Assembly (NCBI GenBank): GCA_029582155.1
Contig: CM055908.1
Coordinates: forward strand, 23,297,103-23,361,102
Length of the DNA: 64,000 nucleotides
Reading direction: 5' to 3'
Source of the DNA: Panopea generosa
Lineage: Eukaryota > Mollusca > Bivalvia > Adapedonta > Hiatellidae
Shown: piece after piece, positions 1-64,000 of the stretch
Position numbering within the stretch: the stretch's first letter is position 1
Layout of the letters: every line of letters begins with the position of its first letter
Made by a program: the position numbers and the translations under genes
The notes under the pieces: generated by a model
The model's database searches: none
What the model saw: only the letters and a program-made list of their open reading frames with translations
What the model was told of the DNA's origin: nothing

Positions 1-1060
1 AAAGATGAGTTTATCTCGGCTAGGATTAAAACAACACTGTTGCACTTACACAAACAGATTCAAACGTGTATATGTTGTTAAACGTAGTGTTGTTATTGTT
101 TCGAATTGCTTGGAATCACGAAGCACAGTCAGCGATGATTGAGAAAATATCACCACTTAGGCCGGTGCTAGATGGAAAGAGCGGCGTTACATATTGTATT
201 ATTCGTCATTCACATATTTGATAAAACCGAGTTCGCTGTTTGCTGTTTGCTTCATTTGGTGCTTTTTGTGCTTGTAATGAATCTTTTTATTAGAAGTTAT
301 TGATCTATACATAACAGGACGAGATTAATTTGCAGCCAGTCCGGGACTCAAACCCGGGACCATTCGCTATCAGGGCAAACAGGTTACGTACAACTGTGAA
401 GTTTACCCCATTCTGTTATTAATACACGTGATACAATGACGTGGCTGAACACCGATGTTATGGTTGTACTGAAATTGCTGCATTCAAGTTCATGTCTTAA
501 CTCTAATAAGATTACCCTGCTTTAGATCTGTCATAAAGTACTCATATTGAACCATACCCTGGTGGATGTGATGGTATCTCGGCGGACAATGGAATGCATA
601 ATTAAATGAATTTGTTTAGTTTTTATTTTTATTTTTTTTCACTCTTGAATTTTAGAGAAAGTCACAAATGAGCACAAAATATTACACCAATTCTACAAAT
701 AAAGATATAAGACGATAATGCATTGAGCAATAACAATACTCACTTCGTTACTAGCACACCTCGTTATTGAGTGACAGTTACTTGACAACGAAACGTCTTG
801 ACAGGCAAGACAAACGGGACCTGTGGTGTATACGAGACATTGATAAGGTAAACATAGCACTTAGTATTTATATTCACTATGACAGTTTACTATTTGTCCT
901 ACTTTAATTTGACATGTCTATTAAGTACGAGTTATGCTGCTGTTTTTACAGCTATATTTACCAACATCATGGGTTTTGTTTGTTTATGGTAAAAATTACA
1001 AACCTTACAGTCACATATATGGAGATAAAATTACTAGATCTAATATATACATGCATACAT
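1..1060. other. Non-coding flank, no gene recognised
   Basis: AT-rich sequence with no open frame that looks like protein. On the minus strand around 325-375 there is a TPsiC-arm-like stretch (GGGTTTGAGTCCC), which may be the head of a degraded tRNA-derived SINE. The short open frames starting near 914 and 934 run directly into the 23-bp minisatellite and are not credible genes. Confidence 0.6.
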
Positions 1061-2212
1061 CTCATGTACGGAAATATATGGAGAGGTCAATACCTCATGT
1101 ATGGAGAAGTATATACCTCATGTACGGAGATGTTTATATCTCATGTATGGAGAGGTCTATATCTCATGTATGGAGAAGTCTATATGTCATGTACGGAGAG
1201 GTCAATATCTTATGTATGGAGAGGTCTATATCTCATGTATGGAGAGGTCTATATCTCATGTATGGAGAGGTCTATATCTCATGTATGGAGAAGTATATAT
1301 GTCATGTACGGAGAGGTCAATATCTAATGTATGGAGAGGTCTATATCTCATGTATGGAGAGGTCTATATCATATCTCATGTATTGAGATATCTATACCTC
1401 ATGCATGGAGAGGTATATATCTCATGTACGGAGAGGTATATATCTCATGTACGGAGAGGTCAATATCTCATGTACGGAGAGGTTTATATTTCATGTACGG
1501 AGAGGTCTATTTCTCAGGTATGAAAAGGTCTGTATCTCATATATGGAGAGGTATATACCTCATGTACGAAGAGGTCTATATCTCATGTACGGAGAGGTCA
1601 ATATCTCATGTACGGAAAGGTCTATATCTCATGTACGTAGAGGTCTATATCTCATGTATGGAGAGGTCAATATCTCATGTACGGAAAAGTCTATAGTTCA
1701 TGTATGGAGAGGTTTATATCTCATGTACGGAGATGTCAATATCTCATGTATGGAGAGGTCTATATCTCATGTACGGAGAGGTCTATATCTCATGTACGGA
1801 GAGGTCAATATCTCATGTACGGAAAAGTCTATAGTTCATGTATGGAGAGGTATGTATCTCATGTACGGAGAGGTCTATATCTCATGTACGAAAAGGTCTA
1901 TACCTCATATATGGAGAGGTCAATATATTATGTACGGAAAGGTCTATATCTCATGTATGAAGAGGTCAATATAATATGGACGGAAAGGTCTATATCTCAT
2001 GTACAGAGTGGTCTATATCTCATGTATGGAGAGGTCTTGATCTCATGTACGGAAATATCTATACCTCATGTACGGATAGGTTTATATCTCATGTACGGAG
2101 ACGTATATATCTCATGTACGGAGAGGTCTATATCTCATGTATGGAGAGGTCTATATCTCCTGTTCGGAGAGGTATATAGCTCATGCACGGGGAGGTATAT
2201 CTCATGTAACAC
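1060..2212. repeat. 23-bp minisatellite, about 50 copies
   Basis: Tandem array of a 23-bp unit built on TCTCATGTATGGAGAGGTC plus a short TATA tail. Copies differ mainly at TAC/TAT after ATG and at TCTA/TCAA. Because 23 is not a multiple of 3 and the unit lacks stops, three units make a 23-residue period that stays open in all three plus-strand frames. This produces several overlapping 120-230 codon open frames of Y/M/S/R-rich peptide. There is no start context, splice site or domain, so these frames are treated as repeat artefacts. Confidence 0.95.
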
Positions 2213-2940
2213 AATCGACTGTATTTTGTTTAGACTTTTAAAAAGGATGACTTTTGTTATAAATATATTACTAAAAAATGGACTCACCTTCATTGTTCGT
2301 TGTTTGTGCCGAAACCACAATCAAAATTTGAAGAAAACAACCCGCTATACAGACAAGTGAGCCCATTACGCCGTTCCTCTTCAACATTATAAAGTATGCA
2401 GTAAGTGGTTTTGACTGCAGTATCATTATCAGCCTGATATTTCCCTGTATCTTTATCAAGTCCTAAGCAATGGTAGCACCATAAACTATTTAAGATTCCA
2501 TTTTGTATATACGGCATTTGACCTCACATAGAAGACAGATAACAAAAACGGTCAAACAAGAGATAAACTATTGAAGATAGTGCATTTTATATGGTGAGGC
2601 GTTAGTCTTCAGTATTGTTATATCGATATCACATTCACCAATGGAAATCTTTGTTTGATTCTTGATTTTATTATGTTACAAAGGACTACGCTGTACAGTA
2701 ATCAAGTATATTGTAACAATAACATTTAATGTGTGCAAATCGAATTATTTCTGTCTATGCAATTAAAGATAACTTTGTGATATTTTCCTTTCTTGATTAT
2801 GTCTATAATTGTATATATAAACGCTACACATATGCTGATTGTCCAAAAAGAAAAATTCTAATATGATTCGATATGACTTGCTACGTCCCTGATACATCAC
2901 CTTCTTTTTAATATATTCTTCTTTTTATTTGTTCTGCGAA
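2213..2940. other. Non-coding, nothing recognised
   Basis: AT-rich unique-looking sequence between two tandem repeats. Short open frames on the minus strand (2135-2517) overlap each other and show no domain. Confidence 0.5.
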
Positions 2941-2943
2941 TAA

Positions 2944-2944
2944 G

Positions 2945-3037
<93 letters not shown>

Positions 3038-3038
3038 A

Positions 3039-3120
<82 letters not shown>
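2944..3120. repeat. TGCC/TGTC tetranucleotide microsatellite
   Basis: About 14 repeats of TGCC pass directly into about 30 repeats of TGTC with a single TGTA interruption. The minus-strand frame through it reads as a D-R-Q-T repeat and is not a gene. Confidence 0.97.
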
Positions 3121-3121
<1 letters not shown>

Positions 3122-3972
3122 GTATGTCTCTCATGTGGCGTCGGTTCTTCCTAGTTTAAGAAGGATTCGACTGAGATCGGATAGCAATACTTGGTATAAT
3201 CGTAAACTTCACTGAATGATAATATTCCCAGCGATAGTGAGCGCCATCCACACATCCAACTTCGCCGCATATCCGGTTATAGCTATACACGATAAACCGG
3301 TACTTCCGGCTATTTTTGTGCACGTGGTTGGGCAGTAAGATGAGAAAACCCATTTATTTTAATATTGTTGTTTCGTTTTTAAATCAAAGATATAGCCGAT
3401 ACGTGCGGCATTCTATTTAAGTTTCAAGCGAGCACATGTTGTTGAATAGGAACACGAACGTTTCCTCAAACATTCGAGAAAAATGTGACGGAATAAACCA
3501 CTTTCAGATTCAAAACACGTAATTTACAGATGAATTTATCAATTATTGTGGGATAACTTTATGTGTTTTATATTTGTTTTATATATCAATACAGTTATAT
3601 CATTAAAAAAAATACAAGATGAGGACAAAAGGCTGCTAAACGCCAAAAATTCCTTAGTACGTAGCATAAGTAGGTGCCTCGTATATTGTACGCTACATAA
3701 GTTGAGGCATTGTGTCATTCAGCGGTATTCTAATTACATGAAATACAACTTATATCCAACTATTTAAGAGTTGTTATTCAGTTTGTATCTTAGTTTACAC
3801 TTCCCAAACAAAGAATGTTCCCGTTTTAGAACATTATCGTTCATCTCACTCTGTTGTAGGGCATATCACAACTGTTTCAGTCCCGAAGACCAATACCTGT
3901 TTTTCATGTAATACATTTACAATATTTACATTACACTTTTGTGGCCTTTTATGCGGTGAATATGGGGTGATT
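3121..3972. other. Non-coding, nothing recognised
   Basis: No exon-like or repeat structure was recognised. The 73-codon open frame at 3546-3767 has no family resemblance and no supporting signals. Confidence 0.5.
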
Positions 3973-4055
3973 TCTAAAAAGATAAAAAGAGGTCCTTTTC
4001 CAGTCCAATAAAACTTTATTACACAATTTAATACAACGAGTCACAGATGTTAAGT
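3973..4055 (+). repeat. Direct repeat, left copy (about 83 bp)
   Basis: This segment, starting TCTAAAAAGATAAAAAGAGG and ending GATGTTAAGT, recurs in direct orientation at 4820-4902 with only a few substitutions. The 764 bp between the copies is AT-rich and non-coding. Such a pair could be short terminal direct repeats of a non-autonomous element, or a tandem duplication that has since decayed. Confidence 0.75.
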
Positions 4056-4819
4056 AAAGTTAAATGAATAGCATATAGAACAGAATAGAATATAACACAA
4101 TTACAAATAAACTAGATATCAATGTATTTTCTATCAATATATACAAGATGTTATAAACAAAACCAATCTCACATAGAATATGAATAAAAATTTGCACAGT
4201 CTGTTGGCTGTTTTTGTAAAAGCAACACGCCAAATTAAACTGAAGTTTAACACGAAAGCTGAATCATTTCAATTAATAATAATCTAAACTATTCGCGTCG
4301 TTCCATAGAGTCCATTTCTCAATTTTAAAACAAGTTTAATTACAAAAACTTGTAAACAATTTATAAATTTTCAATTCTAAATTTTGTTTTGTGCAGCTTT
4401 AATTTACGAGAGTACATAATTTAACTTATCGAACCGAAAGAGACAAATACCAAAAAGACCGGAAAGGTATTTGGTACTGCAGAAACTTGTACACAATATA
4501 CAACTATAAATAAGATAATTTTATTTCTTTAAGATACTGCAAGTGTTAAAGAGAAAAACGTAAACAATAATGTTCATATGAACCTAAAAAGTACTTAACT
4601 GAATAAACCGTCTTTGACTTCATGTATATCAACTTATCAACAAACTCGAAACAAATCCATTCATGAATATACAATTCTGATAACTTTCAGTTGAATTTCA
4701 CATATACCAAAGATATATTTTAAACTTTCACACTGTATAATTATTATGGTAGAACATAAGATTTATTTTAAAACAAAATAACATATATCTACAAATAAAC
4801 TTCAAGAAAAGATCACTTA

Positions 4820-4902
4820 TCTAAAAAGATAAAAAGAGGTCCATTTCCAGTCCAATGAAACTTTATTACACAATATAATACAACGAGTTATAGATGTTAA
4901 GT
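4820..4902 (+). repeat. Direct repeat, right copy (about 83 bp)
   Basis: Partner of the copy at 3973-4055, in the same orientation with an 847-bp offset. Differences include CCTTTT/CCATTT, CAATAA/CAATGA and CACAG/TATAG. Confidence 0.75.
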
Positions 4903-5110
4903 GACTGGACCTGGAGTAAGGTACCTTATATACTGAAAAGAGTCCTGTCAGTTTAAGCCAATGAAATGCTGGTTATTAATTAGGGGTGGTTTCGTGCATG
5001 TCCACGTATTTTGCATTCCTTCTCTTTTCGAACCTTTAAATAAACTTTGTGTTGTTGTTTTTATTTTTCATTATATTTCATCATTATTGACTCGTGCCAC
5101 TCAGTCTTTC

Positions 5111-5402
5111 AGGGCCAGATTAGCTCAGTCGGTTACGCGTCTGACTATCAATCCAGGGTTCGTGAGTTCGAATCCCCATCCGGCAACAGTCTCTGTGATA
5201 ATTGATATACGACATTGTATCTCATTATCATTCGTCTCTCACCACTGATTCAAGTGGAAAAGTTATCAGTTACTTGCGGAGATTGGGTGTGCTCGAGTAC
5301 TGGTTAATCCCAGGAAACAGTGATTATTTTAACTGATCGTCTGTTAGCCCTCGATGGCATAAAATGACGCTAAATATTTAATCAATCAGTCAATCAATCA
5401 AA
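5111..5402 (+). mobile_element. tRNA-derived SINE (family A), full-length copy
   Basis: The head has a pol III box A (TAGCTCAGTCGGT, 5121) and box B (GAGTTCGAATCCC, 5164). A conserved body follows (CGTCTCTCACC, CTTGCGGAGA, CTCGAGTACTGGTTAA, CCCTCGATGGCATAAAATGA), and the 3' end has an ATCA-type tail (5384-5402). Five more copies occur in the window, at 16313, 32171, 48725, 57325 and 62900, in both orientations, which confirms an interspersed family. The 95-codon open frame at 4961-5248 runs through it and is spurious. Confidence 0.92.
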
Positions 5403-7090
5403 CAGTCTTTTAGATAACCATATCGTTCCAAAACAATAAATTAATGCAGTGATGTTGATTTATTCACATAAACAAGTGTTATCTTAATATCGTTTGCATT
5501 CTGCACTCGACTATACCCTGAAAAAACTAATGACAGCCATATATTAAAAACAATATTAGCATTAACCATAACGTTGGTCTTGATGGAAAGATAATACTTC
5601 CCGCCAGGGTTACGCTTTCTGTAATCGTGTTTACCGTCACTTTTTCCTTATTTCTGTGGGGAATGGATTGTTCTCGTAGTTCCCCTCATCACATGTATAA
5701 TATACTAACACAAATCAAAGTTAAAAAGTTGATTAAATCATCGGCAACAATTGTAAATATAATTATGAATTATTCATCAGAAGCTAAACCGATAATCTAG
5801 CGGTATCATTGTTATTTATAATACTTTGATTGGATGACATAAATTGTAAATGTTATTGATAGATTGTTGAGATAACTGCATTGAAACTGATATAGCTATA
5901 CAACTCTACAATTATAGATGTAGTAAGGTTTTAGTCACGCTTAATCAATCAAAATTAGTCCATGCTTTAAATGAATATAAAGATTATAGCGGAGTCCTTA
6001 GTGAGTTCTTCTTTAGATTCTTTGTTAAAATACTAAAATGGCATTTTTAATGTTTTAACTGTATTTGATCAATGTATTTGTTGCTTTCAGTTGAAGACTA
6101 ATAAAAGTTTAATAACCATTATGACATTGGCATGAACGCTTGTGGCTGAACCATTCGCGTGACCGTGCTAGTGTGGTTACTTAATGAAACATAACATAAC
6201 ACCAGTCCGTAACAAATCTGATCAATTACATTTTTTAAAACTACCTGGGCCAGATGAAAAATACCTTTCCAGGATTAATTTATAAACACAAATTAAAGTA
6301 CACACACTTGACTCAATCTCGAACTTGAAAGTATTAAATTGAATGCAGATTCGATGTAGAAAGGTACAGGGTTTTTTTTATTGATTTTGTTATAACGATT
6401 ACTACCGTTTTTTCGTTGAACATGAATTCATGATTTGAGGATTGGATAAGTTTAATAATCTCTGACCCAAGACGTATTACTCTGCCTAAATAAGTGAACA
6501 CGTGTCGGTAAGAGAAGTGTCATTGAATTAATACAGCTACCAATTTTCTTCTCTTTCTTTGTTTTATTATAACATTGTACTCTTTGTTGTCAGATATACA
6601 TTTTACAAAACTTGTTATTCTTCCTACTTTCTTCCTTTCCTTCAGCTTTGTTTTTCTAATTGCGTTGTTTTTCTTTGCACATCTATTTATCTAACATGTT
6701 GTTCCCCATTTCTAACGAGATCCGATCCGTTTTATTTGTGATGAGATTATATTCGTGTGTGCGTGACGAATCAATTGACATAATCATCGGTGTGTGGGTT
6801 TTTCTTCTCCTTTGGGACAGGTGTTAATAACTTGCGATTGATGCTTCCTTAGATATCATTATGATTAAGCTTTTATATTTTGTAATGTAATTTACATTTG
6901 AATATTTAGTAACATAAATACATTGGTAACAATCAGGTTAAAAGCCAAGCGAACGCATTAGACGCACGTTTTATAGTATTATTATCACATTAATGAATAA
7001 ATATTGCGCTATCACTTATGCAAACAAATATAACTTATCCAGAAAAGCCTCTTATGGTTTTTATAATCGATTCATACTAAAGGTTGAACG
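5403..7090. other. Non-coding, nothing recognised
   Basis: AT-rich sequence without a recognisable gene or repeat. The open frame at 6559-6741 is short, hydrophobic and unsupported. Confidence 0.5.
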
Positions 7091-7127
7091 TCACGTGATA
7101 TCACGTGATTTATACATTTATATATAA
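7091..7127 (+). promoter_or_regulatory. Candidate promoter: E-box palindrome plus TATA
   Basis: Positions 7091-7108 form a perfect 18-bp palindrome, TCACGTGATATCACGTGA, which holds two CACGTG E-boxes in TCACGTGA context (the type bound by MITF/TFE or other bHLH-zip factors in animals). A TATATAAA-like element follows at about 7119-7127. The spacing would suit a plus-strand start near 7150, upstream of the receptor gene whose ATG is at 8328. No transcript evidence links the two, so the gene assignment is an inference. Confidence 0.35.
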
Positions 7128-7289
7128 ACGACTACATTTGAAACAAACGCACTTCAATAGAACTGCATAATACCTGATTCAAATCTTCATCATTATTATT
7201 ATATAACATTAAATAACGACTGAGTCACAAAGGTCACATAATTTTACGTGAATCTAAGAAACTTTATCCCCAACAGGAGTTGTAGCATA

Positions 7290-8128
7290 CAAGGAACTAT
7301 TGACGGGTAATTAGTGCATACAAGGAAACATTGGCGGTTTATTAGTGCATACAAGTAAACTATTGACGGGTAATTAGTGCATACAAGGAACTATTGGCGG
7401 TTTATTAGTGCATACAAGGAACTATTTACGGGTAATTAGTGCATACAAGAAACTATTGACGGGTAATTAGTGCATACATGGAACTATTAACGGTTTATTA
7501 GTGCAAACAAGGAATTATTGACGGTAATTAGTGCAAACAAGGAACTATTGACGGTTTATTAATGCATACAAGGAATTATTGACGGCTAATTAGTGCAAAC
7601 AAGGAACTATTGACGAAAAATTAGTACATACAAGGAACTATTGACAGGTAGTTAGTGCATACAAGAAGTTATTGACGGGTAATTAGTGCATACAAAGAAC
7701 TATTGACGGTTTATTAGTGCATGCAAGGAACTATTGACGTGTAATTAGTGCAAACAAGGAACTATTGACAGTTTATTAGTACATGCAAGGAACTATTGAC
7801 GGATAATTAGTGCAAACAAGGAACTATTGACAGTTTATTAGTGCATACAAGAAACTATTGACGGGTAATTAGTGCAAACAAGGAACTATTGACGGTTTAT
7901 TAGTGCATACAAGGAAATATTGACGGATAATTAATGCATACAAGGAAATATTGACGGAAAATTAGTACATACAAGGAACAATTGACGGTTTATTAGTGCA
8001 TACAAGGAACTATCGACAGGTTATAAGTGCATACTAGGAAATATTGATGGGTAATTAGTGCATGCAAAAACTATTGATGGGTTAATAGTGCATACAAGGA
8101 ACTAAACTATTGACGGTTTATTAGTGTG
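7290..8128. repeat. 31-bp minisatellite, about 27 copies
   Basis: Tandem units of about 31 bp built on TTAGTGCATACAAGGAACTA followed by TTGACGG. Two unit types, ending GGGTAA or GGTTTA, partly alternate and give a loose dimer period. The array stops about 200 bp before the receptor start codon, so it lies in the presumed promoter or 5' leader. Confidence 0.93.
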
Positions 8129-8327
8129 GCAATACCGAGTACGGTATTGTTTCGTTTAATCGTATGTCTGTAAAATGTTGCGACGCACATAATACTCAAT
8201 AATGCTCCAAGATGAATTAAAATATGGACAACCTCTTGTTATGTGGAATATTAACTCCAATGTTTGGTGGTTTAGCTACCGGCAGAAGTAGAAGTGTTAC
8301 TGTATACCGAATTATTTTATAATTAAA

Positions 8328-9077
8328 ATGATTTTTAAACAAGGCATGTTTGCGTTTTTGTACGTTATGACGTTGTTTCATAATAAAATACGAATTTGTA
8401 GCGCTCAATCAAAAAGCAGTTCTGATATTTCTACAAAGTTGTTGACTTCAAGTGCAACACCAATTACTAATATACCGACAGAAAAACGCACTTTCCATAC
8501 TAATCCAAATACCGACGCGTCGGCAGGGCGTAATACGTTGTTAACGGATACATCGTCAATATTGACCACAAAAGCCCTCATAAGTGATATGGAACCTGTC
8601 ACTGCATTGCCGACAGAAAGTGTAACCAGAGTTATGGATTTACCTACTGTACTACAGACAGAAACTCATACAGATACAAGGGAATCACTCACTACATTGC
8701 CAACAGAAATTCAAACACTGATAATGGATCTAACTACAACACTGCCGGCAGAAAATCAAACAATGATAACGGATCAACCTACTTCATTGCCGACAGAAGA
8801 ACATACCTTTTTTCTTCTAACAAACCCTCCTCCGATACATTTTACACATCATTTAATTTTCGAAGAAAAAACATTTAAACCCGTGTTTAAACCTTATACA
8901 GCATCGCTTGACCGTGTAACAACTGTATCACCCTGTATAAAAGACCCACTGATGTGCAAGACGATCGACCAATTCCGAAGACTTTGTCCATTGACAGATA
9001 TCTGCCAACCCGAGGTTTATGAGGCCGCGGAAGCTATTGGTGAGGATGGTATATATAGTTCGGAGCGTTCGTTAGGG
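8328..9077 (+). CDS. 7TM receptor exon 1: signal peptide, Thr-rich stalk
   Basis: First exon of the three-exon receptor gene (250 codons, ends in phase 0 before GTAAAA at 9078). The ATG at 8328 opens a hydrophobic signal peptide (residues 1 to about 27, MIFKQGMFAFLYVMTLF). Residues 30-165 are rich in Thr, Pro and Ser, with a loose repeat of about 17 residues around the motif LPTE (TALPTES, TTLPTEI, TTLPAEN, TSLPTEE), as expected of an O-glycosylated mucin-like stalk. The exon ends with a short Cys segment (CIKDPLMCKT, RLCPLTDIC). A second in-frame Met at codon 7 is the alternative start. The stalk is inferred to lift the Cys-rich modules of exon 2 away from the membrane. Confidence 0.82.
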
Positions 9078-9690
9078 GTAAAATACTATTTTTAATATGT
9101 ATTAATTTAATAAGGAGTTTTTTAAATGTCCATTACATTAGTTATTGTTTACACCACAGCATGTGCAGAATTTTGACAGTACTGACATACAGCAAGTATT
9201 ATACATTGGCTATTGATATATGATATCTAAATATATTGAATATATTTTGTCTATTTTCAGAAACAATCTCTGATGTAGATGCCAAGTATATATAGTTGTT
9301 AATGAAAGAAAATCATTTAAGTAATTAATAAATTTGTCCATCCTCGTATTGTTAGGAATTTTTTTATTTTTTTTATTTATTTATTTTCAGCTGTAATAGC
9401 CCATTTTTTCAGATAGTGTTACATATTTACATAAGGTTATACAATCAAACAATAATAACATTACAATATCACTTTCACTCCACACTCGCCTTCTTTATTT
9501 ATATTCTTGTGATTATTACTATTAGCAGCTGCAAAAGAGGTGTTTGGACTCTAAACTGTGTGCATTGTTAATTTCTGATTGTTGTTACTTCGTTTTCTTT
9601 TAAATATTTAAGATGTTATGTAATCAACTGGCAGGATTAAGTTCGGTCGGACAATATAATTATCTATCTGTAATAGATTACTGAAACAGG
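9078..9690. other. Intron 1, 5' part, nothing recognised
   Basis: AT-rich intron sequence between the exon 1 donor and the 3' end of the reversed LINE. It includes T-rich runs near 9360-9390. Confidence 0.5.
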
Positions 9691-9699
9691 CAATTATTT

Positions 9700-12600
9700 T
9701 ATTATTTCTAGGTTATATAGTTGTAGTTAAAAAATAATCGATAAATACACGTATACAGGTTGTTTAGATGGAACGCAATACAATGCATGAATGAAACTGT
9801 TCTTACAATACATGTATGTAACTTGATTACAGAGAATATTGTTATATTTATGCCAACTCTTTTCAAAAGATGCAAATTTGTTGTTTTTAACAGCATTATA
9901 TTCGATAGCTTTAAAAGAACACTTAAGTCTGTTTTTGAGAGCGATAATTGAAAGTGATGAATTTAATTTTCTTGCTGAGAATATATTAAATTTAATATCT
10001 AAGTTAATGAATAATTCTTCGGCTGTGAATTTTTCTCCTATATTGAAAAAATATAATTCTTCTATAAAGGTTATCATGACATTATTTCATTTTAGCCATG
10101 ACTGTACCTTTTGTAAAAAGGACCGGGTTGTTTGAAGTGGGTTATTGTTTCTTCCTGATCACAGTATGGACATAAGGGACTAGGAATAGCTTTGATTGTA
10201 TATAAGTATTTTTAGTGGGTAATATTCTATGATAAATTCTGGTTTGAAACCATTGGAGAGTTGAAATATATTTACATTTGAAAGGTGACATGAATATATC
10301 TTTCCAAGTTTCTTCTGAAAAAATGTAGATTTGTTACCATTTTTGTATTGCGGTTGGGTTTTCATAGTTGTTATTTAACGGATTATAAAAGTCCTTACAA
10401 CCTTTTTTTGACTTAAGGTAAATATCAACTTATATGGGTAGTAGTGAGTTTTGTAGTTTTGTATTTCTCATGATAATTTCAGTATATTTGGCATTTTGTT
10501 TTACTGCTTAAATTACCCCCACGGAACTCTATGAAATTTGTTTTTATGTTTTTAAATTCAAATTCTGTTAAAAATTCTCTTCCCTTTGAAATTATGTCAT
10601 TTATAAAGTACACCCCTTGAACATTCCAGAATTTCTTGTTTATTGGTTCTCCCCCTTTTTGTATATTTTCATTATGAAATATTGGTGTTTGAAGAGATTC
10701 TTCCACCAAGTTTATTTTAGTTTGTACTGTTCAAGCCCTGTACACTTTCAGTACATCAATCCAAAAGGTATTGCTTATTTTAGTAATGATGTTTTTGGTG
10801 AAAGTGTTTCCATAGTTTAATAAATTTGGTAAACAAATAACATTACCTATTATTTTAGTCCAATTTCCGCCGTTACATAGCAGTCTTATAATTCATGTTG
10901 CTTTTAGTGAATTAATAAATGCCTTAATTCGTAACATTTTTAAACCTCCTTCTATATATTGTTTAACCATAATAGTTTGTTTAATTTTAGCAGTTCCTTC
11001 CCATAAATAATCATAAAATTTTGTGTTAATTTCCTTTATAAAGATAAATAAATAGGTGATTTTAAAAAGGTAGTAATAATGTTTTTTATGACTGTTATTT
11101 TTCCTAGAGGAGTTAAATATCTCCTTTTCCATAATTTTATTATCTTTTTAATGATATTTATCATATCTTTGTAGTTAATATTATTTAATTTTGTTTAAAT
11201 CTACATTAAATGTTATACCTAAAAGTTTGAATTCACTATTCCCCCAGTGTAGTTTCCATTTAGTTTTTATTGTATCGGTACTGTATTTTTTTTATCCCTA
11301 ATCCAAACGACCTGTGTTTTATCAAAATTAACACGTAGGCCTGAAATTGTTGCAAACCATGAAAATTCTTTTAATGTTTCTTTGAGAGAAGAGATTGATC
11401 CATCTAAAATTGATGACATATTGGGATATTTTGAACTGTATACCATTAGCTTTAATTCGCTTTATAATTTTATTATTTCTTATTTTGATAGCTAGTATTT
11501 CTGAACATAAAATAAATATATATGGTGACAGAGGATCACCTTGTCTGCAGCCCCTACCTATATTAAAAAAAATGAAATATTCCCTCCTTGGGTAACAGCT
11601 AACGTTGCATTTTTGTACAGAACCCGGACTCATTTTATAATTGACATACCAAAACCGAAAAATTGCATAATTTTATGGTAATGAATCGAACGCTTTTTCA
11701 AAATCTACCAATAAAAGTAATCCTGCTAAATGATGCTCTTCTGCATAGTGCATGAAATCATAGAGTATTCTAGTGTTTTCTCCAACATATCTACCTGCTA
11801 TAAATCCAGTTTGGTCTTTGTTTATTAATGTATTTAAAGTTGTTTTAATTCTATTAGCTATAGCCCCAGATGCTAATTTATAAGTAATTTAGTAATGAAA
11901 TAGGCCTATAGTTTTTTTACTTGATACCGTAATTTAATTTTTTAGGGATACATGTTATAATACCTTGTTTTTGAGTAATTGAAAATTCATCGTTATTAGA
12001 ACCATAATTGATAGAGCGAACTATAAAATGTCCTATATATTGCCTGAAAACCTTAAAGAAATCCGTACTCTATCCATCGGTACCATCGGACATTGATTTT
12101 AAAGAAGTGGTTGCCTGTTCATAGGTTAAGAGCCCTTACATAGAATAAGATTCTTCATTATTAAGTTTAGGCACAGAACAACCTTCAAGTTCCATTTCTA
12201 TATTTGTATATAAAAGCTCAGTGTCTCTATTTGAATATAGAGTTTCATAAAAATGTTTGGCTTCATTTAAAATTTGATCTTGATCGTTTATTACAGTTAT
12301 GAGATTCCAAATTACAAAACTATTTACTTGGTTTTTCATCATCTTCTATAAGCTGTGCTCTTGATCTAATAAGTATACCCTGCAGTTTTGTTTTTCTTAT
12401 ATTTTCAAGAGAACCTTTTTTCATATGTAACTGTTCAATGTTATTTTGCGTTTAACTGGATTCTAAAATATCAATTTCTTAAACTAAATGCTTTTCTACT
12501 TTTCATTTTCTTTCTTTTTAAAACATGAGTAAGAAATTGATGTTGCCTCTAATTTCCATTAATAGCACTTCATAGTCAACATTTTTATTAAATAATACTG

Positions 12601-12808
12601 CAACACCTCTAGAATTGGAAGAGAATGAATAAAATAAACAACGGTTACCCCATTGTGACTCAATAAACTTTTCAGATGCAATAGTGGAGTGTATATCCTG
12701 CAGGCAATATATATCACATTGTTTTGATTTTATGTAGTTTAAAACACCCAAACGCCTTTTAACCGATCCCAAACTCTGACAGTTAACAGATAATATTTTA
12801 ACTTCCAT
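9700..12808 (-). mobile_element. Degenerate Tx1/L1-like LINE in receptor intron 1
   Basis: Read on the minus strand, pieces of one ORF2 lie in the right order. The endonuclease start (VNCQSLGSVKRR, 12.8 kb) comes first, then a linker (AKHFYETLYSNR, 12.3 kb). The reverse transcriptase follows with INKDQTGFIAGR and LLVDFEKAFDS (11.8-11.7 kb) and [15 protein letters not shown] (11.55 kb), then the post-RT segment EGGLKM (10.95 kb) and the C-terminal region to about 9.7 kb. Frameshifts and stops separate the pieces, and the catalytic YADD box is replaced (QYVINFRW region), so the copy is dead. It is antisense to the receptor gene. The call rests on motif recognition; the clade is an inference. 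Confidence 0.88.
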
Positions 12809-13788
12809 ATTTACTGTTAAAGTAAATTAATGCACACAGTGGAATCCAAATCTTAATAAATATATTGAATTGTTGAAACAATTCATATGAACGCTGTACT
12901 TTCATTTCAAATATACTGCACAAAAGTTCTGTCTAATACATTAAAAGATTATATTATAAAAATAGTTTTTGCTTATAAGTCTCTGGGTAAGAAACTGCAA
13001 TAAATGATTTTCGTATTACAGTTCCAAAAGAACAATTTTTAAAATAATATTTAAAAAAAATAAGATAATATTAATAATAATTTCTATATGTTTATCAATG
13101 TTAATTCCATTTTACTCACATTTTATTTTTAAACAATGAGTCAATTATTTAATTTAATAATAATTTTCATGTAACTGATAAAATACTTTGAAAGGTACTT
13201 TCTTCGGTTTACCAGAAAAGATAGACGGACATCTATATAACTATGACAAGACTTAGTCCACATCCAGTAGTTTTAGTTAATTTAAGTATGATTTTGTTTG
13301 TTCGTTGTCTGGCAGACAGACAGCCATAAGATGCACACCGTATGAATTAATGCTTACCATAATTGGACAGACAGGTAAACAGACACTTGGGCAGACACAC
13401 ACTATTGGACATACTGATGCATACTCATATCATTTATACAATTATCAATCTATTTAAGGTTATTCGTGTTGAGTGACTAGCCTTTAGATAGGTAGTTAAG
13501 TTTAATTTGTGCATGGTCATAATTGACAGACATGTATGTCTGAAATTAAATATCTGTTCTGTTCTGTTCTGTTCTGCTATTACTACGTTTTGTATTAATG
13601 CCTGATTGAAAACATATTGTAATGATGTTTGAAAATTTGAAATAACATAATGTACCGATATCTCAATCAAATTAAGATCTACTCGCAATAACGTTTCGTA
13701 AAAAATATATATTTTCGTTATTCTGCATTTTAAATGTACTTTTATAAAGTATGTCCGCGCATATAATCATTATTTTCCACTCGTATAG
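12809..13788. other. Intron 1, 3' part, nothing recognised
   Basis: AT-rich intron sequence with a few CAGACA-type simple runs (13310-13400) and a short TTCTG run (about 13554-13577). The last bases before exon 2 form the acceptor TATAG. Confidence 0.55.
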
Positions 13789-14622
13789 GTAAATGAATAT
13801 CCTTGCTGTGCCAATTGTAGCTGCGACAAGGACTGCGGGACAAACTGCTGTCCTGACAAACCGACCAGATACCTGAATCAAATAGAAATACAAGCAAGAA
13901 AAGATGATGTTGTAGAGTGTGTTCTATCACAATACAGACCGTATGTAAGAGGTTTCGGAAACCTTAACAGTGGGGAACCTTTAGAAATGATAGCAAAATG
14001 TCCAAGTGGTTATACGGATGCTTTAATTCGTGATAAATGTTTAAGAGATTATTTCGACTTTGATTTTCAAGAAAATCTTATCAATCTAGCTCCTGTGACG
14101 TCTAATACATCTTATACAACGTACAAAAATAGACACTGTGCTCTGTGTCATGATGAAGACAGTGCTGATCTGGTTAATTGGAATGTCAACTTTCAATGCC
14201 ATACTGGAGTCGTGGTTATAATGGCTCTCGCTGACATTCAAGAAATAGTTACAATACGTCCAGATTGCAATGTTGATTTCACCAAACCACCTACAATGCA
14301 GCACATACAAGTCAATATATGCGAAAATATAGTTGACACGTGCAATAAGACAGGTGAGTGGAAGGAATTTGACCCAGATATTGAAGCTGCTTGTATGTCA
14401 TACAGATCTACCTATATGGGATATCAGAATATTCATTGTTATTTGTGCAATGGGTTTAACAAGAGTGATATTAACGAGGTTTGTTACGGTCATAATGATG
14501 GACGCAGCTCTAGCTCGTTTGTTGCTTTGCTAGATTTCAACAACTTAGAAGACACGAAGGAGATATTTCAGAGGACTGGAGAGGAAAGATGCCAGAATGA
14601 CGAACAATACGACTATCTGAAG
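13789..14622 (+). CDS. 7TM receptor exon 2: SMB-like and Cys-rich ectodomain
   Basis: Second exon (278 codons, phase 0 at both ends; acceptor TATAG before 13789, donor GTGAGT at 14623). It opens with CCANCSCDKDCGTNCC, the spacing of a somatomedin-B-like cysteine knot (about residues 254-273 of the full protein). The rest is a Cys-rich ectodomain with YKNRHCALCH and YQNIHCYLCN. This C-x-x-C pattern recurs about twice and suggests an internal duplication. Several N-x-S/T sites fit an extracellular protein. I recognise this arrangement from invertebrate methuselah/adhesion-like receptors, but the ligand is unknown. The true exon starts upstream of the first in-frame Met at 13987. Confidence 0.85.
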
Positions 14623-14756
14623 GTGAGTCAATGTGGATGGCATCTATTCATTAATCAACATACATGTTTCTGCCGTTAAAATATCACGAATGCTTTTCAA
14701 ATTTGTTTGAGAGGAAACGTTGTACAGAATTGGTACTACATTCAAAATTAGTTTCA
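14623..14756. other. Intron 2, 5' end
   Basis: Short unique stretch between the exon 2 donor and the 56-bp minisatellite. The open reading frame runs on through it to a stop at 14679, which would give a truncated ectodomain if the intron were retained. Confidence 0.5.
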
Positions 14757-16258
14757 GCTGCGGAACGTAGCCTTTGTGTACACCACACACATACACATGT
14801 ACGTATGCTTCATCACTCAATCTAACGCCAACATACACCACCACACACAAACATGTACGTATGCTTCTTCACTCTATGTAACGCCTACATACACCACCAT
14901 ACACAAACATGTACGTATGTTTCATTATACAATGTAACTCGTACGTACACCACCACACACAAACATGTACGTATGCTTCATCACGCAATGTAACGCCTAC
15001 AAACACCACCTGACACAAACATGTACGTATGCTTCATCACTCAACGTAACGCCAACATACACCACCACACAGAAACATGTACATATGCTTAATCACACAA
15101 TGTAACGCGTACGTACATCACCACACACAAACATGTATGCTTCAGCACTCAATGTAGTGCCTTCATACACCACCACACACAAACATGTACGTTTGCTCCA
15201 TCACTCAATGTAACGCGTACATACACCACCACAAACAGACATGTAGGTATGCTTCACCACACACTGTAATTCGTACATACACCAAACACACACTGATCCA
15301 TGTACGTATGCTTCACCACACACTGTAACGCGTACGTACACCACCACACACAAACATGTACGTACGCTACATCACACACTGTAACGCATACATACGCCAC
15401 CAAACACAAACATGTACGTATGCTTCATCACACAATGTAACGCCTTCATACACAACCACACACGAACATGTACGTATGCTTCATCAAACAATGCAACACT
15501 TACATACAACACCACACACAAACATGTATGCTTCAGCACTCAATGTAACGCCTTCATACACCACCAAACACAAACATGTACGTATGCTTCATCACTCAAT
15601 GTAACGCCTACATACACCACCAAACACAAACAAGTACGTATGCTTCATCACACAATGTAACGCGTACATACACCACCACATACAAACATGTATGCTTCAG
15701 CACTCAATGTAACGCCTTCAAACACCACCACACACAAATATGAACGTAAACTTCATCACTCAATGTAACGCGTACATACACAACCACACACAAACGTGTA
15801 CGTATGCTTCATCACTCAATGTAACGCGTACATACACCACCACTCACAAACATGTATGCTTCAGTCCTCAATGTAAGGCCTTCATACAACACCACACACA
15901 AACATGTACGTATGCTTCATCACTCAATGTAACGCGTACATACACCACCATACACAAACAAGTACGTATGCTTCATATCACAATGTAACGCGTACGTACA
16001 TCACCACACACAAACATGTATGCTTCAGCACTCAATGTAACGCCTTCATTCACCACAACACACAAACATGTACATATGCTTCATCACTCAATGTAACGCC
16101 TACATACACCACCACACACAAACATGTACGCATGCTTCACCACACACTGTAACGCGTACATCCACCACCACACACAAATATGTACGCATGCTTCACCACA
16201 CACTGTAACGCGTACATATGCCACAACACAAAACATGTACGTTTGCTTCATCACAGCA
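14757..16258. repeat. 56-bp minisatellite with 164-bp higher-order period
   Basis: About 27 tandem units built on ACATGTACGTATGCTTCATC and a CACCACACACAA end. Most units are 56 bp. Every third unit in the central part lacks an ACGT tetranucleotide, is 52 bp long, and carries CAGCACTC in place of CATCACTC, so three units form a 164-bp higher-order repeat from about 15350 to 16080. It fills most of intron 2. The 82-codon open frames in it repeat at 164-bp offsets and are artefacts. Confidence 0.92.
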
Positions 16259-16312
16259 ATGTTTAAAAACTGTTAAAATGTCTTCACAAGAATGTTATCT
16301 GTATTGCAGAAA

Positions 16313-16574
16313 GCCGGGCCTGATAAGCTCAGTCGGTAACGCGTCTGACTATCGATTCTGGGATCGTTAGTTCGAAACCCCGCCTGGCAACAGTCTCCTT
16401 ATAATTCGTCTCTCACCGCTGATTCAAGTGGGAAAGTTATCAGTAACTTGCGGAGATGGGGTGTGCTCGAGTACTGGTTAACCTTTCAGGAACCCAGGAA
16501 ACAGTGGTTAGGTTAACCAATCATCTGTCAGCCCTCGATGGCATAAAATGACGCTTAATATTCAATCAATCAAT
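16313..16574 (+). mobile_element. SINE family A with duplicated splice acceptor
   Basis: Same family as 5111-5402: box A AAGCTCAGTCGGT (16326), box B TAGTTCGAAACCC (16368) and an ATCA tail ending at 16574. It is flanked by a perfect 10-bp repeat, ATTGCAGAAA, at 16303-16312 and 16581-16590. That repeat contains the 3' splice site of exon 3, so the target-site duplication created two identical acceptors. Confidence 0.9.
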
Positions 16575-16587
16575 TTTTTAATTGCAG

Positions 16588-18414
16588 AAAACTTGCGCTC
16601 AACTATTCTGCTCAGTTGGACTGATTATCAGAGATGGCGCCTGTGTTCCAGTATACAAAACTGTCCAAAGCTCAACATCCACGGGGTTTGAGATCACCAT
16701 AACTTTACAACCATTAAAGCGGGACGACACGAAGGAAATAGTCCCGCCTATAGAACTGCAAAATAACATATCTTATTTAATAACAGAACCAGGACACACA
16801 TTTTCTTTCGAACATAGTATATGTGATATTCAAACGTTTGTCCAGTTGAAAAGAAACCTCTCTAACACTGTCAACAAAATGATCGCGGAAAAAAGAACTA
16901 TTATTAACTCCGATATAAGTTACATCGCAGTTATTGTACATCTTGATGTCAACATCGTGGACGTGTCAAGAACAATTGAGAGTTTCGAAACGATACTGGA
17001 CATAGACAATGAGGTTACAGGCGGTTATAAAGTGGTATCACGACGTATAACTGCTTCTTCAATAGCGGAGGATCGTGTAAATACCGACTGGCAAGAACAT
17101 GCTGACGAAGTACTGAATCCATTGGATAGAAACCTTAGCTCGTTGGTAACGATTCCGAGCTGGTTATTTGTTGGTTTTGTAAGCGGATACAACAGAAGGT
17201 CTGATAACAAAGGTGTGTTACACGTGTCAATGCAATTAGGTCAAACATGTACAAGAATTTTCCAGATTGAACGAAACCCGTTTTGTTCAAAAGTAAGACT
17301 GCTTCTCAATGAAACAACTGTGAACCAAACTGAAAACAGAATTTACATTCCAGCTATTGACAATTACATGGACATTGGTGAAGTCATATTTGAAAAGTCT
17401 GATACAAGTGTATTAGTCTGCAGTACGGACTATATGTCAATGATGAAGAAATACCTAAGTGTGCAGAGTCGCAAGCTGGTAGTAGACTATACGGAATTTA
17501 GCGCTGTCGCCATATTAACTATTATATGTATATCTCTGTCACTCCTAGCTTTGATAGTGACATTTGTAATCTACTGTATTGTCACTGAGCTCCGTACGTT
17601 GCCGGGACTAAACAATATGTCACTGACGTTTTGTCTTTTTGTATCACAGGCATTAACGCTTATTAACACGTGTGTGGATGTAACGTTACCATGGTTATGT
17701 AGCATGATAGGAGCCGTTCAACACGTGTCGTTATTGTCGTCTGCATTTTGTATGTTTGTTTGTACGTTTCATATGATGAGGGTGTTTGTGACAAATAATA
17801 CTACAACATCGTCTGTCAACGGTCAAACACGGACATTTTTAACCTATGTGTTGTCGGTTACCATCGCGACAGCTTTAGTAGTTGCAGCATCAGTAGCGAT
17901 ACCCTTTTTCACTACAGAGTCCTCTGAAATAGTATATGGCGGCAAACCTTGCTACATAAAGGACGCTACCATGATTGTATATGCGGTTGCTGTTCCTATT
18001 GGTCTGGTGGTCGTAACAAACATTATCATGTTTCTCTCTGTCGTGATAAAGATCAGCCGGTTGCCGGACATGAAAACAAGCAGGACAAACGAGAGAAGGA
18101 ACATCACCATATTTGTTAAGTTATCATCATTGACCGGACTCACTTGGACGTTCGGGTTTATTTTTCAATTTTCACACGTAGAAGCCTTCGCATACATTTT
18201 TATTCTTTTGAACGCCAGTCAAGGTATTTTTGTTATGTTTTCATTCGTCGTTAATAGACGCGTTTTCCGTGCAATCCAAAAGAATAAGAAGTCCGGGAAA
18301 TCAAAGAACATGTCGTATGAAAACGCATATGCTGTAAAACATAGCAAAACCAATTTCTCTAAAAACAAAGCCTCGTCGGAAAATACACATTCAACTTGCC
18401 TTAGCAAATTTTAA
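16588..18414 (+). CDS. 7TM receptor exon 3: distal ectodomain and 7TM
   Basis: Last exon (608 codons plus TAA), entering in phase 0 from acceptor TTGCAG at 16587; the full protein is 1136 residues. The first 300 residues complete the ectodomain, including a start with two Cys (CAQLFC) and late pairs (CTRIF, CSKVRLLLNETT, VLVCSTD). Residues about 832-1080 hold seven hydrophobic segments. ELRTLPGLNNMSL follows TM1 and GLTWTFGF in TM6 matches the family-B G-x-x-W-x-F-G signature. No GPS cleavage motif precedes TM1, so it resembles methuselah-like rather than cleaved adhesion GPCRs. The C-terminal tail is short, basic and Ser/Asn-rich. It should sit in the plasma membrane and signal through G proteins; the ligand is unknown. 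Confidence 0.9.
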   Translation, partial: KTCAQLFCSVGLIIRDGACVPVYKTVQSSTSTGFEITITLQPLKRDDTKEIVPPIELQNNISYLITEPGHTFSFEHSICDIQTFVQLKRNLSNTVNKMIAEKRTIINSDISYIAVIVHLDVNIVDVSRTIESFETILDIDNEVTGGYKVVSRRITASSIAEDRVNTDWQEHADEVLNPLDRNLSSLVTIPSWLFVGFVSGYNRRSDNKGVLHVSMQLGQTCTRIFQIERNPFCSKVRLLLNETTVNQTENRIYIPAIDNYMDIGEVIFEKSDTSVLVCSTDYMSMMKKYLSVQSRKLVVDYTEFSAVAILTIICISLSLLALIVTFVIYCIVTELRTLPGLNNMSLTFCLFVSQALTLINTCVDVTLPWLCSMIGAVQHVSLLSSAFCMFVCTFHMMRVFVTNNTTTSSVNGQTRTFLTYVLSVTIATALVVAASVAIPFFTTESSEIVYGGKPCYIKDATMIVYAVAVPIGLVVVTNIIMFLSVVIKISRLPDMKTSRTNERRNITIFVKLSSLTGLTWTFGFIFQFSHVEAFAYIFILLNASQGIFVMFSFVVNRRVFRAIQKNKKSGKSKNMSYENAYAVKHSKTNFSKNKASSENTHSTCLSKF

Positions 18415-19624
18415 ATGGACAAGGTCCCATAAATGTAGCTGTGGTGGATTCCAGCATCGTTTTCATCGACAATATAATGTAAGAAAGTGATTCATTGACT
18501 TGGTTCAGCTCCATGTATCTATACATTATGGTATAAACGCTTCTGAAGTTGTCTTCTACAAACGGATAAGTTCAAATAGTTCAACTATGTCATTGTTTTT
18601 CTTTTATCAAAAACCAATATTACAACTGAATGTGTTGTTTATGTGTCCCGGAAGCATATCCTAATGAGATTATTGATCATTAATAAATTTGAAAAATAGA
18701 TAAAATTAAATACTAGAAATTTGTTTTCAGGGTAAAACTATGTCTCCCCACTAATGCCATTCATTCAGAACCCCTTGGGCACTGATCGCACTATTTGTGC
18801 TTACGATTCGGAGAATTGAGCAAGGTGTTCCGAATGTAATGACATTGTGAGAATTGTTAACAAGGAAGAAAATCATGATTTACCAAAATTGTAATATTCA
18901 TTCACACATTCCGTATTGGCATAAGGATGTCAAAATAATATACTGGTGGTCAATATAAACGCACCATTAATATGTGATACCGATGTAGGGGGTCAATATA
19001 AACGCACCATTAATATGTGATACTGGTGTAGGGGATACGTTTTTGTAGAAAAAATATTAAAAGCTTTTTTAATGAATGGCCAATAGAAGAAAACATAAAA
19101 TGTGAGATTTTTATGGAATTTTATTGCCCTAAATGTTGAAAGGGGGAAATTCCCAAATCAGTGACCATCGTTTGCGTCCACTACCACTTGGCATCTGCCA
19201 ATCAAACTGCGAATAAGCGAAATGGTAGTGCAGTAGATAAGAGTGTTGGTTGCATAGAATAATGGTTGTGGGTTCAATGCCTAGCTCGACATGATGGCGC
19301 TTTAAAAACAACACCCAATATTGGTTCTATCCAGTAAATGGATTCGAGAGCAATCCATATAAACTCAGAGATTACATCGGAATCAAGGTGAAATGAATAA
19401 GTATAAATATATATTGACAGCAGTCAATAATTGTATAATAACCATTTATAAACACCTAAAAACCAATACATTTGTATCAGTGATTATGAGTAACAGCCCT
19501 TTATGGAACACGGAATTTTCAATTTAAAAAAAAATTCACAAATTCAGTTTAAATTGCATTACTCGCCACTCACTTAGTAATAATTGTTGAATAAATAACA
19601 TAGAGTATAATATACAAGAGGAAT
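18415..19624 (+). other. Receptor 3' UTR and downstream spacer
   Basis: Follows the receptor stop codon. An AATAAA hexamer at 18682-18687 is the best plus-strand polyadenylation signal. Two adjacent copies of a segment containing CAATATAAACGCACCATTAA occur at about 18949-19034. A tRNA-like stretch with a box-B resemblance (GGGTTCAATGCC) at about 19222-19282 may be a decayed SINE head. No further coding sequence was seen. Confidence 0.6.
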
Positions 19625-22600
19625 AACACTACATATAACTGGCTGTATGTTACACGGATGGTATCACAGTAGTTGTCACATTACATATAACTGACTGTGT
19701 GTTAAATGGACAGTATCACAGCAGTTGTCACATTACATACAATTGACTGTGTGTTACATGGACGGTATCACAGCAGTTGTCACATTACATAAAACTGACT
19801 GTGAGTTAAATGGACGGTATCACAACAGTTATCACATTACATATAACGACTGTGTGTTAAATGGACGGTATCACAGCAATTGTGACATTACATACAACTG
19901 ACTGTGTGTTACATCGACGGTATCACAGCAGTTGTCACATTACATACAACTAGCTGTGTGATACATGGGCGGTATCACAGCTATTGTCACATTACATACA
20001 ACTGACTTTGTGTTACATTGACGGTATCACAGCAGTTGTCACATAACGTACAACAGACTGTGTGTTACATGGACGGTATGACAGTGGATGTCACATAAAA
20101 AACAACTGACTGTATGTTACATGGACGGTATCATTGCAGTTGTCATAATACATACAACTGCCAGTGAGTTACATAGACGGTATCACAACAGTTGTCATAT
20201 TACATAGAACTGACTGTGATTTACATGGACGGTATCACAGCAGTTGCCACATTACATACAACTGACTGTATGTTACATGGACGGTATGACAGCTGTTGTC
20301 ACATTACATAAAACTGACTGTGTGTTACATTGGCGGTATCACAGCAGCTGTCACATTACATACAACTGACTGTGAGTAACATGGACGGTATCACAGCAGT
20401 TGTCACATTACATACAACTGACTGTGTGTTACATGGACGGTATGACAGCTGTTGTCACATTACATATAACTGACTGTGTGTTACATCGACAGTATCACAG
20501 TAGTTGTCACATTACATACAACTGACTGTGTACTACATGGATGGTATGACAGCAGTTGTCACATTACATACAAATGACTGTGAGTTACATGGACGGTATC
20601 ACAGCAGTTGTCATATTACATACAACTGGCTGAGAGTTATATGGACGGTATTACAGCAGTTGTCACATAACATCTAGCTGGCTGTATGTTACATGGACGG
20701 TATGACAGTATTTGTAACATTACATACAACTGACTGTGTGTTACATCGACGGTATGACAGCAGTTGTCCCATTACATACAACTGACTGTGTGTTACATCG
20801 ACGGTATGACAGCAGATGTCATATTACATAGAACTGACTGTGAGTTACATGGACGGTATCACAGCAGTTGCCACATTACATACAACTGACTGTATGTTAC
20901 ATGGACGGTATGACAGCTGTTGTTACATTACATAAAACTGACTGTGTGTTACATCGGCCGTATCACAGCAGTTGGTACATTACATACAACTGACTGTGAG
21001 TAACATGGACGGTATCACAGCAGTTGTCACATTACATACAACTGACTGTGTGTTACATGGACGGTATGACAGCCGTTGTCACATTACATATAACTGACTG
21101 TGTGTTACATCGACAGTATCACAGCAGTTGTCACATTACATACAACTGACTGTGAGCTACATGGATCGTATGACAGCAGTTGTCACATTACATACAACTG
21201 ACTGTGAGTTATATGGACGGTATCACAGCAGTTGTCATATTACATACAACTGGCTGAGAGTTATATGGACGGTATCACAGCAGTTGTCACATAACATATA
21301 ACTGGCTGTATGTTACATGGACGGTATGACAGCATTTGTAACATTACATACAACTGATTGTGTGTTACATGGACGGTATGACAGCAGTTGTCATATTACA
21401 TACAACTGACTGTGTGTTACATCGACGGTATGACAGCAGTTGTCGCATTATTTACAACTGACTGTGAGTTACATGGACGGTATTACAGCAGTTGTCAAAT
21501 AACATACAACTGCCTGTGAGTTACATGGATGGTATCACAGCAGTTGTCACATTACATATAACTGGCTAAGTGTTACATGGACGGTATCACAGCAGTTGTC
21601 ACATAGCATACAACTGACTGTGTGTTACATGGACAGTATCACGCAGTTATCAAATTAAATACAACTAATTGTGTGTTACATTGACGGTATGACAGCAGTT
21701 GTCACATTACATACAACTGACTGTGTGTCACATGGACGGTAACACAGCAGTTGCCACATTACATAAAACTGACTGTGTGTTACATGGACGGTATCACAGC
21801 AGTTGTCACATTACATAATACAGACTGTGTGTTACATGGACGGTATCACAGCGGTTGCCACATAACATACAACTGCCTGTGAGTTACATGGACGGTATCA
21901 CAGCAGTTGTCACATAATATACAACTGCCTGTGAGTAACATGGACGGTATCACAGCAGTTGTCACATAACATACAAGTGCCTGTGAGTAACATGGACGGT
22001 ATCACAGCAGTTGTCACATTACGTACAACTGATTGTGAGTTACATGGACGGTATCACAGCAGTTTTCACATTACATACAACTGACTTTCAGTGACATGGA
22101 CGGTATGAGAGCAGTTGTCACATTACATATAACTGACTTTGAGTTACATGGAAGGTATCACAGCAGTTGTCACGTTACATACAACTGACTGAGTGTTAAG
22201 TGGACGGTATCACAGCAGTTGTCACATTACATACAACAGACTTTGAGTTACATGGACGGTATCACAGCAGTTGTCACATTACATACAACTGACTGAGTGT
22301 TAAGTGGACGGTATCACAGCAGTTGTCACATAACATACAACTGCCTGTGAGTAACATGGACGGTATCACAGCAGTTGTCACATAACATACAAGTGCCTGT
22401 GAGTAACATGGACGGTATGACAGCAGTTGTCACATTACGTACAACTGACTGTGAGTAACATGGTCGGTATCACAGCAGTTGTCACATTACATACAACTGA
22501 CTTTGAGTTACATGGACGGTATGAGAGCAGTTGTCACATTACATACAACTGACTTTGAGCTACATGGACGGTATCACAGCAGTTGTCACATTACATACAA

Positions 22601-23611
22601 CTGACTTAGTGTTAAGTGGACGGTATCACAGCAGTTGTCACATTACAAACAACTGACTTTGAGTTACATGGACGGTATCACAGCAGTTGTCACATTACAT
22701 ACAACTGACTGAGTGTTAAGTGAACGGTATCACAGCAGTTGTCACATTACATACAACTGACTGTGTGTTAAGTGGACGGTATCACAGCAGTTGTCACATA
22801 ACAAACAACTGCCTGTGAGTAACATGGACGGTATCACAGCAGTTGTCACATTACATACAACTGACTGTGAGTTACATGGAATGTATCACAGCAGTTGTCA
22901 CATTACATACAACTGACTGTGTGTTACATGGAAGGTAACACAGCATTCGTCACATTACATACAACTGACTGTGTGTTACATCGACGGTATGACAGTAGTT
23001 GTCACATTACATACAACTGCCTGTGAGTAACATGGACGGTATCACAGCAGTTGTCACATTACATACAACTGACTGTCAGTTACATGGACGGTATCACAGC
23101 AGTTGTCACATTACATACAACTGACTGTGTGTTACATGGACGGTATCACAGCAGTTGTCACATTACATACAACTGACTGTGTGTTACATGGACGGTATCA
23201 CAGCAGTTGCCACATTACATACAACTGCCTGTGAGTAACATGGACGGTATCACAGCAGTTGTCACATTACATATAACTGCATGTGAGTAACAAGGACGGT
23301 ATCACAGCAGTTGTCACATTACATACAACTGCCTGTGAGTAACATGGACGGTATCACAGCAGTTGTCACATAACATTCAACTGACTGTGTGTTACATGGA
23401 CGGTATGAGAGCAGTTATCACATTACATGCAACTGACTGTTTGTTACATTGACGAATCCACAGCAGTTGTCACATTACATACAACTGACTGTGTGTTACA
23501 TGGACGGTATCACAGCAGTTGTCACATTACATACAACTGACTGTGAGTTACATGGACGGTATGACAGCAGTTGTCACATTACATACAACTGACTGTGAGT
23601 TACATGGATGG

Positions 23612-24147
23612 AATAATAATGATAATAATAATAATAATATTAATAATAAAGACTTTATTTCAAGAAGTTTACAGTCCAACATGCTGGATCTTTCCTGTGT
23701 GCCTCTATATTATACATATACATATTTTAAAACAAAATTAGTGGCAGATTCAATACAATCATATATTTACAAGTACTTTACATACTAGAAACTAAGGCAT
23801 ATGAAAAGATGAAAAGCATTAAAACAATTTATAATGAATTAAAAAAAAAATGGTACAAAAATCAAGCACATTAGAATACAAGTCATTATATAGTTCATAA
23901 GGAGTAAGTAACACTGGTGGATTTTATCCACTTCAGATAATTTGATTCAAAATTAACTAAATATGCAGAATTACTAACAGAACCAGGAAGTGTGTTCAAA
24001 ATTTTAGCACCAGAGTATGAAAGCGTTTTTCGATATATTTCAAGATTAGGCTTTGGAATATATAGTTGATCTTGGTCACCTGACCTTATATTAATACCAT
24101 GAAAGTCACTCCCAAAACTGAACTTGTTCTGGAGATAAGCTAGTGCC
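23612..24147 (-). mobile_element. 5'-truncated LINE tail in satellite, copy 1
   Basis: On the minus strand this reads as the C-terminus of a non-LTR retrotransposon reverse transcriptase. It includes LYIPKPNLEIYRKTLSYSG, AKILNTLPGSV and FESNYLKW, followed by a stop, a 3' UTR and a TTA-type repeat tail. Its 5' truncation point (AGGCACTAGCTTATCTCC) and its tail joint to the satellite are the same in copies 2 and 3. Confidence 0.85.
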
Positions 24148-27100
24148 TACAACTGACTCTGAGTTACATGGATGGTATGACAGCAGTTGTCACATTACAT
24201 ATAACTGACTGTGTGTTACATGGACGGTATCACAGCTGTTCTCACATTACATATAACTGACTGTATGTTACATGGACGGTATGACAGCAGATGTCACATT
24301 ACATATAACTGACTGTATGTTACATGGACGGTATGACAGCAGTTGTCACATTACATATAACTGACTGTATGTTACATGGACGGTATCACAGCAGTTGTCA
24401 CATTACATATAACTGACTGTGCTACATGGACGGTATGACAGCAGTTTTCACATTACATATAACTGGCTGTATGTTACATGGACGGTAACACAGAAGTTGT
24501 CACATTACATACAACTGACTGTGCTACATGGACGGTAACACAGCAGTTGTCACATTACATAGAACTGACTGTGTGTTACATGGACAGTATCACAGCAGTT
24601 GTCACATTACATATAACTGGCTGTATGTTACATGGATGGTATCACAGCAGTTCTCACATTACATATAACTGACTGTATGTTACACAGACGGTAAGAAAGC
24701 AGTTGTCACATTACATACAACTGACTGTGCTACATGGACGGCATGACAGCAGTTGTCACATTACATAGAACTGACTGTGTGTTACATGGACGGTATCACA
24801 GCAGTTGTCACATTACATATAACTGCCTGTATGTTACATGGATGGTATGACAGCAGTTGTCACATTACATATAACTGACTGTATGTTACACGGACGTTAA
24901 CACAGCAGTTGTCACATTACATACAACTGACTGTGCTACATGGACGGTATGACAGCAGTTGTCACATTACATAGAACTGACTGTGTGTTACATGGACGGT
25001 ATCACAGCAGTTGTCACATTACATATAACTGATTGTATGTTACACGGACGGTAACACAGCAGATGTCACATTACATACAACTGACTGTGCTACATGGACG
25101 GTATGACAGCAGTTGTCACATTACATGGTAACTGACTGTGTGTTACATGGACTGTATCACAGCAGTTGTCACATTACATAGAACTGACTGTATGTTGCAC
25201 GGACGGTAACACAGCAGTTGTCACATTACATATAACTGACTGTATGTTACACGGACAGTATCACAGCAGTTGTCAAATTACATACAACTGACTGTGTTTT
25301 ACACGGACGGTATGACAGCAGTTGTCACATTACATACAACTGACTGTGTGTTACACGGATGATATAACAGCAGTTGTCATATTACATATAACTGACTGTG
25401 ATACATGGACGGTATCACAGCAGTTGTCACATTACATACAACTGACTGTATGTTACACGGACGGTAACACAGCAGTTGTCACATTACATATAACTGACAG
25501 TGCTACATGGACGGTATGACAGCAGTTGTCACATTACATATAACTGACTGTGTTACATGGACGGTATGACAGCAGTTGTCAAATTACATACAACTGACTG
25601 TGTGTTACAGGGACGGTATCACAGCAGTTGTCACATTACATATAACTGACTGTGCTACATGGACGGTAACACAGCAGTTGTCACATTACATATAACTGAC
25701 TGTGCTACATGGACGGTATGACAGCAGTTGTCACATTACATATAACTGACTGTGCTACATGGACGGTATGACAGCATTTGTCACATTACATAAAACTGAC
25801 TGTGTGTTACATGGACGGCATGACAGCAGTTGTCACATTACATATAACTGACTGTGTGTTACATGGACGATATCACAGCAGTTGTCACATTACATATAAC
25901 TGAATGTGTGCTACATGGACGATATCACAGCAGTTGTCACTTTACATAGAACTGAATGTTTGTTACATGGACGGTATGACAGCAGTTGTCACATTACATA
26001 TAACTGACTGTCTGTTAAATAGACGGTATCACAGCAGTTGTCACATTATATACAACTGGCTGTATGTTACATTGACAATATCACAGCAGTTGTCACATTA
26101 CATACAACTGACTCTGTGTTACATGGACGGTATCACAGCAGTTATCACATAACATACAACTGACTGTGTGTTATATCGACTGTATCACAGCAGTTGTCAC
26201 ATTACATACAACTGGCTGTATGTTACATGGATGATATCGCAGCAGTTATCACATTACATACAACTGGCTGTATAATACATGGACGGTATGACAGCAGTTG
26301 TCACATTACATACATTTGACTGTGTGTAACATCGATGATATCACAGCAGTTGTCACATTACATACAACTGGCTGTATGTTACATGGACGGTTTCACAGCA
26401 TTTGTCACATAACATATAATTGACTGTGTGTTAAATGGACAGTATCACAGCAGTTGTCACATTACATACAACTGACTGTGTGTTACATGGACGGTATGAC
26501 AGCAGTTGTCACATTACATAGAACTGACTGTGTGTTACATGGACGGTATGACAGCAGTTGTCACATTACATACAACTGATTGTGAGTTACATGGACGGTA
26601 TCACAGTAGTTGTCACATTACATATAAATGACTGTGTGTTACATGGACGGTAACAAGGCAGGTGCCACATTACATCTAACTGACTGTGTGTTACATGGTA
26701 GTTATCACAGCAGTTGTCACATTAAATATAACGAGTGTGTGTTAAATGGACGGTATCACAGCAGTTATTACATTACATATAACGACTGTGTGTTAAATGG
26801 ACGGTATCCCAGCAATTGTCACATTACATACAACTGACTGTGTGTTATATCGAAGGTATCACAGCAGTTGTCACATTACAAACAACTAGCTGTTTGATAC
26901 ATGGACGGTATCACAGCTATTGACACATTACATAAAACTGACTGTGTGTTACATCGACGGTGTCACAGCAGTTGTCACATTACATACAACAGACTGTGCG
27001 TAACATGGACGGTATGACAGTAGTTGTCACATAAAAAACAACTGACTGTGAGTTACATGGACGGTATCACAGCAGTTGTCACATTACATAGAACTGACTG

Positions 27101-29036
27101 TGAGCTACATGGACGGTATCACAGCAGTTGTCACATTACATACAACTGACTGTATGTTACATGAACAGTATGACAGCTGTTGTCACATTACATATAACTA
27201 ACTGTGTGTTACATCGGCGGTATCACAGCAGTTGTCATATTACATACAACTGACTGTGTGTTACATGGACGGTATCACAGCAGTTGTCACATTACATACA
27301 ACTGACTGTGAGTTACATGGACGGTATCACAGCAGTTGTCACATTACATACATTTGACTGTGTGTAACATCGATGATATCACAGCAGTTGTCACATTACA
27401 TACAACTGGCTGTATGTTACATGGACGGTATCACAGCATTTGTCACATAACATATAATTGACTGTGTGTTAAATGGACAGTATCACAGCAGTTGTCACAT
27501 TACATACAACTGACTGTGTGTTACATGGACGGTATCACATCAGTTGTCACATTACATAGAACTGACTGTGTGGTACATGGACGGTATGACAGCAGTTGTC
27601 ACATTACATACAACTGACTGTGAGTTACATTGACGTTATCACAGCAGTTGTCACTTTACATATAAATGACTGTGTGTTACATGGACGGTAACAAGGCAGG
27701 TGCCACATTACATCTAACTGACTGTGTGTTACATGGTAGGTATCACAGCCGTTTTCACATTAAATATAACGACTGTGTGTTAAATGGACGGTATCACAGC
27801 AGTTATCACATTACATACAAATGACTGTGTGTTACATCGACGGTATCACAGCAGTTGTCACATTACATACAACTAGCTGTTTGATACATGGACGGTATCA
27901 CAGCTATTGACACATTACATACAACTGACTGTGTGTTACATCGACGGTGTCACAGCAGTTGTCACATTACATACAACAGACTGTGCGTTACATTGACGGT
28001 ATGACAGTAGTTGTCGCATAAAAAACAACTGACTGTATGTTACATGGACGGTATCACTGCAGTTGTCATAATACATACAACTGACTGTGAGTTACATGGA
28101 CGGTATCACAGCAGTTGTCACATTACATAGAACTGACTGTGAGCTACATGGACGGTATCACAGCTGTTCTCACATTACATACAACTGACTGTATGTTACA
28201 TGAACAGTATGATAGCTGTTGTCACATTACATATAACTGACTGTGTGTTACATCGGCAGTATCACAGCAGTTGTCATATTACATACAACTGACTGTGTGT
28301 TACATGGACGGTATCACAGCAGTTGTCACATTACATACAACTGACTGTGAGTTACATGGACGGTATCACGGCAGTTGTCACATTACATATAAATGACTGT
28401 ATGTTACATGGACGGTATGACAGCAGTTGTCACATTAAATATAACGACTGTGTGTTAAATGGACGGTATCACATCAGTTATCACATTACATATAACGACT
28501 GTGTGTTAAATGGACGGTATCCCAGCAATTGTAACTTTACATACAACTGACTTTGTGTTACATGGACGGTATCACAGCAGTTGTCACATTACATACAACT
28601 GACTGTGTGTTACATGGACGGTATGACAGCAGTTGTCACATTACGTACAAATGACTATGTGTTACATCGACGGTAACTCAGCAGTTGTCACATTACATAC
28701 AACTGACTGTGTGTTACATGGACGATATGACAGCAGTTGTCACATTACATACAACTGACTGTGAGTTACATGGACTGTATCACAGCAGTTGTCACATTAC
28801 ATACAACTGACTGTGTGTTACATGGACAGTATGACAGCAGTTGTCACATTACATACAACAGACTTTGAGTTACATGGACGGTATGACAGCAGTTGTCACA
28901 TTACATACAACTGACTGCGTGTTACATGGACGGTTCAACAGCAGTTGTCACATAACATACAACTGACTGTGTGTTACATGGACGGTATAACAGCAGTTGT
29001 CACATTACATACAACAGACTGTGAGTTACATGGATG

Positions 29037-29037
29037 A

Positions 29038-29083
<46 letters not shown>

Positions 29084-29639
29084 TTAATATTAAAGTCTTT
29101 ATTTCAAGAGGTTCACAGTCCAACATGCTGGATTTTTCCTGTGTGCCTCCTTATTATACATATACGACTTTTAAAACATAATTAGTGGCAGATTCAATAC
29201 AATCATGTATTTACAAGTACATTTATATACTAGAAACTAAGGCATTTTGAAAAGATGAAAAGAATTAAAACAATTGTAATAGAGAACAAACAGAAAACAG
29301 CATTACATAATGTACAAACGTCAGATGAATTAAAAAATAACATGGTACAAAAATCAAGCACATTAGAATACAAGTCATTATATACTTCATTAGGATTATG
29401 TAACACTGGTGGATTTTATCCACTTCAGATAATTTGATTTAAAATTAACTAAAGATGCAGAATTACTAACAGAACCAGGAAGTGAATTTCAAATTTTAGC
29501 ACCAGAGTATGAAAGCGTTTTTCGATATATTTCAAGATTAGGCTTTGGAATATACAGTTGACTTTGGTCACCTGACCTTATATTTATACCATGAAAGTCA
29601 CTCCCAAAACTGAACTTGTTCTGGAGATAAGCTAGTGCC
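29037..29639 (-). mobile_element. 5'-truncated LINE tail in satellite, copy 2
   Basis: Same fragment as 23612-24147 with the same joints, a longer AAT run at the tail (about 29037-29082 on the plus strand), and about 60 bp in the 3' UTR that copy 1 lacks. The plus-strand frames of 60-62 codons here are antisense artefacts. Confidence 0.85.
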
Positions 29640-30706
29640 TACAACTGACTGTGAGTTACATGGATGGTATGACAGCAGTTGTCACATAACATACAACTGA
29701 CTGTGTGTTACATGGACGGTATGGCAGCAGTTGTCACATTGCATATAACTGGCTGTGTGTTACATGGACGGTATGACAGCAGTTGTCACATTACATACAA
29801 CTGACTGTGAGTTACATGGACTGTATCACAGCAGTTGTCACATTACATACAACTGACTGTGTGTTACATGGACGGTATCACAGCAGTTGTCACATTACAT
29901 ACAACTGACTGTGTATTACATGGACGGTATCACAGCAGTTGTCACATTACATACAACTGACTTTGAGTTACATGGACGGTATGACAGCAGTTGTCACATT
30001 ACATACAACTGACTGTGTGTTTCATGGACGGTTCAACAGCAGTTATCACATTACATACAACTGACTGTGTGTTACATTGACGGTATGACAGTAGTTGTCA
30101 TATTACATACAACTAACTTTGAGTTACATGGACGGTATGACAGCAGTTGTCACATTACATACAACTGACTGTGAGTTACATGGACGGTATCATAGCAGTT
30201 GTCACATTACATACAACTGACTGTGTGTTACATGGACGGTATCACAGCAGTTGTCACATTACATACAACTGACTGTGTGTAACATCGACGGTAACTCAGC
30301 AGTTGTCACATTACATACAACTGACTGTGTGTTACAATGACGGTATGACAGCAGTTGTCACATTACATACAACTGACTGTGAGTTACATGGACTGTATCA
30401 CAGCAGTTGTCACATTACATACAACTGACTGTGTGTTACATGGACGGTATCACAGCAGTTGTCACATTACATACAACTGACTGTGTGTTACATGGACGGT
30501 ATCACAGCAGTTGTCACATTACATACAACTGACTTTGAGTTACAATGACGGTATGACAGCAGTTGTCACATTACATACAACTGACTGCGTGTTACATGGA
30601 CGGTTCAACAGCAGTTGTCACATAACATACAACTGACTGTGTGTTACATGGGCGGTATAACAGCAGTTGTCAAATTACATACAACTGACTGTGAGTTACA
30701 TGGATG

Positions 30707-30750
<44 letters not shown>

Positions 30751-31282
30751 TTAAATAATTTATTTCAAGAGGTTCACAGTCCAACATGCTGGCTCTTTCC
30801 TGTGTGCCTCCATATTATACGTTTACGACTTTTAAAACATAATTAGTGGCAGATTCAATACAATCATGTATTTACAAGTACGTTTATTTACTAGAAACTT
30901 AGGCATTTTGAAAAGATGAAAAGAATTAAAACAATTGTAATAGAGAACAAATCAGCATTACATAATGTACAAACGTCAGATGAATTAAAAATAATATCGT
31001 ACAAATATCAAGCACATTAGATTACAAGTAATTATATACTTCATTAGGAGTAAGTAACACTGGTGGATTTTATCCACTTCAGATAATTTGATTTAAAATT
31101 AACTAAAGATGCAGAACCAGGAAGTGAGTTTCAAATTTTAGCGCCAGAGTATGAAAGCGTTTTTCGATATATTTCAAGATTAGGCTTTGGAATATACAGT
31201 TGACTTTGGTCACCTGACCTTATATTTATACCATGAAAGTCACTCCCAAAACTGAACTTGTTCTGGAGATAAGCTAGTGCCT
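30707..31282 (-). mobile_element. 5'-truncated LINE tail in satellite, copy 3
   Basis: Same fragment and joints as copies 1 and 2. The satellite units before copies 2 and 3 share rare variants (TGCGTGTTACATGGACGGTT, then a GGTATAACAGC unit), so these two copies belong to a duplication of about 1670 bp. Confidence 0.85.
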
Positions 31283-31527
31283 ACAAATAACTGTGAGTTA
31301 CATGGATGGTATGACAGCAGTTGTCACAAAACATACAACTGACTGTGTGTAACATGGACGGTATGGCAGCAGTTGTCACATTGCATATAACTGGCTGTGT
31401 GTTACACGGACGGTATGACAGCAGTTGTCACATTACATACAACTGACTGTGAGTAACATGGACGGTATGACAGCAATTGTCACATAACATACAACTGACT
31501 GTGTGTTACATCGACGGTATGACAGCA

Positions 31528-32070
31528 TAGCCCTAGTTAGCGTAAGTAAGCAAATCCATTTTAATGTGTCATTTTGATTTGTTTACTTAGATATCCTGTT
31601 GGCAATGTGGGGTCAGTAAATATATATAGATATGATTTTTTGAAAAATCTTGTTATACTCCCTTTTAAATCTGTTACATCTTAAAATTCCATGACTTGTA
31701 CATGTAAATGGATACAACATATCTAAGTTATAGAAATGGACCCTGGTTATTGAAATGTATGAATTGTAATCTCATAAAAATGTTTATATTTGTACAAAAA
31801 ATATCACTGAATCTAAAAATACGCTAATCAAAAACAATATGCACAAGTAAAATAATCAAAAATAATATCAATAATAAATACTCATAAAGAAAATTGCCTT
31901 TATGTTCAATATACATATGCTCCTATAAATTAAATGTTTTATTAATACAAATGATTATTCTGGTTTTGAAACAGAAGTAAATATATATAATGTTACGTTT
32001 ATTAAATCAAAGAATACAATCACATTAAACACTTTAAAGTCTTAAACGTTTCACTTTATCATCACACCAA
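31528..32070. other. AT-rich spacer after the satellite
   Basis: No exon, ORF or repeat was recognised. The satellite stops abruptly inside a unit after GGTATGACAGCA at 31527. Confidence 0.5.
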
Positions 32071-32074
32071 GCAT

Positions 32075-32160
32075 TTGGACAGAACTGGGCTTGAACCCAC
32101 AACCCTGGGGGTGAGAGTTCAGTGGTCATTAGACAATGGCAGTGCCTTAGAACACAGAGG
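32075..32160 (-). mobile_element. tRNA-like SINE head, unclassified
   Basis: On the minus strand there is a box-B-like GTGGGTTCAAGCCC (about 32088-32101), with an upstream GTTCTAAGGCACTGCCATTG stretch that resembles a tRNA arm. It adjoins the family A SINE at 32171 but does not share its head. Confidence 0.4.
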
Positions 32161-32170
32161 AACTAAGTGA

Positions 32171-32465
32171 GGATTGATTGATTGAATATTAAGTGTCATT
32201 TTCATGCCATCGATGTCTAACAGCTGATCAGTTAACCTAACCACTGTTTCCTGGGATCCTGAAAGGTTAACCAGTACTGGAGCACTACCCATCTCTGCAA
32301 ATAACTGATAAATTCCCCCTTGAACCTGCGATGAGGGACAAATGATAATGAGACACAATGTCATATATCAATCATCATGGAGACTGTTGCAAGGAGGAGA
32401 TTCAAACTCTATACCCCTGGATTGATAGTCAGACACGCTACCAGCTGAGCTAGTTCAGGCCCGGC
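32171..32465 (-). mobile_element. tRNA-derived SINE family A, reverse copy
   Basis: Reverse-complement copy of the family at 5111. The tail GATTGATTGATTGAATATTA is at 32174 on the plus strand, the body includes GGTTAACCTAACCACTG-like sequence, and the head holds box B (near 32399-32411) and box A (near 32440-32453). The open frame at 32119-32364 lies within it. Confidence 0.9.
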
Positions 32466-34909
32466 CCAAGTCAGGATGGATGATATGTTAGAACATATAT
32501 ATATCACAATTATGCTTTCTACAAAGATATTCGATAGTAAAATGGTTTAATGATCCAAGGGCACTTAACTCATATATTAAATTTTACGTACATGTAAAAC
32601 TGAGTGAATAACTTAACAATGATCAATCGGATTTCAAAATATACTATGAAACGCGAGAGCACTTTTGTGATTTTGGCTTATGTATGCAAGCATTGTACAT
32701 TCATGGTACGTATCAAGCACTCACGGTTATTAACAATCATGAATAATGTTTATCTAAATATATCAATTATATCTTCCAAAGGTAAGTCATGATAGCATCA
32801 TTACAATAATAATGTTAAATTTGCAGTTGCCAATGATGAGTTCACTACAGAAATATCTAGACAATCAACATTACTGTGAATGATTTATAAAATAAATGTC
32901 AGTAGATTTCAATGTAAAGACAAGTTTGATGCTTATAGGACAATTATAAAATTATCTTTGTTGTGATAGGGATCTGTTATATTTAAATTGTTAGAAGATT
33001 TTTTTTTATGTGAAGATATTTCATTAAGGATTCTATCAATATGGTTATTCTTGTTGTCAAAGTCATTATTTGAGGTAGTTAAATACCAGACAAATTAAAC
33101 TGCAAGTAGTAAATATCTATTCATTAAAGTCAGTGGATGTTCTTGTGTACGATATTCAAGTTATTCATGTGATAACAGTAATATTTACACAGGCGTCTTT
33201 TGCTGGTAAATGTATGCAAAAATACTAATATTTCAGGTAAGCTTCAAATTCATAAATTTCATTTTTTAAAATGGTTAGATATTGGAATGTCTGAACATCG
33301 CAAACCTTTTTAGGGATCAAGAAATGCATCTTTAGTGATTGAAATTATAAAAAAGATATTGGAATGTCATTATTTCATCGGAATCATATAACTTTTCGAC
33401 ATTATCCTGCATTCAACTAGATGAACGATACCAGAAACAACAATACAATTAATCAAAAGCAGTAATATGACCATAACTGCTTATTAAACAATTGTATCGC
33501 AATTACTTAAGCAGCACAATAATATGTATTCAAACCTATCACAAATTATCATCTGGGCATTCCCTCTTCCTGCTCAAAGTAGCTGCGGCCCATTTCGCTA
33601 ACCTTCGTAAGTCTTAAAAAAATTGCACAAACACTTTCTAAATATTTTTGCAAATTTTAGAAAGAATACTTTAGGCTTACAAATGATCGTAAAATAAGTA
33701 AGCAGCAAACGTAATGAATTTCAAGACATTTTTCATAACTTAAATATTTTACACTAAGAAGTTCGCTAACTTATGAATGTTAGTGAAAAACACTTACAGC
33801 TTGGCAGAGCTTAAAAGGACCAGCTTGCATTTCATTCGTGGCATGAGCTGGTGTGACATCATGTTGTCATGAGTTTCCTCAATTTACATTAAAATGCATG
33901 CACTCAGCCAGTGTGTTCCAGTGATAATATTTTCATTGTGATTTAATGCATATAATTTGGATTTTTGAATATCAGTTTGGATTTATAATGTAAATTATAT
34001 AATAAGTATCAAAAGCACCATTTTAAGTTTTTGCCTGTTGATGAAAAACAGAAGTCTAGTTTTATATTGACAAAAAGCCCTTAACTAAGATTAAACTAGT
34101 CCAAGGACTTATATAGAGGATTGGAAACTATCATCTCCTGACTAAATGTTGATAAACTAGCACACAAAGGATTAATTATTTGGCAAATTAATAGTTAAAT
34201 ATTCACAGGCAACTACTTTCTTGGACATTAAATGTAAGTTATAAGAAATCTTAAATGTTTTTATATGTTTTGATCACGTAAAATGATCTTGAATTAAAGA
34301 TATTAATCTTTGAAGTAAAATTTCTAGCAATTCTGCTCTTATTTTAGCTGCAGTATACACATTTTGTATTAAAAGTTCTTCAACAATTTTAAACACAAAT
34401 TGTTGGGAATGGTATTGTTTTGATGAGAATTTCGTTCTGCAATAGTAATATTTTGAGTTTTGTTCCTAAGATGAATGGAAGTTAAAATAATTGAAAACGA
34501 GATATTTCGAGATTTTGCATGAATATTCGAGCGTTCACAAAATTTCAATTACCGGGTAGTTGTCTTTTATTCTCTATATAATTCCTTGGCTAGCCTAATG
34601 CTCTTCATCACCTGATGAAAATTCAACACAGTGCTTTAATCCTTAATAACGGACACGCTGTAATGTTGAAATGGAATGTACTCATGTTCACACATCAAAT
34701 CAATACACTATGTATCCATTACCATGTGAAAATATTAACCTCCAAGTATTACTAGCCAATACTCAAAATTAAGAGATTATCAACACTTATTTTCATGAAA
34801 AATACTGAAGTTGAATTTTTTATTTTTTTTTTTAAAAATGCCATTCATATTTCCATGGATTTCTTCTATTGTACCAATAAAAAAATGATGAAATTAAAAT
34901 ATTTTATAC

Positions 34910-34946
<37 letters not shown>

Positions 34947-35339
34947 TCAACCAATATGTGAAACATGATGCCCTTTCATTCTATGAGTTATGTCCCTTTA
35001 CAAACTAGAAACAAAGTTATGGATTTGCAGTCTACATACATACTGTGGTATTTTAAGTTTACTTTGGCATTTTATAGATATATAATTTTCAGAAATAGAT
35101 TTGGATGACAATTTTTCAAAACTGTTACGAGCCCCTTTTAACCAGGTATTACTCCAAAGACCCAAATTGTATGGTTATCTACCAACATCAGTATCATCTG
35201 ATTGTAAAGTTGTATACTACCAATATCAATATTATCTGACATCTTCAGATTGAAGTCTCTTTATGAGTCCTATTTCTGTTGTTCTTATTTCAATCAGCAT
35301 CATTCTGAAGTCTTCTACCTGTATCTCAGCTGAGAACCA
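32466..35339. other. AT-rich region, no confident gene
   Basis: About 2.9 kb downstream of the TRPM gene in the sense of its transcription. It includes a TA microsatellite at 34914-34941. A brief GC-richer patch at 33550-33620 is open on the minus strand for about 20 codons but matches nothing I know. Further 3' TRPM exons could be hidden here, but I see none I can support. Confidence 0.5.
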
Positions 35340-35345
35340 GCATCA

Positions 35346-35545
35346 GCTTTAAATACTCTCATGTTTGTTTAAATTGTCACTTCACTATTTCAGCTGGGAA
35401 CCAATCTACTTTTTGTACTTGTGGCTTCTATATCTCAGCTGGGAACTAATCTACTGTTTGTCCCTATGGCTTCTATATCTCGGCTGGGAACCAATCTACT
35501 TTTTGTCCCTGTGGCTTCTATATCTCAGATGGGAACCAACATTAT
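35346..35545. repeat. 45-bp minisatellite, 4 copies
   Basis: The marker CAGCTGGGAACC or a close variant starts at 35391, 35436, 35481 and 35526, an exact 45-bp period. The 106-codon plus-strand frame here, with a 15-residue W-E-P-I-Y repeat, is explained by the period being a multiple of three. Confidence 0.9.
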
Positions 35546-36176
35546 CCTTCATGTCGTTGTCACTTGATGACTCATCAGAACATTTTGAAAAAAAGAAATC
35601 TGGGACTTTCAGCCTGTCAGAGAAATATTTTTATAAAATTAATATAATATTTGCAGTCTGTAACTGTTACAAGTCTAATGACTAGAATACCAGATATAAA
35701 CACATGAGAAACAACATGCAGTTTGTTGAAAAACAGAATCATAATGCAAAATGAAACGTCAACAAAGTATGTATACCACACAAGTATATATATTTATTCA
35801 TTTTAATATAAGTTTAATAAATATATGGGTATTGTGAATATTTTTCTTCTTCCAATACAGTAAATGGTTGACTCTGATATAAGATTGTACTAAATCTGAC
35901 ATTGAGAGGAACAAATTTTGAAACGTACCGGTATTTTGCAAGTGAACTTTGTTTGCTTCACCATTGATTTTCCTTTCATTTCATGCCTATACACTGCGCA
36001 TACATATACATTTCCAAATTTTAGTTGAGCACTGATGGAGTGCCTGACCAAGAACTAGATCGCCTGAGGTTAGATCACCAGCAAGGACAATGTGTCCTTG
36101 ATCAAGGCATTCAATCTGATTATGCACACTAGTACTGGTTTTACTCAGGCACCATCACGCTTGAAGCATGATTTTG
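35546..36176. other. AT-rich, contains a likely SINE fragment
   Basis: Mostly unique AT-rich sequence. Around 36030-36170 the segment with TGTGTCCTTGATCAAGGCAT resembles the body of the second tRNA-SINE type seen at 48871-49069 (CTTGCTCAAGGACACCACAC), so it may be a remnant. Confidence 0.4.
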
Positions 36177-36296
36177 TCAGAACTTAAATCCCAATAAATG
36201 CAAATGAACAATAAATAAAAGTTTAGACTCAATCTCAGTAAATGATGAAAAAATGCAATATATACACATTAAAACATATCTGCAGGTTATATTTAC

Positions 36297-37046
36297 ATTT
36301 CTTGATGGATCATTTTCACCAACTGCATGCCATGTTAGAGCTCCTTTCTTCGAGTTATTTTCTTCACCTTTGTTTAATTCAGGATCAACAATTTCTATAT
36401 CCATATCCAAAATTTCAAGCTGTTCATGTTTTTTGTCATTTGCTGCTTTCACTGGAGCAATCTTTGGTCTAACAACCACATATTCATCATTGCTAGATTT
36501 AGAATTCAACAGAAAGTCAGAGTCTAACCTACCGGAGTTACCTTGTTCACTGTGGGGAAGGTTGATATTATTTATTCCAATATTGACATTTAATTCACTA
36601 ACATCTCTATCCTTGCTCCTGTGTCTTTTCTTTTCTTTTTTATCCTTTTTGTGGTTCTTTTTCTTGTCTTTTAATGTTTCTTCAGTGTCATCAACATTAT
36701 TTGTTTCCGTCGTTTCTGTATCGTCTTTCTCAACATCTGAATCACTCTTCTTCTTTGCCTTTTTGTGTTTCTTCCTCTTCACGTTGTCATCAACTTCAAT
36801 GGTTCTAACCATTTCTTCTTTAACTTCTTCTTCCATATCTAAATCAAACTTCACTTTAGATTCCCGCAATGGCAACTTTTCTGTCATGTCAGGCTCATCT
36901 ATTGGTACATCAGTGTTTTGATTGACAAGATCAACTGGTTCACTTACTGTGTTGACAGTGATGACAGGTATGGCGGTAGTGACAGGTGTCACGGGTCTGA
37001 CAGGTGTCACGGGTCTTACAATCCCAGCAGATGAAGGGTTTCTTTT
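36297..37046 (-). CDS. TRPM channel, charged C-terminal linker exon
   Basis: Most 3' exon that I can support (250 codons, phase 0 at both ends; acceptor TTTAAG before 37046). It begins KRNPSSAGIVRPVTPVRP with a short RPVTPV repeat. A long low-complexity stretch alternating acidic and Lys-rich blocks follows (KRKKHKKAKKKSDSD, KDKKKNHKKDKKEKK), then a conserved-looking end (LTWHAVGENDPSRN). I place the donor at GTAAAT (36296-36291). If it is not used, the frame runs to a stop at 36177 with a hydrophobic, intron-like tail. The basic blocks could bind lipids or act as a nuclear signal, but that is speculation. No enzyme domain (NUDT9-H or alpha-kinase) is visible in the window. Confidence 0.72.
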
Positions 37047-37116
37047 CTTAAATAGAAGAATAAAGATAAGTGTAACCTAATTCTGACTTTAAACAACAAA
37101 CATAAAAATAATTAGG

Positions 37117-37120
<4 letters not shown>

Positions 37121-37199
<79 letters not shown>
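37121..37199. repeat. CT/GA dinucleotide microsatellite
   Basis: About 38 CT repeats with one CA interruption. On the transcribed (minus) strand it is a GA run ending about 75 nt upstream of the acceptor of the charged linker exon. Confidence 0.97.
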
Positions 37200-37202
<3 letters not shown>

Positions 37203-38127
37203 CATATTAAGAAAGCAGACTTATTGTCAACTCATACTTTCGTGTCTTGGATATATATTTAATTCTAATTCAAGGTATTACATAAATATTTCAAAGTCAA
37301 TAAAGGGATAATTAAGTCGGTTAAAGAAAGTGACACCGGCTTTACTGCAACTGTAAAATAAAGTTATAAATGTGCCTAATAATAATATTTGTATCTGAAA
37401 ATTTATTGAAACAGAAGCCTGAACGGAAAAAAAAAACTTTCATTACAATTATTTGAAGAAATACAAGTGACCAGATCATTTTTGAATAAACAAATTAACT
37501 TTAAGTCATAAGCAATTGCAAAATTAATCTTATTCAAATAAAATATTGTGTTATTATAATCAAGATTTCATTCTACATGACAACAAACTACAACAAAAAC
37601 ACTAATACATAGTGTACAGGGCGGAAAGCAATAAAAGAAAGGACAAAACAGAAAGGACACAATTATATTTGGTACAAAACCCACTATATAATTATAACAT
37701 TAAATTAAAATTTCAATTTTATATATCAGGCTATGATGAAGACTATAAGTTTTACACTTTACATAACTATGTCGGGAAAAGAAAACAGAGCTTTACACAA
37801 AAACTGAACATTGTGTTGGCTAAGTTATTCATTCATAAAGGTCAAGGTCACCAAAAAAAACAACACTGAATGATTTTGAGTAGAATTACCCAATTCACAA
37901 CTGTAAACGCAAATTAGTGATTGTAGGTCAAATAGCTTTTGAGAAATAGAGCTTATTATAAAAATAATGCCGCCACAGCCCATGGCAAAGTAACACCTAT
38001 ATCTATTTTCTTGTCTTTTAACAGGTGAAACAATAAAAACTAAATATCAAATCTGACAGATAATGCATGTGGAATTGCTATATATTACTATTGTGAATAA
38101 GAGGTACAACTTAAACAACACAGTGCC
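37200..38127. other. TRPM intron, nothing recognised
   Basis: AT-rich intron between the charged linker exon and the exon at 38403. The 85-codon plus-strand frame at 37612-37869 has no support. Confidence 0.5.
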
Positions 38128-38290
38128 TAAAGCAGCAAGTCAAGGGAAAGAGCAAAAGTGACCCTTTAATACAGGTTGTTGCTTAATGCAGGTTAATTTG
38201 CTCTGAAAGCATAGAGATGGGAAATAGCAAATGTGGCTGTTTAAGACAAGTGACTGCTTAATAGAGGTGACCTCTTGGACAGGTTTGACA
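38128..38290 (+). repeat. Dispersed repeat, copy 1 (about 160 bp)
   Basis: Diverged copy of the segment at 57955-58115, in the same orientation. Shared blocks include AGCAGCAAGT, GGGAAATAGCAAATGTG, CAGGTT and GTTAATTTG. Confidence 0.7.
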
Positions 38291-38402
38291 TAGGTGAGGC
38301 CTCTTATAATGATACCAGTCTTCTAATGATATAGATATCGAGTCCAGGTATCATGGAAAATATGGTGAGGTAGCCAGTTACAGCAGCGTTACTGATACTT
38401 AC

Positions 38403-38547
38403 CAGTAAGGACGACCTCTGTCTGTGGAATTCAGGAGGTATGTCGGAGCTGACCACCTTGTCTGACACATCAAGAACACTCTGGACTGAAGGCCACGAGC
38501 GAATAAATGAATCTGTAGACACACCACCGTGTAACAAATGACCATCG
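38403..38547 (-). CDS. TRPM channel, C-terminal exon (SDGHLLHGGV)
   Basis: 145-nt exon (acceptor TTACAG before 38547, donor GTAAGT at 38402-38397). It encodes DGHLLHGGVSTDSFIRSW to PPEFHRQRSSLL and joins phase 2 in, phase 0 out. It lies after the coiled-coil region in the C-terminal tail. No domain was recognised; inclusion rests on intact splice sites and phase continuity with both neighbours. Confidence 0.8.
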
Positions 38548-39039
38548 CTGTAAACAATAAAAAGAGGTGATTGTTTTGCTCCTGGTTGTAGAAATATTTC
38601 ATCAAGACAAGAATGTAAAGTTTCCAAAGAGAAATTGTTTTGCTCTTCACTATAACATTATAAACAAAATCTTATATGTCTTCCCACCAACCCACCACTC
38701 TTTATTACATTTCTGGAGTGTGGCTTTGACCTTTAAGGTAAATACCTTGGTATTGTGTATTAATCATTGTGATTATGTGTTCATCCACAGTCACAGGTTG
38801 TAGTAAAATTACAATATGCATGTTGAAGTTAATGACACCGGGACAGTATGGTTGGACATACAAATGACATTCTGTGTTCCCCACCACCATTGTATAGGCC
38901 TGGACTTTACACACAACACATCATTGTGCTATGTTTATCAACTGTGTGAGGTAATCTTCCCAAGTGTACCCGAAGTAATGACTGTTTATAGCAATAATTG
39001 TAAAGCAGACATGACAAAGGCCCTTCTTTAAGCAATTAT

Positions 39040-39620
39040 TATTAACTGTAACCTGACCTTGACGAGCACACAAATTTATGGTTTTGCACATCACCTCGAT
39101 ATCTTGAGTAAATATGCCAAATTATTTTGAAATCCATTCATTCACGCCAGAATGACCTTCAGATTTAGACCCTACTATTACATTCTGCGATGTGACAAAC
39201 AAATGTCCAAGTTATTTTGAAGCCCATCAATGCATACCAAAGCTATTGAGCAAACACAAATGAGGCCTTCCTGTAAACAATAATATATAAAATGACATTC
39301 AGAGACCTTGACCTTAAAGATGAGGACACAAATATTGGATTCTGCAAGTCAAGCCAACATGAAAGTAAATATGCCAATTTATTTTGAAATTCATCACTGA
39401 ATGCCTTTGTGAAGTCTTGCTGCAAGCCAGAATATGCAAAACGAGAGTCAGTTTGACTTTGACCTTGAAGATGGAGACATATATGTTGAGTTCTGAATAT
39501 GTGATGAGTATATGTGACAAGTTTCTTTGAAATCCACCAATGCGTGCCATAGTTACGGATTGGGCAGGAAACAGGTGTTTATGTAAGTAGAGATATACAC
39601 ATAATAACATTCAATGTGAC
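39040..39620. repeat. Dispersed mollusc-type intronic repeat modules
   Basis: Three to four diverged modules of roughly 150-180 bp carry the recurring phrases GACCTTGACCTT, AAATATGCCAA(A/T)TTATTTTGAAAT, CATCAATGC and CATAGTTA. I recognise this type from introns of bivalves and gastropods, but the family name is not known to me. Confidence 0.65.
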
Positions 39621-39909
39621 CTTAACATAAGGGAAACATTTAAATAAGGGGTACATGTAAGGTTCTGCGTATTACCCAAATGTGATGAGCAAATGTGCTT
39701 TCAATAGCCTTATCAGACATAACAGAAGTGTTAGCCATTTAACAGCCAACAAGTTGAGATAATTGACCTTATAATTGTATGTGTCATGCACTATCTCACA
39801 AAGCCTGAACCTTGGCAGAAAAGGAGTATTAGTCGGAGCACAAACAACAGATTAAGATAAAATACATTATTTCATGTGACAAACAGTACATATATTTAAT
39901 ATAGCCTAC

Positions 39910-40002
39910 CTTGACATGACAAGCGTACTTGCCAGGTCACTGGCATCTGGATGCTGGTCAGCTATGACTTCATCTTCAATCATTTTTGAAAGATCATCCA
40001 CT
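39910..40002 (-). CDS. TRPM channel, C-terminal exon (DDLSKMIEDEV)
   Basis: 93-nt exon (acceptor TTGTAG, donor GTAGGC) encoding VDDLSKMIEDEVIADQHPDA to LASTLVMS. It joins phase 2 to phase 2. The acidic, helix-prone sequence continues the coiled-coil or rib-helix region behind the TRP helix. Confidence 0.82.
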
Positions 40003-40867
40003 CTACAAATTGTAAAATAGTTTAATATGTAAGCTTCCATGTTGTATAGAACTTTTCAGATTTTGCTATCATCATAATGAGACCGGTGGAGAATGGAGTC
40101 AGAAACCCGGTCCAATTCCACCTGTTCTATTGGTTATATCTTTACTACCATCATTGATGCATATATACCAAGGTTGAAAAAGCTTAATTAGGCCATCCTT
40201 AAAAATAAATTGTTTGCCATGCTCCTACCTACTCATTTAAAAATTCAGCTACCCAAACGTTTTATGGTCTTTCGAAGTATTTAATTTTGTTTTCATGATT
40301 TCTGTCCATTTTTCTTTAAAATGACTATGCAAAATCAAAATTTGGCTACCTAGCTACCCACGTGGAAAATACTGGGTCGGAGCGCAGCAAACAAATATTT
40401 TTCTAATGACAGCCTCATAAGACTTAAATCTTATTAATTTTTCATTATACAATTTCATGTTTTAATATATAATTTATTATACACCGGAAGAATTTAGAAA
40501 CAGCAATAAAACATTGAGTTCTCTATCGACTTTTTTGAAATTTATTTTATTTGATAAAAAACTATCTTTCTACCTTTCCTTGACAGTTTCATCAAAGTCT
40601 ATTGTGATTTTCACCTCTTTTTACTGATTAGAAACATACAACACTGCTACCGAAATTCAAAATCAGTATTTCGTACAGTCTCCTTGCACATTGATGCGCG
40701 GGGGTTGTATGTTTCAAATCAATAAAAAGAGGATTACTAAACAAGAATGTGCACCAAATGTTACTGTATGTTCAGCTTCATCTAAAACCTCTATTTAAAG
40801 GTCTAAGTCATGATTTTTCAAAAAGCTAGACGATGATGACCGAAGAGATAAAGAACAACAACAGATA

Positions 40868-41360
40868 CATCTTCCTTTGTGTCACTCATTTACATCTTCC
40901 TTTGTGTCACTCATTTACATCTTCCCTTGTGCCACTCATTTACATCTTCCCTTGTACCCCTCATTTACATTTTCCCTTGTGCCACTCATATACATCTTCC
41001 TTTACTCGGATACGTCTTCCCTTGTGTCACTCATCTTTTCTGTAGTCTATCATACATCTGCCCTTGTGCCACTCATTTACATCTTTCCTTGTGCCACTCA
41101 TTTACATCTTCCCTTGTGCCACTCATTTACATCTGTCCTTGTGCCACATATTTACATCTTCCCTTGTACCACTCATTTACATCTTCCCTTGTGCCACTCA
41201 TATACATCCTCCTTTATGTCACTCAGATACGTCATCCCTTTTACCACTCATTAACATTTTCCCTTGTGCCACTCATATACATCCTCCTTTATGTCACTCA
41301 GATACGTCTTCCCTTGTGTCACTCATCTTTTCTGTAGTCTACCATACATCTTCTATTGTG
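40868..41360. repeat. 25-bp minisatellite beside a TRPM donor site
   Basis: About 19 units of 25 bp (minus strand GAGTGGCACAAGGGAAGATG plus TAAAT). The unit resembles the intron just inside the donor of the exon at 41369-41501. Two places (about 41320 and 41030) also copy the exon end, as CTACAGAAAAGATGAGTG against the true CTGCAGAAAAGGTGAGTG. In the copies the donor GT is AT. Plus-strand open frames of 70-152 codons arise because three units make 25 codons. Confidence 0.93.
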
Positions 41361-41368
41361 CCACTCAC

Positions 41369-41501
41369 CTTTTCTGCAGTCTTTTTACTGTTGCCTCAAG
41401 TGTATTCATATCCCGTGACTTCACGTGACGCAGATAGTTTGTCATATTCTCCTTCTCAAACAACTGTAGGTTCTCCAGGTGGCGGCGACCAATCAAAGGA
41501 C
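41369..41501 (-). CDS. TRPM channel, post-TRP helical exon
   Basis: 133-nt exon (acceptor TTACAG before 41501, donor GTGAGT from 41368). It encodes PLIGRRHLENLQLFEKENMT to EATVKRLQK. The L-x-x-L-x-x-F-E-x-x pattern matches the segment that follows the TRP domain in TRPM channels, where rib helix and coiled coil mediate tetramer assembly. It joins phase 1 in, phase 2 out. Confidence 0.87.
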
Positions 41502-42039
41502 CTGTAAAACAGTATTTATCAATAGATACTAAATCGCTACCTGTCACAGAATAAAAAATAAATATGTAAAATGCGACGTAGTAGTCACCACAGCATCATA
41601 TACTCAATCACTATACAGAATACGTACAACAGGTACAACGCATATAGAGAGTAGAGACAAATCGAGCGTTCACTGCCCTAGAATGGTCAATGGCAAATGG
41701 CACCACTGGGGAGCTTACACAGGTGCATCCAACCTCACTTTCCCCATCCTTCCTTCCTTCAATAGATGAGACAATGTTAATAAAAGTATCCCACCCCATT
41801 ACAGATATGGCAGATATGTGCATATTGTAAAACACAGAAATACTCAGGAAGATATTTTTAAAAAGAACAAGTGATGCTTTACAAAGATGTACTTGATGAC
41901 GACTTTTTCACATGCCCACCAATCACACAGTCCGTGCTGTAATAACAACATGGACATTTTAAGGTAGAGTGGGTCCTGTTCCAAAGGCAGGAGAGTCAAT
42001 TTGTTGAAGAAATGTCATATGTTGACCAGTTAACCCTTT

Positions 42040-42110
42040 ACTTCATATAGACACCTTTGGACACCTCTAATATAGACGCCTTTGGACACCTCTAATATAG
42101 AAAGCTTTTG
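42040..42110. repeat. Short tandem duplication (about 25 bp, 2 copies)
   Basis: Two adjacent copies of a segment containing CCTTTGGACACCTCTAATAT, within the TRPM intron between 41502 and 42948. Confidence 0.75.
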
Positions 42111-42150
42111 ACATTTAGGGTGAATTATGTTTATATTAACTGACAGAGTG

Positions 42151-42241
42151 GAAAACGGTGCAGGAAGTGTTCAGATTGCTCGTGCAGTAAGTGTTCAGAT
42201 TGCTCGTTACTAGCAATCTGAACTCTTCCTGCACTGTTTTC
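42151..42241. repeat. Imperfect inverted repeat / hairpin
   Basis: The left arm 42151-42182 (GAAAACGGTGCAGGAAGTGT and following) is complementary to the right arm 42211-42241 (ending CTGCACTGTTTTC) with few mismatches. The loop contains a second direct copy of GTGTTCAGATTGCTCG-type sequence. It could form a stem of about 30 bp in DNA or intronic RNA. Confidence 0.8.
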
Positions 42242-42948
42242 AAAGGCCTTCTGTGACTGATGCAGGAAAACTTGTTTCTTTGGAGAAAAGGGTTAAACAA
42301 ACCTGTAGCTAACAGAAGTTAGTAATTGAATGAATGTATGAGTTCTTCTGAAGTGTTGACCAGATTGGTGCAACTTACAATCTTCTTTTGTTATGTTTTC
42401 AAGCAGACAAGTCCTGTTTTTAAACATAAAATAAGTGCTTTCTGAGAGTACACAATTATAATATTGTTTATGAATACATGGAAAGGCAGCTATTTCAAAA
42501 AGAACTATGAACACGTGTGCCATACAAATAGGAAGAAACTGTCTGTTAATGCTACTGCTCGTTTCCTATTGTGCAATAATAAATATAACATTTCGTTTAA
42601 AATTTTAACTTGGAGAACATGGTATGCATTTACTGAAACTAAATGAAGATTTAAAGGAGCATTTTTTATACATTTTCCTATATAACTCAATGTTAAGCTT
42701 TCCTTTTAATGTCAACTTGAATATTTGATGATAACAAACTCACAATTTGAGAGAGGTTGACATATATTCAACCTCAAATATGGTGTTTCAGGAATGTCAT
42801 TTGGAATTTTAGATTATTTAAGTCTATTTCTAGTAACAGTCACAATACTGGATAAAAGCATGCAACACTGAAATAATTGATCATTCTATAAGAACAGATC
42901 ATCTCAGCTTTGCTCTGCTAAAAGTAATATTTCTAAAAACCCACTTAC

Positions 42949-43121
42949 TTTTAGTATGTTTGGAACAGCGTGTGAAAAGCCATTTTGCCACAAGAAAAAT
43001 ATGTACAATGATACTGAATGGTGGTGCAAGGAAGGTTTTGTTGTCGTATTCCATAACCAGGAAGTACATCTCATACTTCCAGATCTCCCTGTTGTTTTTC
43101 TCCACTTGTTTGAACACATTA
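42949..43121 (-). CDS. TRPM channel, TRP helix exon
   Basis: 173-nt exon (acceptor TTTCAG before 43121, donor GTAAGT from 42948). It encodes NVFKQVEKNN, REIWKYEMYFLVMEY and LAPPFSIIVHIFLVAKWL. IWKYEMYFLVMEY is the TRP box and helix (compare VWKFQRY in vertebrate TRPMs), and the LAPPF segment is the conserved piece after it. It joins phase 2 in, phase 1 out. Its first 45 nt and its acceptor are repeated about 34 times upstream, at 43122-45920. Confidence 0.92.
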
Positions 43122-45920
43122 CTGAAACACAATCATAAAGTGCATGTTGCAAAAATGAACAGATCTCTTTGTTGTTTTCTCCACTTGATTGAACACATTA
43201 CTGAAACACATTCATAAAGTGCATATTGAAATAATGAACAGATCTCTATGTTGTTTTTCTCCACTTGATTAAACACATTACTGAAACACAATCATAAAGT
43301 GCATGTTGCATAATGAACAGATCTCTATGTTGTTTTTCTCCACTTGATTAAAAAAAACATAAATGAAAGACAATCATAAAGTGCATGTTGCAATAATGAA
43401 CAGATCTCCATGTTGTTTTGCTCCTCTCATCTTGATTGAACACATTACTGAAACACAGTCATAAAGTGTATGTTGCAATAATGAATAGATCTCCATGTTG
43501 TTTTTCTCCACTTGATTGAACACTTAACTGAAACTCAATCATAAAGTACATGATGCAATAATGAACAGATCTCCATGTTGTTTTTCTCCACTTGATTGAA
43601 CACATTACTGAAACAAAATCATAAAGTGCATGTTGCAATAATGAGCAGATCTCAATGTTGTTTTTCTCCACTTTATTAAAAACATTACTGAAACAAAATC
43701 ATAAGGTACATGTTGCAATAATGAACAGATCTCTATGTTGTTTTTCTCAATTTGATTGCAAATATTACTGAAACACAATCATGAAGTGCATGTTGCAATA
43801 TTGAACAGATCTCCATGTTGTTTTTCTCCACTTGATTGAAAACATTACTGAAATAAGAGTCATAAAGTGCATGTTGCAATAATAAACAGATTTCCATGTT
43901 GTTTTTCTCCACTTGATTGGACACATTGCTGAAACAGTCATAAAGTACATGTTGCAATAATGAACAGATCTCCATGTTGTTTTCCCCCACTTGATTGAAA
44001 ACATTACTGAAACAGAGTCATAAAGACTTAGTGTATGTTGCAATAATAAACAGATTTCCATGTTGTTTTTTTTTCTTTCCTTTCTAGTTGATTGAACACA
44101 TTACTGAAACACAGTCATAAAGTACATGTTGCAATAACAAACAGATCACCATGTTGTTTTTCTCCACTTGATTGCAAGTAATACTGAAACACAATCATAA
44201 AGTGCATGTTGCAATAATGGACAGATCTCCATGTTGTTTTTCCCCACCTGATTGAAAAAATTACTGAAACACAGTCATAAAGTACTTGTTGCAATAATGA
44301 ACAGATCTCCATGTTGTTTTTCTCCACTTGATTGAAAACATTACTGAAACACAGTCATACAGTGCATGTTGCAGTAATGAACAGATCTCCGTGTTGTTTT
44401 TCTTCACTTGATTGAACACATTACTGAAACACAATCATAAAGTGCATGTTGCAATAATGAACAGATCTCCATGATGTTTTTCACCTCTCCATTGGATTAA
44501 ACACATTACTGAAACACAGTCATAAATTACATGTCGCAATAATGAACAGATCTCTATGTTGTTTTTCTCCACTTGATTGAACACATTACTGAAACACAGT
44601 CATAAAGTACATGTTGCAATAATGAACATATTTCTATGTTGTTTTTCTCTACTTGATTGAACACATTTCTGAAACACAGTCATAAAGTGCATGTTGCAAT
44701 AATGAACAGATCTCAATGTTGGTCTCCACTTGATTGAAAACATTACTGAAAGACAGTCATAAAATACATGTTGCAATAATGAACAGATCTCTATGATGTT
44801 TTTCTCCACTTGATTGAAAACATTATTGAAACACAGTCATAAAGTGCATGTTGCAATAATGAACAAATCTCAATGTTGTTTTTCTCCTCTTGATTGAACA
44901 CATTACTGAAACACAGTCATAAAGTACATGTTGCAATAATGAACAGAACTCAATGTTGTTTTTCTCCACTTGATTGAACACATTACTGAAACACAGTCAT
45001 AAAGTGCATGTTGCAATAATGAACAGATCTCCATGTTGTTTTTATCCGCTTGATTGAACACATTACTGAAACACAGTCATAAAGTACATGTTGCAATAAT
45101 GAACAGAACTCTATGTTGTTTTTCTGCACTTGATTGAACACATTACTGAAACACAGTCATAAAGTGCATGTTGCAATAATGAACCTATCTCCATGTTGTT
45201 TTTCTCCACTTGATTGAACACAGTACTGAAACACATTCATAAAGTACACGTTGCAATAATGAACAGATCTCTATGTTGTTTTTTTCACTTGATTGAAAAC
45301 ATAACTGAAACACAGTCATAAAGTGCATGTTGCAATAATGAACAGATCTCCATGTTGTTTTTCTCCACTTAGTTGAACACATTACTGAAAAACAGTCATA
45401 AAGTGCATTTTGTAATAATGAACAGATCTCCATGTTGTTTTTCCCCACTTGATTGAAAACATTACTGAAACAGAGTCATAAAGACTTAGTGTATGTTGCA
45501 ATAATAAACAGATCTTCATGTTGTTTTACTCCTTTCTAGTTGATTGAACACATTACAGAAACACAGTCATGAAGTACATGTTGCAATAACAAACAGATCA
45601 CCATGTTGTTTTTCTCCACTTGATTGCAAATAATACTGAAACACAATCATAAAGTGCATGTTGCAATAATGGACAGATCTCTATGTTGTTTTTATCCACT
45701 TGATTGAAAACATTACTGACACACAGTCATAAAGTGCATGTTGCAATAATGAACAGATTTCCATGTTGTTTTTTATCCACTTGATTGAACTCATTGTTGA
45801 AACACAATCATAATGTGTATGTTGCAATAATGAACAGATCTTCATATTGTGTTTTTTCCTCTCCACTTGATTGAACACATTACTGAAACACAGTCATTAA
45901 GTGCATGTTGCAATAATGGA
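43122..45920 (-). repeat. About 81-bp minisatellite copying a TRPM splice acceptor
   Basis: About 34 tandem units, mostly 81 bp (range about 79-85). On the minus strand each contains TGTGTTTCAGTAATGTGTTC, which is the acceptor and first bases of the TRP-helix exon. The next about 35 nt of that exon follow (GTGGAGAAAAACAACAT, GGAGATCTG), then intronic sequence TTGCAACATGCACTTTATGA leading into the next copy. The true exon is the last unit. Several runs are open for 65-98 codons with a 27-residue period because 81 is a multiple of three. The two units nearest the exon are 79 and 80 bp. Confidence 0.95.
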
Positions 45921-46059
45921 CCTAGATTACACTGCATAACTGATTGTATACGGAACAGATCAGAGAGGAAGAGGACATTTGTTGTTGTTTTTTAGTGGAG
46001 TTTAATGCCATTTTCAGCTTATTTCAGATTATATGTGACATAACCAGTTTTATTGGTGG

Positions 46060-46225
46060 AGAAAGACCTTAGAATGAATCCATCTGAGTAGAATCACTGT
46101 ACTTCGGCAACTTACAAGCAAACGTTCTCACATAAAGTTTTTTTTTGTGAGAGAGCGGATCTCGAACCTAAGTGATGAGAGGTAAATGATTTTGAGACGG
46201 TGCCATTGACCACTTGGCCATGGAG
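46060..46225 (-). mobile_element. tRNA-derived SINE family B, copy 1
   Basis: The minus-strand head has box A TGGCCAAGTGGTCAATGGC and box B GGTTCGAGATCC, resembling a Leu/Ser-type tRNA. The 3' part has GATTCTACTCAGATGGATTC and ends CCACCAATAAAA. The 3' part is shared with 59525-59590. Confidence 0.7.
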
Positions 46226-46586
46226 GACCCGGAAAGAATAATTGAATAAATAACTGCATGCTGTAAACAAGAACAAGGATTGAGCTGTATAAACAGCACA
46301 CCATGTGTAACTGAGACATGTAAAATGAATCTATATAAAATTGCATTGTCAAACACGGATATATATTAACTTGATTATGACATCTCTTTACCTAATGTAA
46401 GTTTTAAAAATATAAAATTGAAAAAGAACTTTTATTGTGACAGATCATGTAACAGCTCCCAAAGTATGCGAACATATAGACTAATAGAGTTGACTGGTCA
46501 ACTAATTGAGAAGTTGCAAATGTCTAATGCAAGAGAGCATATATATTAACATAAAGGAAACAGGATAAACAAATACTGATCCCACA

Positions 46587-46672
46587 GAGAGAGAGAGAGA
46601 GACAGAGAGAGACAGACAGACAGACAGACAGCCAGACACACAGACAGACAGACAGACACACAGACAGAAATA
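46587..46672. repeat. GA and CAGA microsatellite
   Basis: Runs of GAGA pass into GACAGACAGACA with ACACAGACAG variants, in the intron just 3' of the S6 exon on the transcribed strand. Confidence 0.95.
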
Positions 46673-46732
46673 GCAAGAGAGGGTATAAAATTCTCACTAC
46701 ATAAGTGGTAGACAGCAGACAGACAGATATAC

Positions 46733-46856
46733 CTAAATATGGCAATAAGCAGGTTAACCAGCAGTATATTTCCAATCAGTAGATAAATAGCCAGCAGAAA
46801 GGGAACAAGCCTGTGATAGGTGCGGCAGTCTAAGTCTCCTGGAGTACACTGGTCAG
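46733..46856 (-). CDS. TRPM channel, outer pore and S6 exon
   Basis: 124-nt exon (acceptor TTACAG before 46856, donor GTATAT from 46732). It encodes DQCTPGDLDCRTYHRLVPF then S6, LLIGNILLVNLLIAIF. The Cys pair in CTPGDLDC sits where TRPM channels carry the outer-pore disulphide. S6 ends in the NLLIAIF gate motif typical of TRPMs (NLLIAVF). It joins phase 1 in, phase 2 out. Confidence 0.94.
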
Positions 46857-46859
46857 CTG

Positions 46860-48720
46860 TAACAAACATGGAACAAGCATTATTCACTTACTTCACAATG
46901 ACCACAAACAAATGCTATGGTATATGGTATGTTACCTAAATAAGTAGTTTCCATTCATGTCAAGTATTCCACGTATTGATGTTAGCAGGGAAGTAAACCT
47001 GATAAACAAGGGCCAATCATTAAATTCATGGACGAGTCCCAAAATATGAAAATGACATTTTAGGTTTAATTTAAGTTTTCCATGTGTTATATTTAGTCAA
47101 AAATAATGGTTAAATACATTTTAAACATACAATGTATGACAACCCATCTCCCCTCATATTTGTGTAACATTGTTGCGATGTGATTTATTCCCCATATATA
47201 ATATTCGTGATTATGTTACTCATCACTCCAGTTCATACTCTTTCAGCAATCGGGGTACCTAGGCATGTACTCAAACATCTTTTTAAATATCCTGTGTACT
47301 GTTTTGTTACCCATATCTTGTTCACAATTTATTTCATAAATTGTATTACAGTATGGCAATTCCTGTTAAGATGTTTTCAACACACTTTTGCCTGATATTG
47401 ACACAGGGTTACCACACCTGTCATCATCCATTATGGTTTTTCACCCCTAAATGTACCATTTGTGCCACTTGTGAACTAGAGAAAGTGTTAAAGATGACTT
47501 TCTCACAACTTTAAACAGCAGTTTCATCAGTTGGACTGGTGTTTTGCTAACATTAACTAAAAACTAAATAGCTGCTTGTTGCTTCACTTTTTCTTCAGAC
47601 TCAATTTTGCTTGTGCATTTCAATTTTAGTTTGTTTAAATCCCTTTGCGCACAATGCTGTTACTGAAATGACATATGTAGAAGATGTTACTTCAATAATA
47701 TGTGATTTCCTGCATTTGGACATGAACGGGCTTGTCTTTTTCCCTATACGTATGTATCAAATTGTTCAATATTTTGAGCTGCGGTGCTACCCATGTATTC
47801 TTGTCGCCATGGGAACAACAACATTATTACTGATGTAAGAAATGCAGTTTAAATTATAAATATCATTGAAAAATACACCAATACTTACATTATGCAAAGA
47901 GTAGCGGTGTAGTTGCTGTAGATTTAATGAGATTTGTCCACGAACCGAATGAATTTAATGATCAACCCTCGTCATTTGTAAACGGCAGGTCAAATTGGAG
48001 ATGGAGATTAGAGCATTGTGTATACGATTTACCTTCCAGCTGATAAATGTCATTTAAATTGAGCTAACTGTTAGATATTTCATCTTATTTGGTAATTCTA
48101 TGCTACCAACTGACTTGTGTTTCACAAATGATTTCTTTACAGTGGCTGAGATAGTTTGAGACTATTGTGTGGCCGCTACATGATCTGTATATGATATCAG
48201 TATATGACTAACTCATTTACATAACATATAAAACATTGATATATAGTACACAGGAACTTTGCAGGAAGGAAAAAAGAAACACTTTTGCCTCAAACTAAAC
48301 AAACAATTAAACAAAAAGAAACAGGTTATTAAATATGTTTAACATAAAATGATCCATTTATTCATCACAAAACAGAAACCAATTTTTTTTCGTTTATTTC
48401 TCAATGAACAGACCTAGCAAAATCATCCAAAAGCCTGGCCATACTGTTTTGGATGAAAAATTCCTAAAAAATGAGAAACAAATGATCTAGAGCGATGATG
48501 AAACAAAAGTTCTGGTTTGTTGGCTGTTTATCTATGCTTTGTCAGGTGGCTAGTAGTTACCAGTGTACAATGTACATAAGATGTAAGGTGACAAGAAAAA
48601 TAAATACAAAGACTATTATGATAAAAATTGTCTGTTTGTGCCTGACAAATATATGTACAGATAAAAATATTAAGCAGTTTTTGTTTATTTTCTGCTTCCC
48701 TCGATACGTTTTAAAACTAT
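46860..48720. other. TRPM intron, nothing recognised
   Basis: Intron between the pore exon and the S6 exon. It contains several short plus-strand open frames (47180, 47611, 48495) without any domain or splice context. I see no exon on either strand. Confidence 0.5.
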
Positions 48721-48724
48721 CAAA

Positions 48725-49195
48725 CACTGACCTGTTACCTCAGTCGGGAGCACATCTGAAAATCAATCCAGGGATCTCCAGTTTGAATCCCCGTGATGAT
48801 TGATATGCGACTTTGTGTCTCATTGTCAGTCATCTCTCACTGCAGGTCCAAGTGGGATAATTATTAATTAATTTTTTTAAACTTATTTATTTTACTCTGA
48901 TTGTAAAACAAGTTCTTACAACTTCGGTAAATCAGGCTCGAAGTATTTCTGGTTAAGACAAGTACTAAGCATATGCGGAAAAAATGTCTTGCTCAAGGAC
49001 ACCACACATAGCCATGGCGGAGGATCGAACCCACGACCCTCCGATCATGGGTTCGGTGTATCCCTTTGGATTAATTACTTGCGGAGATGGGTGTGTTAGA
49101 GTGCTGGTTAAACTTCTAGATTCCAAAGAAAGAGTGGTTAGGTTAACTGTTTGTTAGCACTCAATGGCATTAAAATGACTCTAACTATTTAAACT
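48725..49195 (+). mobile_element. SINE family A split by another SINE
   Basis: Head and first half are at 48725-48870 (CAGTTTGAATCCCC box B, CATCTCTCAC). The second half is at 49070-49195 (CTTGCGGAGATGGGTGTG, ACTCAATGGCAT). The halves are separated by a 199-bp insertion flanked by ATTAATTA on both sides. Confidence 0.85.
48871..49069 (-). mobile_element. Second-type tRNA SINE nested in family A
   Basis: On the minus strand there is box B GTGGGTTCGATCC, a body with GTGTCCTTGAGCAAGACATT, and an A-rich 3' end. Target-site duplication ATTAATTA at 48863-48870 and 49070-49077. Confidence 0.8.
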
Positions 49196-49445
49196 AGTAA
49201 TGTGTTTTTCCACGGGAATGCCCCTGCTGTTAATCGGAAACCAATTTCGTACTAAAAAATAAGTAGAAAAAGGAGCCATAACTCCTGTAAAAATTTGACC
49301 AATGTTGACAAAATTCAAACATGACCTGTATTTTATTATTATACTGGTACACACAAAATGATAATAACAAAATATAGACCCCGTCAGAAGTAATTGATCA
49401 GAAACCAATTTTCCGGATGAACAAAACAAACTACCAGACAGACCA
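49196..49445. repeat. Dispersed repeat, related to 58245-58440
   Basis: Shares GAAACCAATTT, TGTTGACAAA-like, CAACCTTGAACTGTATT-like and CAGACAGACCAGGGTAAC-like blocks with the segment at 58245-58440, in the same order and orientation. An old interspersed element of unknown class. Confidence 0.6.
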
Positions 49446-49474
49446 GGGTAACACTTAGTGCTCCTTCATCACAC

Positions 49475-51018
49475 TTCCAATGACAGAGGCATAACAACTA
49501 ACAAACTGACAATGGCAAAGGCATAACAACTAACAAACTGACAATGGCAGAGGCATAATAACTAACAAACAGACAATGGCAGAGGCATAACAACTAACAA
49601 ACTGACAATGGCAAAGGCATAACAACTAACAAACTGACAATGGCAGAGGCATAACAACTAACAAACTGACAATGGCAGAGACATAAAAACTAACAAATTG
49701 TCAATGGCAGAGGCATAACAACTAACAAACTGACAATGGCAGAGACATAACAACTAACAAACTGACAATGGCAGAGACATAAAAACTAACAAATTGACAA
49801 TGGCAGAGGCATAACAACCAACAAACTGACGATGACAGAGGCATAAAAACTAACAAACTGACAATAGCAGAGGCATAACAACTAACAAACTTACAATGAC
49901 AGAGGCATAACAACATACAAACTGATAATGACAGAGGCATAACAACTAACAAACTGACAATGGCAGAGGCATAAAAACTTACAAACTGACAATGGCAGAG
50001 GCATAACAACTAACACACCGACAATGGCACAGGCATAACAACTAAGAAACTGACGATGGCAGAGGCATAACAACTAACAAACTGACGATAGCAGAGGCAT
50101 AACAACTAACAAATTGACAATGGCAGAGGCATAACAACTAACAAACTTACAATGACAGAGGCATAACAACTTACAAACTGACAATGGCAGAGGCATAACA
50201 GCTAACAAACTGACAATGGCAGAGGCATTACAACTAACAAACTGACAACGGCAGAGGCATAGCAACTAACAAACTGACGATGGCAGAGGCATGACAACTA
50301 ACAAACTGACGATGGCAGAGGCATAACAACTAACAAACTTACAATGACAGAGGCATAACAACTTACAAACTGACAATGGAAGAGGCCTACAAACTACAAT
50401 GGCAGAGGCATAACAGCTAACAAACTGACAATGGCAGAGGCATAACAGCTAACAAACTTACAATGACAGAGGCTAAACAACTAACAAACTTACAATGAAA
50501 GATGCATAACAACTAACAAACTGACAATGGCAGAGGAATAACAACTAACAAACTGACAATGGCAGAGGCATAACAACTAACAAACTGACAATGACAGAGG
50601 CATTACAACTAACAAACTGACAATGGCAGAGGCATAACAACTAACAAACTGACAATGACAGAGGCATTACAACTAACAAACTGACAATGGCAGAGGCATA
50701 ACAACTTACAAACTGACAATGGCAGAGGCATAACAACTGGCAGAGGCATAACAACTAAGAAACTGACAATGACAGAGGCATAACAACTAACAAACTGACA
50801 ATGACAGAGGCATAATAACTAACAAACTGACAATGAAAGAGGCATAACAACTAAAAAACCTACAATGGCAGAGGCATAACAACTGACAATTGCAAAGGCA
50901 TAACAACTAACAAATTGACAATGGCAGAGGCATAACAACTAACAAACTTACAATGACAGAGGAATAACAACTTACAAACTGACAATGAAAGAGGCATAAC
51001 AACTAACAAACAGACAAT
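49475..51018. repeat. 32-bp minisatellite, about 48 copies
   Basis: Unit of 32 bp: GGCAGAGGCATAACAACTAA followed by CAAACTGACAAT. It starts about 40 nt past the donor of the S5-pore exon on the transcribed strand. Minus-strand open frames of 60-95 codons with L-C-H-C-x-F-V repeats are artefacts. Confidence 0.95.
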
Positions 51019-51056
51019 ACACCAATATCTGAATAAGAAGGTTATATCTATCTTAC

Positions 51057-51231
51057 TTTCTATTTCCTTCAGATAGATCTCGCCGTACAACTGCCAATAC
51101 GGAAAGAAGATGACATCCTTGAGTATGACCCAGTCAGGAGATCTCTGATGGTATAGTAATCCCTGACTGGATACACCGTAAGCCAGCAGGAACGCAAACA
51201 GCACCATGAGCATCATTCCCAACTCTCTCAT
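51057..51231 (-). CDS. TRPM channel, S5 and selectivity filter exon
   Basis: 175-nt exon (acceptor GTCTAG before 51231, donor GTAAGA from 51056). It encodes MRELGMMLMVLFAFLLAYGV (S5), SSQGLL, then the pore helix DVIFFPYWQLYGEIYLKEIE. FPYWQLYGE aligns with the TRPM pore-helix/filter region (PYWMIYGE in TRPM1/3/6/7). The Glu after Gly is the position associated with divalent permeation in that subgroup, so a calcium-permeable channel is likely. It joins phase 0 in, phase 1 out. Confidence 0.94.
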
Positions 51232-51386
51232 CTAGACAAGCAAATAAATATATATTTCAGGACAAATAACATGTATATTCCATCAACATTTCGTTACATG
51301 TACCAAAAGAAAAAAGTGGGGTACAACAATATTTTTACACGATTATTTAACTTCCGGGTTAGATATTGTTTGTCTTTTACCACATC

Positions 51387-51925
51387 AGGGTCCTCTGTGG
51401 CCAAGTTATCATATCAGGGTCCTCCGTGGCCAAGTTGTCATATCAAGGTCCTCCGTGGCCAAGTTGTTGTATCAGGGTCCTCCGTGGTCAAATTGTCATA
51501 TCAGGGTCCTCCGTTGCCAAGTTGTCATATCAGAGTCTTACGTGACCAAGTTGCCTCATCAGGGTCCTCCAAGCTGTCATATCAGTGTCTTCCGTGGCCA
51601 AGTTGTCATATCAGGGTCCTCCGTGGCATAGTTGCCACATCAGGGTACTCAGCGGCCAATTTGTCATATCAGGGTCTTCCGTGGCCAAGTGGTCATATCA
51701 GGGTCCTCCGTGGCCAAGTTGTCATATCAGGGTGCTCCGTGGCCAAGTTGTCATATCAGGTTCCTCCGTGGCCAAGTTGTCATATCACGGTCCTCCGTGG
51801 CCAAGTTGTCATATCAGGGTCCTCCGTGGCCAAGTTGTCATATCAGGGTCCTCCGTGGCCAAGTTGTCACATCATGGTCCTCCGTGGCCGAGTTGTCATA
51901 TTAGGGTCCTCCGTGGCCAAGTTGT
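51387..51925. repeat. 29-bp minisatellite, about 19 copies
   Basis: Unit of 29 bp: GTCCTCCGTGGCCAAGTTGT followed by CATATCAGG. It lies about 160 bp 5' of the S5-pore exon on the transcribed strand. The 228- and 114-codon plus-strand frames come from three units making 29 codons. Confidence 0.95.
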
Positions 51926-52437
51926 CTAAGACACTGTCATCTAAGGACCATCACTAAGAGTGTGGATTTGAGCCTTGCATAGTCCAGAAACTTTATGTGA
52001 GAATATTTACCAGTTATTTACGAAAGCCCAGTGGTTCTTCTCAGATTCCTTTTGAGGTCTTCCACTAATAAATCTGGAAAAGCCAAATATAACCTGTCTT
52101 GTGTAGAAAATGGTGTTGGATCCCATTAACAAATTCATAAAATTTGCTACATTTATTTCTTACAAAGCATTGTTCTATTGATGAGTTTAAGGGATAACAA
52201 TCATTATAACAATTTTTGCTTGCGATGGCATCCTTAATGTTTTTATCATCATTATAATAATTGTCTTTATTATCATTATTTTATTATGACGGCCAATATT
52301 ATCATTATGTAACGGTTTATAAAAGATAGTAATCTACACATTAATGAGACTTCAGAGGTCATGGGGTCCATCCAAGTCTTGACTTGACACCTCTCAAAAC
52401 CATTCTTCATATCATCACTATTATTGTTCCCAATATT

Positions 52438-52786
52438 TCACTAGCTGTATAGACCTTTGTGATAAAACGCAACCTACCATTATTCGTACCATTTCAATCT
52501 TTGTTCCCAATATTTCCCTAGCTGTATACACCTTTGTGATAAAACACAACCTACCATTCTTCGTATCACTACAATCTTTGGTTCCAATATTTCCCTAGCT
52601 GTATACACCTTTGTGATAAAACACAACCTACCATTCGCCGTATCATTCCAATCTTTGGTCCCAATGTTTCACTAGCCGTATACACCTTTGTGATAAAAAA
52701 ACAACCTACCATTCGCCGTATCATTACAATCTTTGGTCCCAATATTTCACTATCTGTATACACCTTTGTGATAAAACCCAACCTAC
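52438..52786 (-). repeat. 77-bp units copying the S4 exon end and donor
   Basis: The donor string ACCTACCAT (plus strand) recurs at 52472, 52549, 52626, 52704 and at the true donor 52781, a 77-78 bp period. Each unit carries about 60 nt of the 3' end of the S4 exon (ACAAAGGTGTACAC, TTGGGACCAAAGATTG) and the donor GTAGGTTG. The minus-strand frame is open across several units. Confidence 0.95.
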
Positions 52787-52898
52787 CATTCGCCGTATCA
52801 TTACAATCTTTGGTCCCAGTTTTTCACTAGTAGTGTACACCTTTGTGAGACCAATAACAAATCCCGCAGAGTTGAGACAGTACATCACCTTGGTTGCC
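52787..52898 (-). CDS. TRPM channel, S4 and S4-S5 linker exon
   Basis: 112-nt exon (acceptor GTTACAG before 52898, donor GTAGGT from 52786). It encodes ATKVMYCLNSAGFVIGLTKV (S4) and TTSEKLGPKIVMIRRM (S4-S5 linker, compare NKYLGPYVMMIGKM in TRPM3). S4 is poor in positive charge, so voltage sensing is expected to be weak. It joins phase 2 in, phase 0 out. Confidence 0.93.
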
Positions 52899-53009
52899 CT
52901 GTAACAAAATACATTTAATATTGTACTTTCTGTCTTTAAAAATAAATCCACTCTTCTGTTTATTTTACAAAACATATACACGTAATTATCTCATAATAAA
53001 TATTTACTA

Positions 53010-54290
53010 CCTTGCTAACCTCATGAAGTACTTGTACTATTTTGCTTACTTCATAAAGTACTTGTACTATCTTGCTAACCTAATAAAGTACTTGTACTAT
53101 CTCGCTAACCTCATAAAGAACTTGTACTATCTAGCTTACCTCATAAAGTACTTGTACTATCTTGCTTACCTCATAAAGTACTTGTACTATCTTGGTAACC
53201 TTATAAAGAACTTGTACTATCTTGCTTACCACATAAAGAACTTGTACTATCTTGCTAACCTCATAAATGTACTTGTACTATCTTGCTCACCTCATAAATG
53301 TACTTGTACTATCTTGTTTACCTCATAAGGTACTTGTAATATCTTGCTTACCTCATAAAGTACTTGTACTATCTTGCTAATCTCATAAAGTACTTGTACT
53401 ATCTTTCTTACCTCATAAATGTACTTGTACTATTTTGTTTACCTCATAAGGTACTTGTAATATCTTGCTTACCTCATAAAGTACTTGTCATATCTTGCTT
53501 ACCTCATAAAGTACTTGTACTATCTTGCTAACCTCATAAATGTACTTGTACTATCTTGCTCACCTCATAAAGTACTTGTACTAACTTGCTAACCTCATAA
53601 AGTACTTGTAATATCTTGCTTTCCTCATAAAGTACGTGTACTATCTTGCTAATCTAATAAAGTACTTGTACTATCTTTCTTACCTCATAAATGTACTTGT
53701 ACTATCTTGTTTACCTCATAAGGTACTTGTAATATCTTGCTTACCTCATAAAGTACTTGTCATATCTTGCTTACCTCATAAAGTACTTGTACTATCTTGC
53801 TAACCTCATAAATGTACTTGTACTATCTTGCTCACCTCATAAAGTACTTGTACTATCTTGCTAACCTCATAAAGTAATTGTTCTACCTTGCTTACCTCAT
53901 AAAGTACTTATATTATCTTGCTTACCTCATAAAGTACTTATACTATCTTGCTTACCTCATAAAGTACTTGTACTATCATGCTCAACTCATAAATGTACTT
54001 GTGCTATCTTGTTTACCTCATAAGGTACTTGTGATATCTTGCTTACCTTATAAAGTACTTGTACTAACTAGCTAACCTCATAAGGTACTTGTAATATCTT
54101 CCTTACCTCATAAAGTACTTGTACTATCTTGCTCACCTCATAAAGTACTTGTACTATCTTGCTCACCTCATAAAGTACTTGTACTATCTTGCTTACCTCA
54201 TAAAGTACTTGTACTATCTTGCTAACCTCATAAAGTACTTGTACTATCTTGCTAACCTCATAAAGTACTTGTACTATCTTGCTACTCTAG
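53010..54290. repeat. 30-bp minisatellite, about 43 copies
   Basis: Unit of 30 bp: CATAAAGTACTTGTACTATC followed by TTGCTAACCT. It occupies the 3' part of the intron between the S3 and S4 exons. Plus-strand frames with a ten-residue Y-L-I-K-Y-L-Y-Y-L-A period are artefacts. On the minus strand the unit contains a GT-AG-like ATGAGGTTAG string, but no matching exon was found. Confidence 0.95.
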
Positions 54291-54299
54291 TAAAACACA

Positions 54300-55465
54300 T
54301 TATCATTAACAATAACGTCTATATAATATATACTTATAATTCTGTTTAAAGACAATTTCTAGGGTTTTTCATGTGCACCAAATCCGCACACAAAGGGAAG
54401 CAATGTTTTCGAGTTGTCCCAATGCTTAACCAACCTGGTCTAGATGAAGAATAGAAAATGAAAGACTCAAAAGGGCAATTGACAATATTGACAGGTATTA
54501 ATATTAAAACCGGTAACAATCAGAATCAATCGACGACAGAGTTCTCTTTCACCAGTCAGACCAGCTAGTACCACTATGCTATATTTTACTACAACTGACC
54601 CTATTTTGGATGACACCCTAATTTACGGATAGTATTTAAATAGTTAAATTCAAGCTTATAATTACCTTTTCAATGACAGTTTTTATTATCTGAATGTATC
54701 TATGTATTAGATTTAATTCAATACATAAATATATTTACATTCTTGCTTTAATACATTAATAAAAAACATAATGTTTAGAACCTTGCTTTTACAAGAATTC
54801 CTAAAATGGCAGTATGAAAATACGTCTCTTTAGTGAACTGACTTGATTTTACACTTAAAGGGAGTATATTGCGATTTTTCAAAAGTTTAAAGTTTGCTAC
54901 AAACATTTTTTTCCAATATAATATTGCCTATATATATTCAATGACCCCATTTTACCAAATTGATATATATTCAAACCTGTCAAAATAATATATTGAAAAG
55001 AGATTTACTTGGGCTTCGCGCCTAGATTTGACTAAAATAGATTTCTTGCTTAAAATTGCAACACATTTTATGACATATTAAAGGAGTCACATGGTTTCAA
55101 TTTGATCATTTATAAAGGTTATACGTAGTAACAATTGTTTCAGTTTAGAAAGATAAAGAATGACGATACAAAGGTCATCAAGCAGTATTAACTGTCGTCT
55201 AAATATATAATGGGGATTTTGTTTCATCAAGTTTACAATTCCAATTTTAATATCTATTTTGTCAAGGTTTGGTTGACTTGACATACCAAACTATTTACAT
55301 TTTATTTTTTTAATCATAATGAGATGTTTATTCATTTAAAAACTTACTTTTTTTTAAACACTTAAGTGTATTTTCCTGATATATATTCCCTTTAAGTTAA
55401 TATAAAAATGGCATGTGATTATTACTCTCCAGTATCGTAAGCTAAGTTACAATAGAGTAGTGTAC
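54300..55465. other. TRPM intron, nothing recognised
   Basis: AT-rich intron sequence. No repeat or exon is supported. Confidence 0.5.
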
Positions 55466-55596
55466 CTATGGCATTCTAGCTCATGTAGCAGGAAGCCCAA
55501 AAAACATACAAAGTAGTTAGCAAGCTCCAGCCAGTTCATTATGCCGTACCAGTCGCGGAATTTGGAAACTGCCGTTGGTGCAGGGAAAGCTATAAA
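55466..55596 (-). CDS. TRPM channel, pre-S3 and S3 exon
   Basis: 131-nt exon (acceptor TTTCAG before 55596, donor GTACAC from 55465). It encodes FIAFPAPTAVSKFRDWYGIM then S3, NWLELANYFVCFLGFLLH, ending ELECH. It joins phase 0 in, phase 2 out. Confidence 0.92.
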
Positions 55597-55739
55597 CTGA
55601 AAAATTTAAAGTATACGTTTGATATAAGCTGTAAGCTTTTTTGACAATTGAGCTAAAATAAATTATCTTTTTTCACTTTTTACATAAGAATGTGCTTATA
55701 TGCAACCTTTGGAATAAAATAGATGTAGAGTAAACTCAC

Positions 55740-56580
55740 CTGTTTGTTCAAATATGAACAAATTTGACTGACCAGTTGTTAAGAAGAAGAAAATTTTCGA
55801 TTTTTTCCACCATGGCCCCTAATGGAGAGTCATTTATTGTTACTGAACCAAATCTTATTTTCTATGACTAGATGATTCTTCAGAACTCAAACCGAATAAT
55901 AATTTTACTAAAATTGATGTTTTCCCATATTATCCTTATGTAAAAGTCCTCTTACAGGACCTCTGAATATATAAGCCCCTTAATTTTTATCGTCATTCAA
56001 ACCCCCACACATAGGGATAATTTATGCCAAATATGAACAAATTTGACAGACCAGTTAATAAGATAACGATTTTTGTAGTTCCCAATTTTAACCCTTAATG
56101 GATCCCTCCTGACCTCTTATGACAGTGGAACCAAGTCATTTTTACAAATCTAACCTCCTTGACTAATTAATGCTTCTGTGGAAATATATGCAAAATTAAT
56201 TCCATTTATATATTAATATTTATTATAATGAACCCTTGAGGTGGGGTCATTTTTAACCACAGGGACGCCATTTGAACAAATCTAATTCATTACAACATAA
56301 AAATTTCAAAATATGTTTTGTGGTTCATGAGAAGATTTTTTTTATTTTTTTTTAATAATGTTGGCCATCTTGAATTTCAGATTGAAAAAAAATTCTTCTG
56401 TATAGTCTCCTATGCAATAAAAGCGTCTATGTGAAGTTTAATTGGCCAAGTGGTATCAGACAAGTGCTGCTAATGCATGACAGATGACAGAAGAAGGATG
56501 AAGAATGAAAGACGGACAACGACAGACAACGCGCCATCACATAAGCCCTACTGGCCTTTGGCTAGCATAGCCATAAATAA
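55740..56580. repeat. Dispersed mollusc-type repeat
   Basis: Modules with AAATATGAACAAATTTGAC (twice, about 55750 and 56031) and ACCATGGCCCCTAATGGAGA are followed by a 3' end rich in GATGACAGA/GACGGACAAC and a segment CATAAGCCCTACTGGCCTTT. I recognise this type from bivalve introns. The 61-codon frame at 56477 lies inside. Confidence 0.6.
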
Positions 56581-56921
56581 CCTTGAACTTTTGAATTGCA
56601 AGCAACATGAAGATAAGCACAGAACCATAATCCCTACAATGAAACTTACTCAAAATTATTGAAAAAAGATGACATTTAATCATACTGATAATGACAGTTT
56701 ACATTTCAAAACAAACTTAAATGCAATTCAATGTTTCTTTTGTTTTAAATGACACTGTACGCAAGTTGTTAAATGCGAGATTTAAGTAAAAATTTCTAAT
56801 TTTCAAGATTAAAATGATTAAGAACTGGCATGTTTTTCTTCTAATTCATTTAAATGTACTATAGTTATAAAATGGAAAGCAATTTTAAAATGGCATAAAA
56901 CTATGTGAACAATGTGCTTAC

Positions 56922-57053
56922 TGTATGCACTTTGTCAATAAAGAGCGTAAACACCCAGAGTACACAGAATTTTTCCAATGCCATAGTTTTCCCTGGCTGG
57001 AAGTCCACCAGCACCATGTAGCAGAAGGTCACGAGGAAGGCAAGATAGAGAGC
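56922..57053 (-). CDS. TRPM channel, S1-S2 exon
   Basis: 132-nt exon, phase 0 at both ends (acceptor TTACAG, donor GTAAGC). It encodes ALYLAFLVTFCYMVLVDFQP (S1) and the S2 segment EKFCVLWVFTLFIDKVHT. The placement follows the TRPM pattern in which S1 runs into a short loop and an S2 ending in a charged E/D-K-(I/V) stretch. Confidence 0.92.
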
Positions 57054-57324
57054 CTGTAAAACAATAACACAACAAGGGGTAAATATATAAATGATTATAT
57101 ACTTTGTTTTATCAAGTTCTGATGGATCATTGTATTGGAGGGGTTTAAGGGGCTGTCCTGTGACAGCTCATCTCGCACATTTATAGTTACCTGCAATGTG
57201 CCTTAGCTTCCCTTAAACATCACTCATTTATGGATTTGTAGTAACTTATTTTAGCTTTATCGTCAAGATACCTCAGAGCTTTTGTTTTGTTCTTTTGAAT
57301 ATTTAGCATTAAAATTTTTATGTC

Positions 57325-57583
57325 AACAGATGATCAGTCAACCTAACCACTCTTTCCTTGGAACCTGCATGGTTAACCAATACTCGAGCAAACTCATCTC
57401 CTGAAGTAATTTATAACCTTCCCATTTGAATCAGCGGTGAGAGACGAATGACAATGAGACAAAATGTTGTATATCAATCTTCACAGAGACTTTGGCCAGG
57501 CAGGGATTTGAACTAGTCACTCCTGGATTAATAATACCGATGCTTTACTGACTGAGTTACATGTAGCCAGGACCGGCCAGAGC
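57325..57583 (-). mobile_element. tRNA-derived SINE family A, reverse copy, 3' truncated
   Basis: Body (ACCTAACCACTCTTTCC, GGTTAACCAATACTCGAG, GAGAGACGAATGACAATGAG on the plus strand) and a degraded head. It lacks the ATCA tail. Next to it, at about 57620-57700, another box-B-like string (GCAGGTTCGGTCC, minus strand) suggests one more SINE remnant. Confidence 0.85.
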
Positions 57584-57954
57584 CAAATCACTTATTACTG
57601 GACAGAAAAAGTATTGGGAGTTGTTTTTTAGGAGACATCGAGTCAAGTTTTGGACCGAACCTGCAACCTTTTGCATGAATGCCCAACACCACACCCATTT
57701 TATTGAGACTGATAGGTATATTTACGAGTTCAATATCAGCAACATATAATATGTTATTTGTTTAAATGGAGAAAACAACAAGTCATCTGATAATGTTAGG
57801 AACTAGTTGCAGTTCTGTTTCCAGTTGTGAGTAAGTTTCTGTTTAATATTGTAAAATGTTTTAATCCGGAACAAGAATTTTTTTTTAATGTCATTCATTT
57901 TCATATGAATATTGAAATCAGTGTTTAAAATTTGAATGAACACTCAAATCTGCC

Positions 57955-58115
57955 TTAAGCAGCAAGTAAAGGGAAGGAATCAAAGTGACCTTTTAAGACA
58001 GGTTCTTTCTAAATACATGTTAATTTGATCTTAAAGCATATAAAAGGGAAATAGCAAATGTGACTGTATAAGGCAATTTGCAGCTCAACAGATGTGATGG
58101 CTTCCACAGGCTTGA
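57955..58115 (+). repeat. Dispersed repeat, copy 2 (about 160 bp)
   Basis: Partner of 38128-38290. Both copies lie in introns of the same TRPM gene. Confidence 0.7.
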
Positions 58116-58244
58116 CTGTAAACATATATTCCTATGGCATCTATTTCAAATATTTTAATAAGACTTTAATGTCGGGCATAATTATACAACTGTTTAAGTA
58201 GCAACACTGATTACTGACAGAGTCCTACTGATGTATCATTGATG

Positions 58245-58440
58245 CCCTTGCTATTGATCGGAAACCAATTTACAAAAAAATAAATAAAAAATATGACTGA
58301 TGCTGACAAATATCAACCTTGAACTGTATTGCATGATTATACAGCTTCACACCAAATATCAATTAATTACAGAAACTCTTTATAACAACAAATTGTTTAC
58401 GTCAGACATACACATGGACGGACAGGGGTAACTTTTAATG
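58245..58440. repeat. Dispersed repeat, related to 49196-49445
   Basis: Contains GATCGGAAACCAATTT, GCTGACAAATATCAACCTTG and GGACGGACAGGGGTAAC, matching blocks at 49196-49445 in order. Confidence 0.6.
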
Positions 58441-58657
58441 CCCTTTCATCATTTTTTAAGTTGCTGGGGCATAATAACAAATTGTGGAAAGTAACAGCCA
58501 AGAAGAAAACTCATTAACATCCACACCTCATGTGGGAAAAACGTACAGTTTATATCATCACTCTGATGCAACGCAGAAAAAAACTTGCCTAAGTGGCAAA
58601 AAGTTGCCATATATCCATATTTACAATCACAGCTTAGGAAACATCTTTAAAGCTTAC

Positions 58658-58795
58658 CGTTCCTAAAGAAAACTTTGAGATCGGCGAGGTGTAATAAGTA
58701 GCTAGTTTTTGATACCATGACATTTTCTCCTTGCCCATCTCTGCTATCTCCATACAAAGCACAATCACAGGGGGACATACTTTAGCAAGTAGAAT
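58658..58795 (-). CDS. TRPM channel, pre-S1 exon
   Basis: 138-nt exon, phase 0 at both ends (acceptor TTCAG before 58795, donor GTAAGC from 58657). It encodes ILLAKVCPPVIVLCMEI, a hydrophobic pre-S1 helix, then GKEKMSWYQKLATYYTSP and ISKFSLGT leading into S1. The Y-x-x-P-I-x-K-F pattern is typical of TRPM just before S1. Confidence 0.92.
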
Positions 58796-59220
58796 CTGAA
58801 TTAATTATGTAATTTTAAACATAACTAAACATTAGATCTTGACATCATCAACGCTAATTTAAATTATAAGTACAAGAAAATTTTATCTTTAAGAATACTG
58901 CAAGACGTTCAATATTTCTACCAATTAATTGGCAGTCAATGACCAAATACTGTGACTTTTTGTAAATTAAGTCACCTTGTAGGTCTTGCTGTAGTTGCTA
59001 TTGTATGGTGATTAGCGTCGCTTTCAACATTTTTCAGCCATATTACTACGGTGTCTATTTGAGACATTATTGTGAGCGCTGCCACACTGGAATATCATAC
59101 AGCAGACACATGGTATGATACCTAATTCAGTCACAGTATACAGACACTGGGCTAACCAAAAATAGAAGAATCCTCTAAATACCGAGAGCCCAGCAAGGAA
59201 GGTTTTAGTACCAATTTTCA

Positions 59221-59300
59221 AGTCTTTGGTATGACCCGGTCAGATATCAAATCCACTACCTTCTGCATGCAAGGTGGGCGCTCTATAACTAGACCATGCT
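59221..59300 (-). mobile_element. tRNA-like SINE head, unclassified
   Basis: On the minus strand, AGCATGGTCTAGTTATAGAG resembles box A and GTAGTGGATTTGATATC resembles a degraded box B, with tRNA-like spacing. No tail was identified. Confidence 0.4.
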
Positions 59301-59524
59301 ATGGTGAAAACCATGAAGCTCTATGTTACCCATATGAATGCAGTATGGTTACAAGAACTATTACCCATAACACAACTATGAACCACATTTGATGTTCCTG
59401 ATGTCAAATATTTCCATAGTAAAACTTAATATTTTGTAGGCTAAGTTAATTATCTATAGATATTCAATATTCTATGAATGAGATTCAATACCATTTACAA
59501 CACATAACATGGTCATACATGTAT

Positions 59525-59690
59525 ATGATATTTATTAGATGAGGAAGACTCAGAATGAATCTGAGTAGAACCATCATCCTTCTGAAAGTAAATGTCAATT
59601 TTCCTCACTTTACGTTTTTAGACATAAATGAAGGTTGTCATTGGATGCCTTTGGTCACTCAGCCACAGAGCACCTCCTGTTATATAGCAA
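59525..59690 (-). mobile_element. tRNA-derived SINE family B, copy 2
   Basis: The minus-strand 3' part GGTTCTACTCAGATTCATTC and the end CATCTAATAAA match the copy at 46060-46225. The head reads GTGGCTGAGTGACCAAAGGC (box-A-like). Confidence 0.6.
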
Positions 59691-59945
59691 GGTCATATGG
59701 AAAAATTCTACTACATGTATACTGAGTGTATACACATTACATAACAACATTCCAATTTGGTAACTCAGGTGAAACAATGTTTTTTCATTGACATCAGAAA
59801 AGTTAAGAACACAAACATGCAGATCTCCATTTTCTTTCAATAAAAATTATTTCCATTAAATATCTTTCCCTTAATGCTTTAAGTGCTTTAATTCTGCTAT
59901 ATGTTTTGTGATAACCTGAACAACATGTCTATAAATGTAACGTAC

Positions 59946-60023
59946 CATTGCCCATCCAGACAGGATTCCGTGTTTCCAGGTGGTCATGATAGAGTTCTGG
60001 CATCCCTCAGATGACATAAACAA
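59946..60023 (-). CDS. TRPM channel, MHR4/pre-S1 region exon
   Basis: 78-nt exon, phase 0 at both ends (acceptor TTCAG before 60023, donor GTACGT from 59945). It encodes LFMSSEGCQNSIMTTWKHGI and LSGWAM. It aligns with the TRPM segment in which F-(M/V)-(S/A) is followed by a Cys/Gln helix and a Trp. The acceptor and first exon bases are repeated upstream. Confidence 0.88.
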
Positions 60024-60440
60024 CTGAAGAAGAGATTGCCAATGTAAGATTAGTATATATGACCGCAACAGAGTTCTGGCATCCCTCAGATGACATAAAC
60101 AACTGAAGTAGAGATTGCCAATGTAAGATTAGTATATATGACGGCAACAAAGTTCTGGCATCCCTCAGATGACATAAACAACTGAAGTAGATATTGCCAA
60201 TGTAAGATTGGTATATATGATAGCAACAGAGATCTGGCATCCCTCAGATGACATAAATAACTGAAGTAGAAATTGCCAATGTTAGATTAGTATATATAAC
60301 AGTGACAGAGTTCTGGCATCCCTCAGATGACATAAACGACTGAAGAAAAGATTGCAAAAGTAAGATTAGTTTATATGACAGAAACAGAGCTCTGGCATTC
60401 CTCAGATAACATAAATAACTGAAGTAGAGATTGCAAGCTG
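60024..60440 (-). repeat. 79-bp units copying a TRPM splice acceptor
   Basis: The exon-derived string CATCCCTCAGATGACATAAA recurs with a 79-bp period (true exon at about 60001; copies near 60080, 60159, 60238, 60317 and 60396). Each unit carries the acceptor TTCAGTTGTTTATGTCATC and about 30 nt of exon, then about 45 nt of intron. Confidence 0.95.
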
Positions 60441-60915
60441 CAGGCATTCCAGCAATCTTATACCTACCAGATCATTATATGGGGCAGCTAGCTACAGGCA
60501 TGTCATATCATTCCGGCAATATTATAGCTACCTGATCATTAGGTAAGGAAGCAAGCTGCAGGCATGTCATATCATTCCAGCAATCTTATACCTACCAGAT
60601 CATTAGATGAGGCAGCAAGCTGCAGGCATATCATATCATCCCAGCAATCTTATACCTACCAGATCATTAGATGAGACAGCAAGCTGCAAGCATGTCATAT
60701 CATTCAAGCAATCTTATACCTACCTGGTCATAAGATGAGGCAACCAGCAGCAGGCATGTCATATTATTCCAGCAATCTTATACCTACCTGATCATTAGAT
60801 GAGGCAGCCAGCTGCGGACATGTCATATCATTCAAGCAATCTTATACCTACCTGATCATAAGAAATGGCAGCCAGCTGCAGGCATATCATATCATTCCAG
60901 CAATCTTATACCTAC
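60441..60915 (-). repeat. 64-bp units copying a TRPM donor site
   Basis: The donor-side string CTTATACCTAC (plus strand) starts at about 60457, 60521, 60585, 60649, 60713, 60777 and 60841, with the true donor at 60905, an exact 64-bp period. Each unit holds about 51 nt of the 3' end of the preceding exon (TGGAATGATATGACATGTCT, GCTGCCTCATCTAATGATC) plus 13 nt of intron including GTAGGTATAAG. Confidence 0.95.
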
Positions 60916-61057
60916 CTGATCATTAGATGAGGCAGCCAGCTGCAGACATGTCATATCATTCCAGCAGGGAGATTTCCGCTCCACAATCATCATTGCCTTA
61001 TCAGGGTCTTTCTGGTTACATTCATTAAGAACATTGGTAGCCAACTCCTCAAACTTC
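60916..61057 (-). CDS. TRPM channel, MHR exon (FEELATNVLNEC)
   Basis: 142-nt exon (acceptor TTCCAG before 61057, donor GTAGGT from 60915). It encodes KFEELATNVLNECNQKDPDK, AMMIVERKSPCWNDMTCLQL and AASSNDQ. F-E-x-L-A and W-x-x-x-T-C-L-x-L-A are hallmarks of the TRPM homology region before S1. It joins phase 2 in, phase 0 out. Confidence 0.93.
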
Positions 61058-61258
61058 CTGGAACACATGAGATACAAACAGTCAGGACAATACAAGTGAC
61101 TTAGTAGCAGTAATTTCTTCTTCAAGATGATAGATACAAAAAATCAGTAAATACAAGTAAATCAGTAACAGTAAAATTAAACAGAAAACAGGAGGCATAT
61201 GGTTATTTGAGTATTGGCGTCCCAACAGTTGCTACTGCTACAAAGCTCAGATACTTAC

Positions 61259-61402
61259 TGCTTGTAGGTAATTAACTTGTCTTTGATGATGAACTCATGC
61301 CTTGGTAAATGTCTGGCCATGGCACTGTACAGTCTTGTTGCTGCTAAAGCACTTGTGACGGGCTCGTCCCCCATCTCCCAGAAAAACATAGCCATACTTT
61401 GT
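61259..61402 (-). CDS. TRPM channel, MHR exon (MAMFFWEMGDEPV)
   Basis: 144-nt exon (acceptor CGGCAG before 61402, donor GTAAGT from 61258). It encodes QSMAMFFWEMGDEPVTSALA, ATRLYSAMARHLPRHEFII and KDKLITYK. M-A-x-F-F-W-x-x-G-x-E is the best conserved TRPM MHR motif. It joins phase 2 in, phase 2 out. Confidence 0.94.
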
Positions 61403-61830
61403 CTGCCGGTAGAAACAGTATATTTCATGTAAGTCAATTTCTTACTTAACATAGCATTTAAAAAATTACTCTACCATCAATGTTTAAAATGAATTGATAT
61501 TGGTTGTTTCCAACTGTTATATCTTTTAACATTGCCTTTTATTCCAAGGATCACCAAAAAATGTATTGGTTAACTGTTATACATTATAAATACCTTATTT
61601 GCAATATTCTTCATAGGTTTGTTTACTATTTAAACTTCATTTGCTTCATTAAGCACCTAGACTGGTAAGTAGGAAACTTATTCGATTTGTATGTTCCCTA
61701 TATAAACTTGCAAAATAATTGGAAATCCCATGTAATATAAACACTTTTACACAATCAGCAAATATAGATAAGTTCTATTTGTCAGCCTGAAAATAAAGGG
61801 GACCCTTTTGTTAATTTCTACTGAATTTAC

Positions 61831-61968
61831 CTATTCAAGAGTACAGCCCAGATGAAGAGATGTTTAAATGGGTTATTGTATTTTGCCGTGTTAAAATCGA
61901 ATGTTTCAACATCAGGGTCTTCCAGATCCAACTCAGCCAACCCAAGGATATCTTTGTCTTCATCATAC
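61831..61968 (-). CDS. TRPM channel, MHR exon (DPDVETFDFNTAK)
   Basis: 138-nt exon (acceptor TATACAG before 61968, donor GTAAAT from 61830). It encodes YDEDKDILGLAELDLEDPDV, ETFDFNTAKYNNPFKHLFIW and AVLLN. P-F-K-x-L-F-I-W-A-V-L is the usual TRPM lead into R-Q-x-M-A. It joins phase 2 in, phase 2 out. Confidence 0.92.
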
Positions 61969-62890
61969 CTGTATATGAAACAGAAACAATATATCTACAT
62001 TTGATATATGCTTAAACATTTGCTATATCTGCGTTATTTTGACAATTTGTACAAAGCTTGCCTTGGGCGAGAAAACAAAAGTACAATACCTACATGTGCA
62101 GTGTTTATTTATTCTTTTCTGGTTTCCACATTTTTAGTATCATTTTAATTGTTTCCCTCTCGTGTAGGATTTATCTTTTTAAGGAGTTTTCCCATGTTTG
62201 ATACACACAGAATGATCACAAAAAACTATAATTACGACTCAAGCAATAGACTAGCATCAAAGTCTTAATAGTTATTCAAAATTATTCAAACAACCTGATA
62301 ATAAGAAAACTATAGCATTTCACCGAACAACAGCAGATATGAAAAATTACATCCAACTACCGCTGGCTACTTAACACTATACAGTAACCTGTATTAGCAA
62401 TAACCAATTATCACGATATTCACGAAGACCATTAACATGTTTGTAACTGCTGCTTTGTTTATATATACATGTACACGTACCTGTATTTGGATAGGTTAGA
62501 ATTTGACATGCAGTATGCTTCAAATTGAATTGAAGTGGAAGCTCAAAAGTACAAAAAATTTTACAGCTGTTTGTTTGACAACATACATTATACTGAATGC
62601 TACCGATATATCTTATGGTGAACAAAAGTACTTGCCCATTCATAAAATCATGACATATTTTATACAAGTATTAACCTAGTGTGATATCAATGCAGACTCA
62701 TTTCTTGGTGTTCTGAAAATGCTTGAGTCTTGTTCATCAAAAACTGCACTACTTTTGGACTTACCGAACATGTAAATGCGTCAATTAATTATCGAAAATG
62801 GCATTACATGTAATTTGCAATGTTGACATCATAAGATGACACAAACTATTACATTAATTAGTGTCTTGTAAAAAGTATTCTAGTGTCTTG
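61969..62890. other. TRPM intron, nothing recognised
   Basis: AT-rich intron. The 96-codon minus-strand frame at 62377-62667 is Cys-rich but has no splice sites in phase and no TRPM resemblance. Confidence 0.5.
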
Positions 62891-62899
62891 AAGTGATGA

Positions 62900-63190
62900 T
62901 TGATTGATTGAATATTAAGCATAATTTTATGCCATCGAGGGCTAACAGACAATCAGTTAACCTAACCACTGTTTCGTGTGAATTGGAAGGCTAACCAGTA
63001 CTCGAGAACACCCCATCTCCGCAAGTAAATGATAACTTTCCTACTTGAATCAACAGTGAGAGATGAATGATAATGAGACACAATGTTATATACCAGTCAT
63101 CAAGGAGACTGTTGCCGGGAGGGGATTCGAAATCAGGACCCCTGGATTGATAGCCGGGCGTGTTACCGATTGAGTTTATCAGGCCTGGCT
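62900..63190 (-). mobile_element. tRNA-derived SINE family A, reverse copy
   Basis: Near-complete: the tail GATTGATTGATTGAATATTA is at 62900 on the plus strand, the body ends near 63110, box B (minus GATTTCGAATCCCC) is at about 63121-63134 and the head ends near 63187. Confidence 0.92.
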
Positions 63191-63424
63191 TGGAGTGATG
63201 AAATAAAAAATAAATAGTAAATGCAAAATGTTTGTACATGTATTTTATGTGATTAAACCAAATCTCACATTCATGCTCATTTGTTATAAAATCTTATAGC
63301 CAATTTATCAAATAAATACAACCATATATAAGCACTCACGTGAGATCCTTTATATATGATAACTAACTTTACTTTCATGTTTTTACAAATATTACTGACA
63401 GGCAACAAACAGATTTCAACTTAC

Positions 63425-63528
63425 CTGTCAAACAGTCTACGAAGCAATAGGCAGACATTTTCTCTGGTTATTTCCTCTTTTCCCGTCAGTTGAAACAGCA
63501 GATGATATAAGGGATTATGCTTGGGAAT
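63425..63528 (-). CDS. TRPM channel, most 5' exon in the window
   Basis: 104-nt exon (acceptor TGGCAG before 63528, donor GTAAGT from 63424). It encodes IPKHNPLYHLLFQLTGKEEI and TRENVCLLLRRLFD. P-L-Y-x-L-(L/V) matches the N-terminal MHR segment of TRPMs (compare T-L-Y-H-L-V). It joins phase 0 in, phase 2 out. The exon start is repeated upstream, so which copy is spliced cannot be decided from sequence alone. This one is chosen because only it continues in frame to a donor. The N-terminal part of the channel lies beyond 64000. Confidence 0.86.
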
Positions 63529-64000
63529 CTGCCATATACATGTAGCAATCATTAATACAAGTTTATGAGAGGCACATGGTTTTACAGTAGAGCACCAAAC
63601 CCAGTAGAGATTTCTCCCCACAGTTGAAACAGCAGACGATATAAGGGGTCATGCTTGGGAATCTGCCATAAACATGAAGCAATCATAAATACAAGTTTAT
63701 GAGAGGCACATGGTTTGATGGTAGAGCACCAAACCCAGTAATGTTTTCTCCCCACAGTTGAAACAGCAGACGATATAAGGGGTCATGCTTAGGAATCTGC
63801 CATAAACATGTAGCAATTATAAATACAAGTTTATGAGAGGCACATGGTTTAATGGTAGAGCACCAAACCCAGTAGAAATTTCTCCCCACAGTTGAAACAG
63901 CAGACGATATAAGGGGTCATGCTTGGGAATCTGCCATAAACATGTAGCAATTATAAATACAAGTTTATGAGAGGCACATGGTTTAATGGTACAGCACCAA
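63529..64000 (-). repeat. 134-bp units copying a TRPM acceptor and exon start
   Basis: The exon string CAGTTGAAACAGCAG (plus strand) occurs at 63487 (true exon), 63621, 63755 and 63889, an exact 134-bp period, and the array runs off the window. Each copy keeps the acceptor ATGGCAG and the first 40 or so exon bases (IPKHDPLYRLLFQL), then turns into intron at GGGGAGAAA instead of the rest of the exon. Confidence 0.95.

What the first reader, a model, noticed from the sequence alone, without database searches (positions are those of the whole stretch)
36297..64000. One TRPM gene with splice-site-copying minisatellites at six boundaries
Arrays at 63529-64000 (134 bp), 60441-60915 (64 bp), 60024-60440 (79 bp), 52438-52786 (77 bp) and 43122-45920 (about 81 bp) all have units made of 30-60 nt of the adjacent exon plus its splice site plus a little intron. 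A sixth, at 40868-41360 (25 bp), adjoins a donor and includes copies of the exon end. In each case the true exon is at one edge of the array. The units share no sequence, so the same process must have started independently at each boundary. Intron growth by repeated splice-boundary duplication is the simplest reading. Several consequences follow: many decoy splice sites, length polymorphism, and possible splicing modulation by copy number.
Basis: partly seen in the sequence, partly recalled or inferred. Interest (0 to 1): 0.88.

Follow-up and report, generated by a model that had tools for sequence, protein, structure and literature searches.

The report
Minisatellites that copy exon edges
In this ion-channel gene of what looks like a bivalve, short pieces that straddle the edge between coding and non-coding DNA have been copied in tandem many times, which lengthens introns with rows of seemingly unused splice sites, a thing already known from lancelets.

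Summary
A TRPM gene lies on the minus strand (16 in-window exons, all modelled sites GT-AG, one open frame, gapless against 12 of 12 aligned homologues at three key junctions). Five arrays have units that straddle an authentic splice junction (33-62 nt of exon, the splice site, some intron). A sixth is mostly intronic: two copies carry the exon end, without its GT. Intron 4 consists of copies of its own two boundaries. Such arrays are known from lancelets as "mirages", so the kind is not new. The held genome allowed controls. A tandem paralogue (95.4% exon identity) carries the same arrays at the same boundaries with other copy numbers; one further boundary has 12 copies here and one in the paralogue; another TRPM gene has arrays mostly at other boundaries. 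In the largest array decoy sites decay like the rest of the unit, and using any of 52 decoys would add a stop codon, so neutral intron growth fits better than splicing control. Boundary arrays exceed random placement (8 seen, 1.2 expected in this gene; 7 seen, 2.7 expected in four other TRPM genes, P = 0.01), mostly through two genes. No sample beyond TRPM genes could be obtained.

The parts
63425..63528 (-). TRPM exon E1 (first exon in the window); its acceptor lies in the last unit of the 134-bp array
63487..64000 (-). 134-bp acceptor array of E1; continues to 20.1 copies beyond the window (L009:1-2174)
60916..61057 (-). TRPM exon E4; donor CAG|GTAGGT
60445..60966 (-). 64-bp donor array of E4: 51 nt exon + 13 nt intron per unit; 7 decoys, all with GT
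60024..60915 (-). Intron 4 (892 bp), made of E4-donor units and E5-acceptor units that meet at a TTGC overlap (by eye); 49 bp if both arrays are reduced to one unit
   Evidence: 49 bp is arithmetic on those
59991..60434 (-). 79-bp acceptor array of E5: branch-point-like TACTAAT, pyrimidine tract, AG and 33 nt exon per unit; 5 decoys, all with AG
59946..60023 (-). TRPM exon E5
52787..52898 (-). TRPM exon E9 (LGPKIVMIRRM end); donor ATG|GTAGGT
52399..52848 (-). 77-bp donor array of E9: 62 nt exon + 15 nt intron per unit; 5 decoys with GT, the last one damaged just downstream of it
43080..45918 (-). 80-bp acceptor array of E12: 38 nt intron + 42 nt exon per unit; 34 decoys, 30 with AG
42949..43121 (-). 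TRPM exon E12 (after S6)
41369..41501 (-). TRPM exon E13; donor AAG|GTGAGT
40866..41382 (-). 25-bp donor-side array of E13; two longer copies carry the exon end, donor GT lost in them

Best explanation
These are 'mirage' minisatellites. A short tandem duplication that happens to straddle a splice junction is harmless, because the exon-contiguous copy of the site keeps working and the extra copies fall into the intron. The duplicated tract then expands and contracts like any minisatellite (unequal exchange or replication slippage), so the intron grows in unit steps and fills with intact but unused splice sites. The exon-edge copy stays under protein selection while the decoys drift and partly keep an older version of the exon edge. 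Shown: anatomy, inheritance through a gene duplication, copy-number change, neutral decay of decoy cores in the one large array. Inferred: the exchange mechanism, that the authentic site wins because of its full exon context (exon definition), and that transcripts are normally spliced.
For: Continuous model with all modelled sites GT-AG, gapless at E4|E5, E9|E10 and E11|E12 in 12 of 12 aligned homologues (12 of the 120 listed). Units straddle the junction. The tandem paralogue has the same units at the same boundaries with other copy numbers (134 bp: 20 vs 4; 64 bp: 8 vs 5; 79 bp: 6 vs 6; 80 bp: 35 vs about 5). Intron lengths differ accordingly in 5 of 6 such introns (E1 acceptor intron +2103, I11 +1712, the 67762 intron +663, I4 +192, I13 -292 bp; array-poor I3 +2). 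Acceptor 67762 has 12 copies here and one in the paralogue. Paralogue exons keep AG and GT at 15 of 15 in-window exons E1-E15. Decoy cores: 50 of 54 intact; in A12 30/34 = 0.88 against a mean of 0.877 for all dinucleotides. At 7 of 11 sites where this gene's exon edge differs from its decoys, the paralogue's exon has the decoy base. Lancelet mirages are reported not to disturb splicing (passages).
Against: No RNA was available. Decoys score about as well as authentic sites (38 of 52 within 1 bit), so why they would be ignored is inferred. In arrays A4, A5, A9 and A1 cores are fully intact (20 of 20); samples are small and 38-89% of all dinucleotides there do as well, so selection for them is not excluded there. 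Third codon positions vary more than first and second in A12 decoys (0.109 vs 0.040 and 0.055), not significantly (Mann-Whitney p = 0.064) and driven by two columns; singletons are even (9, 10, 8). Intron 9 is shorter here (-773) although its boundary array is longer. At 4 of 11 exon-edge sites the paralogue does not have the decoy base.
Confidence: 0.86

Rival explanations
1. No preference for boundaries: this genome is full of minisatellites, and some seeds land across splice junctions by chance and are tolerated. (This concerns only where arrays start and is compatible with the rest of the best explanation.)
For: Arrays are dense everywhere (44 TRF rows, some overlapping, in 64 kb). The wholly intronic 32-bp array of intron 10 has 49 copies here and about 3 (101 bp) in the paralogue and adds about as much intron (+1472 bp) as boundary arrays do. 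Two other TRPM genes have 0 boundary arrays (0 of 1 and 0 of 9 arrays). By a cruder measure, 30.7%, 19.0% and 21.3% of 600 random positions in three genes, array interiors included, have a strong nearby copy, against 6 of 44, 5 of 30 and 4 of 34 boundaries; this counts arrays by length and is not matched to boundaries, but it gives no excess.
Against: With one unit per array: in-window 5-6 of 13 arrays on boundaries against 1.0-1.1 expected (P 2e-3 to 1e-4); whole modelled gene 8 of 19 against 1.18 (P printed as 0.00000 in 100,000 draws). These are biased because the gene was chosen for the pattern. In four TRPM genes not chosen for it 7 of 35 against 2.73, P = 0.010, mostly from one gene (5 of 15 against 1.81).
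Confidence: 0.4
2. The arrays are splicing regulators: decoy sites titrate the spliceosome or make poison extensions, and copy number tunes output.
For: Decoys are strong (38 of 52 within 1 bit of the authentic site), and all 52 would introduce a stop codon if used, which suits a poison switch.
Against: In the large array decoy cores are not conserved beyond the unit average; copy numbers differ several-fold between paralogues; boundaries hit differ between TRPM genes. Stops are expected by chance in such extensions (inference). Not tested with RNA.
Confidence: 0.06
3. Assembly artefact: a repeat wrongly expanded by the assembler.
For: No reads were available; long tandem arrays are a known weak spot of assemblies.
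Against: Units differ mostly by substitutions, and the same units with their own variants stand at the same boundaries of a separate paralogue about 100 kb away. Copy numbers could still be wrong.
Confidence: 0.03

Closest known systems
Lancelet (amphioxus) 'mirages': Adh3, globins BflGb6 and BflGb9, troponin C, PGBD5 (PMC3087553 and PMC3902484, passages read; the original Adh paper, gkf386, is not held and was not read)
   Same: Minisatellite-like tandem copies spanning an exon-intron boundary, donor or acceptor; many copies keep AG/GT; copy number unstable; units of 10-160 bp in the passages read.
   Different: Probably a mollusc, not a cephalochordate; eight boundaries in one gene; one intron made of its own two boundaries; a paralogue pair showing inheritance, copy-number change and one presence/absence case; decoys that partly keep an older exon edge; a neutrality check on decoy cores. 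RNA was checked in lancelets, not here.
[quoted passage not shown] Rogers 1989, seen only as a cited reference)
   Same: A duplication crossing an intron-exon boundary passes on ready splice signals.
   Different: There a new intron is spliced out; here no new intron is shown, only longer old ones.
Ordinary intronic minisatellites of molluscs (27-bp repeat in abalone TSSK1-like intron 3, PMC6905558, passages read)
   Same: Intronic tandem repeat with copy-number differences.
   Different: Nothing in the passages read says it copies an exon edge.

Membership tests
mirage minisatellite (lancelet definition) | Tandem units span an exon-intron boundary | tested here: met
   Five of six window arrays; the E13 array only in two copies
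mirage minisatellite (lancelet definition) | Both donor and acceptor boundaries can be affected | tested here: met
   Acceptors E1, E5, E12; donors E4, E9
mirage minisatellite (lancelet definition) | Many but not all copies keep AG/GT | tested here: met
   50 of 54 decoy units in the five window arrays
mirage minisatellite (lancelet definition) | Copy number is unstable | tested here: met
   Between tandem paralogues; alleles and somatic tissue not tested
mirage minisatellite (lancelet definition) | Regular splicing is not disturbed | not testable with these tools
   No RNA; only the open model and gapless homologues
intron gain by tandem duplication | A new intron absent from relatives is spliced | tested here: not met
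   The model needs no new intron; the paralogue has AG/GT at the same 15 exons E1-E15
TRPM channel | TRPM sequence family, pre-S1 region and S1-S6 | tested here: met
   TRPM4, 5, 8, 3, 2 and 7 chains in PDB, best E 3.4e-59; bivalve TRPM-like 2 proteins, best E 2.8e-229

The most novel reading that the evidence does not exclude
In this animal, exon-intron junctions are preferred birthplaces of minisatellites across the genome, so boundary duplication is a standing engine of intron growth that leaves a fossil record of old exon edges inside the introns.
Probability: 0.35. Interest if true: 0.75.

Novelty: new member of a known kind. Interest (0 to 1): 0.6.

Why it matters
It carries a curiosity described in lancelets to a distant animal and gives it a time axis. 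Two tandem paralogues separated by 3.6% at fourfold sites (9 of 250) show boundary arrays inherited, expanded and, in one case, present in one copy of the gene only. Rows of near-identical competing splice sites in one gene are natural experiments on how the spliceosome picks one site. If boundaries are truly favoured, intron length in such genomes grows from the exon edges. Gene annotation also has to guard against decoy exon ends.

Tried and rejected
Chance overlap as the whole explanation: weakened but not excluded. Codon-position bias in decoys: not significant. Degenerate mirages at the other 25 window boundaries: none above background.

Literature: searches showed no mollusc case in the titles and abstract beginnings listed. 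Some lists were capped (20 of 69, 15 of 78, 12 of 15), the library is open-access only, and mollusc papers in the lists such as PMC3862624 and PMC7084494 were not opened. So absence from print is not established.

Errors of mine: the E9 junction index was off by one (0 of 5 GT kept); one search uses the right index and gives 5 of 5. In one search the A9 and A12 copy counts come from a loose pattern and are not used. In one search the paralogue's boundary list lacks E5 (later found at 26728), and its E12 array stops short of the junction in TRF, so 5 of 30 there is a lower bound. The four-gene test covers only the modelled part of each gene (10, 16, 34 and 22 boundaries).

Genome-wide sample outside the TRPM family: not obtained, see below.
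Full report
WHAT WAS CHECKED. TRF on the window finds arrays at all six places named. The gene was modelled on the minus strand from ORFs, homologues and splice signals: 16 exons, E1 63528-63425 to E16 37046-36182 (the end of E16 is uncertain), 15 donors GT and 16 acceptors AG, one frame without stops. PDB sequences identify it as TRPM, and the closest named proteins are TRPM-like 2 of Ruditapes philippinarum and Mercenaria mercenaria, so the source is probably a bivalve. In an alignment with 12 of the 120 listed homologues, the junctions E4|E5, E9|E10 and E11|E12 show no insertion in 12 of 12; the junction before E1 was not covered. An automatic spliced alignment gave the same in-window junctions wherever it made a call.

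ANATOMY. Units straddle the junction in five arrays: E1 acceptor (134 bp, 42 nt exon), E4 donor (64, 51), E5 acceptor (79, 33), E9 donor (77, 62), E12 acceptor (80, 42). The E13 array has a 25-bp unit from the donor side of the intron; two longer copies carry the exon end, and none keeps GTGAGT. Intron 4 (892 bp) runs from E4-donor units straight into E5-acceptor units, meeting at a TTGC overlap (by eye); reducing both arrays to one unit leaves 49 bp (arithmetic: 892 - 7x64 - 5x79). E5-acceptor units carry TACTAAT, a branch-point-like motif (recalled), about 25 nt before the AG. The E12 array holds an internal longer repeat of about 1452 bp (unit patterns at 45673-45508 and 44221-44050, by eye).

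DECOYS. By anchor search there are 52 decoy junctions (3, 7, 5, 4 and 33); the unit tables hold 54, of which 50 keep AG or GT. With a weight matrix from this gene's own sites, 38 of 52 score within 1 bit of the authentic site. Used as the splice site, 52 of 52 would meet a stop codon inside the extended exon (for E1 the frame is that of E1 itself, since the upstream exon is outside the window). In the large E12 array the AG is kept in 30 of 34 units, 0.88, against a mean of 0.877 for all dinucleotides; in the four small arrays all cores are kept (20 of 20), but 38-89% of dinucleotides there do as well. So in the E12 array decoy sites are neither guarded nor purged; the small arrays cannot tell.

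THE PARALOGUE. The window lies at C15:23297103-23361102 of a held 1.47-Gb genome. I fetched 20 stretches of 10 kb covering the 5' part of the gene and five more TRPM regions; a sixth locus with three matches on C3 was not followed. About 100 kb away lies a tandem paralogue: 144 differences in 3124 exon bases over 21 exons (95.4%), 9 of 250 at fourfold sites, and AG/GT at 15 of 15 exons E1-E15. It carries the 134-, 64-, 79-, 77-, 80- and 25-bp arrays at the same places, so they are older than the gene duplication, the fused centre of intron 4 included. Copy numbers: 20 vs 4 (134 bp), 8 vs 5 (64 bp), 6 vs 6 (79 bp); 35 vs about 5 (80 bp). Intron lengths here minus there: E1-acceptor intron +2103, I11 +1712, the intron of the next paragraph +663, I4 +192 (three 64-bp units), I13 -292 (its array is longer in the paralogue), all with the sign of the array difference; I9 -773, against it (the paralogue holds another 335-bp repeat there). 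Array-poor I3 +2, I12 +283, I8 -107. Intron 10, with a wholly intronic array, +1472. Growth by minisatellite is therefore general, not special to boundaries.

A BIRTH OR A COLLAPSE. Acceptor 67762 of this gene (L009:3762) has 12 units of 70 bp; the paralogue's acceptor 31775 has one copy, in flanks 92% and 97% identical. The exon breakpoint is GATGACT|TTATC and the intron side lies at a TAAC repeat, with about 2 nt in common (by eye). Gain here is the simpler reading; full contraction in the paralogue would look the same.

FOSSIL EXON EDGES. Over the five arrays the authentic exon edge differs from its decoy consensus at 11 sites; at 7 of the 11 the paralogue's authentic exon has the decoy base: E1 3 of 3, E12 2 of 2, E9 2 of 5, E4 0 of 1. 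Decoys in part keep an older exon edge, and the exon is not fully homogenised with its decoys.

MORE THAN CHANCE? Treating each array as one unit dropped at random: in the window 5-6 of 13 arrays on boundaries against 1.0-1.1 expected, P 2e-3 to 1e-4 (circular shifts reached 5 in 4 of 2796); whole modelled gene 8 of 19 against 1.18. The gene was picked for the pattern, so the fairer sample is the four TRPM genes not picked for it and not its near-identical copy: 7 of 35 arrays against 2.73, P = 0.010, at 82 modelled boundaries; by gene 0 of 1, 0 of 9, 5 of 15, 2 of 10. Of the five in one gene, four lie at junctions not hit here and one at the E13 donor, hit in both. Three of the seven reach only 9-15 nt into the exon (2.0, 17.3 and 46.0 copies). 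In six of these arrays and two outside-window parts of the own gene, a decoy check found the core context in 118 of 130 copies; the 12 misses include 6 of 6 at one donor where the copies differ at the last exon base tested. A cruder control, random positions with array interiors included, shows no excess at boundaries; it counts arrays by length and is not matched. A preference for boundaries is likely in this family and unproven for the genome.

KNOWN KIND. Lancelet genes have the same structures, called mirages, with regular splicing and copy-number instability (PMC3087553, passages; PMC3902484, passage). That a full-exon site beats a partial copy is in line with exon definition and with old tandem-splice-site experiments (recalled, not read here). 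A mirage can become a new intron in principle (PMC3087553 model; potato case PMC4974935, abstract), but nothing here shows that.

VERDICT. Real, and well explained as largely neutral mirage minisatellites, with an unusually clear history. I saw no mollusc case in the lists, some of them capped. No splicing function is indicated. The open question is whether boundaries are hotspots, and it can be settled with the annotated genome.

Noticed in passing
window 53005-54283 (-): A 30-bp, 42-copy array in intron 8 whose unit holds a donor-like GAGGTAAG (14 exact copies; 53 donor-like hits in 1.28 kb against 7 per kb in array-free intron), with no known exon beside it; the paralogue has a like array.
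   Followed up: partly
window 49478-51018 (-): A wholly intronic 32-bp array just after the E10 donor, 49 copies here and about 3 (101 bp) in the paralogue; the likely cause of a 1472-bp intron difference.
   Followed up: partly
window 38403-63528 vs L011-L014: Differences between the two tandem TRPM copies are not concentrated at third codon positions (40, 33, 39 of 685 codons; 79 amino-acid-changing against 24 silent codons), which may mean relaxed or diversifying selection. The count includes E15, which has gaps and reads into a stop in the paralogue and inflates it.
   Followed up: no
window 19626-30704: An 11-kb 52-bp minisatellite with AAT runs inside, between the TRPM gene and its neighbour.
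   Followed up: no
window 13789-18414 (+): A neighbouring gene with a 7-helix, adhesion-receptor-like 610-aa frame; a 56-bp array starts about 100 bp past the preceding open frame, not on a boundary as far as seen. Identification by eye.
   Followed up: no
window 11328-12826 (-): Frames resembling LINE-type reverse transcriptase and endonuclease pieces; identification by eye.
   Followed up: no
L022:6480, L023:813, 1699, 1832, 5632; L026:2797; L027:5964: Boundary arrays in two other TRPM genes of the same genome, with periods of 75, 43, 77, 147, 43, 50 and 43 bp (six of the seven also).
   Followed up: yes
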